DNA of 64,000 nucleotides from Hermatobates lingyangjiaoensis (lineage: Eukaryota > Arthropoda > Insecta > Hemiptera > Hermatobatidae), in assembly GCA_026182355.1 (NCBI GenBank), contig JAPFBL010000234.1, positions 558,001 through 622,000 on the forward strand. Direction: 5' to 3'. A program made the translations under genes and the position numbers. Within the stretch, counting starts at the first letter, position 1; each line of letters starts with the position of its first letter. Below are positions 1 to 64,000 of this stretch, in pieces. Under the pieces are notes generated by a model, which was given only the letters and a program-made list of their open reading frames with translations, made no database searches and was not told the DNA's origin.

Positions 1-252
1 TCATGGTAAAGTTCTAAGTTGCAATGTTCAGTACGAACTGCAAGTCACGTTACCGCTGGACGGAACCCGACTTTAGACAAAGTAGATATTATTGCTTGAG
101 ATACTACCCTCATAAATATAGTGAAACATACTGGGGTAAATATTGTACAACTTATCAGTGATTAAACATACCTGATACCTCGGGAAGTACATTACAATGC
201 ATGAGTAAATAAAATTTACAAAAAAAAATGCAGATATTTCTTTATAATATGT
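1..252. other. AT-rich sequence, no feature seen
   Basis: No open frame, repeat or RNA motif that I can support was seen before the first SINE. Confidence 0.5.
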
Positions 253-575
253 AAGATGGTTAGCTCAGTGGTTAACGCACTCGCATCTGGGTTGGTAGTC
301 CGGTTTTCGATCCCCTTCTGGCCCTCAATTTATTTACGTGGGAGGTGAATAAGTCTGAGTAAGTTGTCCCTTGGAGAGGACGTTAAGCCGTCGGTCTTGA
401 GCCTATAGGATGTCAGGTGCTCCTTAAAAATCCCTACTCAAAATGCACTTGAGTTAGGCCCACTTTAGAATCTACAGTCCCAATGTAGAATCTGTAGAAT
501 CATCGTTGAAAAAAAAAGTCGGTAAACGGCTGCCATTATCACCAGTTAAGGAATCGGTTTAAACAATAAAATAGA
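253..575 (+). repeat. tRNA-derived SINE copy 1
   Basis: A tRNA-like head carries a pol III A box (TAGCTCAGTGG, 261-271) and a B-box-like GGTTTTCGATCC (302-313). It is followed by a conserved core containing GTGAATAAGTCTGAG, GGACGTTAAGCCGTCGGT and AGGATGTCAGG, and an A-rich end (AAACAATAAAAT). The same head and core recur at about nine other places in both orientations, which identifies it as a SINE family. From memory the GACGTTAA...GGTC...GTTAAAGATCC core resembles the conserved SINE core domains of many animals (Nin-DC-like); that assignment is inference. Confidence 0.88.
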
Positions 576-3320
576 AATAATACCGTACTTTATGGATTCT
601 CAATCGAATTTGGTTTTATGTCAAGTCATAAGAGTCACTGATTAAATAGGACTTTTCACGATGACTTTTACCTTATATCTTAATTGTATTTAATCCTAAT
701 TCATTTGTTTTTAAGGATGATTTTCATCTGAAAGATCATGTGAATATGATCAAACCTGAAGTCTTTGGTCTTTGCAATCATCGTCAAATGGGATTGTACT
801 CGTGTTGGTTGTGGCTACGGTAACGTAAATGGTAGAAAATACTTTGTCACCAAAAAGGAACCATTTTCTATAGGTTGGTTTCATGCATAGCAACAATATG
901 AAACTATACTTAAGTCACAAACCAGTGAGTAAGGATCGCACTCACTGGTATGGCTGGCAATATTAGCAATACTCAGTATTAAAGTGAAACCTGTTCCCAC
1001 GGAAACAGAATTAGGGTGAGGAGTTGATCTGGTCTACATGAATTGTATGGCGAACCTTTAACTAAGCCTCCCCAAAGTGGTTGGTATAGACCCTTAAGAG
1101 AGAGGTTAGGGGGGAGCTGGAAGAGTGGTCTCTAGGGTGCGTTTAATGCTAACGAGGAACAATTTAACTTCTCGTGCATCAAATGGAGATATTCATATAA
1201 AAGATTTAAATACGGATATGGTGAATTGCTAAATTTTTGAGTTAAACATTAATTTGCGATACTTACAATATAAAGAAGGCCAGACATAAATCTACGCTTA
1301 TATGCGTTCATCAAATTCGTAACAGCATTAAATATCGTAGCTTCCATATCGAGTTAAAACAGACATTTTATTATATTGGCTATTTTTCTAAGCTTATTAA
1401 TAGTCTATTATATATTATAGATTGCTTTTATTGATATGAATAGTTCATTAATATAGATCACAGTGACGCTACTATCCTCATTAAAATATTTTTTTCTTAT
1501 ACTCATGGACTCAACATAACTGTTAAGGAGTTCTCCCAAATCTTTCTTCTTCAGTGCATACTTCTTCCATCTTTAGTAAATTACATTATAGCATCTACCA
1601 TAAGCATGTAAACATCAAAATCTGTTTGGATATTTCCTTTTTAAAACTTCCTAATTTCACTAGTGGCCCTATGTTGACTCTTAAACTGTTTAACTTCTCC
1701 TGTCGTCAATCCATCCCTTTCTTTACTTCTTTCCTTAACAACACCTACATATTCTTCATAAGTCATTATTCTACTTGTTGTAAGTGAGGTTGTTTGTTGT
1801 TTGCTTTGCACGCAATATCATATTTCTCACGTTCACTTGGTTTCAATAAAGCTGAGCTTGCATATAAAGAATCACATGTTAAGTGCAATGAAGTTTCCAT
1901 TTTCACTCTGGAAAACTCTCATCTATTCACCTTTAATAACTCATAGATCCCTGATTCTAACTACGCATGTAATGTCACTTTCAAAGCTCCAGACAAAACA
2001 CATATTTATATCCTCTGTGTCAGATACATAATTTAATCGTTAATTATTCATATTTATTTTTTTTAATTTGAAATTTATTTTAACAATATTATTTACATGT
2101 CTTTATATCAATTTTTCTTATTTGTTAATTATTTATTTTTTGTTTTACTTTATAGTAGTATTATTATTTATTTTATTCTTTCTTGTCTTGCCCTTTTCTC
2201 AGAAGATGACAACAATCGTCTTTATACTCTTCTAGCTAATCATGCTATCGAAAATAGAAAATCTGATATAAGTATAATTTGTTTAAAATACACTTTGTTG
2301 TTCTTTATTATGTTTTTATTAGATTTCAAACATTTCTGTAGTAAATCTGTGTCATCATTGTTAATAGTAAGATTAGTTTTGAAGCCAAGATGTTTGTGGC
2401 TATAATATACTTTTACAATAAATATAATGTAAAATAAGTCGCTTATTTAAAGAGAGGTTGAATAAATTTAACATTATTTAAGATAATAAATGTCAGTTAT
2501 GATGGTTTTCCTGGATTCATGGCAATAAAATTACTCTGCTGATAGTTTCAAATAAGTACTCGTATGTCTGTGTTTCAGTAGAGGTTCGTTTATGTGGCAG
2601 GAATATGGGTATTCAAAGAGACATCAGGGCTGAAATCAAAGAGGAGTTCAATGAAGCAGGCTGACTGGAGTACAATGAAGTCATGAAAATCCTATCCAAT
2701 CTTAATCCACTTGTACGAAGCCCATAATTCGCCCATGCTATTAGTCCAGAGTTACCACCCTTTAATTTCAACCTAAACCACTTTAAACTGATCACACTAT
2801 CAATGATTGAATGCGTGGTAGCCATAACACTAAACAACCACAATGGACAAAATATAGCTCACATTTACCTAATTACATACCACTCACAGTAGCGTATTTG
2901 ATTAGATGGTATTAGGTTTATGATCTGAAACATAATACCGTACAAGGTTCACTCGTGGTGGATCTGAGATTTATTGATCAACAACTGAATCAAAATAACG
3001 GGACTTGACGTACATAAGAAGAACTAATTATACATTTACTTGTATAATTGTATATTTATACTTGTATATTGTACATTGTATATTGTTATATACAATATTA
3101 TTATTAGTGAAGGTTGGTAGCAATCCTTCTTGCAAACATGTTTCTAAAAATTGTATGCCAATTTCATGCTTGGTTACCTTTTTTAGAGAGTTTCTCTAAT
3201 GTCCTACAGGCTCTTTTTAGTCGCTCGGGGAATAAAAAAATCAACTGGCCCAAACTTTTTCTTTCATAAATACACATTATGCCACTATTTATATCTAACA
3301 CTATGATAACTAACTAAATA
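576..3320. other. AT-rich intergenic DNA; one short perfect hairpin
   Basis: No gene recognised. The short open frames here (for example 1554-1787, 2097-2405 and 2613-2843) are AT- or T-rich and show no family motif. A perfect 10-bp inverted repeat (ACCAGTGAGT at 921-930 with ACTCACTGGT at 940-949) has a 9-nt loop; its role is unknown. The stretch at 3040-3110 is low-complexity TGTATATTG-type repeat. Confidence 0.5.
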
Positions 3321-3321
3321 T

Positions 3322-3418
3322 TATTTTCAATAAAACAACGACATGTTTCGGTCTCGTAGACCATCATCAGGCTAAGCGCCTACGAGACCGAAAAATGTCA
3401 TTGTTTTATTGAAAAAAA
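3322..3418. repeat. Palindromic hammerhead repeat, family A
   Basis: Two inverted arms (about 3324-3359 and 3380-3415) pair almost perfectly: TTTTCAATAAAACAAC opens the left arm and its complement closes the right. The loop holds a hammerhead core on the minus strand. The two arms look like head-to-head copies of the end of an HHR-bearing retroelement. Confidence 0.75.
3331..3376 (-). ncRNA. Hammerhead ribozyme, family A, intact core
   Basis: Read on the minus strand: the CUGAUGA box (3370-3364), one U, stem II GGUCU/AGACC with an ACG loop, then GAAA (3349-3346). The next bases, ACAUGU, are self-complementary (helix III) and are followed by C as the cleavage-site H17 base. GUUG can pair with the UAGC that precedes the core (stem I). 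All strictly conserved core residues are present. This matches a minimal type I hammerhead of the PLE/retrozyme type. Confidence 0.78.
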
Positions 3419-3420
3419 TA

Positions 3421-5394
3421 TTATTATTGTATATATTGTATATTATTGAATACATGGTATACAAGTGTGTATATATTGTATATTGCAGAATTATATATTT
3501 ACTATACTTGTACTGTCAAGTATAGGAAAAAAGTTTCTTTAAAAAATAAGTATAACTGTTGTACGTAGTCTACATTTAACTTTTTTGATTCAGTTCATTT
3601 TCTCCACTGGTGTTCAGCTTTATGTATTTCATTTCAGGTAGTGCTATGAGAGCCGTTGGAGGCAGCAACATCCAACTTGCAACCCGCTGCGTTTTGTTTT
3701 CTCTAGTATGATAAATACTAGTAAAACCGTAACAATATTCTTTCCTGTTAAGTTAAGGCAGTGTGTTTTTTTCGACAGCAGGAGAGCTGCGAATTTTCTC
3801 CATTTAAATCTTACGATTTTCTTAAGGAAATGTTTTCTAACTCAAGATGTTTTTAGCAGGTGAAAGGATCTCTCACCGGTGTTGCTGTATAAAATGAACT
3901 TACTGTTTGTTACCCTGCTTTGATGTTTTTTTTCTTTCTCTAGGTATTCTTTCCTTTATTGTTCATTTTGTTTTTTTAAACTTTTTTTAACATATTTTCT
4001 TTTATCTAGCAATTTTTTCCACTCCTCAGTTTTATCTTTCTTCACTTACTTTTTTCTTCTCAACCATTTGTCAACTTCATTTACAAAGTGTCTAATAGAC
4101 TTTTGTAAGATATTACGGTTCAATATTTAGTGTGATATAGACCAAAAAGACCTGTTTTGTGAGGTCCATTAAAGTACACCAAGAGTACTGTTGCATGTCA
4201 TCAGACAAGAAATGTGGTTATTCAGGTTATTCTTCTAGTATTTTCACAAAAAACATTTTAAAAACTGGTTTTTGTTATTTGTTATGGCATCAACAAAAGA
4301 ATCTTATGCAAGAATAACATAAAAACAGCTAAACACAGCAAGCAGGAGACCGAAATACAATCAACTTCACTATAGGTAAAATTTTTACTAACTCTTGCGT
4401 TATTAATTTAGTTAATTTATTTTTTCAAATTGTTGACGTCCTCACGGGACGTCACTATTGACAAGAATTTTCCTCTCTGATGACGTTTTAGGTGTGAAAA
4501 TCAAAAATATATGTGAGAATGTGACATTGGCGTTTGTTGTTTACAGTTTAACATTCACCTTTCTGTTATAGAAATATTCTTGTGAAGCGACTGTTGCATA
4601 TTGTTATCGGTTTAAAACCTGATACTACTATATTTTAATAATGATTTATAATTAAAACCATTGGTGAAATTAGAAACTATAAGTTAAGTAACACTTGGTA
4701 AATTTATAGGACTTCACCTATAATTTCACAGAGGATGGGTGAGCATTCGGCTCATCTGTTTTTCTCCAGCCGTTTTAGGTATAACTGACTACACTACTTC
4801 TTTCAATTGACAGTAATTGAAAGAAAATATTTTATTCGAAATTAATGTATATAACTATTAATACACAGGTAGCATTTTCTCATTAGTATAAATACATGAG
4901 TATTTACTTTATACTTCTTATCAAATTCAAATTCACTTGAAATTAAGCTTAGAAATGGGAAACCCATTTACCAGTATTCTGACAAAAATCCCAATATACC
5001 ATAATTATTATTATTTTTGACTCCTAAAAATATTAGTGAAGGCTGCTATTTTTAGATTAATTTTAGTTTTTGTAAGTGTACGTATACTCTAGAACTAGTG
5101 GAATTGTGTTAAATTTTAACAATGCTAATTAAAATCGTTAGTTTATGTATTTTATATTTGTATTATATTTACATAAGGTTACTTCCGTATAGTTCTAAAT
5201 AAGTTTTGTTTGATTTGTAATGATTTCTATCATTTTAATTAACTACAAAATTAAGTTATGCTTCTGTTTCTTTTATCATTTAAGATGTGAGTTTTGTGCT
5301 TTTCCTGGCCAGTTGCATTTGCTGCTTTATAAATATGTAGAAAAAAAGCTGAGCTGTGTTGAGGTAAGAGTGTAGATGGCTAAGAGGCAAGATT
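3421..5394. other. AT-rich intergenic DNA
   Basis: No coding or RNA feature supported. It holds T-rich tracts (about 3900-4060) and a short palindrome-like GACGTC...GACGTC pair near 4435-4455. Nothing identifies a gene. Confidence 0.5.
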
Positions 5395-5860
5395 GAGATA
5401 GGAAGCGGCCGGGCTGTTTGCGATGGCTATTTGTGGGTTAGGACGGCGGAGGCGTTTATTTCGGGAGGCGGGTCAGCAAGGGAATTTCTTGGGGGCGGTG
5501 GGCCGTGGTCAGGGAGGCGGCAACAGGTGCCCCCCCGGGGGCAGCTCCATTAAACAGCCCGCTCTCAATGAGAGCCTCTCCTTACCTCTGTCTCCATTCA
5601 TGGGAGTCCCTCGGGTCGATAGTGCCACGCTGACATCTACACTAGGGTCCCCTCTGGTAACCATCCACTCGCCCATTCACTTTGCCCATCTCCCCTTCCC
5701 TTCCTAAAATCCAGCCTAGTGACCTTTTAAGGGTCCTAAACGAGACCCTCATCCGACCCTTATCCGCCTTCTTCCTGGTTTCGTCTATAGACCTGTCTTC
5801 CAATCCATTTCCTTCAGTTCAGGAATTCAGTTTCTGCAATCCCTACACTTCTCTTTCTAT
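5395..5860 (+). other. GC-rich, CpG-containing block of unknown origin
   Basis: Base composition jumps sharply from the AT-rich surroundings: GCGGCCGGGC and GGACGGCGGAGGCG occur, and CCCCCCCGGGGG forms a near-palindrome at about 5531-5542. An open frame at 5423-5707 would encode 94 residues with an Arg/Gly-rich start (GRRRRLFREAG). I recognise no domain, splice structure or start context. It could be an insertion, a leader or first exon of an unseen gene, or the 5' part of another retroelement. The downstream part (5700-5830) is C/T-rich. Confidence 0.4.
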
Positions 5861-6437
5861 AAAAGAAACTTTCATGTTATACAAAAAATGCACAACACTG
5901 TTATTAAACAAGAAATTTTTATTGTTGCAAAAATATACGCAAAACTTTATCTAATTCAAGAAATCAAACTAACTGATTACTTCATCCTGATATTTACACT
6001 AAAATAACCCACAATGTTATCAAAAACTGAAATAACTTTAAATGAACATTATAAATTTTTTTAATGCAGATTTTTCGTAATTATTTATAAAATTATTCAG
6101 TATTTGTAACTAAAAAATATATATATAGTATTGAAAATAAACTTATGTTATTGCAAAATGCTGATTTTAAATAAAATTTGATTCTAAATGATTTTTTTGT
6201 AATCGTAATAAAAAATATCAGAACAATTATGTTTTTATAATCAGTTATCATTTTTCAGGTTGTTTTTCATGAATTACAAGTAATGCCTTAAGCATCTGTT
6301 ATATATTTATAATTTGTTTTCTGCTCTTATTCAATTATAATTAGTTATATTAATTAATATTATATATTTATAATGAGTTCAAACTGCCTATAAATATAAC
6401 ACTATTGCAGATTGCATGTATATCACTTTGTTTCAAA
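5861..6437. other. AT-rich intergenic DNA
   Basis: Very AT-rich, with no recognisable feature. Confidence 0.5.
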
Positions 6438-6480
6438 CTCAATATAGTAGTGAGTTTTTGTTTCATTTCATGTCAATGTA

Positions 6481-6512
<32 letters not shown>
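6438..6512 (+). repeat. Family E hammerhead-repeat tail plus (TA)n
   Basis: AATATAGTAGTGAGT (about 6441-6455) matches the 3' side of the family E hammerhead repeats near 16670 and 54760. It runs into a (TA)n microsatellite at 6482-6512. Only the end of the repeat is present. Confidence 0.55.
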
Positions 6513-6515
<3 letters not shown>

Positions 6516-6518
6516 AAA

Positions 6519-6581
6519 TGGGAAAACAAGACTAAGATCTTTCAACCGTAAAAAGCGGTCTTCGTCAGAGTCAAAACCCCA
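6519..6581 (-). ncRNA. Hammerhead ribozyme, family B, intact core
   Basis: Minus strand: stem I GACU, CUGACGA (6568-6562), stem II ACCG/CGGU, GAAA (6543-6540), self-complementary AGAUCU, U17, then AGUC pairing with GACU. An outer GGG/CCC pair extends stem I across an internal loop. Confidence 0.75.
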
Positions 6582-6591
6582 ACTATTTTGT

Positions 6592-6654
6592 TGGGTTTTT
6601 GACTCTGACGAAGACCGCTTGTTACGGTTGAAAGATCTTAGTCTTGTTTTCCCA
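6592..6654 (+). ncRNA. Hammerhead ribozyme, family B, reference copy
   Basis: Plus strand: UGGG and then GACU open stem I, with the core CUGACGA at 6605-6611. Stem II is ACCG/CGGU with loop CUUGUUA; GAAA is at 6630-6633. Helix III is AGAUCU and self-complementary, U is the H17 base, and AGUC then CCCA close stem I. Every invariant base of the hammerhead core is present. The short helix III cannot form a stable loop alone, so cleavage would be expected from a dimer. Self-cleavage itself is inferred. Confidence 0.82.
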
Positions 6655-6736
6655 TTTCTTATTGTGGTTTGATCATTGATTGTTTTTTCACGTGTTTATG
6701 TGAAATAACAATCAATGATCAAACCACAATAAGAAA

Positions 6737-6799
6737 TGGGAAAACAAGACTAAGATCTTTCAAACGTAACAAGCGGTCTTCGTCAGAGTCAAAATCCCA
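6737..6799 (-). ncRNA. Hammerhead ribozyme, family B
   Basis: Core CUGACGA (6786-6780) and GAAA (6761-6758) are intact, and AGAUCU and AGUC are conserved. One substitution weakens stem II. It is truncated by the (TA)n tract that starts the Penelope-like element. Confidence 0.7.
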
Positions 6800-6923
6800 A
6801 CTGACTCAGTTGGGTTATATATATATATATATATATATTTGGTTCTATTGTTCACCACCAATTTTTCATCTATCATCCCTTTAATTATTATTATTATTAT
6901 TATTTATTATTTTTTTCTTCAAG

Positions 6924-9197
6924 ATGCAGAACCCCACATCCTTCTGGTTGGACCAAATTTATTTTCTGTCACACAAAATTGCAAGGTGCACTGTGCACAT
7001 TGAGTTTCTCTCCCACTGCCTCCTCCTTAATATCCCACCGAATGGTTCAACTCTGAACCTGCCCCTTTCTGCCATTCCTCCAACCTTTCGTAAAGAAATC
7101 GCTATTTTTGGCTTCCAATGCTCATTAAATTTAACCCGCCTCACTCTCTCCAACTACCAGAAAATTCGGAGTTCCCTTTTTCATAAGTTAACCTCAACTC
7201 TTAATCTTTTGCTAAAAATTTCTTCCTCCCACCTTCCCTTGTGTCTTCAACACATGAGAAGTGCCGAAAACTTACTCTCAATCAAGAGAAAGTCCTCCTT
7301 GATCAAACTTTCCAATCTCTGCCGCAGCTATCTGGACCTGGGCCTTGGCCTTCCCCTTATAATACCCAACCTCACCAACAACTGCACTCCACTATTTCCC
7401 ACCTGCCCCATCGACACCCCAGTCCCCACCAAAAGTCCCTTGGGTTTGATTCCTACTTCTGAACCCACCTTACCCAACTCTCCTCATTCACCCAATCTTC
7501 CCTCAAACTTACTCCCTACTCCACAACTGAACCTTTTTGAAAATCTCACCCCTGTCACTAACTTAACTCCAGTCCCGAACCCACAACGAACTCCTCTGAA
7601 CAGTTCACCCGTTTCCACAGCCACTGGTTCTTCTCCCTACAACTCCAACATTTTCTGTAATTTGTCCTCCCACTGCCTCACTGTCGATGAAAGGAACTTA
7701 CTTGCTAAAGGTCTCTCTTTCTGTCCCACCCCTAAGGTCCAACGGGTTAAGCTCCTGGAGGATGTGCAGATGTTTTGCAGATCCCTCCGATGGCGGCAAT
7801 TCTGGAAATCCTCCGTCCATTCGAATCCTGCCGCAAGCTCTACTCCCAGAGTTACCCTCCGTAAGTTTAAACCTCTTTCCACTAATGAGCCTCCACCCCT
7901 TCTAGCCTCTCATCCGTTAGAGCAATTCATCTCCCAACTTCTCAACAGGGTTTCTAACCCTTCTTTCCTTGATAGCCTTAGACCCCCTGACAACCTATCC
8001 CTCTCCGAACGAAGGGCTATTAATAACTTGGTTAATAATAGTAATCTGTTAATTATGCCAGCTGACAAGGGGTCCACGGTTGTACTCATGGATCGTGATC
8101 ATTATGAAAGCGAAGCACTGAGGCAGCTGCGAGACCCATTGTTCTACCAACCTCTCTCCTCCGATCCCACACCTAATTTTCACAAGAAGTTGGTCACCCT
8201 GCTCCGTTCCTATTCCAATTCAGAGGGTCTCACTGATGAAGACCTTAAGCTCCTTATCCCCAATACTCCCCGATGTCCCATATTCTACATCCTCCCCAAA
8301 ATACACAAACCTTATCACATGCCCGACAATCCACCTCCTGGAAGACCTATTGTTTCATCCTATAAATGTCTTACTGAAAGGATTTCAGCCTTCGTAGACT
8401 CAGTTCTACAACCTTTAGTAAGACTCCAACCCTCCTACTGTAAAGACTCATTCCACTTTCTGGAACTCCTCAAAAACCTATCCCTTCCTGCATCCACCCC
8501 CCATCCCATTCTCCTAGTGACGATGGACGTGACCTCGCTTTACACCGTTATCAAACACGATGAGGGCTTAGAATCCTTACGACACTTCCTCACTTCCAGA
8601 CCTCTCCCCCATTTACCCTCGACTGACTTTATAATCTCCCTAACTGACTTTGTCCTCAAACATAATTCCTTCCGTTTCAAAGATGACTTCTACCTGCAAG
8701 TCAGAGGAACTGCCATGGGAACCAGGATGGCTCCCTCTTTCGCGAATCTTTTTATGGCACATTTAGAAAATAGTTTCCTTCACTCTTACCACTTGCTCCC
8801 CTTATTTTACACCCGTTTCATTGACGATATATTTTTCATCTGGCCCCACGGTAGTTCCGAACTTGACTCCTTCCTTCTGAATTTTAGAACTTTCTGCACT
8901 TCTGTTTCTTATACCCACAACGTTTCAGCCACCTCTATGACCTTTCTTGACATCGACATTACCCTCCAGGGCAACAACCTCATTACCTCCGTTCACTCTA
9001 AACCCTCAAACCCACACCAGTACCTCCACTTTAATAGTTGTCACCCTCCCCACATAAAGAAATCTATCCCCAGATCCTTATCCATCCGAATCCACCGTAT
9101 TTGCAACCGACTCCAGCAGAAGAACCTGCACCTCAACTCCCTCAGAACCAAGTTCCTGGAGCGTGGTTATCCGCCATCGTTACTGGAAAGAGACTGA
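6924..9197 (+). CDS. Penelope-like element reverse transcriptase
   Basis: The 757-residue frame starts at an ATG after a T-rich leader. Residues 1-100 form the PLE N-terminal region, and 150-245 a Pro/Ser/Asn/Thr-rich linker. Residues 246-270 include NLLAKGLSFCPTP, matching the PLE motif upstream of the RT. RT motifs follow: LIMPADKGSTVVLMD (376-390), ILPKIHK (456-462), GRPIVSS (473-479), motif A MDVTSLYT with Asp535, motif B GTAMGTRMAPSFANLFM (595-611), motif C RFIDDIFFIW with Asp634/Asp635, and FLDIDI (674-679). The HQYLH...SCHP...K thumb-like motif (698-713) is typical of PLEs. All catalytic aspartates are present. PLE RTs are related to telomerase RT and prime reverse transcription at target DNA. 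The frame ends at TGA just after RGYPP, where PLE proteins normally continue into the endonuclease. Confidence 0.92.
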   Translation: MQNPTSFWLDQIYFLSHKIARCTVHIEFLSHCLLLNIPPNGSTLNLPLSAIPPTFRKEIAIFGFQCSLNLTRLTLSNYQKIRSSLFHKLTSTLNLLLKISSSHLPLCLQHMRSAENLLSIKRKSSLIKLSNLCRSYLDLGLGLPLIIPNLTNNCTPLFPTCPIDTPVPTKSPLGLIPTSEPTLPNSPHSPNLPSNLLPTPQLNLFENLTPVTNLTPVPNPQRTPLNSSPVSTATGSSPYNSNIFCNLSSHCLTVDERNLLAKGLSFCPTPKVQRVKLLEDVQMFCRSLRWRQFWKSSVHSNPAASSTPRVTLRKFKPLSTNEPPPLLASHPLEQFISQLLNRVSNPSFLDSLRPPDNLSLSERRAINNLVNNSNLLIMPADKGSTVVLMDRDHYESEALRQLRDPLFYQPLSSDPTPNFHKKLVTLLRSYSNSEGLTDEDLKLLIPNTPRCPIFYILPKIHKPYHMPDNPPPGRPIVSSYKCLTERISAFVDSVLQPLVRLQPSYCKDSFHFLELLKNLSLPASTPHPILLVTMDVTSLYTVIKHDEGLESLRHFLTSRPLPHLPSTDFIISLTDFVLKHNSFRFKDDFYLQVRGTAMGTRMAPSFANLFMAHLENSFLHSYHLLPLFYTRFIDDIFFIWPHGSSELDSFLLNFRTFCTSVSYTHNVSATSMTFLDIDITLQGNNLITSVHSKPSNPHQYLHFNSCHPPHIKKSIPRSLSIRIHRICNRLQQKNLHLNSLRTKFLERGYPPSLLERD

Positions 9198-9880
9198 TCC
9201 CTGCGAATTTATCCGTCAACCCTCCTTCCGTCTCCACTTCCCCGGTGAACGAGTCTCCCCTCCTTGTTACTACCTTCTTCCCCGGTATACACAAACTCAA
9301 ACGCATTATCAAAGATCTGTTCCCCATCCTATCCTCTTCTCCTTCCACGTCGACTATTTTCCCCAGCCAACCCCGCCTCTCATATAGACGTTCCCCCAAC
9401 CTTGGCAACCTCTTTTCCCACAGAGACTTGACGTCCAGGCGCGTCAACCACCCGTCTGTGGGCGCTAAGAGTTGCGAAAGGCGGGGGTGCCTGACCTGTC
9501 CGCTTCTCAACCCCCTTTCACACTTCACTCCTTCTTCCCATAACCAGTCCTTCCCTGTTGCTAAGGACTGCTCATGTACATCCAAAAATTGTGTTTACAA
9601 ATTGGACTGTACTCGTTGTGATGCGTTCTACGTAGGACTGTCCTCTAACAAGCCCAGCCTCCGTATGAACGGTCATAGAGCATCCGTTAACAACAACTCC
9701 AATTTACCTGTCGCCATACACGCCAAATCCCACGGTCTGTCTTTTAACGACTGCTTCAGTGTGCAGATTCTGCGTCAGATTCCCCCTGGTGATAATACCG
9801 TGACCCTTAGAGCCTCTGAGGAGGCTCACATCTGGTTGCTCGGGGCGCGCAGTGCACCTGGACTTAACCTTAAAAGATAA
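9191..9880 (+). CDS. PLE C-terminal Cys-rich linker and GIY-YIG endonuclease (-1 frame)
   Basis: This frame is open from 9038, but recognisable protein begins near 9191, where the upstream RT frame stops. Numbering from 9038: SPLLVTTFFPGIHKLKRII (73-91) and YRRSPNLGNLF (116-126) match PLE interdomain sequence. Cys146, Cys151 and Cys154, with Cys178, Cys180 and Cys185, suggest a zinc-binding linker. The GIY-YIG nuclease starts at VYKLDC (186-191) and FYVG (197-200). The catalytic Arg/His region is LRMNGHR (208-214), a likely catalytic Glu is in EEAHIWLLG (261-269), and APGLN (273-277) closes the fold. In the family this enzyme nicks target DNA to prime reverse transcription. No canonical slippery heptamer is visible at the junction, so a 1-nt indel is likelier than programmed frameshifting. 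Confidence 0.85.
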   Translation, partial: RLIPANLSVNPPSVSTSPVNESPLLVTTFFPGIHKLKRIIKDLFPILSSSPSTSTIFPSQPRLSYRRSPNLGNLFSHRDLTSRRVNHPSVGAKSCERRGCLTCPLLNPLSHFTPSSHNQSFPVAKDCSCTSKNCVYKLDCTRCDAFYVGLSSNKPSLRMNGHRASVNNNSNLPVAIHAKSHGLSFNDCFSVQILRQIPPGDNTVTLRASEEAHIWLLGARSAPGLNLKR

Positions 9881-9920
9881 TTTTTTGTACATTTTTTTTT
9901 TTGTACTTTTTTTCCAGTAT

Positions 9921-10464
9921 TCTTTATTCTCTAGTACTTATTTCTTTTTTCCTCTTTCGTATATTTTGTGTATATCTATTTTGTCTTCTTCACTTACTAC
10001 TAGTTTGTTTTATCCTATTTTATTTTTCTAAATTCTTATTCTTAACTAGTTTCCCATACTTACCCTTTTATTTACTAAAACAACCAATGCAAGTTTTTTG
10101 TATTGTATTTATTTTTATTTATTTATTTATTTTTTCTTCTTTTCTCTATCATTATTTTTGTTTCTTATAGTTTGTTTTTATCTTATATTGTTTCTTTATT
10201 CTCTAGTACTTATTTCTTTTTTCCTCTTTCGTATATTTTGTGTATATCTATTTTGTCTTCTTCACTTACTACTAGTTTGTTTTATCCTATTTTATTTTTC
10301 TAAATTCTTATTCTTAACTAGTTTCCCATACTTACCCTTTTATTTACTAAAACAACCAATGCAAGTTTTTTGTATTGTATTTATTTTTATTTATTTATTT
10401 ATTTTTTCTTCTTTTCTCTATCATTATTTTTGTTTCTTATAGTTTGTTTTTATCTTATATTGTT
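9921..10464 (+). repeat. 272-bp perfect tandem duplication in PLE 3' UTR
   Basis: Units 9921-10192 and 10193-10464 read as identical by eye over 272 bp. The sequence is T-rich and begins TCTTTATTCTCTAGTACTT. The lack of divergence suggests a recent duplication or a collapse/duplication artefact. The T-rich open frames here are compositional, not genes. Confidence 0.9.
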
Positions 10465-10630
10465 TATAATTTTTCACCTACTTATAGTTTTACCCAACCA
10501 GTACTGCTTATCTGAGCTTCTGTTTATATCTTCTCCTAATTTTATACTTTAAGACCGGGTACGGTTGACAGCACTGGCGGTTGCCGGGTTGGTTACTTGC
10601 CGTTGCGCCTACAACGTGCTTGGTCTCCCA

Positions 10631-10680
10631 TTCTCTTTTCTCCTGAAGACGGATTACCCGAAAATTTGAGTCTGTAAGTG
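10631..10680 (+). ncRNA. Hammerhead ribozyme at PLE 3' end, family F
   Basis: The core CUGAAGA (10643-10649) is followed by C, a short GG/CC stem II and GAAA (10660-10663). Self-complementary AAUU is helix III, U is H17, and GAG pairs with the CUC directly before the core (stem I). The following CTGTAAGTGTG matches the family F repeats at 16.4 and 31.9 kb. Hammerheads are known in PLE terminal repeats, and this one ties family F to the PLE described here. Confidence 0.75.
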
Positions 10681-10723
10681 TGTTTCCCTACTTTGTGTGT
10701 TGCTCTTTGTTAATCTCGAACTC

Positions 10724-10724
10724 G

Positions 10725-10757
<33 letters not shown>

Positions 10758-10758
10758 A
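10724..10758. repeat. (TA)n(TG)n microsatellite
   Basis: Simple dinucleotide repeat marking the 3' boundary of the PLE. It mirrors the (TA)n at 6816-6838. Confidence 0.9.
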
Positions 10759-11885
10759 TCTGTGTGACAGTAACGTATGTATGTATGAGTGTGTTTTTCT
10801 AACGATTGTACCCCTCCCATGATGGAATTTATTTTTCACCATACACTGCTTAAGTGTTACACACATTAAGTATTTACATGTTTCCACTACTTATTTATTT
10901 ATTCTAAATACATAAGTCACATCGTAGTTATGATTTTATATATTTTCTTTTAAATTCTTAACCATCTACATAGAGAACATTTTTCTTCTTAGTTTAATGC
11001 ATACAAAATATTTTGACTCATACTTTTTTGCAAATACGTTAAACAATTTTATTGCTACTTCAGTTATTGATTCTGTCTTTTTTTCCTTTTATATTGAATC
11101 CTTTGTAACCCTTTGTTTCTATCAGAAATCAACAATCATATATTATCCACTTTGTTTGTGGTTTATAGTATTGTCACAAATGTCGAAGTTTATCCCAAAC
11201 TACTAATGGTATTTCTTAAACTTCCCATTAGAACAGTTGTGTCATACCTTATGGTCATTGTTTACCATAGGCTCTACCCGTTTGTTGTAGCCCGTCGTTG
11301 ACACAGCATCCTCCCTACTTGTTTCTTTTTCGTCACTCTTACCCTTCCATGTCCATCTTACCCTTATTTATATGGCCACCCCCTTTAATTCTCAGAAATA
11401 CTTATTATAATTATTACCTATTAACCTTTTAACATCTAGTAGATCTACCTACACTTATATGACAGAATTATTCTACACCCCCTTTGGAATAAATACTTAT
11501 TAGAAAGGAGTGACTGAGACTGATCCTCTGTTTTGAATTTTATAGTGGAGAATATTCTTTCGTAATCTCCACTTTGGTCGGGTTTTGTACCCACAAATAC
11601 CTTTACCTTCTTATTATTGCATATATCTTTAACTACATGTAGGTATAGAAGACATGATCTTCCTGATTCTTTTTTGGGTAGTAGATGGGCTCTTTCGTTC
11701 GAGTTAACAGCAATGTGAGCTTTCAACAGTAACGGGTGACCGGTTACCTATTACTGTGTGACATTCTATTACAGTCACAGTCTATTTTCTGTTCAACTGG
11801 ATATTCGTTCTTATTATTAACTAAAATTATGTCACTCACTTGCCAGCTTACTTAAGTATAGTGAATACTTGTATGTTCTGGGATG
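10759..11885. other. AT-rich flank, no gene recognised
   Basis: Short open frames at 10997-11206, 11113-11301 and 11445-11726 (minus) have no recognisable motif. The 93-residue minus-strand frame has a less biased composition than its neighbours but matches nothing I know. Confidence 0.4.
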
Positions 11886-11893
11886 GTCTAGTC

Positions 11894-12292
11894 CAGGCGT
11901 GGGAAACCTGAGGCCTTTTGAACCATGAAATGCAGCCTTCTGCTGTTTGTTGAGAAAAATGTTTCAAAATATAAAGAATTACAATTATGGTAGTAAAGAA
12001 AAAAATGCTGGCATTTAAGAAGAAGATATTCATCAATAACTACTTGAAAAGTCTACAAAAAGTTATTTCCTGAGTATAAAAATGTAATTAAAGAAAGCAG
12101 TGAGGACACTGCTGAATCTTTTGCAAGATATGAAACAGTTTTAGATGCACTGATCAAGTAATATAATGATAGATTCAAGGATTTTACAATATAACTATGA
12201 TATAAGAATTTGCTTGTTCATTCGTGGTTACCTTTTGGGGAAGTAGACGGTGCTAAAATGGCCTTTATTCCAAGAAAGTTTTCCTACCCCTG
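11894..12292 (+). mobile_element. Short hAT element with 8-bp target duplication
   Basis: The 399-bp element starts CAGGCGTGGGAAACC and ends TTTTCCTACCCCTG, imperfect terminal inverted repeats of hAT type. GTCTAGTC flanks it exactly on both sides (11886-11893 and 12293-12300), an 8-bp duplication with a central TA as in Buster-type hATs. The interior retains a decayed stretch, shared with the copy at 20.2 kb, that resembles a hAT transposase region; stops and frameshifts interrupt it. It is non-autonomous. Confidence 0.88.
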
Positions 12293-12300
12293 GTCTAGTC

Positions 12301-13340
12301 TGTCCTTGTTTGCAGTAATTATTGTATTACTTTTATAAATAATGAATTTGGGTCGTATATTTTGTTCAGTTTTATATGTTGTGTGCGTAGTTTTTTGTAT
12401 TCCTTAAGACAGAGGACATGGGAGATAAGTGATTTCACTACTCAGTGCAGAATGGAGCCATTATTTATGTTTCATTGGTTTGTTTAAAGTCTGTAGGTTC
12501 TAGCAGACTAAATAATTATATATTATTTTTCAGTTTTATGCAGATTTGTGTGTGTGTGTGTGTGTGTATTCATGTGTATATGTTTATGTGGGCGTATTCG
12601 TGCATATGTGTATATTTGTCTGTGTGCGTATGTGTGCGCGCAGATAATGCATTTAAGTTTATTTGAAATTGGACGCTTGTTTGTTGAAACAGTTGACGTG
12701 TTATTGACTTAGTTACAACTTCACTCTAATCACTACGCCACGCCCCTAAACATTCTTCCATTCCGCCTCACATTTACCTTTCTTACGTATGTTTATCTTC
12801 TTATTCGCTAATTAATAAAGTCCAAATTCTCTCTTGTTCGCAGTCTTAAAACTTTTCTGCTTCATTTTCAAAATAGTTTCCTCTTATTAAAACTCTGCCC
12901 TAAATCAAATAAAAGCCCTTCTTAATTAACATCTAGTTCAATTTCAACTTCCCTCCTCTCATTAATTACCTAACAATCTATCTTGATTAAAACAAATTTC
13001 ATGCGGGTGAAAATTATATTAATGTTAAATAAATAACATCTTATTGATTTTAATTTGATCCTTTCATTAATATTATTTCAAATTTTAATTAATGTAATAT
13101 TAATAATAGGAACTTTCAACCCAGCATTTCTTGTTTAACATAGTCAATAAAGTTAATGGATATACAAGTTGGATTAGAAGAGTAAATTATTCATGAAAAT
13201 TCAGTATATGATAATGTTTATAACACTGGTAGAAATTACAATGACTTAGTAACCAAATAAATGAAATTTAGCAATTTTATTTAGCAAAATATTTCTGTTT
13301 TGCTATAAAAAATAGTGATGTGAAGTAATATATATATATA
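12301..13340. other. AT-rich DNA with (TG)n microsatellite
   Basis: (TG)n lies at about 12546-12569, followed by interrupted TG-rich sequence to 12640. The open frame at 12445-12666 simply translates this repeat. Nothing else was recognised up to the (TA)n at 13327-13341. Confidence 0.6.
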
Positions 13341-13367
13341 TCAATGATCAAACCACAATATGAAATA

Positions 13368-13428
13368 TGGGAAAAAAGACTAAGATCTTTCAATCGTAAC
13401 AAGCGGTCTTCGTCAGAGTCAAAAACCT
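13368..13428 (-). ncRNA. Hammerhead ribozyme, family B, intact core
   Basis: Minus strand: GACU, CUGACGA (13416-13410), stem II with one mismatch, GAAA (13391-13388), AGAUCU, U, AGUC. A (TA)n tract and the shared TCAATGATCAAACCACAAT flank lie just upstream. The palindrome partner seen in other copies is absent; the next 1.1 kb is unrelated sequence. Confidence 0.75.
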
Positions 13429-13432
13429 AACT

Positions 13433-14545
13433 GAAACACTAGATGATGAAAAACCTAAAATGCCTAGATGGTTGTTCTCCCATGGCGTGAACTAAGAAAG
13501 GCACAACATTGCGGATGATTAGCCAGGATCGGTGTCCGAGGGTGGAAAGTCCGCTCGGTAGAGCGCTGACTTGCTTGACAGTCCATTCTTATTAGTCTTA
13601 CATGGGTAACGCCTGTTTTTTTTTTCAGACTTTCTCCTGCGGGGCTTAGCGGGGTGGTTTGTGTCCCTGGATTGAAGTCCGCAGGAAGAAGGTCCGCCTG
13701 AGCACGCTCTGGCCTGTGATTGCCAGTCCCTTCAGCCTCCTGGGCATGGCACCTGTCTTTTTGAAGATTTCTTTCTTACTCTGGTGGCACAACAGTGACT
13801 TTCGCTGCTCTTCTGAGATCTAGATGTCCGCTGGTGGAAAGTAGCTCGGTCGCGGGAATGCTTTGAGGGCTTAGTTTTTTTTTTCTATCGCCTACAGCCC
13901 TATTTCTTAATACTTTAATATACTATTATTTGACTCCCCATTCCACACCCAGTCATGATGTCCGCCTCTATGGCATATCTGTTCAGAGCACAAACTCAGA
14001 GTCGTGTCCTGTTGCACAGTTTAGAGGCACTTACGTCTCTTAACATGAAATTTGTTACTGCTACTAAATCACACCATGATTGGTGCTCCTACTTTAAGTT
14101 TTTACTCATGAACAGGCAGTCCAGGAGAAAGAAATATAGAGTCAAGAAGTTGTTAGATAATGAATCACTCTCTTTACTGACTTGTAAGTTTTTTCCTCGG
14201 CTTGATATAGCGTAAGAACTTGTTTGTAGATTTTTCCTGCCTGTTCATATTAAGGGTTGAGAATTGCTCATTCACAAAACTATTTATTCTGAATAGATAG
14301 TACAACCTCAACTCTGGGAAAAACCTTTTCAATGATGTCAAATATGCAATATATTCATATGCTCAAATGAAATTAAACTCAACTAACTAAAGACCCACAC
14401 CAGGAAGTGTAGTCACTGGATTGCTTCTTCCCTCCTGTGTTTCTTCCCTCATACATCTGTGTTATCAGTGTCACTGGTAATGTAACACTTACATTGTTGT
14501 GACTTTAAACAAATAAATAAAAAAAAAACAAAAAAAACTAACTAA
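13433..14545 (+). other. Less AT-rich block ending in poly-A, with one 86-aa frame
   Basis: Composition rises to near-balanced G+C (about 13480-13900). The block ends at an A-rich tract (about 14515-14540), like a retroposed transcript or the 3' end of a retroelement. An open frame at 13955-14215 encodes 86 residues with a basic stretch (RQSRRKKYRVKKLL). I do not recognise it; its composition is more gene-like than the surrounding frames. TTTTTTTCAG near 13620 resembles a splice acceptor but cannot be confirmed. It starts exactly where a family B hammerhead repeat ends. Confidence 0.4.
13955..14215 (+). CDS. Hypothetical 86-aa ORF in a poly-A-ended block
   Basis: Open frame with consecutive ATGs at its start, no signal peptide or transmembrane segment, Leu/Ser-rich with a central basic cluster (RQSRRKKYRVKK). 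No family was recognised. It may be the N-terminal remnant of a mobile-element protein, given its position beside a hammerhead repeat and an A-rich tail. Coding status is uncertain. Confidence 0.25.
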   Translation: MMSASMAYLFRAQTQSRVLLHSLEALTSLNMKFVTATKSHHDWCSYFKFLLMNRQSRRKKYRVKKLLDNESLSLLTCKFFPRLDIA

Positions 14546-14619
14546 CAATACCTACTTGCTACACGGGTATATTTTCAAAATAAACATGTCTGTGAAGTTA
14601 GCAAAATACAGCTTAAAGG

Positions 14620-14915
14620 TCTATAACTTTGCTTCTACACTGAATTATCAATCTATTGAGAGCCTATAATTTAAGTTAGGCATGCACAAATCTAGTGTCA
14701 AAGTTTCAGCTCGCTATGTTTCATGGAGGCTGAGTTTACTTGTGACAAACGTTTTTGCTTTAAACGTCCATAACTTCTCTTGTACGTTAAATTTCCAATC
14801 AATTCAGAACCTATATTTTAAGTCAGAGCTACACAAATTTACTGTCAAAGTTTCAGCTTGATATGTCTTATGGTGGCTGAGTTTACATGTGACAAAATTT
14901 TGCGGACAAACCTAC
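14620..14915 (+). repeat. Diverged 147-bp tandem pair
   Basis: Two related units begin at ATAACTTTGCTTCTAC (about 14623) and ATAACTTCTCTTGTAC (about 14770), each ending near GAGTTTAC(T/A)TGTGACAAA. The shared words GTCAAAGTTTCAGCT and GGCTGAGTTTAC show the homology. No coding function is seen. Confidence 0.75.
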
Positions 14916-16060
14916 AAACTGACAAAACGACAGAAATTGTTCTAAGGGTAGATTCGGTTTCTTCAATGTATGAAACGTAAAGAAAACTGAAATGAGTGAG
15001 TTCTAAGCAATGTACAGACAAAATCATTCTTTTTTTTTTATATAAATTCCAACTATAATTGAAAACTATTCATGGAAATTTTTGAATATAATTTTATTAC
15101 CTTTTGTATTAAACATTTAGTTGTTTGGTAAGTAAAAATAAGCAATTCCTATATTGGAAGTAATTTGTTGAATGGTGGTAATTTTCTATGTTTTATAGTA
15201 TTCTTCCCCTTTTCTAATAGAATCTGATATAATTTTAAAAAAAAACAGAGTTGAAATTTCGATTATCTTGAAATTAACCTAACATAGCGTAGATTTTCTT
15301 ATTCATAAAGAAATTTGTAATTTAACTTTACGAAGCAGTAAAGTTAAATAACAGTGTACTTGGTTTAAATGAAAATTTTATTCACTGGTACCATTATGCT
15401 GTTCAAGTAAAAATAATTCAGTCATTTATATTGAAGAGATGGAAAACATTTATTACAAGAGAAGTACACGATTTGTGGATCTAATATAAACATGTTATTG
15501 CTACTACAGCTGTATGGCTTCTCTACGTTGATCTAATAATTTGAAGATCTGTAGGTTCTCCTTACATTAGCACCTCTTTATTAATTAATGAATTAACTTT
15601 ATTTAATCGCTTCTCCATTAAGACAATTAGCAATATTTATTAATTTTATTCTGGTTACATAAAAATAACAGTTAATAATGTTACTTATTTCTTTCTGAAC
15701 TCTTTTGTTTTCCCTGACTTTGTAAAACTTTTTTCCCATCCATTGTTTTTTACATATAAGCGAGGTTTCCCCTTCTCAATGATACACTAGATGTCTTATT
15801 TTCTGTGTTATCTTTTGTGTCCTACCGACTGCGCCAGTTATCTTTTGGGTCGAGTGGAAGTCTTTTTCAAAAAGTAATATTTATTAGTTTCCAAAAGATT
15901 AACAATTATTTTAAATATACTGTGTATGATTAAATTATTTTATAAACACAGGGAAATCTGAGAGAAATACCACATAGAGAGTGTCACAATTACAATTATG
16001 TCTGTCTTTAATAATAAAAGGAACTTTGGCCAAACCAGACTATGTTGAGCTACGTGAAGT
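14916..16060. other. AT-rich DNA with a perfect hairpin
   Basis: TTAACTTTAC (15322-15331) and GTAAAGTTAA (15338-15347) form a perfect 10-bp stem with a 6-nt loop. No other feature is supported. Further on, GAGTCAGC and GCTGACTC form a short palindrome at 16212-16230. Confidence 0.55.
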
Positions 16061-16348
16061 ATCAGGTCCTGACTGTTAAACAGGTGGACTGGAAAACAGG
16101 CTGGCTTCAGGGGTAGACCGTGGTGGTCCAAAGGTCCTAGAGCAGACTGATGAGTGACAGCGTCTCCGTTGGCCTCTGAAAATGATCTTCGAAGAATGGA
16201 GTTTATTAGGCGAGTCAGCGATGCTGACTCTGAGGTTCCCACGAGAACTGGAATAGATGGCTGCCTTGAACCACTGTTGAACTGCCAAGTTAACTTATAT
16301 ATATCTATAACTGGAAAACGATCCACACGGGACAATAAATGTTTCACA

Positions 16349-16472
16349 GTAAACTAAAGACACAGAGTACAGATACAAGCACACTTACACTTCCTAATTT
16401 TTGGTACAACCGTCATCAGGAGAGTAGAGACTGTAAGCGCGTTCGTATCTTTACTCTGTGTCTATAGTTTAC
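16349..16472. repeat. Family F inverted repeat with degenerate hammerhead (minus strand)
   Basis: The arms 16349-16377 and 16444-16472 (GTAAACTAAAGACACAGAGT and its near complement) enclose a family F unit. On the minus strand CUGAUGA (16419-16413), C, GGU/ACC, and then AAAA in place of GAAA (16402-16399) are followed by AUUAG and TGTAAGTGTG. The G12 to A change in GAAA should abolish activity. The outer arm runs into (TA)n. Confidence 0.7.
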
Positions 16473-16569
16473 ATATATATATTACTTGTGCTAATAGTTT
16501 TTGTTTTCATTTGTTATACTTTATTTTGCTTTTATTTCTTAATCTATCCTTGCTTCCTCTACGTCCGTA

Positions 16570-16700
16570 AGTTGGCTACGCTGTTTGAGCGTTTCTTCAA
16601 GGCCGTTGGCCAGTCGTGGTCTGCCTGCGGAGCGACTCGTTTATATCTTTCTGATGATGAGGCCATCAAAATATAGTAGTGGGTTTCTGTTTAATTTCTC
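16570..16700 (+). repeat. Family E hammerhead repeat, degenerate core
   Basis: CUGAUGA (16651-16657) is followed by a short possible stem II and AAAA (16668-16671) where GAAA is expected. Then come self-complementary AUAU and GTAGTGGG. The tail ATATAGTAGTG is shared with 6440 and 54757. Probably inactive because G12 is lost. Confidence 0.6.
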
Positions 16701-17552
16701 TGTATTCTTTTTGTAAATATAATTTATATATATTTATATGTATTGGTGATACATATATATGCTTATATAATGAAGTGTGTTATTTAAATAACACAGGTCA
16801 GTTTAATGTTTGCGGTAACGTTATTCTAGCCCTGTCTTTGATTATGTATTAGTGATTCTTGGAAGTAGCCCTTCATTCAAGCATACTTCAATAAATGCGT
16901 TCTATATCTCAAGTACCATGAACAAGAACTCATCAAACGATTTATTACTAACATCCATTAGTTGAATATTACGCTTATGCTATTTTTAATAATATAATAA
17001 AGTCTAAATTATATTTTTCCTATCTTTCAGTCAAATTTACTTTCTTCAAGGAGTACGATTTGTTAAAATAACTGAAAAAACTATAAACCTTATAAATTAT
17101 TATCAATATTAAAATAATAAAAAAATATTTTCATTAAAAAACTATGGGAGATTACTCTAGCTTAGATAGATTCTAGCATTCTAGGTTGCTCATTGATGTT
17201 GGTATATTTATTAAAAGGCACTAATAATTTACAATTTCAAACTTGATCTGGGTTGTTACTAAGTTATGTTCCTCCATGAAGTTTTAAAGTTTTAGAAAAT
17301 TTCGTGGCCTGATTGTTGAAGCACGGTTGTTTCGTTTTTATATAAAAGGCTCCTAGAGTTTTTTTAAGTCTTTTTTAGTCATTCTCCTAGTATAGTATTT
17401 CGATAGTTTAATTTAGTTGTTCTCTGGTAAAAGCACTACTCTGGATGCTTTGTGGTTGGTCTTTTGAAGCATCGGCAGCAAGCTGTATGATTAATCTCAG
17501 TAAATAGAGTTGTTATTGTTGAACTAATGTAGGTTGATTTGAGGACCTGCAG
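16701..17552. other. AT-rich intergenic DNA
   Basis: No supported feature. The TTTTTATATAAAA stretch near 17335-17348 lies about 200 bp downstream (minus-strand sense) of the small frame at 17553-17792. Confidence 0.4.
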
Positions 17553-17792
17553 TTATACTGGCAAATGACATTGGTTTTCTAAATTAGTGGTTTTTGTTGC
17601 AAATTGTTTTTGACAATTAAGTTTGTGGTAATGTAGGTATGTGTAGAGAGGGAACAGATCTTCCTTAATGCATGTTTCATTAAAGTGAACCGCAGTCTTG
17701 GCATTCATAATATTTTGACCGAAAGATTTGATGTCACTAACTAATTTCCTTCTATCAGAGGTTAATGGGAATAGGAGTTGACGAACAGACAT
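17553..17792 (-). pseudogene. 79-aa minus-strand frame, possible retroelement N-terminal remnant
   Basis: The translated frame has a balanced composition, with RKLVSDIKSFGQNIMNAKT followed by VHFNETCIKEDLFPLYTY. The pattern of a helix, then His, a Cys and a hydrophobic-Pro segment loosely recalls the N-terminal part of the PLE protein at 6924 (VHIEFLSHCLLLNIPPN). The similarity is weak and made by eye. No RT or other downstream domain follows on this strand. It could equally be chance. Confidence 0.22.
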
Positions 17793-17989
17793 GCATCATA
17801 AGAATAAACGAAACTTATATAAAAATAACATAGTACATCATAAAGTTTTTAAAGAAAGAGATAAACATAGTTGTAAAAAATAATTAATCATCTTTTTTTT
17901 ATCAAGAAGAAGGATTATCTTTAGTGCAACAGAAAAGAAGCAGAAAACTATTACAATGGAAGGTGTAATAAAAATAATATAATATCACA

Positions 17990-18335
17990 CAATGGAAGAA
18001 GAAAATAACTTTATTATGAAAGGTTAAATAAGGAAATTAGAAAACAGCTGAAGCTTAAATAAGGTTTTAAAGCTATAAAAATGAATGAATAAGATTAAAG
18101 TCAAAGGTAGAAGTTCGAAAAGGTTATAAGACAAAAAGGTAATTTTAAATAAGGTTATACGATAATAGAGGGCGGTTAAATAAGTTTTTAAGTAATGGTA
18201 AAGATTATATAAGATTGAAAGATGATAGGATAAGATTTAATAATGTTAAAAGCATCAGTTAGGAAAACAGAAAATGGAGAAAATAAATGGAGGTTATTAA
18301 ATGGAGAAAAGTTAATAAATGACTAATTCAGTTGC
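17990..18335 (+). repeat. Highly diverged minisatellite with 30-bp period
   Basis: Related words (TTAAATAAGGTT-like) recur about every 30 bp: near 18022, 18053, 18083, 18113, 18143, 18173, 18203, 18233 and 18263. Units are A/G-rich and strongly diverged, so the periodicity is visible mainly by aligning in 30-base registers. No frame stays open across it, so it is not a coding repeat. Confidence 0.6.
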
Positions 18336-18589
18336 AGCATTATACTAGCTTGCTTATTTGCCTGAAGTGGTATAGTGTGATTATGAATGTTACTCAAAGT
18401 TAAATCTGTTTTAAAAGAAACAATATTTGATACCATTGAGGATGTGAAATAAAAGGCACACGAATAATGGTATAATTCACAAATGAAAACTTCAAGCTCT
18501 ACTCTGAATATTATTATTATTATTATTTATTTGAGGGTGACTATAGCATTGCGTCTTAAAAAAAAATATTGTACTTGCTCTCCTCTGTA

Positions 18590-18840
18590 CTAAAGTTTCC
18601 CAGCAATTAGCTTCAACGCCTTCATGAAGCTCAGCACTTTGGCTGGTTCCAGCTGTAAACGTTTTTCTGTGGTTTTGTTGAGTGTCCCGAAGCATCTACC
18701 TCTGTGCAGCAAAGTTGCCTTACAGTCAGTCAGCAGGTGCAACGGTGTTTCTTCCTCTTTTTTGCAGAATCTGCAGAAACCATCATTGATAATGTACATT
18801 AAGGCTCTCTACGTTTTGGGAGAAAGTAACTTCCTTTCTC
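18590..18840 (-). pseudogene. Non-LTR retrotransposon C-terminal fragment (Cys/His tail)
   Basis: The minus-strand frame reads FCRFCKKEEETPLHLLTDC and then LLHRGRCFG. This is the C-x2-C...H-x4-C tail found at the C-terminus of many LINE ORF2 proteins downstream of the RT or RNase H domain (the family pattern is CxxC...EETxxHxLxxC...R...G). The frame ends at a stop near 18590. Only the last ~70 codons are present; no RT motif was found upstream (18.84-19.15 kb), so it is a truncated remnant. Clade was not assigned. Confidence 0.7.
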
Positions 18841-19140
18841 CTTCTTCGGGACGGTCTTCTTCGGATCTTTAGGTGCACTTGTGGGAGGTTGGCTCCCACT
18901 AGTTAGCCCTTTTGGACCGTTTGCACTTCCTGAGAATGGTCTCCGGACTTCCTTCTTCTTAGTCTCATACAGGGGAGATTCTCTGTATCTCTATCGGTGG
19001 TATTTTTTCCACTCCGGCAGAGCACCGCATACCTAAGTAAAGCTATTTACTCAAGGGGGTCGCCTGGTACTCTTGAGGCTCCGTTCATAATACAGTAACC
19101 CCTGTATCATCCATCATGGATCACATAACACCTTAAATTG
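18841..19140 (-). other. Less AT-rich sequence, probably the same LINE fragment
   Basis: Balanced composition (for example GGGGGTCGCCTGG near 19056) adjoins the LINE tail, and the sequence returns to AT-rich after 19150. It may be upstream ORF2 sequence with frameshifts, but I could not recognise a motif. Confidence 0.35.
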
Positions 19141-19707
19141 GGGTTACTTTGAATAATAGATGATGTGCTGGTATATGAAGAAGATATATATTGGAAAGAA
19201 TACCAGATAAATGTATGTTTTAAAATATAAAGTAATTTTACATCAGTATTCTTCACTGTATCCCTTTTATAAGAAATCTAAGTGATTTATTGTTTTTTTT
19301 TTGTTAGTTACATACCGTTTGTATATTGTAGATTTACAGAATCATATGCATATATTATTTTTGTTTATGTATGTAATTACATATTTTGAGCTATTGTGAT
19401 CTAGTGATTTAAACTACTAGTTGTCTAATACTAGTAGGAGTCACATATGGCTCCAATAACGCAAATTTATATTATAGAATCAATGTATTATCCTTAGCTT
19501 AAGCCATTTCTAATTTCGAAGCACATATTTTTTGTGATTTACATTACTGATTTAGTCGATAGGAGTGTTGTTTCGGCCGTAAGTATTTATTTTGAGAACA
19601 TCATTAATTTTATTGATGACAGTATTCTATAATGAGCCACATATGATCTATATATCTGAAAATGGTTTCTATATGTTGTATGCTGGAAATTTAGTAAGAT
19701 TTATGAA
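19141..19707. other. AT-rich intergenic DNA
   Basis: No feature seen. Confidence 0.5.
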
Positions 19708-19970
19708 GGGGCCAGGTTAGCTCAGTGGTTAACGTACTCGCCTCTGAAGTGGTAAGTCCGGACCTTCGATTTATTCACGCTGGAGGTGAATAAATTTGAG
19801 TACGTCGTCCCTCGGAGAGGTTGTTAAGCCATCGGTCCCGTGCTTGTACGATGTCAGCTTTTCGTTGAAGACCTCCTACTCTAAATACACTTGAATTAGG
19901 AAAAATTTAGGACTCCGCATGTAGAATTATTGATCAAATCAAAAGAGCGTAAAGGGCTGAGAAAAACGAT
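19708..19970 (+). repeat. tRNA-derived SINE copy 2
   Basis: The tRNA head GGGGCCAGGTTAGCTCAGTG begins at 19709. It is followed by the same core (GGTGAATAAATTTGAGTACG, AGGTTGTTAAGCCATCGGTC, ACGATGTCAG) and the TAGGACTCC tail words of copy 1. The B-box region is damaged. Confidence 0.87.
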
Positions 19971-20168
19971 TTGTGACTCACAGTCTGCTTATGATTATAG
20001 TTCGAAGGTTGAAAAACATTACGATTTAAAACTTCTTATAGTTGTTTATTTAGTGATACTACTTTATGTAGACTTTTTCTAAACATTCCTATGATGAGCA
20101 AATACCGCTTGTGTCTGTTCACGCAGCTATGCCTGATGATGATGATGCCTGATGGGTAATGTCTATGG

Positions 20169-20583
20169 AAAGGGAGGTGAACCTCTCTTAGAGAAAAGGC
20201 CATTTTAGCACTGACCTCTTCCCCAAAAGGCAACCACGAATGGATAAGCAAATTCTTTTATAATAGGTATATTGTAAAATATTTGACTATTATCATTATA
20301 TTACTCGATCAGTGCATTTAAAACTGTTTTACATCTTTCAAAAGGTTCAGCAAAGTCCTCACTGCCTTCTTTAATTACCTTTTTAAACTCAGGAAATGAG
20401 TTTTTGTAGGCTTTTCAAGTAATTGATGAATATCTTCTTCTTAAATGCCAGAATTTTTTGTCTTTATATCCATAATTGTAATTCAACATATTTTGAAATA
20501 TTTTCTAAACAAACCGAAGAAGGCCGCATTTTTTGGTTTAAAAGGCCCCATTCAACCATAAGGCCGCAGGTTCCCCACGCCTG
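20169..20583 (-). mobile_element. Short hAT element, second copy
   Basis: On the minus strand it begins CAGGCGTGGGGAACCTGCGG (20583 downward) and shares its interior with the element at 11894. The flanks GTCTATGG (20161-20168) and GTCTAAGC (20584-20591) match at 6 of 8 bases, consistent with a decayed 8-bp target duplication. A translatable stretch contains FPEFKKVIKEGSEDFAEPF and KEFAYPFVVAF, resembling the C-terminal half of hAT-derived proteins of the GTF2IRD2/SCAND3 type; stops interrupt it. A frame open on this strand continues past the element to 20036. Confidence 0.75.
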
Positions 20584-21044
20584 GTCTAAGCTATGCACAA
20601 TTATTTTGTATTATATGCTTTGTATGATGCATGGAGTACATACTCTAGTTAAGGCCGCATTTTATGGTTTAATAGACCCCATTCAACCATAAGGCCGCAG
20701 GTTCCCCACGCCTGGACTAAGCTATGCACAATTTTTTTGTATTAAATGCTTTGTATGACGCATGGAGTACATACTCTAGTTAACGCCGCATTTTATGGTT
20801 TAAAAGGCCCCATTCAACCATAAGACCGCAGGTTCCCCACGCCTGGTCTAAGCTATGCACAATTTTTTTGTATTAAATGCTTTGTATGACGCATGAGGTA
20901 CATACTCTAGTTAAGGCCGCATTTTATGGTTTAAAAGGCCCCATTCAACCATAAGGCCGCAGGTTCCCCACGCCTGGTCTAAGCTATACACAATTATTTT
21001 GTAATATATGCTTTGTATGACGCATGGAGTACATACTCTAGTTA
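20521..21044. repeat. 131-bp tandem array of hAT terminus plus flank, four copies
   Basis: Units begin at 20521, 20652, 20783 and 20914, giving a period of 131 bp. Each holds about 63 bp of hAT terminal sequence (to CCCCACGCCTG) plus about 68 bp of flanking sequence (GTCTAAGCTATGCAC ... CTCTAGTTA). The copies differ by a few substitutions. The array amplified a transposon end together with its insertion-site DNA. Confidence 0.92.
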
Positions 21045-21600
21045 GCAACACGTGCCATATTCATTCACTTTAAATTGCTATAGAGTTATTATTCTTTGAT
21101 AAAAGAAAATAAAAATGTAAATCAATTATATAGTATTTACTATTGCTTATATCAGTTATAACAGTAGAAATAAACATATTGTGTTAAAAACATATTTATC
21201 TTAGAAATAAAAATGTTAAGATAATATTTGGTGCTTTGAATGTTTGATCTGTTTGCAGCACGTAAGGTTGAAAAGTTGATCACCCTTTCCGTTGAAGTGA
21301 TTTCCCATGGGTAACTGCATTCAAAGGGCCGCGATCTTTGCTCTTTGATTTTTCTTTGTCCCCTTCCACCCCTCACCCCTACATCCATATCTCTCAACTT
21401 ATTTATCTTTCAATTTCTCACATTTCATGTCATTCTTGGATCTCATTTCTTTTGTATGACAAAACACTTTACTAACCATTTATTATTAATATTTCAATAT
21501 TTTCGTTTATTGTCTCAAAGTGAATTATATTTTACAGAAATGAAATTTTAATTTACATATAAACAAAAGTAAATCAAGCAAAAGAATTTGACAGATTAAA
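21045..21600. other. AT-rich intergenic DNA
   Basis: Small opposing frames (21152-21397 minus, 21345-21551 plus) have no recognisable motif. Confidence 0.45.
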
Positions 21601-21651
21601 CTTGTTTTTCAATATTTCGACACTTACCTGGTCGTCGTCAGGGGAACAAGT
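21601..21651 (-). ncRNA. Hammerhead ribozyme, family J, intact core
   Basis: Minus strand: CUUGUU opens stem I, CUGACGA (21641-21635), an extra C, stem II GAC/GUC, GAAA (21618-21615), self-complementary AUAU, U as H17, and then AACAAG pairing with CUUGUU. All invariant core bases are present. No inverted partner is seen here; a degenerate family B unit follows at 21.7 kb. Confidence 0.75.
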
Positions 21652-21697
21652 GATATATCAAGGATGTGACAGTGTTGATGGTTGAAATAATAAATGT

Positions 21698-21870
21698 ATA
21701 AATGATCAAACCACAATAGGAAATGGGGAAAAAAACTTCTGGCGAAGTTGGGTTTTTGACTTTGACAAGGACCGCTTGTTATGGTTGAAAGATCTTAATA
21801 TTTTTTTCCCCATTTCATATTGTGGTTTGATCATTGATTGTTATTTCACGTGTTTATGTGAAATCTTGTA
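21698..21870 (+). repeat. Family B hammerhead repeat, degenerate
   Basis: It has the family B flank AATGATCAAACCACAATAGG, then a truncated left arm and a plus-strand unit with UUGACAA in place of CUGACGA (about 21761-21767). GAAAGAUCUU is retained. The TTATTTCACGTGTTTATGTG hairpin follows. The core mutations predict no activity. Confidence 0.75.
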
Positions 21871-21936
21871 TCTATTAAACGTATGAGTTAATATGTGGTG
21901 TTTGTTTCTGTCACTTTGTTTTTTTTTGTACAAACA

Positions 21937-21940
21937 CGCA

Positions 21941-21986
<46 letters not shown>

Positions 21987-22015
21987 AAACACTCACACAC
22001 GCTCTCACACACACG
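21937..22015. repeat. (CA)n microsatellite
   Basis: Continuous CA repeat to about 21985, followed by interrupted CA/CT-rich repeats. Confidence 0.95.
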
Positions 22016-22500
22016 AAGGGTTGGGAGTCAAGAGAGATATTTTAAAGGGCGTAAAGTGCAGGATGGGATGAAAGTGTTAGAAATCGTAGGTAAGTCAAGG
22101 TAAGCAAAGGAGTTCAATAAGATGTAAGTAACAAACTATCGCTGTCAACCCGTGTGGATATACGGTTATTTAATATTTCAGCAAATAAATAAAAAACCTG
22201 ACTTTTTTAACTTCTCTCTAAGTTAATATCTAAATTTAAATAACAATAAAAAGTTCGTTATTAATTGATCTGATAATATATTAGATGTTAATACAGTAGC
22301 AGCATTAGGTTACTGATTAAATTTTGTTCCTCAAAATAAGTTTTGTTTTGAATAACGACTAACCATCTCAAAATAGAAATTTAAATTATTTCTTAATTAA
22401 AATATTAAAATAATGAAAGACATAACAAATGTAAAAAACCTAACCGTAATTGAAAATGCTGTTTAATAAATATAAACTATAATTTAGTAAAGGTGTGGAA
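22016..22500. other. AT-rich intergenic DNA
   Basis: No feature seen. Confidence 0.45.
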
Positions 22501-22735
22501 ATTGAATGGCCGACCCCCTACAGAGGTCTACACTTTTAGGTCTACCACAGGATCCTTGAGGATCGGTCGGCCCTCACAATGGGAGAGTACCCGTTACCCC
22601 GGGATCAGGGGTTGCAACGATTTGACACCTCTGGGCCCCGTTTTGGGTGCTTCTTGATTTGTAAGTTAGAAAGAAGGGATTAAAACCCCTTCTTGGCCAA
22701 TGCTTGAAATTGAGTCGAGAAGATTTAGTCTAGGA
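22501..22735. other. GC-rich island, probable retroelement fragment
   Basis: It has sharp edges and words such as GGCCGACCCCC, GATCGGTCGGCC, TTACCCCGGGATCAGGGG and GGGCCCC in otherwise AT-rich DNA. No open frame or recognised motif. Its sharp boundaries suggest an inserted fragment of unknown class. Confidence 0.4.
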
Positions 22736-23060
22736 CTAAATAAAAATAGTATGTGAAAAATGATCATGATCATGGTGTTGAAATTGAGGATCTATTTAAA
22801 AATCTGTACACGGAAACAGTCATTTAAGTTCAGTCCTTGATAGTTTACGTGGATAGTACTCGTAGTAGGAAGATTGCTGCGTAGACTGATAGTCCTATAA
22901 CCATTCATACGCATGCGTAGCTTATTAGAAAGAGAACCTATAAAGAAGTATCACACTGGGAAAACTGTTCAGTCGGAGAACCAGATGCATTAAATACAGG
23001 GAGCTAGGCATTTATCGGATAAGCATAAGTGTTAGAGTAGGATGTTTCATGGAGATAAAT

Positions 23061-23252
23061 GTACATATATGAAGTGTAATCTTGAAATCTACCATTCATA
23101 AGTCTCCTGTGCATATATGAAGTGTAATCTTGAAATCTACCATTCATAAGTCTCTTGTGCATATATGAAGTGTAATCTTGAAATCTACCATTCATAAGTC
23201 TCTTGTGCATATATGAAGTGTAATCTTGAAATCTTCAATTCATAAGTCTCCT
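23061..23252. repeat. 48-bp minisatellite, four copies
   Basis: Units start at 23061, 23109, 23157 and 23205 (GTGCATATATGAAGTG...). Because 48 is a multiple of three, one minus-strand frame stays open over three units and would give a 16-residue repeat (MHKRLMNGRFQDYTSY). I read this as coincidence rather than a gene. Confidence 0.93.
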
Positions 23253-23290
23253 TCTCTAAAACTAAAATAAAACATTTGTAAAAGCAAATT

Positions 23291-23547
23291 CAAAATGGGT
23301 TTCTTGAGATTTTGGTTCAAAGAATTAACTAATCCCGATTAGTTAACTAAGCCGATGTTTCACCAAAAATTGTTTGGCATTTTTAAGTCATTTTTTGGAT
23401 GGGAAACTATCAAAAGTTAAATGATTTTTTCTAACAGGATCATAAAAGATACGAAAACTATGCCAAACAATTTTTGGCAGAACGTCAGCTTATAATCAAG
23501 ATTAGTTATTCTTTGGACCAAATCTTCAAGAAACGCATTTCGGATTT
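23291..23547. repeat. Fold-back element with ~87-bp inverted arms
   Basis: The arms 23291-23379 and 23461-23547 are inverted copies; the inner 17 bp (23363-23379 and 23461-23477) are perfect. The outer parts share GTTTCTTGA and CAAAGAAT words with mismatches. An 81-bp AT-rich spacer separates them. It could be a MITE, but no clear target duplication was found. Confidence 0.75.
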
Positions 23548-23699
23548 TAAAAATCAATGGTCGAGAAGCTACATGAATAGTAAAGATAAACTCATTCATA
23601 TTAATTATTCATTGATTAATGCAGTTTATTTCTTATTTAATATTAGTGTTCTTTAATGCACTTTCTTTTTATTCGTAGGCAAATCGGTTGCATTATTAC

Positions 23700-24255
23700 A
23701 ATATGGCGGAAGCAGCTGGTGATGTTCAATTTTTGCTTGCGGATAGTCAGAGGCAAACCACTTTTCCTTGCGAGAACTGTCATATTTTTGTGTCAAGAAG
23801 AATGGTTTTATAATTACTTTTGATATCTTCAAACTGCTTCTGAAATAAGAACTTTTGCAAAGGTATTGACTTGATGAAGTTCGCTATTTTGAAGTAAGGG
23901 TTCAAACGTTTGAAAAACCATAAGATATATATTTTGGTACTGGCATTCGCATTGGAATTGAGTTTAACTATTCCGACACATTTAAGGCAATAAAGACCTT
24001 TTGTTTTGATATAAGTATTGACAGTCATCGCTGACTGGTGAACTGACTTAATGAGATCCTGAGCTTCATAACAAAATATTGGTGCAGCTCCATCAAGTAG
24101 CAAATCCATCAAGTAACAATCTGTAGATTTATCAAGTTGCGAAAAAGAGAAAGGACTATCACAAAATTGTTCAATAGCTCAATTCTTTACCAATTGAGAC
24201 ATTTCATCGACCCTACGCGTGACCGTGTTATTACAAATAAGAATTGACTCCATTT
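23700..24255 (-). pseudogene. hAT transposase pseudogene (ZBED5/FAM200/SCAND3-like)
   Basis: Minus-strand translation from 24255 gives NNTVTRRVDEM, a stop, FSFSQLDKSTD, then GLYCLKCVGI, YFKIANFIKSIPLQKFLF, and LLDTKI followed by a stop and SQGKV. These follow, in order, the hAT domain motifs seen in transposase-derived proteins of this group: an N-N-T-V-x-R-R-I segment, FxLQLDESTD with its catalytic Asp, GLxWxxCVGI, and NFIKSRPLxxRLF. Several in-frame stops and missing segments, including the TDGA region after CVGI, show it is dead. The uninterrupted part is 23780-24112. The N-terminal BED finger is absent and the C-terminal dimerisation region was not found. Confidence 0.75.
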
Positions 24256-24397
24256 ATTGTTCACTCTTATCACTGAAGAAAAATAAACTTTGTACTTTAT
24301 AAATAAATTTATAGATGTATCGGGATGCAGTCAGTTTATCCAAGTTGAAATTAAAGTGTAAATGGGAATTGATGGGATTCTATACCCACGCTCACTC

Positions 24398-24555
24398 TCA
24401 ATTTATTCACGCTGGAGGGAAATGTCGGAGCATGTCATCCCTCGGAGAGGACATCAAACCATCGGTCGGCCTGCACGATGTCAAGTACAGGTTAAAGATA
24501 CCAACTCTACATACACTTGAGTTAGGAAAAATGTAGTACCCCCAATGAAGAATGT
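24398..24555 (+). repeat. Truncated SINE copy 3 (core only)
   Basis: It lacks the tRNA head but holds the core: ATTTATTCACGCTGGAGG, CGGAGAGGACATCAAACCAT, GCACGATGTCAAGTAC and CACTTGAGTTAGG. A second, full-length-like copy follows immediately in the same orientation. Confidence 0.8.
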
Positions 24556-24569
24556 TCATTTTATGGTGT

Positions 24570-24890
24570 CAGAAATGGGCTCAGTGACAACGTGTTTTCC
24601 TTTGAACCCATAGGTCCTGGGTTCCATACTCACTCTGTACTTCGATTTATTCTCGTAGAAGGTGAATAAATCTGAGCATGTCGTCCTTCGAAGAGGTCAT
24701 TAAACCATCGGTACTGTGCCTGTACGATATCAGATACTTGTTACAGATTCTTACTCTAAATATACCTGAGTTAGGCAAAAATTAGGACTCCCAATGGAAA
24801 TACAATTTTTAATCAATGAGAGATACAATATTCCCTCGAGGAAGCTGAATCGAAGGGCTAACATTGTCAGTCCTTTAGCCCTCTACACAA
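24570..24890 (+). repeat. tRNA-derived SINE copy 4
   Basis: Diverged tRNA head (GGCTCAGTGACAACG, then GGTCCTGGGTTCC), followed by core words GGTGAATAAATCTGAGC, GAGGTCATTAAACCATCGG and TTAGGACTCCCAATGG. Confidence 0.83.
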
Positions 24891-24909
24891 AAAAACTAAC
24901 AAAAAAACA

Positions 24910-24980
24910 AAAAACTGGTGCACAAAGACCCAATGTTTGGTCTCAGTGGGACAGACCTGCAACCTAACCTAAGCTAAGAT
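24910..24980 (+). repeat. Extra SINE 3' tail module
   Basis: The words ACAAAGACCCAATGTTTGG, CAGTGGGACAGACCTG and AACCTAACCTAA match modules at 27287-27360 (minus), 29592-29665 (minus) and 51497-51568 (plus). In three of four cases it lies at the 3' side of a SINE. It is probably a LINE-derived tail or a second short element. Confidence 0.65.
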
Positions 24981-26740
24981 GATCACAGCAGAACATCAAT
25001 AATAGCTGACCTTTTTAATGGTAATCTCTTATAGTATGACTAAATTTCTAAAAATTTCATCACGTCATACTAATAACATCAGAATATCATAATAAAATTT
25101 TATACCACTATGATCTGAGGTTTAAGTGTAATTGTTGTTCTTTTACTTTCAGTTGTTCTTTTACCATAAAAATATACTTCCATGTTGACCAAACCTAAAT
25201 AGTTATTGGTCTGTCTATAATTATTTTCTTCATAACTCCATTGTTATCAATAATAAAATAAAAACGGTCTGTGTCACTTGATTCACAATTATAAAGATTG
25301 ACACCTCATTCATTAAAACTCACAATACAGAAATTATTATAAATATATCAAAATGGACGTCAAAACTTCTAAATCAATCAATATGTTTATTTTTTTATAA
25401 GTGTGCTTTCATGATAACAAAAGGAAGAAAACACATTTAAACATAATAGTTTTATATCATTCTTTGCATTTTCTTGCTCGATAAAAGCCTATAAAAAGTG
25501 AAATATAAAAATTCATAAAATTTTCAATACTTGTTAATAAAAATGTTGATGTTTAATATTTTTAAAAAGACAGATGGGAGTTTTCTTATCTTTTGAGTTG
25601 TTTTCCATGTATTTTTTTGTGTTGGTAGTGAAATTTCGATTTCCTGGAATGGGCTCGTAAAAAAAGCTGTATAATGCTGGTCCGTGTTTATATCAGAAGG
25701 GGGGGGGGGGGGGGGGAAGTATGGCAGTAGTGGGGGAGAGGCATAATATGTGGAGAAAAAGTAGGTTTAAATAAAATATAACGGCGGAATGAAATTTGCT
25801 TCCCCCCCTCTTCAGACCTCGTTCTCTCTTCCTTTAGTAACCAGGCTCGCAACTCACATTGAACTAAGAATATTGTTTCAGCACGCTTCTTATATATCTG
25901 AATTTTCTCTTCTTTCTGTTAAATTAGGTTTTTATTTTCTGTTCCTTATTTTGTAAGAATTATATATCAGAGACATTTGTCCTCAGCATGCAATATAAGA
26001 ATCGAGTAACAGCAAAAGAGGGTGGAAGAAATAATTTACTGCGTATTTTTTTTTTTTTTTTTTTTAGACTGAATAATGTTTCTGAATTTCAATTTAAAAG
26101 GTCCGCCACACATATGTGATGTTAGTTATGAAAAATCCATGAAAAAGATTCAAATATTTGTCTTTCTATATTTCAGAATAAAATTAAAGCAGCTTTATTT
26201 TAGATAGAACCATTTATATAAATTATTTAAAACTAACTCATAAATTGTCAAATCGAAACTTTTAACGACATAATACTGATAATAATTATCAATTCTGAAG
26301 TGCTTGGGTGACGTGAACTGGAGCTCTGAAGTGAACTCTTGACTGTATCTCCGAGTTATAGACTCCGAAATATTCTACTCTGAATAGAAATAAATAGATT
26401 GCTACTTGAATCTTTATGACTCCAACATAATAGATCATTTCTGATAACAGACACTACATATTAATGGAAAAAACCTTGTTCCGGCATAACATAACTGCTT
26501 AAATCATAAAATATATATGGCTTCCAAAAAAATAAATGGTATTTTAGGTATCATATGATGAATTTAAAGTTAATTGTGGTAGAGCAATTCATGTTTCTGT
26601 GAGAAACCTGCATCATTTGATTTACAATTATAAAGATTCACGCCTCATTTATTAAAACTCACAAAACACAAATCATTATAAATATATCAAAATGGATCTC
26701 AAAACATCTAAATCAATGAGCAGTTCCTGTTGTTATTTAA
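24981..26740. other. AT-rich DNA with a dispersed 115-bp repeat pair
   Basis: About 25270-25380 and 26606-26720 are direct copies sharing CACAATTATAAAGATT-type, TTAAAACTCACAA and AAATATATCAAAATGGA words. A poly-G run of 18 (25699-25716) and a poly-T run (26047-26066) also occur. No gene was recognised. Confidence 0.7.
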
Positions 26741-26933
26741 GATTTCACAATAAACACGTAAAATAACAATCAATGTTAAAACCACAATAAGAAATGGGAA
26801 AAAAAGACTAAGATCTTTCAATCGTAACAAGCGATCTGCGTCAGAGTCCAAACACAACTAAATTCTTGTGTTTTATTGGGTATGGACTCTGGTTGAAAGA
26901 TCTTAGTCTTTTTTTCCCCATTTCTTTATATTA
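26741..26933. repeat. Family B hammerhead palindrome, degenerate
   Basis: The minus-strand arm has CUGACGC in place of CUGACGA and a changed stem II. The plus-strand arm has lost stem II entirely (GACTCTGG directly before TTGAAAGATCTTAG). Outer flanks match other family B copies. Both cores are predicted inactive. Confidence 0.75.
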
Positions 26934-27285
26934 TAATAAAAATCTGTAATATCTAGTGAATAGTTCTTGTAGGCGCCCTGAGGTGTAAATTTAGGGTATG
27001 AGGGTTTTCACAATAATTTATAAAACTCTGTTGGTTTTACAAATGATTTCCAATTTTAAAAATTTCATTTTTAAAAAAATTTTAATCTCAGTTCTCGATA
27101 TTTAAACTGATCACCCTTATATATTTAAATATTATAGTTTTTCTGATAAAGTGAACCTTTTCTTCATCCCCTGCCAATGGCCTTTTTTTTTTAATTGAAA
27201 AGAAGAGTATATTTCTTGGTCTATTAGTCTACCTTGTCTACCCTGTATAACAATCTTATTATCCAATAAATTAATTTTGTTCTAA

Positions 27286-27568
27286 GTTAGGTTTGGTTAC
27301 AGTGGCAGTCTCATTTTGGAATACACATAGGCCAAACATTGGCCCTTTGTGATACAACACAAAGAAGATTAATTCTGCATAGGGATCTTTAACAAGTAAC
27401 TGACATCGTAGAGGCAAAGGACCGACAGCTTATCGTCCTCTCCGAGGGACGTCGTGCTTAGATTTATTCACCTCCCACGTGAATAAATCTAAGAGCAGAG
27501 TGGATATTGAACCCCAGTCCTAACAGTCCAGAAGCAAACACATTACCACTGAGGCAAACTGGCCTCCT
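27286..27568 (-). repeat. tRNA-derived SINE copy 5
   Basis: Minus-strand element: the tRNA head (GGCCAGTTTGCCTCAGTGG) lies at 27568 downward. The core (TTTATTCACGTGGGAGGTG, CGGAGAGGACGATAAGC) follows, and the extra tail module occupies 27287-27360. Confidence 0.85.
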
Positions 27569-29590
27569 TGTTTGGTACGAGTATCATTGTTTTGATTTTA
27601 TCTCAAACAATTACTTCTGGGAATTGAATCATGTGTTTTTAATGAAATATTAAAGCGTTTACTTAAATTGTTTTATTCAAGTTAATTGAATATTATATTT
27701 ATTTCTTTTTTTCATTTTTTTAACTGCATAATTTTAATATATAATGGCTATAAAAGACTGCACATAACAATGATATTGCTTTGTTCTTATTATGACGCAG
27801 TAGGTCAAACTGAAACGAACAATTATTAATACACATAAAAGAAACTGAAATAAAAAGAAATTAAAAAAAAAGCATCTGCATTAAAGATAAAGAATTGGCA
27901 ACATAAATATAATGTTCATTGCTTTACCAACAATCCTTTTGTTTTAAAATAAACCTCAACAAAAAAATATCTAAACCACTACTATAAATCTGACAGGTCT
28001 GGCAACCATTGGGGGATTTTTCATTAAACTTAGCAAGTATAATTCATGTTCATTTAGATTTATTGTCCATGCAGATGGGAACAGTTAATTTCTTCAAATA
28101 ACAAAAACCACGCCCACAAATATTCTCTTCAAATACCCCCTTTCCTTTATAATTAAATTATCTCTGGTAATTATCTCTTGCCTTTGGAGAACAGCGGCAA
28201 AATCAATATTTTTAAAGCTCTGTATCAACATGATATTTCATCTTCAACAGTGATTTAATACGATTTGATTGAATATAAAAATTTATTCACTTCATGCTTT
28301 TGTTATGTTTTCATTTCAATTTCATTAATATTTTTAAAGTTGAAATGATGTAATTCTTGTGAGAAGTAATGTAATATATAATTTAATGTTAATATTGGAG
28401 AATTTCAAAAGTTATGTCTCTACACAAAAAAAAATTAATATTACATAAAAATAACAACACGTTTCTAACACATAGTGTTCTTTTTCAGGTTTATTTCTAA
28501 AAAAAATATACATATCTGTGAGCTTTAAGAATATCAGAGTGATTTATTTGAAATTGAATACAGTATTTGAATGTTAAATTGCACTATTGAGGTTTTTAAC
28601 AAGGAAATAAGTATGAAAAATGACTTATTAATCTTGAACCTTAATAAAATATAGCAACGTATTGAAATATGAACCAATTTACAAGCAACAATGATTTTTA
28701 TTTACTTGCATTAATGATATGGTGTTACAGTGGGAGGGATCTAGGAAGGTCTGAAAGGTGTCAAGGAGTGATGGTAAGGTGGGAGGGAGTTTAAGGGAAT
28801 GTAGGAAATCTTAGCAGATTATATTTCCCGAACTGTGCAGTGAAAACATGACTGTTCTTATGAGAAGAAAATTTTTTTAAATTATATGAAATAAGTTCAA
28901 AAATTTTTGGACAACTCGGATTTATTAAATTCAAATACTTATAAACACTCGTAAAAATGAGAAAAATTTTACTCATAGATAATATGCACAATTTTTTAAT
29001 CAGTTTTTAGATTTAAGCTATAGTTGTTAGTTACAAGGTGTTTGTCAAAATAGGGAATGAAATTACTACTCGTTTTATTTGATTCTCGTTTTTGATTAAA
29101 CTGGTAAATACTGTTCGAAATGTTTTGTTAGTTTTGATATTAAACTCTTTTTTTGAGTGGTGATGTAATTTTTTAAAGTTCCAAGTATGAGTAAATACCA
29201 CGTAATGAATTTTGATGTTTAAGGTGTAGAAAAACTCAATCCTCATCTGCAAATGATCATTCATTCTTTCCAAGAATTACTAATCTTTTTTTTTTTTTGG
29301 ATAATTTCTTGTAAGTAGACTGCTGAACTCAAATCAAAAGGCAACAGAATAAAATGTAAAATTTTTAAATAACTTAATTTGATATGATAGCACAAAAAAA
29401 ATCATTGAAATAACCTGAATCGGAAAATATCAACACAGAACTAAATTATGAATATGCAACTAATTTTTTTATCCTTTATGAGTATAAACTTCATTTTTTA
29501 GACAGCCTATTATAGTTTTGAAATTGAATAGGTCTACCTCCCTAGTACAATTAAGACATACCTTAACTTAAAGGAAACGTGTGTCGAAAT
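27569..29590. other. AT-rich intergenic DNA
   Basis: No supported feature. Minus-strand frames at 28791-28991 and 29031-29273 show no recognised motif. Confidence 0.45.
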
Positions 29591-29910
29591 AGGTTAGGTT
29601 CCAGTGGCAGTCTCACAAGAGATACACACATAAGCCGAACATGGGACCTTTGTGATATAGATTCTACATTGGGAGTCCTAAATTTTACCGAATTCAAGAG
29701 TATTTCGAGTAAGGATTTTTAACGAGTACCTGACATAGTACAAGGTCTGGACCGACGGTTTAATGTTCTCTTTTCAATGGAGGTGGCTAAAGGGTAACTT
29801 GTCAACAAGGCGGCCTGGCTTGACTAAGCGGTTATGGCACAAATTGCCGAGGAACGCGAAGATCAAAACAGGTTTAATGTCCTCTCTGAGGGATGATGTG
29901 CTCAATAAAG
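29591..29910 (-). repeat. tRNA-derived SINE copy 6, rearranged
   Basis: Minus-strand tail module (29592-29665) and core words (TCGTTAAAAATCCTTACTCG, ATTAAACCGTCGG). A second core piece, ACATCATCCCTCAGAGAGG, lies at about 29880-29899. The tRNA head is mostly lost, so two partial copies may be joined. Confidence 0.7.
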
Positions 29911-31820
29911 GGAAAGAGTGACGAACGATTTTAAATTTTAAACACTATAAGAGATTGAGTTGTCTGAAAATTATTCATTTTGAATTGGCATCTTACGCTT
30001 TGTTTTACTATAAGTTTTAGTGGTAATGAAAATAATATCTTTCCACAATTTCGACGGCTTTGTATAGGTCTGAATATGTGGTAATTTTTTTTAAAATTAC
30101 AGTTAAAAACTGTAGTTTTAAAACTGTAATTTTAAATTTTTAATTGAGAAGAATGTTATGAACTATAGTTGTTCATAACATCCTTAAATTAAAAATGAAC
30201 GTAAATTACCTTTATTGATTTTAATAAAAAACCTTTACTAAAATTACCTTTAATTTTAATAAAATTACCTTTAATGATTTTCTTTTTGCAAAAAAAGCTT
30301 ATTATTGACTAAAATATATATTTTTTTTATTCAATTTAGACCACCATATACTGTCTTAATACACACAGTAGATGGCCTTGTGTGTATTGCTTAACTCTGA
30401 GTTTATTGACAAATTATTGTAAGCTAAATTTCTTCTTATGCTATCACAGTTTTAAGGATATCTTGCTGTTTTTTTTTTCACAACATTAACCCTGTTATGA
30501 AGGAGTTTATTCATAACTGCTCCAATCACACTAGGTACAACGTGCATACAATTACATGTACATAAAAACTAACTAAAGTATACAAATCAAATATTACACA
30601 ATCTATAAGTAAATATAATATTAATAATGAACTTAACATAAAAACAGAAACATATACATATGAACCTTAAGTATTTACATTCATTTCCATATTTATTATC
30701 TAATTTTACTCAGGACAAAGTAGGAGTCGGCCAGATATTATATATATGGAGATTGAGATGAAAGTTTATGATTTCATCTGAGATTGGATGTACTTTCTGT
30801 ACAACGTATTGATTGATACTGAACCAACATAATTATTTATCATCCCTGTTCTACCATTGTACTATAGTTTTAATAATATAACGAAATTATTTTATTTTCT
30901 AATTTTAAAATCTATAATATGTCTTAGAGTATTGCAAAAAATTACTTAAATATCTTGTCTATATTATGATTATTTTTTTGTTTTTAAAGTACTATGAAAT
31001 AACATAAAATTCTATTCTATTTCATTTCCAAAAAAAAACTTATCTTGATTTCAATTGAAACGAACAGAATATATTTGTTTTTCAGGCAAATTATATTGCT
31101 CAAAGGAATTCTCAATTTCCTTTTTCACAAAAGTGCATGTCATTCGCTTTATGCGAATAAATATTCATTTATCATTTGTATTATTTGTGCAGACCTTTTC
31201 TGCAAAGAGTTACTGAAAGAGTATATCGTTTGAGGCACAGATTTACATTAATATGCCTTTACAAGTGGCTTAGATCTTTCAAATTCAATAGAACCCTGGA
31301 AATATTTTTTTTTTTTTAATTTTTTGAAACATAACTCTGTGTAATGAATTTCTGTTTGTACAAAGAACATTTATATCGTTTCCATCATCTTAACTTTAAA
31401 TTAACTTTCAGTAATTAATTATATAATTATTCTTTATTAATCTAACGCTTTTTACTTGTATTTATTTAAATAAATCTTTTCACTAAAGATAATTTTTTTT
31501 TAGAATTTAATTAGCCTTTAAACTCAATTTAGACCACCTCTTTATGCCACGTCTTGCAAATATAATTCTTTATTTGTATTTCTTAATCCATCTATATTTT
31601 GTACTGTGCTGTTTTTTAATAAATATACTAAGAACTTGTCACGGCTGATATGTCTATAAACACTAGAGTACAAATTCAAAGATATATAATGTGCTTGTAC
31701 ATTAATAACAAGTGTTTGTTGTTAAATACTTAATGTTCTTTTTCTTTTTACAATTTCTTTGTAAATACAAATATTTACTAATCACTTTAAATAATCTTGT
31801 AGTTTATATATATGTATATA
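29911..31820. other. AT-rich DNA with a fold-back at 30091-30196
   Basis: Two nested hairpins occur: AAAATTACAGTT with AACTGTAATTTT (about 30092-30131), and ATGTTATGAAC with GTTCATAACAT flanked by ATTTTTAAT/ATTAAAAAT-like arms (30137-30196). Otherwise no feature; short frames are compositional. Confidence 0.55.
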
Positions 31821-31823
31821 TAT

Positions 31824-31970
31824 AGTTTAATATAGACAAAGAAACATAGAGAAATCAAAAGAATACACTTACAGTCTCTAATTTTCGGTTTGAACTGTCT
31901 TCAAACCAAAAATTAGAAACTGTAAGTGTATTCTTTTGATTTCTCTATGTTTCTTTGTCTATATTGAACT
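31824..31970. repeat. Family F hammerhead palindrome, 68-bp arms
   Basis: The arms 31824-31891 and 31902-31970 are almost perfect inverted copies with an 11-nt loop. On the minus strand UUGAAGA replaces CUGANGA, followed by GAAAAUUAGAGACUGUAAG; GAAA is intact. The tail CTGTAAGTGTATTC matches the PLE 3' end family. (TA)n lies just outside on both sides. Confidence 0.78.
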
Positions 31971-32025
31971 ATATTTGTCCGTTTTAGATCGTATTTCTAA
32001 CGAAAAAGTGTATATATATATATAG

Positions 32026-32190
32026 CAGATTCAATAATATATCAACCGTTTGATAGAATAGGTATGTTATCTATTCGGGATTCCGTCAATTTTATAGATA
32101 CAAAATCAAACTCTCGTTGGCAACCTTTTGGTTTTATTTAAAACCTTTTTAATAGGCCTACAAACAAAGGATAAGAAGAAATGTTTGATA
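32026..32190 (-). repeat. Family D hammerhead-like repeat
   Basis: Minus-strand unit with TAGGCCTATTAAAAAGG, a TTTT/AAAA stem and AACCAAAAGGTTG, followed by CAACGAGAGTTTGATTTTG. It belongs to the family seen intact-length at 32951-33845, whose core box is CUAUGAA rather than CUGANGA. Confidence 0.65.
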
Positions 32191-32203
32191 TGTGATCCGA
32201 TTA

Positions 32204-32420
32204 GAGAACGCACACACACACAACACACACACACACACAAATTATATTATATTTATTATATATATTTATATATATATTGGTATACATTGGGAGCAGACCT
32301 TCTTTTAAACATACCACAAAGATGGAAAAGTAGCATTCGAAATCTTGAAAAGGTATGTAGGAAACATACTAAACTTAATATTGGCAAGATATTTAATGAG
32401 GTATATATATATATATGCCA
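32204..32420. repeat. (CA)n and (TA)n microsatellites with a short spacer
   Basis: CA-rich repeat at about 32211-32239 and TA-rich repeats at 32240-32278 and 32402-32417. The intervening 120 bp was not identified. Confidence 0.7.
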
Positions 32421-32521
32421 GTGTCTAATCCAAGGTAAGAAAAACACCAAAACAGGTGTTCTTTGCCTTGAGATGAAAGATCTTAGCTAATTTTCTGATT
32501 TTCTTACCGTTTATTAGACGT
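32421..32521. repeat. Inverted repeat with family B-like remnant
   Basis: GTCTAAT...GGTAAGAAAA (left) pairs with TTTTCTTACC...ATTAGAC (right). The interior keeps TGAAAGATCTTAGC, the 3' half of a family B hammerhead, but the CUGANGA box and stem II are not intact. Confidence 0.55.
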
Positions 32522-32589
32522 AGATTTTTATATAATGTATTTAATGTCAAATTTTTGTTATGTATATCTGAAAAAAAAAAATAATTCAC

Positions 32590-32660
32590 AAAAATTTTTA
32601 TTTACATATTCCGACATGTTTCGGTATATGAAACGGTCATTATTCATTAGTCTGAGGCCT
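32590..32660 (-). repeat. Family I hammerhead-like repeat, degenerate
   Basis: Minus strand: AUAAUGA where CUGANGA is expected, then CC...ACC, GAAA (32622-32619) and self-complementary ACAUGU before CGG. Helix III is the same hexamer as in family A, but the flanks differ. The core box has two or more substitutions. Confidence 0.5.
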
Positions 32661-32787
32661 TTCACACTGTCATTGAAGAGCGTTTTAAAATTAAATTACC
32701 ACTTATTTTTATAATTTTTTCTTTTTCGACCCACAAAAATTAACAGCAAATAGCAGGGTTATTGTGGGTTTGGTCTATATTCTTGTT

Positions 32788-32842
32788 ATTTGTACACCTG
32801 ATGATGCTATAAAAATATAGCCGAAACGTTGGCGAAAGTGAA
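32788..32842 (+). ncRNA. Hammerhead ribozyme, family K, intact core
   Basis: CUGAUGA (32798-32804) is followed by U, stem II GCUAU/AUAGC, C, then GAAA (32823-32826). Self-complementary ACGU is helix III and U is H17; GGC follows as in families C and D. Core and stem II are complete; stem I pairing is weak in this copy. A (TA)n tract begins 45 bp downstream. Confidence 0.7.
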
Positions 32843-32887
32843 GTGTTTGTTTGTGAGGTCAACCTCAATAACCTTCTTATTGTTTGC

Positions 32888-32918
<31 letters not shown>

Positions 32919-32952
32919 ATTTATATATATATATATATTATATATATATATA
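32888..32952. repeat. (TA)n microsatellite
   Basis: TA-rich tract separating the family K repeat from the family D palindrome. Confidence 0.9.
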
Positions 32953-33845
32953 GGTGTGTTCTCTAATCGGGGGTTCGTCAATTTTCCAGGATAAAAAAAT
33001 CAAACTCTCGTTGCCAACGTTTCGGTTTTATTTAAAACCTTTTTATAGGCATACAAAAAAAGGATAATAAGAAATCACATATCCAACTAAAACATTAAAC
33101 AATATGAAATGGATTGTTAAAACTCATGAATATTACAAGCAGAGATATTTCAGAGATACATAATAACAATATTATTACAGAAGTAAGAATATTTTTAACT
33201 AAGAAAATGAAATTTTACATTATTTAAAGTAACAACAATGTTAGCCTACAAACCTTCGACTAGACTAATAAGTTAACATTACAAATAACCTCATCACTTT
33301 TCACTCAAGGAGAACTAAATAATCAAATTTCACTAATCCTCAGCACAACTCTCCAGATAAATATATTCTTAAATTAGTAATATCACTTCTATGATTAATC
33401 GAACTTAGATCCTTTTTATTTATAACATCTCAAGTGTCTTCCTAATTTGCTCTTCTTTTCTTTTTATATTATGTTGTATCTTCAAATCGAACGTGTGACT
33501 CGTTTATTGCATGCCAGCTAAGGCTTCTTATTAGTCTAGTCGTAGGTTTTGTCCGGCTAAACATTGTTGGTCCTTTAAATATTGTAAATTTCATTTTCTT
33601 ATTAAAAATTTTCTTACTTCTGTAGTAATATAGTTTTATGTTCTCTGAAATATTTTGCTTGTAATATCCATGGAGTTGTAACATACATTTTAATTTGTGT
33701 ATATGTTTGTTGTTGATATGTGGATTTCTTATTATCCTTTGTTTGTAGGCTATGAAAAAGGTTTTAATAAAACCGAACGGTGGCAACGAGAGTTTGATTT
33801 TTTTATCTGGAAAATTGACCGAACCCCGATTAGAGAACACACCTA
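32951..33845. mobile_element. Large palindromic family D hammerhead element
   Basis: About 320-bp inverted arms (32951-33270 and 33525-33845) flank a ~250-bp centre. Each arm carries a hammerhead-like unit, minus strand in the left and plus strand in the right: TAGGC(C)TATGAAAAAGG, a TTTT/AAAA stem, ACCGAAACGTTGGCAACGAG. Terminal words TTCTCTAATCGGGG and CCCCGATTAGAGAA match. The right end continues into ACCTATTCTATCAAACGG (33842 on), the inverted counterpart of 32030-32066. No protein is encoded; the frame at 33469-33840 is a shadow of the repeat. It is most likely a non-autonomous element moved by a PLE. Confidence 0.75.
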
Positions 33846-33889
33846 TTCTATCAAACGGTCGATATATTATTGAATCTGTTATATACTAA

Positions 33890-34090
33890 TATATAACAGA
33901 TTCAATATTCAATAACAGTCCATTCGAAGTTTTAGTTCCGGTTAAGATTGTGTTCCTTTAAATAATGTAAATTTCATTTCCTTAGTAAAAAATTCTTACT
34001 TTCTACCTATGAAAAAGCTTGTAAAGTAAAACCGAAACGTCCGTCATTGAATGTTTTGATTTTTGATCCAAGAAAATTGACCGAACCGAG
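33890..34090 (+). repeat. Family D fragment with internal deletion
   Basis: TAACAGATTCAATATTC at 33895 restarts the family. CCTATGAAAAAGC...AAAACCGAAACGTCC (about 34003-34052) is the plus-strand hammerhead-like unit, and AAATTGACCGAACCGAG is the terminus. Confidence 0.65.
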
Positions 34091-34182
34091 TAGATAACAT
34101 ACTTTATATATTTATATATATTTTTAATATATTTATTTATATATATATATAGACACGAGTAAATTTATAAAGATTTTCACAT

Positions 34183-34370
34183 CATAAACACGTGAATATA
34201 CAATCAATGATCAATCACAATAGAAATTGGGAAAGAAAGACTAAGATCTTTCAACCGTACAAGCGCGTCTTCGTCAGAGTTGGGTTTTGACTTGAGATAA
34301 GACGGTGTTACGGTTTGACAAGATATTAGTCTTGCTTTCCCATTTTTCATTATTGTGGTTTGATTCATAT
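34183..34370. repeat. Family B palindrome with many small indels
   Basis: Both arms are recognisable (CTAAGATCTTTCAACCGT on the left, TTACGGTTTGACAAGATATT on the right). They differ from other copies mainly by one-base deletions and insertions. Minus-strand TCGTCAGAGT is intact, but the stem II region is disrupted. Confidence 0.7.
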
Positions 34371-34423
34371 TTATTATATATAGATATATATTTATATTTT
34401 TTTTTTATATTATATATATAAAG

Positions 34424-34615
34424 ATTTCACATAAACACGTGAAATAACAATCAATGATCAAACCACAATAAGAAATGGGAAAACAAGACTAAGATCATCA
34501 ACCGTAACAAGCGGTCTTCGCTTGAGTTTTTGACTCTGACGAAGACCGCTTGTTACGGTTGAATGATCTTACTCTTGTTTTCCCATTTCTTATTGTGGTT
34601 TGATCATTGATATAT
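34424..34615. repeat. Family B palindrome
   Basis: Inverted arms with the TTTCACATAAACACGTGAAA hairpin at the left. The plus-strand core CTGACGA (34536-34542), stem II and then GAAT in place of GAAA (34561-34564) predict loss of activity. The left-arm unit has lost its CUGANGA box. Confidence 0.75.
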
Positions 34616-34617
34616 AA

Positions 34618-35107
34618 TATAGGTGTATTATGTAATTGGGATTTGGTCAGTTTTCTAGGTTCAAAAATCAAACTCTTGTTGCCAACATCTCGATTTTATT
34701 TATAACCATTTTCATAGGCCTATAAACAAAGAATCATAAGAAATATATAATAGAAATAAATAAGAAATATATAAACATCCAACAAATAAACATTATGAGA
34801 ATGGATAATTACAACGCTTTGATTATTACAAGCTGAAGTATTTTAGAGATAAATAAAATATTATAGCTTAAAGAACTATGAATTTTTTTAATAAAAAAAT
34901 TCAATTTGCATTATTTAAAAGAATTAACAATGTTTACTTATCAAAAGTTTCAACTAGACTAATCAGATAGATTTACATGTAACCTCTGTTCACATTAAGA
35001 ACACAGAAGAACTAAGTTAATCAAATATCGCTAAAACTCTGCATATCACTCCAGAAAAAATATTGTTTAAATTAGTAATTTCATTTCTATGATTAATTGA
35101 ATACATG
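34618..35107 (-). repeat. Family D element, left part
   Basis: It aligns by eye with the left arm and centre of the element at 32951: AAACTCTTGTTGCCAACAT, TTTCATAGGCCTATAAACAA, CAACTAGACTAATCAG and ATTTCTATGATTAAT. It is cut by the (GATA)n microsatellite at 35113. Confidence 0.72.
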
Positions 35108-35112
35108 TGTAT

Positions 35113-35113
35113 T

Positions 35114-35151
<38 letters not shown>

Positions 35152-35152
35152 G

Positions 35153-35245
<93 letters not shown>

Positions 35246-35252
35246 GAGAGAA
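35113..35252. repeat. (GATA)n and (GA)n compound microsatellite
   Basis: GATA repeats to about 35190, then GA repeats to 35252. The minus-strand Ser/Leu/Tyr/Ile repeat frames (35017-35345) are translations of this. Confidence 0.95.
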
Positions 35253-36075
35253 GTGACACAAATAGATGAAGAGTGATATTGAGAAAGAGGGTAATAGAGA
35301 GGGAAAGCAATGTATGAAGAGGAGTGAGGAATGATGGAATGACACAGAAATTGATGAACTTACAGAAAAATATTATTCAACATTTGGTACCTCTATAAAT
35401 ATACCAGTTTTTTCCCCATTCTCTTTGTCTAACACTTCTCCTCTTTTTTTCTGCTTTATTATTCTAATATTAATTCTAATACCTTTTTTCATACACTTTT
35501 CTTTTGTTTTATTCTTTTTTCCACTGTCTTCTTTCCCTTGTCTGAGGAAAATAAGTGAGGAAGAGAAAATAAAATTCAACATACATAGACAAGAAATAAT
35601 AAAAAAAGGAATGATACAGCCAAAAGATTGTGTGTGAAAGATTGACAGATGTAATACAAAAAGAGCGAGTACGATATGAGAAACAGAGAGAGAAAAAAAT
35701 AAATTCCATAACATAGCAAAAGAGAGACAGTGGAAGAAAGAATAACAAATAAAAAAGTGTGTAAGAGAATAATTTAGAATAACGGAAGAAAAAGAAGGAT
35801 GGAAAGTGTTAGATATAGATAGTATGAATTATTCATTTAAAGGGATACAAAATGGAGGATTCTGCTCTTCATTTTTGATGAATTTTGAGAAAGCAGTTTG
35901 TTTTCGGATTGTTCCCTGACGATTAAGTTTGTACCAATATCGTTTTCATTCATTCAATTCATGCATTCATTATTTAATTCACTTCATTTAAATCTCTGCT
36001 TCAATTTACTGCTCTAGATAATTCTGTTCTAAATCATTAGTTATGCAATCCGTAATTGTGTGATATTTACTCATT
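35253..36075. other. Purine-rich then AT-rich DNA
   Basis: No gene recognised. Opposing frames at 35373-35748 reflect A/G versus C/T strand bias. Confidence 0.5.
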
Positions 36076-36249
36076 CTGAGGCAAAATGGATAAACAAACA
36101 AAAGTCTCCACACAAATAAAGTTTTATTCAACAGCAACAACGCGTTTTTAACATGGATGATGAACACAAAGTGTTCGAAACGCGTTGTTGCTGTTGAATA
36201 AAACTTCATTTGTGTGGAGACTTTTGTTTGTTTATCCATTTTCCCTCAG
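36076..36249. repeat. Family H hammerhead palindrome, 74-bp arms
   Basis: The arms 36076-36149 and 36176-36249 share GGATAAACAAACAAAAGTCT and its complement, and TTTTATTCAACAGCAACAAC and its complement, with few mismatches. Confidence 0.82.
36151..36200 (+). ncRNA. Hammerhead-like core, family H
   Basis: AUGAUGA (36157-36163, C3 replaced by A) is followed by a perfect stem GAACAC/GUGUUC (36162-36176) with an AAA loop. GAAA (36177-36180), self-complementary ACGCGU and U as H17 come next. The C3 change may impair function, though its pairing partner G8 is retained. Confidence 0.55.
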
Positions 36250-37099
36250 AATTCTGTTCCAGTTGACTTGTATGATTCAATCCTCTTAGAAATATATTTA
36301 ACGTTTAAAATGAAATAAATTTGGAATACCACTGAAGCTGTAATGACTTCTTATGAGTGGTTTAGTTGAGTTGATCCTTAATTTATTTCTGATTTACTAT
36401 TTGTGATAAACCTCAGTTGCAAACTGTTGCGTACAACAGAGACAATATCGGAGCCACAGTATACAGGATGAAGCAAGTGAGAAAGAATCCAATATTACGG
36501 TAATATTACAAAAAAATTTAACATGAATAATGCTCACATGTTCGTCTGATTATTTACAGTCAAATTTTTTCAATTATTTATTATGAAATCTTTGTTATCT
36601 TATGTATTTATGTCTATTAAAAATTAATCATTAATTTTAAAAAATATAGTTATATTTTATATATTCAATTATTGTAATTAAAATTGTATATTGATAATAT
36701 GAAGTTTAAAAAAAATATTGAAAAAAATTTGAGGTGGTACACACTCAACTTTATAGTAAGTAAACCTATTGCCAAAAATCTGGAGTGACCTACACTCAAT
36801 TTTACTATAAGTAAACATAATGTCAAACTAGTTATTAGTAAGTTATGTTTTGTGTTATTAGCAAGTATTATTTGCTTACATGTGACTATAATAATTTAAT
36901 TAGTTATTAAAAAATTAGTGAAAGTTAGTAAAATCATTGATAAATCTGATATGTTATTAAAATTATTAAACTGAGAGCCTTAATCTCATCCGGATTTTTA
37001 CGCCCTGCTGTCATTCCTGTCGTAATGTATCCGAGTATACATTAACCATTTTTGTAGCTTAATTTAACTTCAGATTTTGAGTGTTTTAATGAACTACTT
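36250..37099. other. AT-rich DNA with a 51-bp tandem pair
   Basis: 36733-36783 and 36784-36836 are related units sharing ACACTCAA and ATAGTAAGTAAAC or CTATAAGTAAAC. No gene was recognised. Confidence 0.6.
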
Positions 37100-37386
37100 T
37101 TTTCAACCAATCCCGGTTAAAATCGTCAGCCCTTTACGGTATTTTTGTTTGATTGGTAATTCTACATTGCGAACCTTAAATTTTGCCTAACTCAAGTGCA
37201 TTTCAAGTAGGAATCTTTAACGAGTATCTGACATCGTACAGACTCGGGACTGATGGCCTCACAGAGGGATGACGTACTCAGATTTATTCACCTCAAGCTT
37301 GAATAAATCGTGGACTAGATGGGTATCGAAGAACCCCGGACTTACCAGTTCAGAGGCGAGTACGTTAACTGAGTTAACCTGGCCTT
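37100..37386 (-). repeat. tRNA-derived SINE copy 7
   Basis: Minus strand: head GGCCAGGTTAACTCAGTTAA (37386 downward), then GTAAGTCCGGGGTTCTTCGA, core GGTGAATAAATCTGAGTACG, TACGATGTCAGATAC, and tail AATCAAACAAAAATACCG. The A box contains a substitution. Confidence 0.86.
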
Positions 37387-39229
37387 TTTTAATGAACTTA
37401 ATAATGTACATAGAGAAGTATCCATTGCTTTCTATAATTGTAGGTATGCTTTCGAGGTGATTTACTGGAATAGTGATAAAATATTTCTACCTCTTCTACA
37501 CCGAGGGTTCGCATTCTTCACATTATGTCAAATATACCTTCCATTTATAGTAGATAACTAAACAAATTTTCAATCCATGCTCTAAATATATTTTGAAATT
37601 TTCCCTTTGAAGATGTACTATTCCTTACAAATATAAGTATAGTTAAAATGAGCTTTTTAAACTAAATTAAACCCAGCTGTTTTTGACATCCTTTCACTGA
37701 TTTTTTCTACATTTATTTGTTTTTGAAGGGCATGGACTCTAACCTGCATATTGGTCAAGCTGTTTATGTTTGATTTTTTTTTCTTATTTCATCTCCAATA
37801 GGAGTCTTTTCATTTTGTAAAAAAATATGAAACATCAAATTAACTGACTAATTGAAATTCTATCAATCATTTCACCAATTATGATGAAAAATATAAATTG
37901 AAATTACTGTTTCATAAAGGCTTGGAAGATAGTATGACAACTGGTTTGATAAAATGAAGAAAAAGAAAGAAATAACGCGAGCAAAATCCTGTAAACCTTG
38001 TGATTCACCAGATAAAATTAAAAATCATAAATTCAGCAAATGAACCATAAATAATAAGCAATCTTTTTAGCAGATGTTAAAAGTTGTTATTAATTGAATT
38101 ACTAAATATAATGGAACAAATAGCTGAAATAGAGATGATCTAATTCATTATATTGTCAATTTGTTTTGGCTATCTTTTGAAACAGATCATAAACACTTGA
38201 TAAAATTGTTGCAAATATTTTAAATAATTATTTCATTATTAAGACATCTTTATTTATCTTTATTTAAAATGATGGTGAAGGATCATATAAACTTTTTAAT
38301 TCCAGTTCTTTAAAATAATAATATACATGTATTGAATAGTTAATGAGGTTAGAGTAGAGTAAAGAAATTCGACAAGTGAAACCAGATGGAAATTAATGCT
38401 TTTAATGTTATAGGTAGTAATCTAAAATTCATGATATTTTAATTTTGCTATTTTTTATAACAAAAATACTAAAAATCTTTGGGATAAAAGGAACAGTAAG
38501 ATTTTGATATAAAGTATATTACAGTCATCATTCTTACGATTAAAAATCTTCACCACCATCATAAACGTCCAAACAAGAAAGTCGCATGCCTATTCAAGGG
38601 TTAAATTTTTGAGAACTATAATTTAGATCTATCAAACAAGGTTTCTACGGTGATTCAAACATTTTTGATACATACATACTCCTTCTGTAAGGCAATAAAC
38701 CACCCTAAAATTATCACAAAAGATTCAGTAGTAGAGCTATATCAATATGACCCTTTGTGTCAACCAGAAATTATAACAATAGGTATTGAAATTAATTCAC
38801 TCAGCATGATTGACAGGGATACTTTTAATTGTTGTTTCTTGTTATTAGGGCACGGAAACATATTCTTATATGGCCCAAGCTTTTGATATAGTATTCTTAA
38901 CATGTTTCAAGATATATGCACAGTAAGTATATTTAGCAAAATAAAAATAATTTAAAATTAAAAAAAAATCATTCATTTTATCATATAAATAAATAAAACA
39001 TCAACTCAGATTATATACACAATAAAGTATATTTAAGACAAACCAAATTTATAAATGAAATATTTAATTTGTTTACCCAACATAAAATAAAATTGATGAA
39101 AGGAATGTGTCTTTATAAAATTACCTGAGAACGTTCGTATTTTATCTGACAGTTGTGTTCAAGTTTGTTTCTGAAATTATTCGTTTTTAACCTCTAATTT
39201 AGCAATTTATCATATATTTGTTGCCTTTA
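37387..39229. other. AT-rich intergenic DNA
   Basis: No supported feature. A 78-residue plus-strand frame at 38650-38886 has no recognised motif. Confidence 0.45.
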
Positions 39230-39550
39230 TTTATAATACATTTGCACTACTGTCATCAGCGAGCACGCAAGCCTCTAGGCTACTCTTGCTCTATGCCTTA
39301 ATTTTATTACCATTGTTTATATTTCGCAAATTTAAAATTTTTTTTGTTACATTTATATGTAATACATTTTCAATATCATCATAGGCGAGCACGCAAGAGA
39401 CTGGCTTCTCTAGATCCATGCCTTTAGTTTATTACCAGTGTTTATATTATCGCAAATATTAAACTTAAAAAAAATTGTTTTGTTACATTTTATATGTAAT
39501 ACATTTACACTACTGTCATCGGCGAGCACGCAAGACAATTGCTACCCTGG
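39230..39550 (+). repeat. ~130-bp tandem repeat, about 2.5 units
   Basis: GCGAGCACGCAAG occurs at 39259, 39385 and 39522, each preceded by TGTAATACATTT-like and (T)ATCATC sequence. Spacings are 126 and 137 bp. Confidence 0.85.
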
Positions 39551-40377
39551 CTCCAATTTTGGGAATATAGTAATAATTTTCTTTTATTTAACATTATTCA
39601 GGTAATAAATAATATATATTTAATTTCAGGTCTCTATTTCCACGTAAAATGGGTGAACAAACAAACAAACAAAACACACGAACTTTATCTACAGAGATAT
39701 TCCAATTATTTTATTTACAATCATAATTCTTTACGTATTGTGAAGTAATACTTGTGTATCATTTGCATGGATATTGAAACTTTTCTGGTTGGAGGTAGCA
39801 ATGTATTCAGCTGTGTTGAAAACAAAAATTTCTTCATATTTGCAATTTATTTAACGTTTTTATATAAATTTATAGTAATGTATTCGACTTTTTTGTTACT
39901 AGCTTTGTTCCATAGTGATATAGAAGGTTAGAACTAAAGAAAGCTGAGCAGATGCTGGTTTAAGGATTTGTGTAATGTTTTATAATAGGATTACTTCATA
40001 ATAGGATTACCGTTAAACCGAAAGGTAATTGTGTGGTGCATCCTAGCTAGCTCACAACCTCTAAGCTGCATTCCTGTTTGCCCCACCGCAGTATTCAGTA
40101 CGCCCATTATTTCATTTTAATAACAATTCACACTTTGTTTCATGCCTTATTCTTTAATACATAATCACAAATTAATGGAATAAATATGATTATTCATAGT
40201 AAAACTATGATATACTGAAACAATGTTTCAGTAATTTCAAACTGGCTCATTTACAAAAAATTTCTTTTATTGTTGTTTACTATGTATACTGACGTAGCAA
40301 ACCCATTATGACAACTTGGAAAATTATTTGATGTAGAAATCTAAAAGGTCCTAGCACTGTTTATATTTCATATATAT
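39551..40377. other. AT-rich intergenic DNA
   Basis: It contains one perfect short palindrome (TACTGAAACA and TGTTTCAGTA with a 1-nt centre, 40212-40232). No gene was recognised. Confidence 0.5.
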
Positions 40378-40402
40378 TCAATGATCAAACCACAATAAGA
40401 AA

Positions 40403-40465
40403 TGGGAAAACAAGACTAAGTTCTTTCAACCGTAACAAGCGGTCTTCGTCAGAGTCAAAAACCCA
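40403..40465 (-). ncRNA. Hammerhead ribozyme, family B
   Basis: Minus strand: GACU, CUGACGA (40452-40446), ACCG/CGGU and GAAA (40427-40424) are intact. The helix III hexamer is changed from AGAUCU to AGAACU, which breaks its self-complementarity. Confidence 0.7.
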
Positions 40466-40476
40466 ACTGATCAGGT

Positions 40477-40539
40477 TGGGTTTTTGACTCTGACGAAGAT
40501 CGCTTGTTACGGTTGAAAGATCTTAGTTTTGTTTTCCCA
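40477..40539 (+). ncRNA. Hammerhead ribozyme, family B, intact core
   Basis: UGGG, GACU, CUGACGA (40490-40496), stem II with one G-U pair, GAAA (40515-40518), AGAUCU, U, AGUU and CCCA. The last stem I base pair is G-U rather than G-C. Confidence 0.77.
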
Positions 40540-40847
40540 TTTCTTATTGTGGTTTGATCATTGATTGTTATTTCACGTGTTTATGAAAAATCTTTTTATT
40601 CATATATATTGTGCATAATTCTTTGATTTTATAGCCAAATTTGTGTCTGTGACATTTCTGGTTCAATAATTAATAAAATCGTCACAAATTCCACCTTTTA
40701 GGGTCCTTAATTTTTAGGCAATTTCTTTGATTTTAGATTTACTTGAGTTACTTTTCACTCTTCTGAACAAACTAGGTCTTCAATTAAGGAAGGGAAAAAT
40801 GAAAAAGAAAAGTCTTGAGAAGAAAAGGTCTTCAAAATGAAAAGGAA

Positions 40848-41175
40848 GGGACCAGGTTAGCTCAATGGTTAACGTACTCACGTTTGTTCACATATTGAAC
40901 TAATATGTCTGGAGTTCCCCACCTGGCCCTCGGTATATTCATGCGGGAGGTGAATAAATCTGAGTACGTCGTCTCTCGGAGAGAACGTTAAGCTGTCGGC
41001 CCCGAGCCTGCATGATGTCAGGTACTTGTTAAAGATCCCTAGTCGAAATATACATGAGTTAGGCAAAATTTAGGACTCCCAATGTAGAATCTGTAGAATC
41101 ACCAATCAAACAAAAAGCCACTAAACGGCTGACGTTTTCGCCCGCTAGGAATTCGATTTGAACAATAAACAAAAA
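40848..41175 (+). repeat. tRNA-derived SINE copy 8
   Basis: Head GGGACCAGGTTAGCTCAATG, followed by ~30 bp of unrelated sequence within the tRNA region. The well-preserved core is GGTGAATAAATCTGAGTACG, CGGAGAGAACGTTAAGC and ATGATGTCAGGTACTTG. It ends AAACAATAAACAAAAA. Confidence 0.88.
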
Positions 41176-41633
41176 TTTTGTCGAAAAGGCAGTTCGACAA
41201 ACCTTTACACAACTAAAATTCATAGAATACAAAAATAAACAAAGTGCATGCTAAGAACCATATTTTGATCAATAGTTCATCGTGAGGAAAGATTTTAAGA
41301 GAAAATGAAGCAAAAAAAAGTCGTGAAACTAATTATAGATCAAAGGACTTGTTTTTGACCTATCAGGCTGAAAACATCTGTGGTATCTTTTCTTTATTCA
41401 TTTGACTTTTAAAAGAAGAACTGTTGTTCAACATAGTTAATATTTTATGTTCTTTAGTTTGATATACATATTAAACGACTGAAATAATGTGAAGAGAGAG
41501 ATAAGTTTCTATTTCATTTAAAATCTCATTCCAACTGAAGTTACATCTGTCTCAAACAGTAATTCATTAAAGAAAGATTTTGTAAAATATAACTGGAGCA
41601 TCTGTTATAAATTTGTTTATTTAACTATTTTTT
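41176..41633. other. AT-rich intergenic DNA
   Basis: No feature seen. Confidence 0.5.
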
Positions 41634-41943
41634 TATTGTTTAAACCGATCCCCTAGCAGGTGATAACGTCAGCCGTTTACCATCTTTTTTTGTTTGATCA
41701 GTGATTATAGAGACTCTATATTAAGAGCCCTAAATTTTGGCCTAACTCAAGTGTATTTCGAGTAGGGATATTTAACGAGTACCTGACATAAAGCTCGAAA
41801 CCTACGGCTTAACGTCCTCTCCAAGGGACGACGTACTAATATTTATTCACCTCCCGAGTGAATAAATCGAGTCCCAGGTGGAGATCGAACCCAGAACTAC
41901 CAGCCCAGAGGCGAATACGTTAAGCATTCAGCTAACCTGGCTC
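41634..41943 (-). repeat. tRNA-derived SINE copy 9
   Basis: Minus strand: head GAGCCAGGTTAGCTGAATGC, B box GGGTTCGATC, core GGTGAATAAATATTAGTACG and CTTGGAGAGGACGTTAAGCC, tail TGATCAAACAAAAAAAGATG. It faces copy 8 about 460 bp away in the opposite orientation. Confidence 0.88.
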
Positions 41944-44030
41944 TAAATACCGTTAAGTAGAATTGAATATTATTTGACATTATAGGAAGAGTGTTGAATC
42001 TCTGTCTAGAAGAGGCAGAGTGCTTTGATCTCATTCTATTTGAATGCACGCCGATTGCCTTGAACATCGATTTTTTTTTCTTTTCATCATGCCTAAAACT
42101 ACAAAAGATATGCGCCTTTATGTAAAATTATTAAGGTCATGAAAGAACTAAAATATGAAGTTGAATGTGGTAACAACAATGGGATATATAATATAACGTA
42201 TATGGCTGCGTAGAGGATGAGTCCCATGAAATTTAGTCCTACAGTTTAATAATTTTATTAACATGTCAAATTGATCAGTGATGTCAGGTCTCTTATAGCT
42301 GATAAAATGATTACAGTCATATGTAATAAAAATGTAACATTATTAATTAAATTATATGTACAGCTACATTAAAATTAAACAAACAATCAGTAGCTAGTCA
42401 AGAGGCTTGATATTATCTTTACTTATTAAAGCTGAGTGTATGCCACTATATATTTTACTTTACTTCTCATAATGTAACAAAGAAAAAATCAATTGATTTG
42501 CCAATGAGTTTGATACTATTTCATATGAGTTTGTTGCTTCTCTATAGGAGACACTATTGAATGAATTTCATATTTTATACAAATCTCTTTCCTATCATGT
42601 AGATGAATCCTACTGTTGTTGGGAAATATTACATGAGTACAAAGCCTCTTTTTCGCCACAAAATATATGTGTAGACAACATTCATTTTCTCGAAGATTTT
42701 AATTTCAGGGTCTTTAAGTGTTGAGATGTACCATATATAAAACCAATAACTGCAATAATAGAAAAGGTTTCAGGATTTTTCAAATAACAACAAATATATG
42801 TTTTACAATAAAATTCAAAAATATTGACCAACGATTGTTTTTAAAAGCTTGTGAACACGATAGAAATTACAAAGTTGTCTTATTGCATTAAAATTATACT
42901 CAAAAATAGATGTTTTATAGAATAAAATACTTTTTTTTCTAATTATATTATAAAAAAGGGTATTGTGGAACATTTTATAATTTCAAAAACCTTAAAATCT
43001 AAAATTAGTATACATGTAAACATTGAAAAATTATGTTGGATAAGTTAAGTATGAGAACGAAGGTTAGACTTGCCTGCAATATTAGCAACACTAAGACCTT
43101 CACTGGAGAAGTGAAATAACTTATCATTTGTCATACTCACTATTTTCCAATTTTTTTGTTTAAATCTTAAAGAATTTTTAAGGACAATTAACGATTTTTA
43201 TTATTAATAAACTGAAATAATGAGACATTCCGAATATTAAATGATTTGTTAAAAGAATATAATTGACGTTAATTATATTAAATACAGAGGACACTTTTAA
43301 AATATTAATTTCTGGTTTATTTAAGTTAGACTTTGTTATAATTAAAAGAAAATAATTGCTTTCTGGATTCAGTTTTTAATTTAAGTAAATAAAGAAATAA
43401 GAAGACTAAACTAAACAAATTCTATTGCGTTATTTTTGACTTACTGGGTTAATGTTCAAAATTAACAAATGACAAAATATCTAATACTTTATAAAATGGT
43501 TGTCATACTTATGTAAGAATCCTTCATTGATTTATTTTATATGCACTGCGTTTTGAAAGATGCAATCTCTTCAATTAGATATCTTCAGAAAAACGTTTTC
43601 ACTGTCTCTTTCTATATCCGTTCCTCAAGTTAAATTCATGCATTCAAAAATTTATTCTCTTGATGAGAATTAAAAGTAACTTTTTCTACTAAAATGCACT
43701 TTTTTTTTCAGTCAAATTCACCCAATTGGAAATGATATACACCATTTAATTCATGCGAAAACCTCGGTGATTTGCAACTATTGGTCAAAAGCTTGATTAG
43801 CAGCAGCTAAAGAAAAATTATTTCTTAAAAATGTGTAATTTTGTGAAACGTTGAAGACATTCTATATAAATAGATAAAAATCTAATGCAGTGATCTATAG
43901 AAGTTTTTTTCCTCCAAAGTAGTACCCCTACTTAGAGGGTGCTTATTGCAATATTTTCACATGCTCCAAAGGGCTAAGGGAATATTATTGTTAAAAATAT
44001 TTTTGTGGAAGGCTTTCTAGTGAGATATTG
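41944..44030. other. AT-rich intergenic DNA
   Basis: No supported feature. Confidence 0.45.
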
Positions 44031-44092
44031 CCACCTGATGAACTGTTGAAATCCTGAGGTCGAAACAGATTGTTTGATTTGGTTGTGAAACT
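44028..44092 (+). ncRNA. Possible hammerhead-like motif, family L
   Basis: CUGAUGA (44035-44041) and GAAAC (44062-44066) are spaced as in a hammerhead. The only possible stem II is short (ACU/GGU with a wobble). ACA-GAU-UGU could form a 3-bp helix III. Stem I was not found. It is a single copy in this window, so support is weak. Confidence 0.25.
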
Positions 44093-46847
44093 TGAAATAA
44101 TTTATTTCGTCTACTTATTAAAGTAACAGTGGTTATTTAGAGTAAATACTCGGTTGGTCATCCTACTGGATAAGCCTCTAGTAATCACAGTTATAACTGT
44201 GGTAAGTCCAACATTTACATTAATTATTCTTGCATTCGATTGCTGTAATCCACTATATAGTTCCTGAATGAATACATCAATGTATTAGAGCAAATTTAAT
44301 AGAGTTCAGAGCATATTACAAAAAGCCTCTTCATATCCATCCATGTAGCAGTCTAGACTGACTCATTTAATAAATAAAGAGTGTTCTATTTTTTCAACGA
44401 GAAATTTTTCAAAAATTTTTACATTTTATAATTGTGAGAGGATTTTTGTACAAATTGTACTCTTTTGGTTTTGGTATTGTTTTTGGTGTTGAACAAAATT
44501 TGTTTCCCTAAAAGCTTTATAGTATTATCATAACCATGACTATTTGTTTGCCAAATTTCACAATTTTATGTGGGATTTGATAAGTAGCGTGGTGAAAAAC
44601 TTTTAAAATCATTCCCCGTCTGCCTATACTAAGACTTAAACAAGAAGAAAAAAAAAAAAGGAAAATGAAATCAGGAAACAATAAAAGTGTAAATACTTAG
44701 AAATTTTCCAATTAAGTGGATCTTGACTACTATATTTTATTAACGTTAAACTTATAGTAAAGTTAATACATTGTATTCTAAACAAATTATCTATAGATCA
44801 AGTAATTTCTGGAAGCAACAAGAAAAAAAAAAGTTGTTGTATCTTGAAATTCAATTATAATCGTTCTTTTTAAATTTTTTTTTTTGCTATAAAAATATGA
44901 AATTTATTTGAAGTAAATAACGCTAATCAATTTTTATATATTTTGAGGATAAAGAAGTATATCAAAGTTTTTTCTTGCACTGAACTTATATAAGTGCACT
45001 GAGGTTGAATTAGAGCAAGAAAAAAAACCCAGGAAATATCATTTGCTTTAAAATAAACAGCAGAAGATTGTTTTATGTGATTTCTGCATGAAATACTATG
45101 AGAAATATTTGCTCTCATAATAAATGAAGACGCATTTGTAAAGGTATAGTGGGGGTAGTTTTCCCAGTAGAATGAATGTAAGTGGACATTTGGACCCTAT
45201 AGTTGGATGCATGTCTGAACACGTCAGTCTTATCCTCGCTTCGCTAGAGAGAACAGAAATTACGTCTCATCATCCTAAGGTATACCTTATGTTTTATAGT
45301 TAATAGGTCATTTCCTATGATATTATTTGTCATCATTTTCTGTATATATACTTTTACATGCATTATATACAATATTTTACGCACAAAACCTGAATTAAAA
45401 GTTAAATGTAGGTTATTTTTCTTCTTTTTGATCCATCAATATCAAACAAAGCATTAGTTTATGGAAATTTTTAGTTTAACGGTTAGAATATTTAAAGCTA
45501 ATCTATAATAATTACTTTGTAATACTTAAATAAAATTTATTACGATGACATTAATAATGCATAATTAAATTTCTTAGTCCAGTTGTTTATTGGAGCTGGC
45601 TTATCTCCTCTGTGTATTTTGTGCAACTTTTCAACTATTTGAAACAACATTCTGCAAATGAGATCTGAAATTTATTTATTTCAAGTAAATTAGGTGGTCT
45701 TTAATTCGTTCCTGTTAGATGATCAATAAATTCTTGATATAGATATAAAAAATGTAAGATATTTATCTAATTAATAAAATACAAAAGGTTTTATAAAAAA
45801 TTGTAGTTATAATTTTCTAGTCGAATGCTTGATTTAAGCTTATCTTGTTTAACCTTTGAATGTTAAGCCTTAAGCTTTCCACCATCTTTGATTCCCGTCT
45901 GCTCTCTTCTTCTCACTCCCTCTTCCTCCCTGTCATACACTTTTCCCTCTCTCCACTATGTCTCTCTCTCTTTCTTCTGGTCCATCTCACACCCTATATC
46001 TCGCTGTCCTCTCACACTTCACCCCTCATATATGTAACAATGTGTCAATTGTATTGGTTTTTTTTGTTTTGTTTTCCTCATTTTCTCTAAAGCAGAGAGT
46101 TTATTATTCACCTCTTCCCTTATACAAATCAAATATATTGATTCAGGTTTTTACAATTACAATTATTCAAAAATATATTAAATATTTTTACATGTACCCA
46201 TACTATATATGTGTTTCTCTATACTTTTCTTTAAATAGAATTATGAAAATTATTCAAACTGTTTACATTATTAGTTTATGACAGGTCATTATATCAAAGT
46301 AGAAGCCTTTTGAAATCACTATGCATGCATTCCAGGGTATCATATGTGTTCACTTCGTAGCCGCATATAAAATAAACTACGATGTTATTGTAACTAACCT
46401 ATATTTAAGTCCAACTATTAATATTTCATTATATTAACTTCATTGATATTTCATTTTTCAGAGAGGCATTTCTATTTTGTAAAATAAACAGAAAGTTATT
46501 AATTTTTCATATAAATTTCTAAATGTGAGTTGTTTACTGGTTTCCTCGAGGCAATACAGATAGTGATTGGTATAGCTGTTAATCTATAGGCTTATTTTTA
46601 TATATCACATAACTGTGTTATAATAGAAGTGGTATTACTACAGCAGTTGCAACACGTTTGTAAAACCATAGTAAAGATTTTGTTTTACAAAATAATCGCC
46701 TACAGGATAACATGGCTTTTGATTCTATAGCCAAAGAGTCTCTTACAAAGCCATCAGTAATTTAACAGGGCCAATAGTTATATTAAATTTGAAGTAGTTT
46801 ATCTAACTTCCTTCTATATTGAAGATTTAAGTCAAAGATTTTAATTG
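44093..46847. other. AT-rich DNA with a polypyrimidine tract
   Basis: C/T-rich sequence at about 45880-46030; the overlapping frames at 45860-46281 are its translations. No gene was recognised. Confidence 0.5.
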
Positions 46848-47289
46848 TCTTGAAATAAAGACGAAATGTTGGCAAAAAGGTGATTCCGTATATTAACCCT
46901 GACAAAATTCCAAGAAGAAGAAAAAGTGTTTGTTAGTAATTTGTGGCCAAGAAAACAGTACCGTATAATTGTTAAGCTAATTCCTCGGTGATTTGATGGC
47001 ACTTACATTTTTGTTGTTACTTTTATCTGACGTTTATTTCTCCAGATAGGAATATTTTGAGTTTTTAAAGAAGATTTAAGCCAAAGATTTCTCTTTAAAA
47101 ACTCAAAATAGTTCTATCTGGTGAAATAAACGTCAGATAAAAGTAACAAAAAAAATGTAAGGGCCATCAAATCACCGAGGAATTAGCTTAACAATTATAC
47201 GGTACTGTTTTCTTGACCACAAATTACTAACAAACACTTTTTCTTCTTCTTGGAATTTGGTCAGGGTTAATATACGGAATCACCTTTTT

Positions 47290-47327
47290 GCCAACATTTC
47301 GTCTTTATTTCAAGACATCCTCAGGGC
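47290..47327 (-). ncRNA. Hammerhead ribozyme, family C, intact core
   Basis: Minus strand: GCC, CUGAGGA (47324-47318), U, stem II GUCUU/AAGAC, GAAA (47300-47297), then UGUUGGC. GCC/GGC forms stem I. Helix III is AUGU here against ACGU in the third copy, so this copy has one change in the palindromic segment. Confidence 0.72.
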
Positions 47328-47512
47328 TATAAACTAACAAAAAAACAATAAACAATGGACATTTGTCATTTCTACTTTAGAAACATCATAACAAATTCAA
47401 AAAACTTAACTCTTGAAGCTAGCCTTGAGTATTTTTTTTGAATTTGTTATGATTGTTTCTAAAGTAGAAATGACAAATGTCCATTGTTTATTGTTTTTTT
47501 TGTTAGTTTATA

Positions 47513-47550
47513 GCCCTGAGGATGTCTTGAAATAAAGACAAAACGTTGGC
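47513..47550 (+). ncRNA. Hammerhead ribozyme, family C, G12 lost
   Basis: GCC, CUGAGGA (47516-47522), U, GUCUU/AAGAC, then AAAA in place of GAAA (47540-47543), ACGU, U, GGC. The single G-to-A change at G12 should inactivate it. Together with the minus-strand copy it implies an ancestor with every core base intact. Confidence 0.6.
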
Positions 47551-47612
47551 AAAAAGGTGATTCCGTATATTAACCCTGACCAAATTCCAAGAAGAAGAAA
47601 AAGTGTTTGTTA

Positions 47613-50100
47613 ACAATTATATACATCTTGTAATATATAACCAAAGAGTCCATTCCTCATAATTCAGTATTACATTAAGTTAATAATGATTCATAAATAT
47701 TAGAAAACCTACATCTTATATTAACTTTTGTTGAATGGTGAACAATATAAATTCATTAGAGCATTTTTTTAGTCAAATTCATCATACCATGGAAAGCATT
47801 TGAAATTTATGTTCATTGGCGCTGATTCTTTACATGTAAGAAAATTATTCTTCTTAGATTTCATGTAGGTCATTACATAATTTAAAAATTTTTCATTAAA
47901 CCTGTAAACATCAATTTTGTTTCAGTGGATTCACTCAAGAAATGTCTAAATAATGCAACACAATGAACATAAAGGAAAACAAATATAATTAGTATAGCAA
48001 GTAAATCATAAGTCCAGTATCAATAATCAGTATTTATAGCTTTATGTTGCTTTGCCATAATTGAAATTCCATGAATTTTTTTAATAGATTTCTAATTTTT
48101 TGTTCAATTTTTGTGTGCAAAATTTCATTTTTTTTTTGAGCCTGTTAGCGTCAAAAGAGCATTTTCTGAAAACAGAAAAAGTATTCTAACGCCACTTTGG
48201 GTAATGTAATTCTTAAAAAAAGTAATGTTCTATTTTTAGGGATAGTTTCATTCTGAGCCGTCAAACAGTATGTCTTGTAACGCTCTCACAATTTTTCATA
48301 TTGAATTATAAGTCAAAATAGTTACATTTTATTGAAAAAAAAATATTTAAATATTTTTGAATATTGATTTTAAACCTGTTGGCTTAAAAATTTGAGGACT
48401 TTTTTCTTTTATTACTGTTGTACCCTCAAAGGTAATGTCTAAATTTTAAGACTCTCGAATTAGTAGTTTAGGAGAAAAAAAATGTTAAAAACAGGTTTTT
48501 TGTCAAAAAAAGTGACATTCCCATCACGCATAATTACTCCCAAACTATACAGCTCATCTACACTAAGAGGCCTATTTTTGTGTAAATATCAATTTGAACC
48601 ATCAAAAATGCTAGACCGCAGCGTGTCCACAATCTTTGGATAACCCCCCCCCCCCCCCCCCAAATACACACAGACATCATCGAAAAAACGTCATAAAACG
48701 ACTTCTGGGACCTCATGTAATTCCGTCAAAATCTCGATATTGAATTTATTCATGATCACTATACTTTATTTATATAAAGTAAGAGGGGCATTATGAAACA
48801 TTTTTTAATTTTAGAAAATGTTTTTGAACACTAAACGACTTACTATAATGAATAAAATTTTGTCAAAAAACTAAAGCTAAAATTAGCAATTAACAAAGAA
48901 AACTTTAATAGAATTCATATTACATCAAAGGGAAATAAACCTATTAAAACTGAAAATTCATCTTTGAATAATGTATCACTTTGTTTAGTTGTCGAATTTA
49001 TTTTCATGTGTAAGGGATGGACAGACTACACGGCTTGTTTTATCATAGCATAGATTTATGTGCCAAAATAAAGAAGAAAAAATGTTATGAAGTAGTTTTA
49101 ACTCCATATGCGACGTCATAACAGAGTTTTCCAAAGTCAACTGTCAACAGCTTAGACTTTATACTGCCTCTAATTCCTTAAGTCAAACAACTTTGAAAGC
49201 TTTAAAAATCTTTATTGAATACAAACTGGTATAAAAACACAACCATTACAAATAAATAATGGGTTACTTTAAAAAAAATTATGCTAATTATATCCTTTAA
49301 TTAAAAGAGAAAGCATTTTCCTTTTTACAAAATTTATCAAAATATAATCTTTTCATAAATTAATTTCATAAATAAAATCTCAATCGAGATTGTAAAGAAA
49401 AAAATTAAGTTCATTTGACCTTATTGCATAATTAATTGTTTAATATTTTATCACAATGGTTTAACAAAAAAGTGATTTCCTTTATAGTTTAATAATTTTA
49501 GTAAGAATGTTACCTTGCAATCAGTATAAATATGTAAATTAAAGGGTGAATTAGTGTTATAGTATATATAGACATGGCGAATTTATTCATTTCTGTCGAG
49601 TATTATTTTTTGAAACATGCAACGCTGAAGGGAATGAATAATTACCTAACGTTTAAGCTGGATCCAGTCATTACTAACTAGCTTTTTTCATGCAAAATGT
49701 CCACTCTTAACAAAAAAAAGTAAGGAATACAAAATAAAAACTATGAATTATTTGGCTTCTTTAATCATTTGTAATTATGTCGTGTCACGAACAACACTAT
49801 TATTGAAATAATAATATTGACAACCTTGATTTATCTATTGGTTTTCTATTTTGTTTTATCCAGCAATTAGTAAAAGTGATATAATTTATCAGGTATTAGA
49901 TAAATGTATACTTAAAGAAATGAATCATTTTTATGTTCAATACTATATTATGCTATTTCTTCGAAGGTGTTATCTTTGTCTATTAATATGTAATTGAACA
50001 TTTATCGAATAGAGTTTTTGGCTTTAAATCCCATTTAAAGAAATGGTCACTGGCTCTAACTTCTTTCATTCAGCAGTCATTGTTTTTTTTCTGTGAAGAC
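47613..50100. other. AT-rich DNA with an 18-bp poly-C run
   Basis: A poly-C tract lies at 48644-48661. No gene or other feature was recognised. Confidence 0.5.
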
Positions 50101-50181
50101 TACTGACTGGCTTTTGGAGATCCACCTCCCCATCTTGTAGGCAGAGCAGCTTTGATCAACCTTAGTTCTTCTAACTGTTTA

Positions 50182-51236
50182 TCTACATCCAATTTGAGCC
50201 TTGTATTACTTCACTATCTTTTTACAATGGGACTAGCTATCTGAATTTCTCCTATATTGTTTGTCGACTCGTTTTTAGAAGTCTACTTCCACATTTTGTT
50301 CGCCTTCTAGTTCTTCAGCCTTCTAGGTTACCTACATCCAATTTGAGCCTTGTATTACTTCACTATCTTTTGACAATGGGACTAGCTATCTGAATTTCTC
50401 CTATATTGTTTGTCGACTCGTTTTTAGAAGTCTACTTCCACATTTTGTTCGCCTTCTAGTTCTTCAGCCTTCTAGGTTACCTACATCCAATTTGAGCCTT
50501 GTATTACTTCACTATCTTTTGACAATGGGACTAGCTATCTGAATTTCTCCTATATTGTTTGTCGACTCGTTTTTAGAAGTCTACTTCCACATTTTGTTCG
50601 GCTTCTAGTTCTTCAGCCTTCTAAATTACCTACATCCAATTTGAGCCTTGTATTACTTCACTATCTTTTTACAATGGGACTAGCTATCTGAATTTCTCCT
50701 ATATTGTTTGTCGACTCGTTTTTAGAAGTCTACTTCCACATTTTGTTCGGCTTCTAGTTCTTCAGCCTTCTAAATTACCTACATTCAATTTGAGCCTTGT
50801 ATTACTTCACTATCTTTTTACAATGGGACTAGCTATCTGAATTTCTCCTGTATTGTTTGTCGACTCGTTTTTAGAAGTCTACTTCCACATTTTGTTCGGC
50901 TTCTAGTTCTTCAGCCTTCTAAATTACCTACATTCAATTTGAGCCTTGTATTACTTCACTATCTTTTTACAATGGGACTAGCTATCTGAATTTCTCCTAT
51001 ATTGTTTGTCGACTCGTTTTTAGAAGTCTACTTCCACATTTTGTTCGGCTTCTAGTTCTTCAGCCTTCTAGATTACCTACATCAAATTTGAGCCTTGTAT
51101 TACATCACTATCTTTTCACAATGGGACTAGCTATCTGAATTTCTTCTATATTGTTTGTCGACTCGTTTTTAGAAGTCTACTTCCACATTTTGTTGGCTTC
51201 TAGTTCTTCAGCCTTCTAGATTACCTACATTCAATT
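50182..51236 (+). repeat. 149-bp satellite array, about seven units
   Basis: CTACATCC/TTC marks unit starts at 50182, 50332, 50481, 50630, 50779, 50928, 51077 and 51225, a period of 148-150 bp. Units are very similar; point differences are shared by neighbours (GTTCGCC in early units, GTTCGGC in later ones), which indicates local amplification. The flanks 50100-50180 and 51237-51360 look like strongly diverged edge units. No open frame spans it. Confidence 0.95.
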
Positions 51237-51496
51237 AAAAATTAGTACTCTTTCACAATTTCTTGGTACATTAGCACAGTCTTTTTCTATCACTGCCTAA
51301 TCACTAGTTTCATCAGCAGGTCCGCCTTCATCTCTTCTAATGATCGTCTTGTTAACCTCATGATCTTATGCCAAGATTCTTGTCAAGTCCTTTATTTAAC
51401 AATATTGGTTGTTCAAATGATTTTCAATTCAGAAACATTACCTTTTACAACATGATTATTAAGAGTTATTTCAATGTTGGAGTTAGAGGTTTTTCT

Positions 51497-51568
51497 TTGT
51501 GGTATCACAAGGGGCGGCTTGCAGCCTATGTGTGTTCTCTCTTGGGACCACCATTGTAACCTAACCTA
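51497..51568 (+). repeat. SINE-type 3' tail module, solo
   Basis: GTATCACAAGGGGCGGCTTG, CTATGTGTGTTCTCTCTTGG and CCATTGTAACCTAACCTAGA match the modules at 24.9, 27.3 and 29.6 kb, but no SINE head is attached here. Confidence 0.6.
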
Positions 51569-54500
51569 GAGGTTTAAACCCTGACAGCGATAAAGAAACA
51601 GGATTGACAGTTTCTTTGGAAGGGAAAGCCTTCCAATTATTAATGGCTCTTTCGAAAAACAGTACTTTATAAGCGTGTTATGGCTGAAGATTTGTAAAGC
51701 TCTGTTTTCTTGCAAAGTGAACTATAAATAAACCGGTCCAATTCTGTTTTCTTATTACCGTCAGAGTTCAGATCTCTTTCCAGTACATAAACATAGGTTT
51801 GATAATCGATTTTACTCGGTATTTTTGCGTTCCTGAGAAATCTTTTCCCAGTAGCAATCCACTAACCTCCTCAAAACTATTAAGCCGTAATTTGTTGTTG
51901 ATATTTTGAAAACTTCATAGTTCTCTTCAGTTTTGACGAGTTATATATACTTCTTTGTAACCATAACTGCAGTCTTTGCAGAGACATACTTCTATGCGCT
52001 TCACAAAAGCATATTTCGTTACTGATTTAACTATTTTATTTTATGTCAATATTAAGAACAAAATGTTGCCCTGCCCTATTGTAGATGCTTCTCCCTGGAT
52101 TTGTATCTTTTGCCTGTGCTTAAGAAAAATGCCAAATTAATTCAAGAATTTCTATTGGATGGCTCTATTATTTTTAGTTTTCACTAATGCCATATGGATC
52201 AGCCTTATTATTTTAGGGTCAGCTAGTAAGAATTTCTTAGTTCGTATTAGTTTGATATGTTTATTTATACTCGGAATAGAGTTGACAAAAATCAAGTTGT
52301 ACTCACACATCTTATGAGAATGGTTCTAACCGTGAATATACTTTGAGGTACATTTGCCTCTGAAAACAGTGATATTCCCAAACACACTCCCAGCACACAT
52401 CTGCTAAGCTATACATCTCACTATACCACTATAAACTGTACTCAATTTGTTGTTGTTGTTCCAATAGAGTTGATTCTATGGATAAAGTCCAATCTTGTAA
52501 CATTCTTCTTGAGATAATTCCTTACTATTTAAGCAATAATGTCGGTTTTAATTTCTTTTCTCCCAAGCTAAGTACATCCATATTTATACTATCTTCTTTA
52601 AGTGACAAATTTTAAATTTTATCAACGTCCTCTCTTGAATAAAAATGTCTAAAACTTTATAAAAATTATTGAAATTTTCATCAAAATTATTCTAGTGTGA
52701 AGCATCTTCCACGTCTACCACTACACCGTTCTTGGTGTTTAAAAATTCTTTGAAGCTTCCTTCCATCTGTTTAGTACTTCCTCCTTTCCGGTTAACAAAC
52801 CTCATTTTAACTTTCTGTTATACATATATTGTTAGTTTTCTAATCCTTAGGTTTCAACTGGAGAAAATATATCATATTATTTCAGCAAAGGAATTGGTTT
52901 GTTTGATTCCTTGTTACAAAGGTGCCTCTGCTTGTGCAACAAAACTTCCATACATGTGGTATCAAAGTGTTATTGTAATCACTTCATTCTTATCTTTAAA
53001 CATGATTTCTTTCATATAGAAATTAAAATGATTTTCTCTAACAACCTTGTTTTGGCCATAGAGAATTTAATAATATTTAAAATTCTGTTGATATGTATGT
53101 GGTTATAGACAATGCATCAATGCGAATAATAAACTCTCTTATGGGTAAAAAAATCATAAAAATTCAATACATTCTTAAAACGAATTTGAAGAATATAGCA
53201 TCAGTGTACAATAAAAAAAAAATCAAAAGTCAACCATAGTAATGAGTAAAAATTTTTTTAAGAAAAATAAGAAAAAAATATCAACTAAAATTGCACCCCT
53301 TAAAAGTTAATTAGCTTAACTGAAAAACCAAATTGCCCACCTGTGGGAAGCACCCCTCAAAGAGAAGATTAGGCCAGAGAGAAATCCAGCGCCTTAATTT
53401 ATACAACGGGCTTTCATTCTATCTATCTGTCTTACATGTATTCCTTACACTAATGTGCTATAGAAATTTGTTCTAGCGAAACTATAGCAAAAAGCATCTT
53501 TTAGTATTATAGTTTCATTAAAACTTTTATAATTTCATTCATTTAAACAGTAGCTTTAAGAAATATTTGCTGTGCCTTAATTCTTAAAGTACATTTCCAT
53601 GGTATCAAATTTAAACTGAACTAAGATTAATTAATTTAATGTAAAGAACATTTTCTTTTTTTTTTTGGCAAGTAGCATTTACAAAAAAAAATATGTAGAA
53701 TTATTAATGCAAGAAAACCTTCATTAATAGTTGCTTTTATCTTTAATGAACCAATGTTACTATTATCAAAAGCCATATGTCATATTCACAATATTAGGAG
53801 AAATATAAGTAGACAATAAAAAAGCAGCTAAAAAAAGGAGAACATAACGGAATAAAAAGTTAGACAAGCTCTTTTCATATATTTCAATGATGAATTTATT
53901 GATATGTCTTCGTTATTGTCAAAATAGAACAGTTTTTGTCACGTCAATTTAAAAACATTGATAAAATATTAAAACTTTTCCAATCTACTTCAGATTGGAT
54001 TGATCAGTCCTCATAATTCATAAAGCCACTTATATTACTGCATTGTGAACAAAAATATTAATCTCCTTAATCTATGACATCTTTCTAGAATAGCTCTATA
54101 GATAGAAAACGATTATTGAAAGGAAAAGATAGGTCTCCATGATGTCAATTGAATAATTAAAATATGACGTCTATTTGAATCGTATGTCAAAGAATTAATG
54201 AGAACTAATGCTGAAGATTAAAAAGCTAATTATGAAGTATCTATCATGAAATTACCAATCTATCTATAGTAATATAAATATATATAATTCAGTAATCATT
54301 TCTAAAATGGGATTCCGTAAAATATATATAATTATTATAAACAATACTTCACGTTTCCGTTTTTAAATCCTGCTAAATAATTATATTCCTGTACTTTATA
54401 ACAACAGTACATTTTTTATACATAATATAAATTTCAAAAATAACATTAATAATAACACTAAATAGTCAAAAACATATAAAACAATTCGGAAGTGCTACTA

Positions 54501-54688
54501 TTTGACCAAAATATTAGTTTATGTGTGAAGCATATTTGTCGATTTGATTTCTATATTTAGTATTCAAGATTTTTCCCTTGATTATCTTTATATATATTTT
54601 ATTTATTCATATATGTAACCAATTAATGAAACGATTCTTCGAAACTGAATAACTAGAATTTTCAAAAGAACACAGAATTAAATCACTA
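51569..54688. other. AT-rich intergenic DNA
   Basis: No gene recognised. The frames at 52732-53108 overlap in two phases and have no known motif. A short, less AT-rich stretch near 53330-53400 is unidentified. Confidence 0.45.
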
Positions 54689-54771
54689 ACTCACTACTAT
54701 ATTTTGATGAAGTCGACACGGAATCGGAAAGAAACTATTCGACGACGAGGAATCGAAATATAGTAGTGAGT
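54689..54771. repeat. Family E hammerhead inverted repeat
   Basis: ACTCACTACTATATTT (54689-54704) and AAATATAGTAGTGAGT (54756-54771) are perfect inverted arms. On the plus strand UCGACGA replaces CUGANGA, followed by C, GA/UC, GAAA and self-complementary AUAU. The minus-strand unit ends ATCAAAATATAG. Both cores are degenerate. Confidence 0.65.
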
Positions 54772-55049
54772 ACAGTATTTTTCCTGAGAAATCTTTTGAA
54801 ATACGATTTAATATAAATATATATATATAAAATATGGGAGAAATTTAAAGTATCGACCGTGAAATAGAAATAAAATCAAAGTTTATCAGGACTCGTTCAG
54901 TTCTTCAAATTCAAATTAAACTCTCATTGTCAACATTTTGGTTTTTATTTAAAATGCTTTTCATAGGCAGATGTATGCAATTTTGAAACAGAAAAAACTA
55001 AGTATTACATTAGAAATTTTATTACAAAAAAATAGTCTGTGGATTTGAA

Positions 55050-55104
55050 CAACAACTGTCTTGTTTGAATAGGTCACGTGTTCATTCAAACTAGACAGTT
55101 GTTG
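55050..55104. repeat. 21-bp inverted repeat
   Basis: CAACAACTGTC with TTGTTTGAAT (55050-55070) is inverted at 55084-55104 with one mismatch. TAGACAGTTGTT recurs inside the adjacent SINE duplication. Confidence 0.7.
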
Positions 55105-55114
55105 ACATTTAGGA

Positions 55115-55440
55115 GTGGGAGTCCTAAATGTTGCCTAACTCAAGTGTATTTAGAGTAGGGATCTATAACGAGTACCTAACATCGTACAGGCTCGGGACTG
55201 ACGTTTAGACAGTTGTTATTTCAACGGACGACGTCAATTTTGTTTCACCTACCCAAGTATTTAGAGTAGGGATCTATAACGAGTACCTAACATCGTACAG
55301 GCTCGGGACTGACTGTTTAATGTCCTTTTTCAACGGACGACGTCTCAATTTTTTTCACCTCCCGCATGAATAAATCGAGAGCCTCGGGGATCGAACCTCG
55401 GTACTATCACTTCAGAGGTGAGTGAGCTAACCTGGCCCTC
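55115..55440 (-). repeat. tRNA-derived SINE copy 10 with internal 112-bp duplication
   Basis: Minus strand: head GAGGGCCAGGTTAGCTCACT, then GGTTCGATCC-type B box. The core segment GTATTTAGAGTAGGG...CTCGGGACTGAC occurs twice (from 55145 and from 55257), a tandem duplication of 112 bp. Confidence 0.87.
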
Positions 55441-56405
55441 ACCATTATATATATATATATATATATATTCTAGATCGAGCCCATAACATCAACTACGTTC
55501 CGTTCCATAGCACCTGGTAGAATGAATATATTAAATCTCATTCGAAGAAAAAAAAAAAAAACTTAGTGTTTTTACCAATAGTGTTTATCAAACTTATACG
55601 TTATAACTTTTATTCTTTATACCATTAAATAATTCAATATAAAATTGCAACAATTCTAAAAAAATGAAAAAAGAAATATTTTTTTTCAACATCATAAGAA
55701 ACGAGATGAAATAAGAAGGTTGAGTTAAAGTAGGGAATATAATAGGAAAGTTGGATGCAATGGGCTTGAGTTGGTCTGAGAGAGAGAGAGAGAGTGAGAG
55801 AAAGGGAGAAATAACTTGTTACGGCCCTATCAAAACTTGTTGTAAATTGCGTTACATATTTCAACCTAATGTTTCTTCTCCATTTAAAACGCTTTTCTTC
55901 ATAATGGAATCATGCTCGTTAATTGTTAAAGTTAATATACTTTTCTTAACTTGTTTAACAGAACTTAACATTGACTCCCTTTTATAAAACTAAATTAGCA
56001 AAACTTTATTTGAGAAAACGTTAATTATCAATTGCTTAGATATTCTGTTTTACTTTGTAGAACAATTTTCATAAGTTTCTATATTCAAAAAGTTTAAATT
56101 GTGAACACGAGTGTAATATTGGATATGAAATAAACATTATTAAAATGTTGACTGGATTGAAGTTTTCTAGTTTTACTTTATTTTCATACAAACTTTTTTA
56201 TCTAAAGTTTTTATTATTGATCAATACAAAGAACTATCATTAGAAAGAAAATAATCTTACTCTAACACTACTGATTCATATTTACTTTAAATAAAATTTT
56301 AATCTTACTGAGTAATAATCTGTTTAATTTAATTTTTGAAAAGAAAAGTGTATAGGCTTAAACATTTTTCACTATTTGTAATTTTATATTACAAATGTAA
56401 AATAA
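55441..56405. other. (TA)n, short (GA)n and AT-rich DNA
   Basis: (TA)n at 55445-55468 and (GA)n near 55780-55795. Frames at 55634-55987 are shadows of these. No gene was recognised. Confidence 0.6.
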
Positions 56406-56545
56406 TTTGTAATGGAATACTGAGTTTTTCTGTTTCAAAATTTTTACTTCTGCCTAGGAAATGGTTTTAAATAAAGACTGAAACGTTGGCAATGAGAGTT
56501 TAATTTGAACCTGAAGAACTGACAGAGTCCAGATAAACTTTAGTT

Positions 56546-56708
56546 AATATATATATATATATATATAAATTCTTTACATGTTTTAAGATATTTGAGGGTT
56601 TTTGGTGTGTAAACATTAAAAAACCCTCAAAAATCTCAAAAACATATGAATAGAGTGGTCAAAAAAAGAACAACATGGTAAATTCTTTATATATATATAT
56701 ATATATAT
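56546..56708. repeat. (TA)n - inverted repeat - (TA)n cassette
   Basis: (TA)n tracts at 56546-56567 and 56689-56708 enclose an inverted repeat with TTGAGGGTTTTT (56592-56603) and AAAAAACCCTCAA (56618-56630). Confidence 0.75.
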
Positions 56709-56739
56709 TTAGGTAACTCACCACAAATGAATGAAGATA

Positions 56740-56781
56740 GTCGCTCTGAGGCCTTTCGTTTTTACGTCGTCAGAGAGCAAG
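56740..56781 (-). ncRNA. Hammerhead ribozyme, family G, minus copy
   Basis: CUUGCUCU opens stem I, CUGACGA (56773-56767), C, short GU/AC stem II, GAAA (56757-56754), self-complementary AGGCCU, C as H17, AGAGCGAC. Stem II is only 2 bp, so activity may be low, but all invariant core bases are present. Confidence 0.65.
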
Positions 56782-56830
56782 TGAATACAAGTTGTGAACA
56801 CAACAAGTTGTGAACACAACTTGTATTCAC

Positions 56831-56871
56831 TTGTTCTCTGACGACGTGAAAACGAAAGGCCTCAGAGCGAC
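56831..56871 (+). ncRNA. Hammerhead ribozyme, family G, plus copy
   Basis: UUGUUCU pairs with AGAGCGA (7 bp including G-U pairs) as stem I. CUGACGA (56838-56844), C, GU/AC, GAAA (56854-56857), AGGCCU and C17 complete the core. It is the inverted twin of the minus-strand copy. Confidence 0.68.
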
Positions 56872-57107
56872 TATCTTCATTCATTTGTGGTGAGTTACCT
56901 GAATATTTATGTCACGTGTTATTGTGACAATTTTGTATATATATATACATAAATTCTTTCTATAAATATTATTATATAATTAATATAATAATTATATGTA
57001 GTATACATATAATAATTATTATATACATTCTATATATATATTTATTATATATAAACTTTATTTATATAATGGACCTCTATATATCACCGTTTAACCACAA
57101 TAAGAAA

Positions 57108-57166
57108 TGAGAAAAAAGGCTAAGATCTTTCAACCGTAACAAGCGGTCTTCATCAGATTGAAATCT
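57108..57166 (-). ncRNA. Hammerhead ribozyme, family B variant with CUGAUGA
   Basis: Minus strand: CUGAUGA (57156-57150), stem II ACCG/CGGU, GAAA (57131-57128), AGAUCU, U, AGCC. The core is intact with U7 instead of C7. The stem I 5' strand has changed (CAAU), so stem I is weak in this copy. Confidence 0.68.
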
Positions 57167-57835
57167 AAAGCAGCTGTAACTATTACAGAAGCAGTATTCT
57201 TATAAACAAGGTGTATCGATCTGGTATCATTCCTTCCAACTTACATGACCTGTTGGGAAAGTAGGAGAAGATTCTAGTAAACAATGCTTCCAAATACGTA
57301 TGTATCTTCCTCGTATTACATCAGTTATTGAAGGAAGAGACGAAGGATGACCTCCTATGAATAACCGTTTCAAACAAGTAAAATTTTTCGCGTATCACAT
57401 CATATGCTGAGAAAACTAAGACTTTCTGATGTGTGATGTTCATTTTGAGGGTATTAAAATAAAATTATTTCTTCTCTTATATTAATTTAATTAAATTAAT
57501 TTAAATAATTTAATTAGCCGATTAATTTAATTAAAAGATTTTTTGTTGGTAAAACAATTATTATTTTAAACTCTTATTTTTGAATGAAACAACTTTTCCT
57601 GATGTTTAGTAACTTTTACATGCCCTTTTAATTTTATTATTTATATTATTAATTTAACATATTGACATTATGTTTCTTTGTTCTTCAGTGATTTCTATTT
57701 AATAAGTTCAATGTTAAACAAAAGATGAGATATGTTGCACATTTAATTAGAAATTGAAAGGTAATTTTATGGAATAAAGGATTGTTTGGAATTGCAATAA
57801 GAGGGGGAGAGATATGGGGTTGATAAGTGAAAGGA

Positions 57836-57871
<36 letters not shown>

Positions 57872-60534
57872 GAGGGAGAGCAGAAGGGTGAGATCAATGG
57901 TTTAAGCCGAGAGGAAGAGATTGGCTAGCGAAATGCTTCCACAGAATTTGATTACCCTTAGTTATTCGCTCCAGAATACTGAATACCCTATTTCAACTTC
58001 AATTTAGCGAATTGTTTCTATTTGCAAAACTATTACACGTATGTTGGAATTATTGATTATCTAACATATACTATAGGGTTCAATAATATTTTAATTAAAT
58101 GGAATATTAATATAATAAATTGAATTTTTGTTAAAATTAAAATTGAATATTACGAAAAATGTTATTGCAATTTCTATTTGAAGTAGTGATAAATAATACC
58201 TTCATACCGAACAATGGTTTTTCTCTAAAATATACATTTCCGAGGATCACTATTTATTAATTTGTTGGATGGGACAAGATCTTTAACTAAAAATACATGG
58301 TATTGTAACACAAATACACATAATATATCTGTAATGCTAAAATGCATACAATTGTTAAGAAACGAAAATATATCAATAACATTAATATGAATATTATAAC
58401 TGGAGTTATCTGGAGAATATAATTCAATTCAATGCTGTAGACTAATTCAAAAATAGATAAAAATGAGCGTCAGCTATATTTAATTGATATAATAAACAAT
58501 AAAAGATAAAATTTCTTTTGCGACGATTTGTTAAGAAAATTACTTCTGAAAAAAATTTTTATAGATGTATTTGATATATTGTATAGAATTGGAAACTGTA
58601 AATCTCATCAAAGAGAAGTTTATGACGTTTTTAACGCTATGATAATCGATTTAAGTGATAATAATTCAGTAATTCTAGTGAAGGTTACTTTAAAAGCAAT
58701 CTATAGAGGAATAACTCTGAAAAGTCAACAGATTGCAATGTGGTGTACGCCTTGGCATGAGCACATGCGCACTATGATCTAGTACGCTGTTGGAGTGTTT
58801 CTAAGTTTATAACGAAGAAATATATTTTATTAACAATTTGTTAATTTGTTTTGTACATTAGTCTACCGAATAAACCTGAAAGAGCAATTAGCAATTGTCA
58901 ACATTTGTATCTAACCTGAAAATTGTAAGGATTTATAAAACTCAAATAATGATAATAAAATAACGAAATATGAAGTCAAGTATCCAAAGACTAGAAAAAC
59001 GTGTTTTGTCATTGAGAAACAAGTTCATAATTTATTGGAAATTCAAAAGGTAGGACCTTTAGTTTAATGAAGGATGTTTTGTAATGCTGTTTAATTTAAA
59101 AAAATCTATAGAGTCAATCCATACAACTTTCAGTGTGGCATGGTAATGAATAAAATCGGCACAAACTAAACACCTTGCGTTACTCAACCAACCCATTGAT
59201 CAATCATAATTCTCAAGGTTTTACAATTATTTTAAAGGCTCCAGATGAGTCACAGATTTGTCTGTTTACAAAGCAGCTTTTGGTCTGAAAAACCACTTCT
59301 TCTATCGGTAATTAATGAATTCATTTATTTATGTTATATTTTTATTTTATTTATTTGTATAGCATTTCTTTTTTTTTCAAATTGTTTGAAAATAACGTTT
59401 TTCTTCAATTTCCTTATTATCTTTCTCTATCTTATGAATCTAGTAATGCTGGAATAACATCATTTCCTGGCTACTTAAGCACAACTAGTTTCGCGGAGGA
59501 ATACGAGCAATAATAATATCTAATAGTTGGGCACATAAATATTTCCATATTGTTACAACTGTCTGGAACGGATAAATGTTTTACCTTGTTGACTGGTGTT
59601 GCTTGCTGTAGTCCAGTCGTTACAAAACGTTGCCTACCTTTAACAAAGTTCCTCTTGAGTCCAATATCCTGAATTTCCGGAAGCATCCAAGACTGATCAA
59701 TCTGATGAATTCATCATCAAAATGCGCATAAAGACGGTTTATGCTAATCATAATAAAGATGGTTATTATTCACATCGTCTGCGTTACTAACAACCAAACT
59801 TCATTCAATTTAATTAACTACAGGCTAGCCTTTGTATTTGTATTATAATATTATTATTAATAAAATATGTATTACAATTTGTAATAGTTTTTATAAGCAT
59901 TGATTTTTATTTTTATCTTATTTAGAAATTTTAAAAAATTCTTTTAGGATATGTGAGAAATATTCAATTTAGAGTTTAAATGAACGATGTTAAAAAAGGG
60001 AACGCTTTAAAATTTCAACAGAAAGTTGAAAATCTCTTGAATGGAGGTTCTATTTCACTTCAACTAGTTAAAGATAAAGCTATTCGAAGTAGGAGAGTTC
60101 TATCCCATGGGACAAACTTAGATGGCTTTCTGTTCTGACTTTTTTACTAGTTCCAGTTTAGTAAAATTTAGAGACATTTAGAAAAGTTTATGCACTTAAA
60201 TATGTCTTTTTTACATTACAAGTGAGACAATTATTTGAGAGAGATAACTTTTTACAGTTTTTTTCTCTAAAAATATATACATTTTAACATAAATTTATTG
60301 TGGTCTTTTATAAAGTTTAAAAGATACACAAAAGAACAAGCTGAACACAACTCTGAAACGAGCGATATTTTGACCAATAGGTTTGTTTACTTAAAAAAGG
60401 ATGGACTTTTATTGATCGACTGTTATTAAAATATGGAAATATCAAATAAGCTATCGTTCCAATTTACTGCTAGTTTAGAATGGTTGTTTTAACATTTAAG
60501 AGATGATTTATAAATGTCCAAAGCACAGTTCAAA
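57167..60534. other. AT-rich DNA with (GA)n
   Basis: (GA)n at about 57839-57880. No gene recognised; short frames at 58528-58782 and 59245-59513 carry no known motif. Confidence 0.45.
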
Positions 60535-60665
60535 ATCAGGAAAACACGAAGATCTTTCAACCGTCACAAGCAGTCTTCGTCAGAGTCAAATCTTAAATCA
60601 AAACTCTGACACAGGGCCTGTGATCTTAGTCTTTTTTTTCTGATTTCTTTCTGTGGTTTGAATAA
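60535..60665. repeat. Family B hammerhead repeat, variant flanks
   Basis: On the minus strand CUGACGA (60583-60577), ACUG/CGGU and GAAA (60558-60555) with AGAUCU are intact. The plus-strand partner has lost stem II and GAAA (CTCTGACACAGGG then TGATCTTAGTC). The outer flank TTTCTGTGGTTTGA is family B-like. Confidence 0.7.
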
Positions 60666-61100
60666 TGATTTCTATTGCATGTTTTTATTGTTAAATATTG
60701 TTCTATATAAATATGGTTTGGTATTATATATAACAAAAAGTAATTACCGCAGCAAAAACAGATATTTGCCTCGATATTTTGACATCTATCATCTTGAGAA
60801 GAAGTGACCTGCTTATTCACTATTTCAGTGGCAAGGTATAAACAAATGTGTTCCAAGTTTTATTCGTAATAGGTTATTAACTGAAGTGTATTCCTAGTAA
60901 TACTGTAGTATTATCTAACTCTGGTAATCTGAAGATATTACAATAGTGTGTATCACCCTGAGCCAAGTAATATCAAGACAAGAAGGTAAAGAAGCAGTTT
61001 TTAGAATTAAAGGAATATTATCATAATTTTTTTTACGGTCATTTTGAACTACACACGAATGAGACCATATGATTTAGTTAAGTTCCGAACTGCCGAACGA
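60666..61100. other. AT-rich intergenic DNA
   Basis: No supported feature. Confidence 0.45.
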
Positions 61101-61411
61101 TAAGTTGTTACTATACAGTTCTAGTAACGTATACCGTCCATACTGTACTATACATCCATTAATTCAATTACCGTATCTTATGAAACACCCCTAAATCAAA
61201 TATTATAAACATTAAAATTATAAAATAATAACATAAATGTAATTTCAAATAAATTCCAGCAAAATAAATATATATTGTAATTTCAATTAAATAACTTTTA
61301 TTCAAATTTAGTTATGTTTGGCCGTGGTACTCAAGAAAATTCAAATTCAAAATCATACAGTGTAGTATAGTATGAACGGTATACATTACAAGAACATACA
61401 GTAACAACTTA
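61101..61411. mobile_element. MITE-like element with ~50-bp inverted ends
   Basis: TAAGTTGTTACT...GTATACCGTCCATACT (61101-61153) is inverted at 61362-61411 with moderate divergence. The outermost bases are TA on both sides, compatible with a TA target duplication of a Tc1/mariner-type MITE. The interior (~210 bp) is AT-rich and non-coding. Confidence 0.65.
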
Positions 61412-64000
61412 CGTACACTGGGAAGTCCAGAAAGTAGCTACAATGTATGTACAGATTTTTCTGTAGTTTGAAAAATGACCGTAGGAAATTTTGTGATATT
61501 TCTTCAATTCTATATTTTGGAAATTTTAATTGATTTCTTTGACTTTTTTTATGCTAAAATTTTGAAAGTAAAATCGAAAAAACGTAAAACGAAAGACGAG
61601 AATTGTTTGTATTTTGTTCTTTATTTCTTTACAAATTGTAAAGAAGGATTTGAGCTTGAAGGACGCAGGTTGTGTTACTTTCATTATCACACCCAGTATT
61701 TTATACATTCATCTTACACCACTATTTTTTTTTTGTAAAATAATGAGTTCACCAAATTTAGACGTCATGATAGGATTTGTTTCTTGTTTTATGTAAATTA
61801 CTTCCATTTTAGCTAGTAACACAATCTCTATACTATACCGTCACTAAACATTGCATTTGAAGACAACAGTGAGTTTAATATTTGAGTCAAACTATACAAG
61901 CAAAATGTTTAATAAAAAGAAAATTGGGTTCTTGTCGGCCCAATAAGGGATAACATAACAAAGAATTGAGAAATATTTATGAAATAAGAGATTTGAAATA
62001 AATAGGAATACCTGACAACTTATTATTTAAGACGATGAAAATGAGAACTAGTATGGTTGAAATTAAATTTTTTTATTTATCTATAAATTACATTACAATT
62101 TTTAATAAGTTTTTCTAAAAATACCATATTTTGGTGTTATTTTTAACTCTCTAAGAAAGCAATTTGTTTTATATTTTTAATATAAAAATTACCTAACCCT
62201 TCCATCGCACAACATTTTTATGTTCTCTGCCTTTATCACTTTATTATGAACATTTAGTTTGAGAGAATTAGTCATATATAAATAAATAATAATATTAATA
62301 ATAATTATTATTATTGGTTTATATTTTGAAGAAGAGTGGCTTCACAGTTGTATTAGAAATTGAATCTGATAATTTTAGTTCCTTAGTGTGTTCAGAACGA
62401 GTAAAACAAAAAAAAACCCTTTAGATATTTTTTCTATACTTTCCTATACCATCTTTCTCAAGAAGCTAATAAGAAACACAAATGATGTTTCGAATTAATT
62501 TCGCCAATAAGCTATGTTTTAGCAGAAAAATAAAACACAAAGTGAACATTTTTTAATATTTTTTGACATCAAGAGAAGATTGGGACACTGGAAGAACTCT
62601 TCTTAATAAGTACTGCCTAACTTCAACTTTTAAAAGACAAATAGAAAAAAATATGGTCATTTGGGAGTTAAATTTTATTATTGGAAGATGAAGTACTTCC
62701 AAAACTGTTGAAAACCCACTTTTTCTTTGTTTAAAATTTCCTGAGGACAAAAATTGTTAAAACCGTGAGCGTTTGGTTAACATTTTTGTTGCAATTTTTT
62801 ATTTGTAATTCTTCTCTGTCTAAATATTTGATTTTCTTTTTGGTATTTTAACTGGAATAAAGTAAAAATGTCATATAGTAGGTTTTTTTTAAGTTTTGAA
62901 TATAATTTATTCATATTCAAAATACATTTGCGTGTTTATATTAAACGTAATATTAAGTTATTCTCAAAGACTTTAATTATAATTCTAATTTTTCATTTGA
63001 TTATCAAATTACTGTTAACAGTATATTTAATTCAGTTTAAATTATCAGTAATGTAGATGATTTAAAGTTCTATTCTACATATATTTTTTGGGGTAGTTCA
63101 CTATTATCTATGATCACAGAACGTGAAATGATGACTGTATAATAGTGAAATTTAGGGATAATATAAGACAAGAAGGTTAATTCTCTTTCTATGAAAGTAG
63201 CTGTTTTCTTTTCTTGTCATGGTACTATTGGTAAAAAGCTGAACATGCTAGGACCTGATGCTAGCTAAATCAATCAAAATTGAGATTGTGTGAGAGTAGG
63301 AGTGTCATATCAGTTATTGTAATAACAGTTTAATAAATGATGGCGGAAAATAACGATCAGAACTACTAGCTGTGTCCAACGTTTTAGAATGGATCAAGAC
63401 TTTGATGACAGAGGAAAGCTACAGTTTTACCTGGACGCCATTAAAAAAAGTGATAAATATTGTCGATGAGAAACGTTAAAATATTGATTTACTGTTTTTT
63501 GCTTATGCATTTATTAGTTAATAATAAAGAATGAATACAATAACTACAAAGTTAAATAATTCAAACTGAACAAAAAAGAACTAAATGTAATGACAATAAA
63601 GGATAAGAAAAATATATATATTATGTATTCCACCAATAAAGAATTAAATATACTGTAACAGTGATTTGATAATGAAATGAAAATTTTGAATCATAATTAA
63701 GGTCTTTGAGAATGAACTTAATATTACGTTTAATATAAGCATGCAAATACAGTTTTGCAATATTGCATAATCTGACAGGCTTTATTTTACAACCTTGCAA
63801 TAATTCACAAAATTTATCGGATTTTGCTTGAAAAGAACCACTACCTTTTTAAAACCATTTATATTGTTTGACGTAGAAAGATAAAAATGAATATTTTATT
63901 TTTGAAATATATTATATTGGTAAAATATTTATTTTCATAGCTGAAAAAACAAATATTGTAATATTTTGTTTTTACTTTACTGTGATTTAAGTATATTGAT
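61412..64000. other. AT-rich intergenic DNA
   Basis: No supported feature. Overlapping frames on both strands at 61475-61796 are low-complexity Phe/Leu/Lys-rich and have no motif. Confidence 0.45.

What the first reader, a model, noticed from the sequence alone, without database searches (positions are those of the whole stretch)
3331..60590. At least ten families of hammerhead ribozymes with self-complementary helix III in one 64-kb window
Each family has a CUGANGA-type box, a stem II and GAAA, or close derivatives. What follows GAA is always a short palindrome before the H17 base: AGATCT (B), ACATGT (A, I), ACGT (C, D, K), AATT (F), ATAT (E, J), AGGCCT (G), ACGCGT (H). The flanks of the families are otherwise unrelated. 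Minimal type I hammerheads with tiny helix III that cleave as dimers are known from PLEs and retrozymes. Such diversity in one locus suggests many PLE or retrozyme lineages were active in this genome.
Basis: partly seen in the sequence, partly recalled or inferred. Interest (0 to 1): 0.92.

Follow-up and report, generated by a model that had tools for sequence, protein, structure and literature searches.

The report
Penelope retrotransposon ends inserted as palindromes
This stretch of a 910-million-base, probably animal, genome holds about ten families of hammerhead-ribozyme-like sequences, at least two of which lie at the ends of Penelope retrotransposons here or next door, and many sit as back-to-back mirror-image pairs, likely because the element copies its RNA from both strands of the DNA it cuts; cutting by the ribozymes themselves is untested.

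Summary
A dimer-aware descriptor finds far more hammerhead-like cores than shuffled sequence gives; seven families in the window have intact CUGANGA and GAA, each with one extra nucleotide before stem II, and Rfam did not match them. They do not look like retrozymes. Five lineages in window and flanks have a Penelope-like element (PLE) ORF beside the motif; L001 shows the classical layout: inverted pLTR, pLTR, ORF, pLTR. In family B, 116 of 153 copies lie in head-to-head pairs (neighbours within 60 nt: 58 head-to-head, 13 tail-to-tail, 3 direct). Pairs usually have one arm with a ~30-nt tail and one without: 18 of 20 classifiable unselected B pairs, 20 of 21 pairs anchored on a tailed arm, 21 of 25 pairs in other families. 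Of 44 unselected arms none ends within 2 nt of the predicted ribozyme cut. Best reading: twin priming, the PLE reverse transcriptase extending both target strands from two start sites flanking the tail, on RNA not cut by the hammerhead. Minimal PLE hammerheads, inverted pLTRs and tails are known; a one-tail-per-pair rule counted across lineages was not in the papers I could read. Catalysis is untested.

The parts
3317..3422 (-). Family A: palindromic insertion with hammerhead-like core (box CTGATGA at 3370-3364, extra T, stem II GGTC/GACC, GAA, ACATGT, C)
6511..6583 (-). Family B arm (hammerhead box at 6568)
6590..6711 (+). Family B arm with tail (box 6605-6611, extra A, stem II GACCG/CGGTT, GAA, AGATCT, T)
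6700..6801 (-). Family B arm, tail-to-tail with the previous one
6924..9194 (+). PLE reading frame, reverse transcriptase (RVT_1 E 3.5e-10)
9179..9877 (+). Same PLE in another frame: C-terminal GIY-YIG endonuclease region (39% identity to P0002)
10643..10675 (+). Family F hammerhead-like core in the 3' region of the window PLE (CTGAAGA, extra C, GG/CC, GAA, AATT, T)
13340..13431 (-). Family B single copy, no tail
21600..21651 (-). Family E core (CTGACGA, extra C, GAC/GTC, GAA, ATAT, T)
21698..21867 (+). Family B head-to-head pair, left arm 5'-truncated without tail, right arm with tail
26739..26926 (-). Family B head-to-head pair (left arm with tail)
31820..31974 (-). Family F2 palindromic insertion (one arm with tail); core degenerate here
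32600..32660 (-). Family I, degenerate core before GAA ACATGT
32798..32832 (+). Family C core (CTGATGA, extra T, GCTATA/TATAGC, a further C, GAA, ACGT, T, GGC)
32940..33060 (-). Family D repeat: stem and GAAACGTTGGC but no intact CUGANGA box
34166..34364 (-). Family B head-to-head pair
34419..34611 (-). Family B head-to-head pair with a different junction
36073..36252 (+). Family H palindromic insertion (box ATGATGA, GAA, ACGCGT); left arm with tail
40378..40595 (+). Family B head-to-head pair (40378-40467 minus without tail, 40475-40595 plus with tail)
46846..47618 (+). Family K: alternating inverted copies, one tail-to-tail and one head-to-head; intact core at 47324(-) (CTGAGGA, extra T, GTCTT/AAGAC, GAA), degenerate GAA in the plus copy at 47516
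54651..54801 (+). Family N head-to-head pair, no intact core found
56701..56935 (+). Family G head-to-head pair; cores at 56773(-) and 56838(+) (CTGACGA, extra C, 2-bp stem, GAA, AGGCCT, C); right arm carries the tail hairpin TGTCAC..GTGACA
57093..57163 (-). Family B single copy
60510..60700 (-). Family B head-to-head pair (diverged copy)

Best explanation
Five of the hammerhead-like families in this window and its flanks sit beside the coding region of Penelope-like elements, the others are likely the terminal repeats (pLTRs) of further such elements, and the paired copies are likely twin-primed insertions, in which the element's reverse transcriptase would extend both strands of an AT-rich target from two start sites flanking a ~30-nt tail, on RNA probably not yet cut by the ribozyme, the two cDNAs then being joined head to head. 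Shown: the cores and their excess, the extra nucleotide, the PLE ORFs beside five lineages, head-to-head orientation, two discrete outer ends about 30 nt apart with usually one of each per pair, varied inner junctions, near absence of ends at the predicted cut site. Inferred: that the outer ends are reverse-transcription starts, that the usual inner end of B is the RNA 5' end, that both strands are primed in one event. Untested: that the hammerheads cleave, alone, as dimers or with the PLE protein.
For: PLE identity: the window ORF has RVT_1 and a GIY-YIG-like C-terminus and 82 homologues at E<=0.001 among 7992 scored. HHR-ORF links by tblastn: F, window 6924-9877 then 10643; B, L004 2107-2711 then 3113; L1, L001 6546(-), 7207(+), ORF, 9829(+); M, L010 2325-4376 then 4846; P, L002 1307-480(-) then 212(-). 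The L1 ORF is open for 802 codons from an ATG in helix III. Of 6 fetched 1-kb stretches upstream of PLE ORFs, 1 has an intact core (L047). Covariation over 17 family representatives: pair 10.1-11.1 G-C in 16, G-U in 1; pair 2 of four Watson-Crick types; first helix I pair standard in 15 of 16 (pairing of stem II was required by the descriptor, its variety was not). Orientation: B neighbours within 60 nt 58 head-to-head, 13 tail-to-tail, 3 direct, in the unselected part 22, 5, 2; other families 25, 0, 0 within 150 nt; PLE matches within 2 kb of each other, read off the table: 9 head-to-head, 0 other. Two ends: tail score bimodal; unselected B pairs 22, classifiable 20, one long and one short in 18, permutation p 4e-4; selected 36, 33, 28, p 7e-5; in 21 pairs holding the tailed anchor the partner is short in 20; other families 21 of 25, p 3e-4. 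Arms of a pair share variants at two diagnostic sites in 84 of 90 comparisons against 69% shuffled: one event per pair; inner junctions vary: many events. In vitro a PLE protein (PAc) cleaves and extends both strands, starts internally at two sites bracketing the tail, and hammerhead mutants do not change insertion (PMC11167929, main text). Arm 5' ends: unselected 44, of which 22 at unit position 1-3 and 0 at 49-53 around the cut 50|51; selected non-anchor partners 51, of which 22 and 1.
Against: Exceptions to one tail per pair: 2 of 20 unselected, 5 of 33 selected (3 long-long, 2 short-short), 4 of 25 in other families by script; of these four, two clearly and one plausibly show a tail on one arm by eye. 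The tail expressions were written after seeing the copies. PAc in vitro showed no difference of start site between strands, so strict pairing needs a further cause. Target-site duplications: 7 of 46 pairs have a match of 10 nt or more (mismatched-flank control 2.1% of 190), but two of these are the tail of a neighbouring element and others are AT-rich; three look clean (L005, L029, L034). Snap-back self-priming of one cDNA with a fixed stop would give a similar product. Most families lack a linked ORF in the sequence held. 13 tail-to-tail B neighbours, and the K palindrome at 46846-47317, need another explanation.
Confidence: 0.68

Rival explanations
1. Self-priming: a single cDNA, or an antisense transcript, folds back on itself at the head and is copied, giving head-to-head palindromes; the second copy would stop about 30 nt before the start of the first.
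For: Proposed for Adineta Penelope elements because head-to-head junctions hold palindromes (PMC3846280, discussion read). Arms of a pair are closely alike.
Against: A plain fold-back copies the whole arm and predicts equal outer ends, but 18 of 20 unselected pairs have unequal ends with a fixed 30-nt difference. Of those 18 pairs the tail-less arm reaches further inward in 9, the tailed arm in 4, and 5 are equal, so neither arm is always the first copy. The 2013 version needs an antisense template.
Confidence: 0.2
2. Retrozymes: small non-autonomous tandem repeats spreading through circular RNA cut by hammerheads.
For: Type I hammerhead-like cores with very short helix III, AT-rich units.
Against: Hardly any direct neighbours: 3 direct against 58 head-to-head in B, 0 against 25 in other families; PLE ORFs beside five lineages; arms run through the predicted cut site.
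Confidence: 0.03
3. MITE-like fold-back DNA transposons that happen to carry the motif.
For: Palindromic units with AT-rich flanks.
Against: Inner junctions vary, outer ends are unequal in a fixed way, single-arm and PLE-body versions share the same outer ends.
Confidence: 0.03
4. The conserved motif is a PLE RNA signal (protein binding or priming hairpin) descended from a hammerhead but no longer catalytic. This can be true together with the best explanation.
For: One extra nucleotide in every intact family; Rfam did not recognise the copies tested; no end peak at the cut; PAc hammerhead inactive without protein (PMC11167929).
Against: Core nucleotides and stems of varied sequence are kept in many lineages, which points to selection on the fold; PAc does cleave with protein; insertions of one or two nucleotides next to the box occur in known alignments (PMC10085705, passages).
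Confidence: 0.25

Closest known systems
Penelope-like elements with inverted pLTRs and tail (Adineta vaga Pen2a, PMC3846280; Anolis PAc, PMC11167929)
   Same: RT plus GIY-YIG ORF, direct pLTRs, an inverted pLTR, an optional ~31-nt tail on one of the inverted pLTRs, AT-rich targets; in PAc a hammerhead at the start of the ORF
   Different: Here most copies followed are pairs of element ends without ORF, in eight family groups, and the one-tail rule can be counted
Small hammerhead variants of PLEs that cleave as dimers (Lunse et al. 2017; Cervera and de la Pena 2014; titles and citing passages seen, papers not held)
   Same: Type I core, very short self-complementary helix III, PLE association
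   Different: One extra nucleotide between A9 and 10.1 in all intact families here; whether those papers describe it I could not check
Metazoan non-LTR retrozymes (PMC7229834, part of the results and passages)
   Same: Type I hammerheads, dimer action in some
   Different: Retrozymes are direct tandem repeats without linked ORF; these are inverted pairs and PLE ends

Membership tests
Penelope-like element | Telomerase-like RT domain in the ORF | tested here: met
   RVT_1 E 3.5e-10 and homology to PLE proteins; the telomerase kinship itself was not tested
Penelope-like element | GIY-YIG endonuclease downstream of RT | tested here: met
   39% identity to the EN region of P0002; Pfam GIY-YIG only E 0.18, below cut-off, for the window fragment
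Penelope-like element | Direct pLTRs around the ORF plus inverted pLTR | tested here: met
   L001: 6546(-), 7207(+), ORF 7235-9640, 9829(+); not seen complete in the window
Penelope-like element | Optional ~30-nt tail on one inverted pLTR | tested here: met
Penelope-like element | Target-site duplication in AT-rich DNA | tested here: inconclusive
   38 of 46 pairs with TATATATA in a flank; 7 of 46 with a repeat of 10 nt or more, two of them artefacts
Hammerhead ribozyme (type I) | Conserved core CUGANGA and GAA with stem II | tested here: met
   seven families in the window, 17 representatives over window and flanks
Hammerhead ribozyme (type I) | Stem II directly adjacent to A9 | tested here: not met
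   one extra nucleotide in all intact families
Hammerhead ribozyme (type I) | Match to a Rfam hammerhead model | tested here: not met
   none at gathering score or E<=10; the genome search with RF00163 found nothing, but its control genomes did not ring either
Hammerhead ribozyme (type I) | Self-cleavage at H17 | not testable with these tools
   needs RNA
Metazoan retrozyme | Direct tandem repeats of 150-450 bp with one hammerhead each | tested here: not met
   3 direct against 58 head-to-head neighbours in B, 0 against 25 elsewhere; no hit in arrays with units above 100 bp
Metazoan retrozyme | Circular RNA | not testable with these tools
   needs RNA

The most novel reading that the evidence does not exclude
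Penelope-like reverse transcriptases insert by a two-start, two-strand reaction: at each target one DNA strand is extended from the outer side and the other from the inner side of a ~30-nt hairpin tail, on RNA whose hammerhead has not cut, leaving palindromic element ends across the genome that record each event; the hammerhead therefore serves another step, such as separating tandem transcripts or removing the start codon.
Probability: 0.5. Interest if true: 0.78.

Novelty: new variant of a known kind. Interest (0 to 1): 0.62.

Why it matters
[quoted passage not shown] The 2013 work left antisense self-priming against sense copying undecided (PMC3846280); the 2024 in vitro work showed both-strand extension and left the later steps to be validated. 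Countable palindromes with one tail each, in many lineages of one genome, turn both questions into tests on sequence: which end is which start, and whether ribozyme-cut RNA is ever the template. They also warn that a scan with Rfam's hammerhead models can miss such copies, as it did here.

Tried and rejected
Rfam at gathering score and E<=10 gave no hammerhead; its 44 weak matches, none at gathering score, are mostly microRNA models on the palindromes. Descriptors without the extra nucleotide gave one B copy with an exact box. MAFFT of ten families did not align stem II well, so no covariance model was built. The first tail classification used strict thresholds (17 unselected pairs, 8 classifiable, 7 discordant, p 0.09); it was redone with S<=8, L>=13 after seeing the bimodal scores and with a wider copy search; both are reported. 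Expected more 5' pLTR hammerheads in PLEs: only 1 of 6 fetched upstream stretches has an intact one. An inference I made in a draft, that PAc has the same extra base, does not follow from its text and was dropped; so was the claim that the L1 ORF must start in helix III (see full report).

Papers: PMC7229834 (outline, part 1 of 3 of the results, passages), PMC11167929 (main text), PMC3846280 (passages, discussion), PMC7761336, PMC6155905, PMC6466107, PMC10085705 (passages). Cervera 2014, Lunse 2017 and the Terminon paper are not held. Literature searches.
Full report
What is there. The window (G000 contig C234, 558001-622000, of a 910-Mb assembly in 1629 contigs) is AT-rich and repeat-laden. 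It is eukaryotic and probably animal: the named homologues of its PLE protein are from a leafhopper, frogs and a snail (common names recalled). A canonical hammerhead regex finds one copy. With exact box, stem II of 3 bp, GAA and a self-complementary stretch, one extra nucleotide gives 8 hits against 0.01 in 100 shuffles, and 0, 2 or 3 extra give 1, 0 and 0; six of the 8 are B copies, the others A and E. The neighbouring 109.5 kb repeats this, 22 against 0.02 in 50 shuffles. The single zero-extra hit in each set is a mutated B copy. Over 17 family representatives picked by me from the descriptor hits of window and flanks, the extra base is T in 9, C in 6 and A in 2; the first stem II pair is G-C in 16 and G-U in 1; the second is of four Watson-Crick types; the first helix I pair is standard in 15 of 16 counted, one (R) left out. 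The descriptor itself asked for a paired stem II, so the pairing is partly by construction, but the variety of sequences is not. One- or two-nucleotide insertions next to the box occur in known alignments (PMC10085705), so the extra base alone is no claim of novelty.

What it belongs to. The window has a PLE: RT in 6924-9194, the GIY-YIG region in another frame at 9179-9877, a perfect 272-bp duplication in its 3' region, and core F at 10643. In the flanks, PLE coding sequence stands upstream, in the same orientation, of B (L004), M (L010) and P (L002), and L001 has the textbook order inverted pLTR, pLTR, ORF, pLTR with three near-identical cores. Of six 1-kb stretches upstream of genome PLE ORFs, one has an intact core (L047) and one begins with an inverted PLE 3' end (L042). 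The window's PLE family is recent: 28 of 91 listed matches are at least 98% identical.

How the copies are arranged. B was followed through 153 copies: 61 unselected (window, L001-L011) and 92 in L012-L041 without L015, which is the window copy. Neighbours within 60 nt are 58 head-to-head, 13 tail-to-tail, 3 direct; in the unselected part 22, 5, 2. Outer ends fall into two classes about 30 nt apart: a short one after GATCAT or GATCATTGAT, often running into (TA)n, and a long one after a hairpin tail TTTCAC-GTGTTTAT-GTGAAA. Unselected pairs: 22, of which 20 classifiable, 18 with one long and one short arm, 2 with two short; permutation p 4e-4. L012-L041, chosen through a near full-length tailed arm: 36 pairs, 33 classifiable, 28 one of each, 3 long-long, 2 short-short; for the 21 pairs holding the anchor the partner is short in 20. 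Seven other family groups: 25 head-to-head pairs, 0 tail-to-tail, 0 direct within 150 nt; by regular expressions, written after viewing the copies, 21 one of each and 4 short-short, p 3e-4. Of the four, L010 6224 and window 54709 clearly and L018 1371 plausibly have a tail on one arm; L013 976 has none. Farther pairs (L001, L007 3887/4131, window K) fell outside the 150-nt limit; the K palindrome 46846-47317 is tail-to-tail. G, G2 and G3 have the tail hairpin with other stems and nearly the same loop. Among the 91 PLE matches, nine pairs within 2 kb are head-to-head and none otherwise (read from the table).

How it likely works. A pair is one event, because its arms share variants in 84 of 90 comparisons against 69% when shuffled (two diagnostic sites only). 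The events are many, because the inner junctions differ. PAc, a purified PLE protein, cuts and extends both target strands and starts inside the RNA at two sites that bracket the tail (PMC11167929). Two cDNAs started from opposite target ends, one from each site, and joined at their far ends give the structure seen. Of 44 unselected arms 22 end at unit position 1-3 and none at 49-53 around the predicted cut 50|51; of 51 non-anchor partners in the selected loci 22 and 1; the 21 anchors are full length by choice. In longer copies position 1 is preceded by TTCA, giving TTCAGTTGGG, which resembles an initiator (recalled), so I infer that it is near the RNA 5' end. Ribozyme-cut RNA is thus rarely the template, in line with the PAc mutants. 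In L1 the ORF runs open for 802 codons from the ATG in helix III, and another in-frame ATG lies 18 nt upstream in stem II (sequence); the predicted cut falls after both, so cleavage would remove the start codon; PAc is similar, with the cut 26 nt into the ORF. Whether that is its use is open.

What remains weak. Catalysis is untested. Self-priming with a fixed stop is not excluded. Families A, C, E, G, H and K have no linked ORF in the sequence held. The one-tail rule has exceptions. The first, stricter classification gave only 8 classifiable unselected pairs and p 0.09.

Known or new. Minimal PLE hammerheads, dimeric cleavage, head-to-head inverted pLTRs and the tail are in print. A one-tail-per-pair rule counted across lineages, with uncut hammerheads, was not in the papers I could read (searches); key papers were not held.

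Noticed in passing
window 9920-10465: Perfect 272-bp tandem duplication in the 3' region of the PLE, so probably very recent.
   Followed up: partly
window 50179-51236: 149-bp unit in 7.1 copies at 98% matches; no hammerhead hit in it.
   Followed up: no
window 20520-21044: 131-bp unit in 4 copies with an inverted repeat in the units; no hammerhead hit.
   Followed up: no
window 258-55417 (e.g. 24600-24800, 40895-41084, 55116-55417): Dispersed repeat of 90-200 bp in about ten copies at 71-81% identity, containing a TTTATTCACCTC..GTGAATAAATC stretch; not identified.
   Followed up: no
window 32058-34754, 54913, 56442; L010 6544: Family D repeat with stem and GAAACGTTGGC but no intact CUGANGA box, distantly like family K; perhaps a decayed lineage or one with a changed box.
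   Followed up: partly
L002 480-1749: PLE coding fragments on opposite strands 38 nt apart, head to head.
   Followed up: no
window 6691-6711; L022 387-402: Tail-to-tail joints of B lie on the tail hairpin, as if the hairpin were a recombination or re-insertion point.
   Followed up: no
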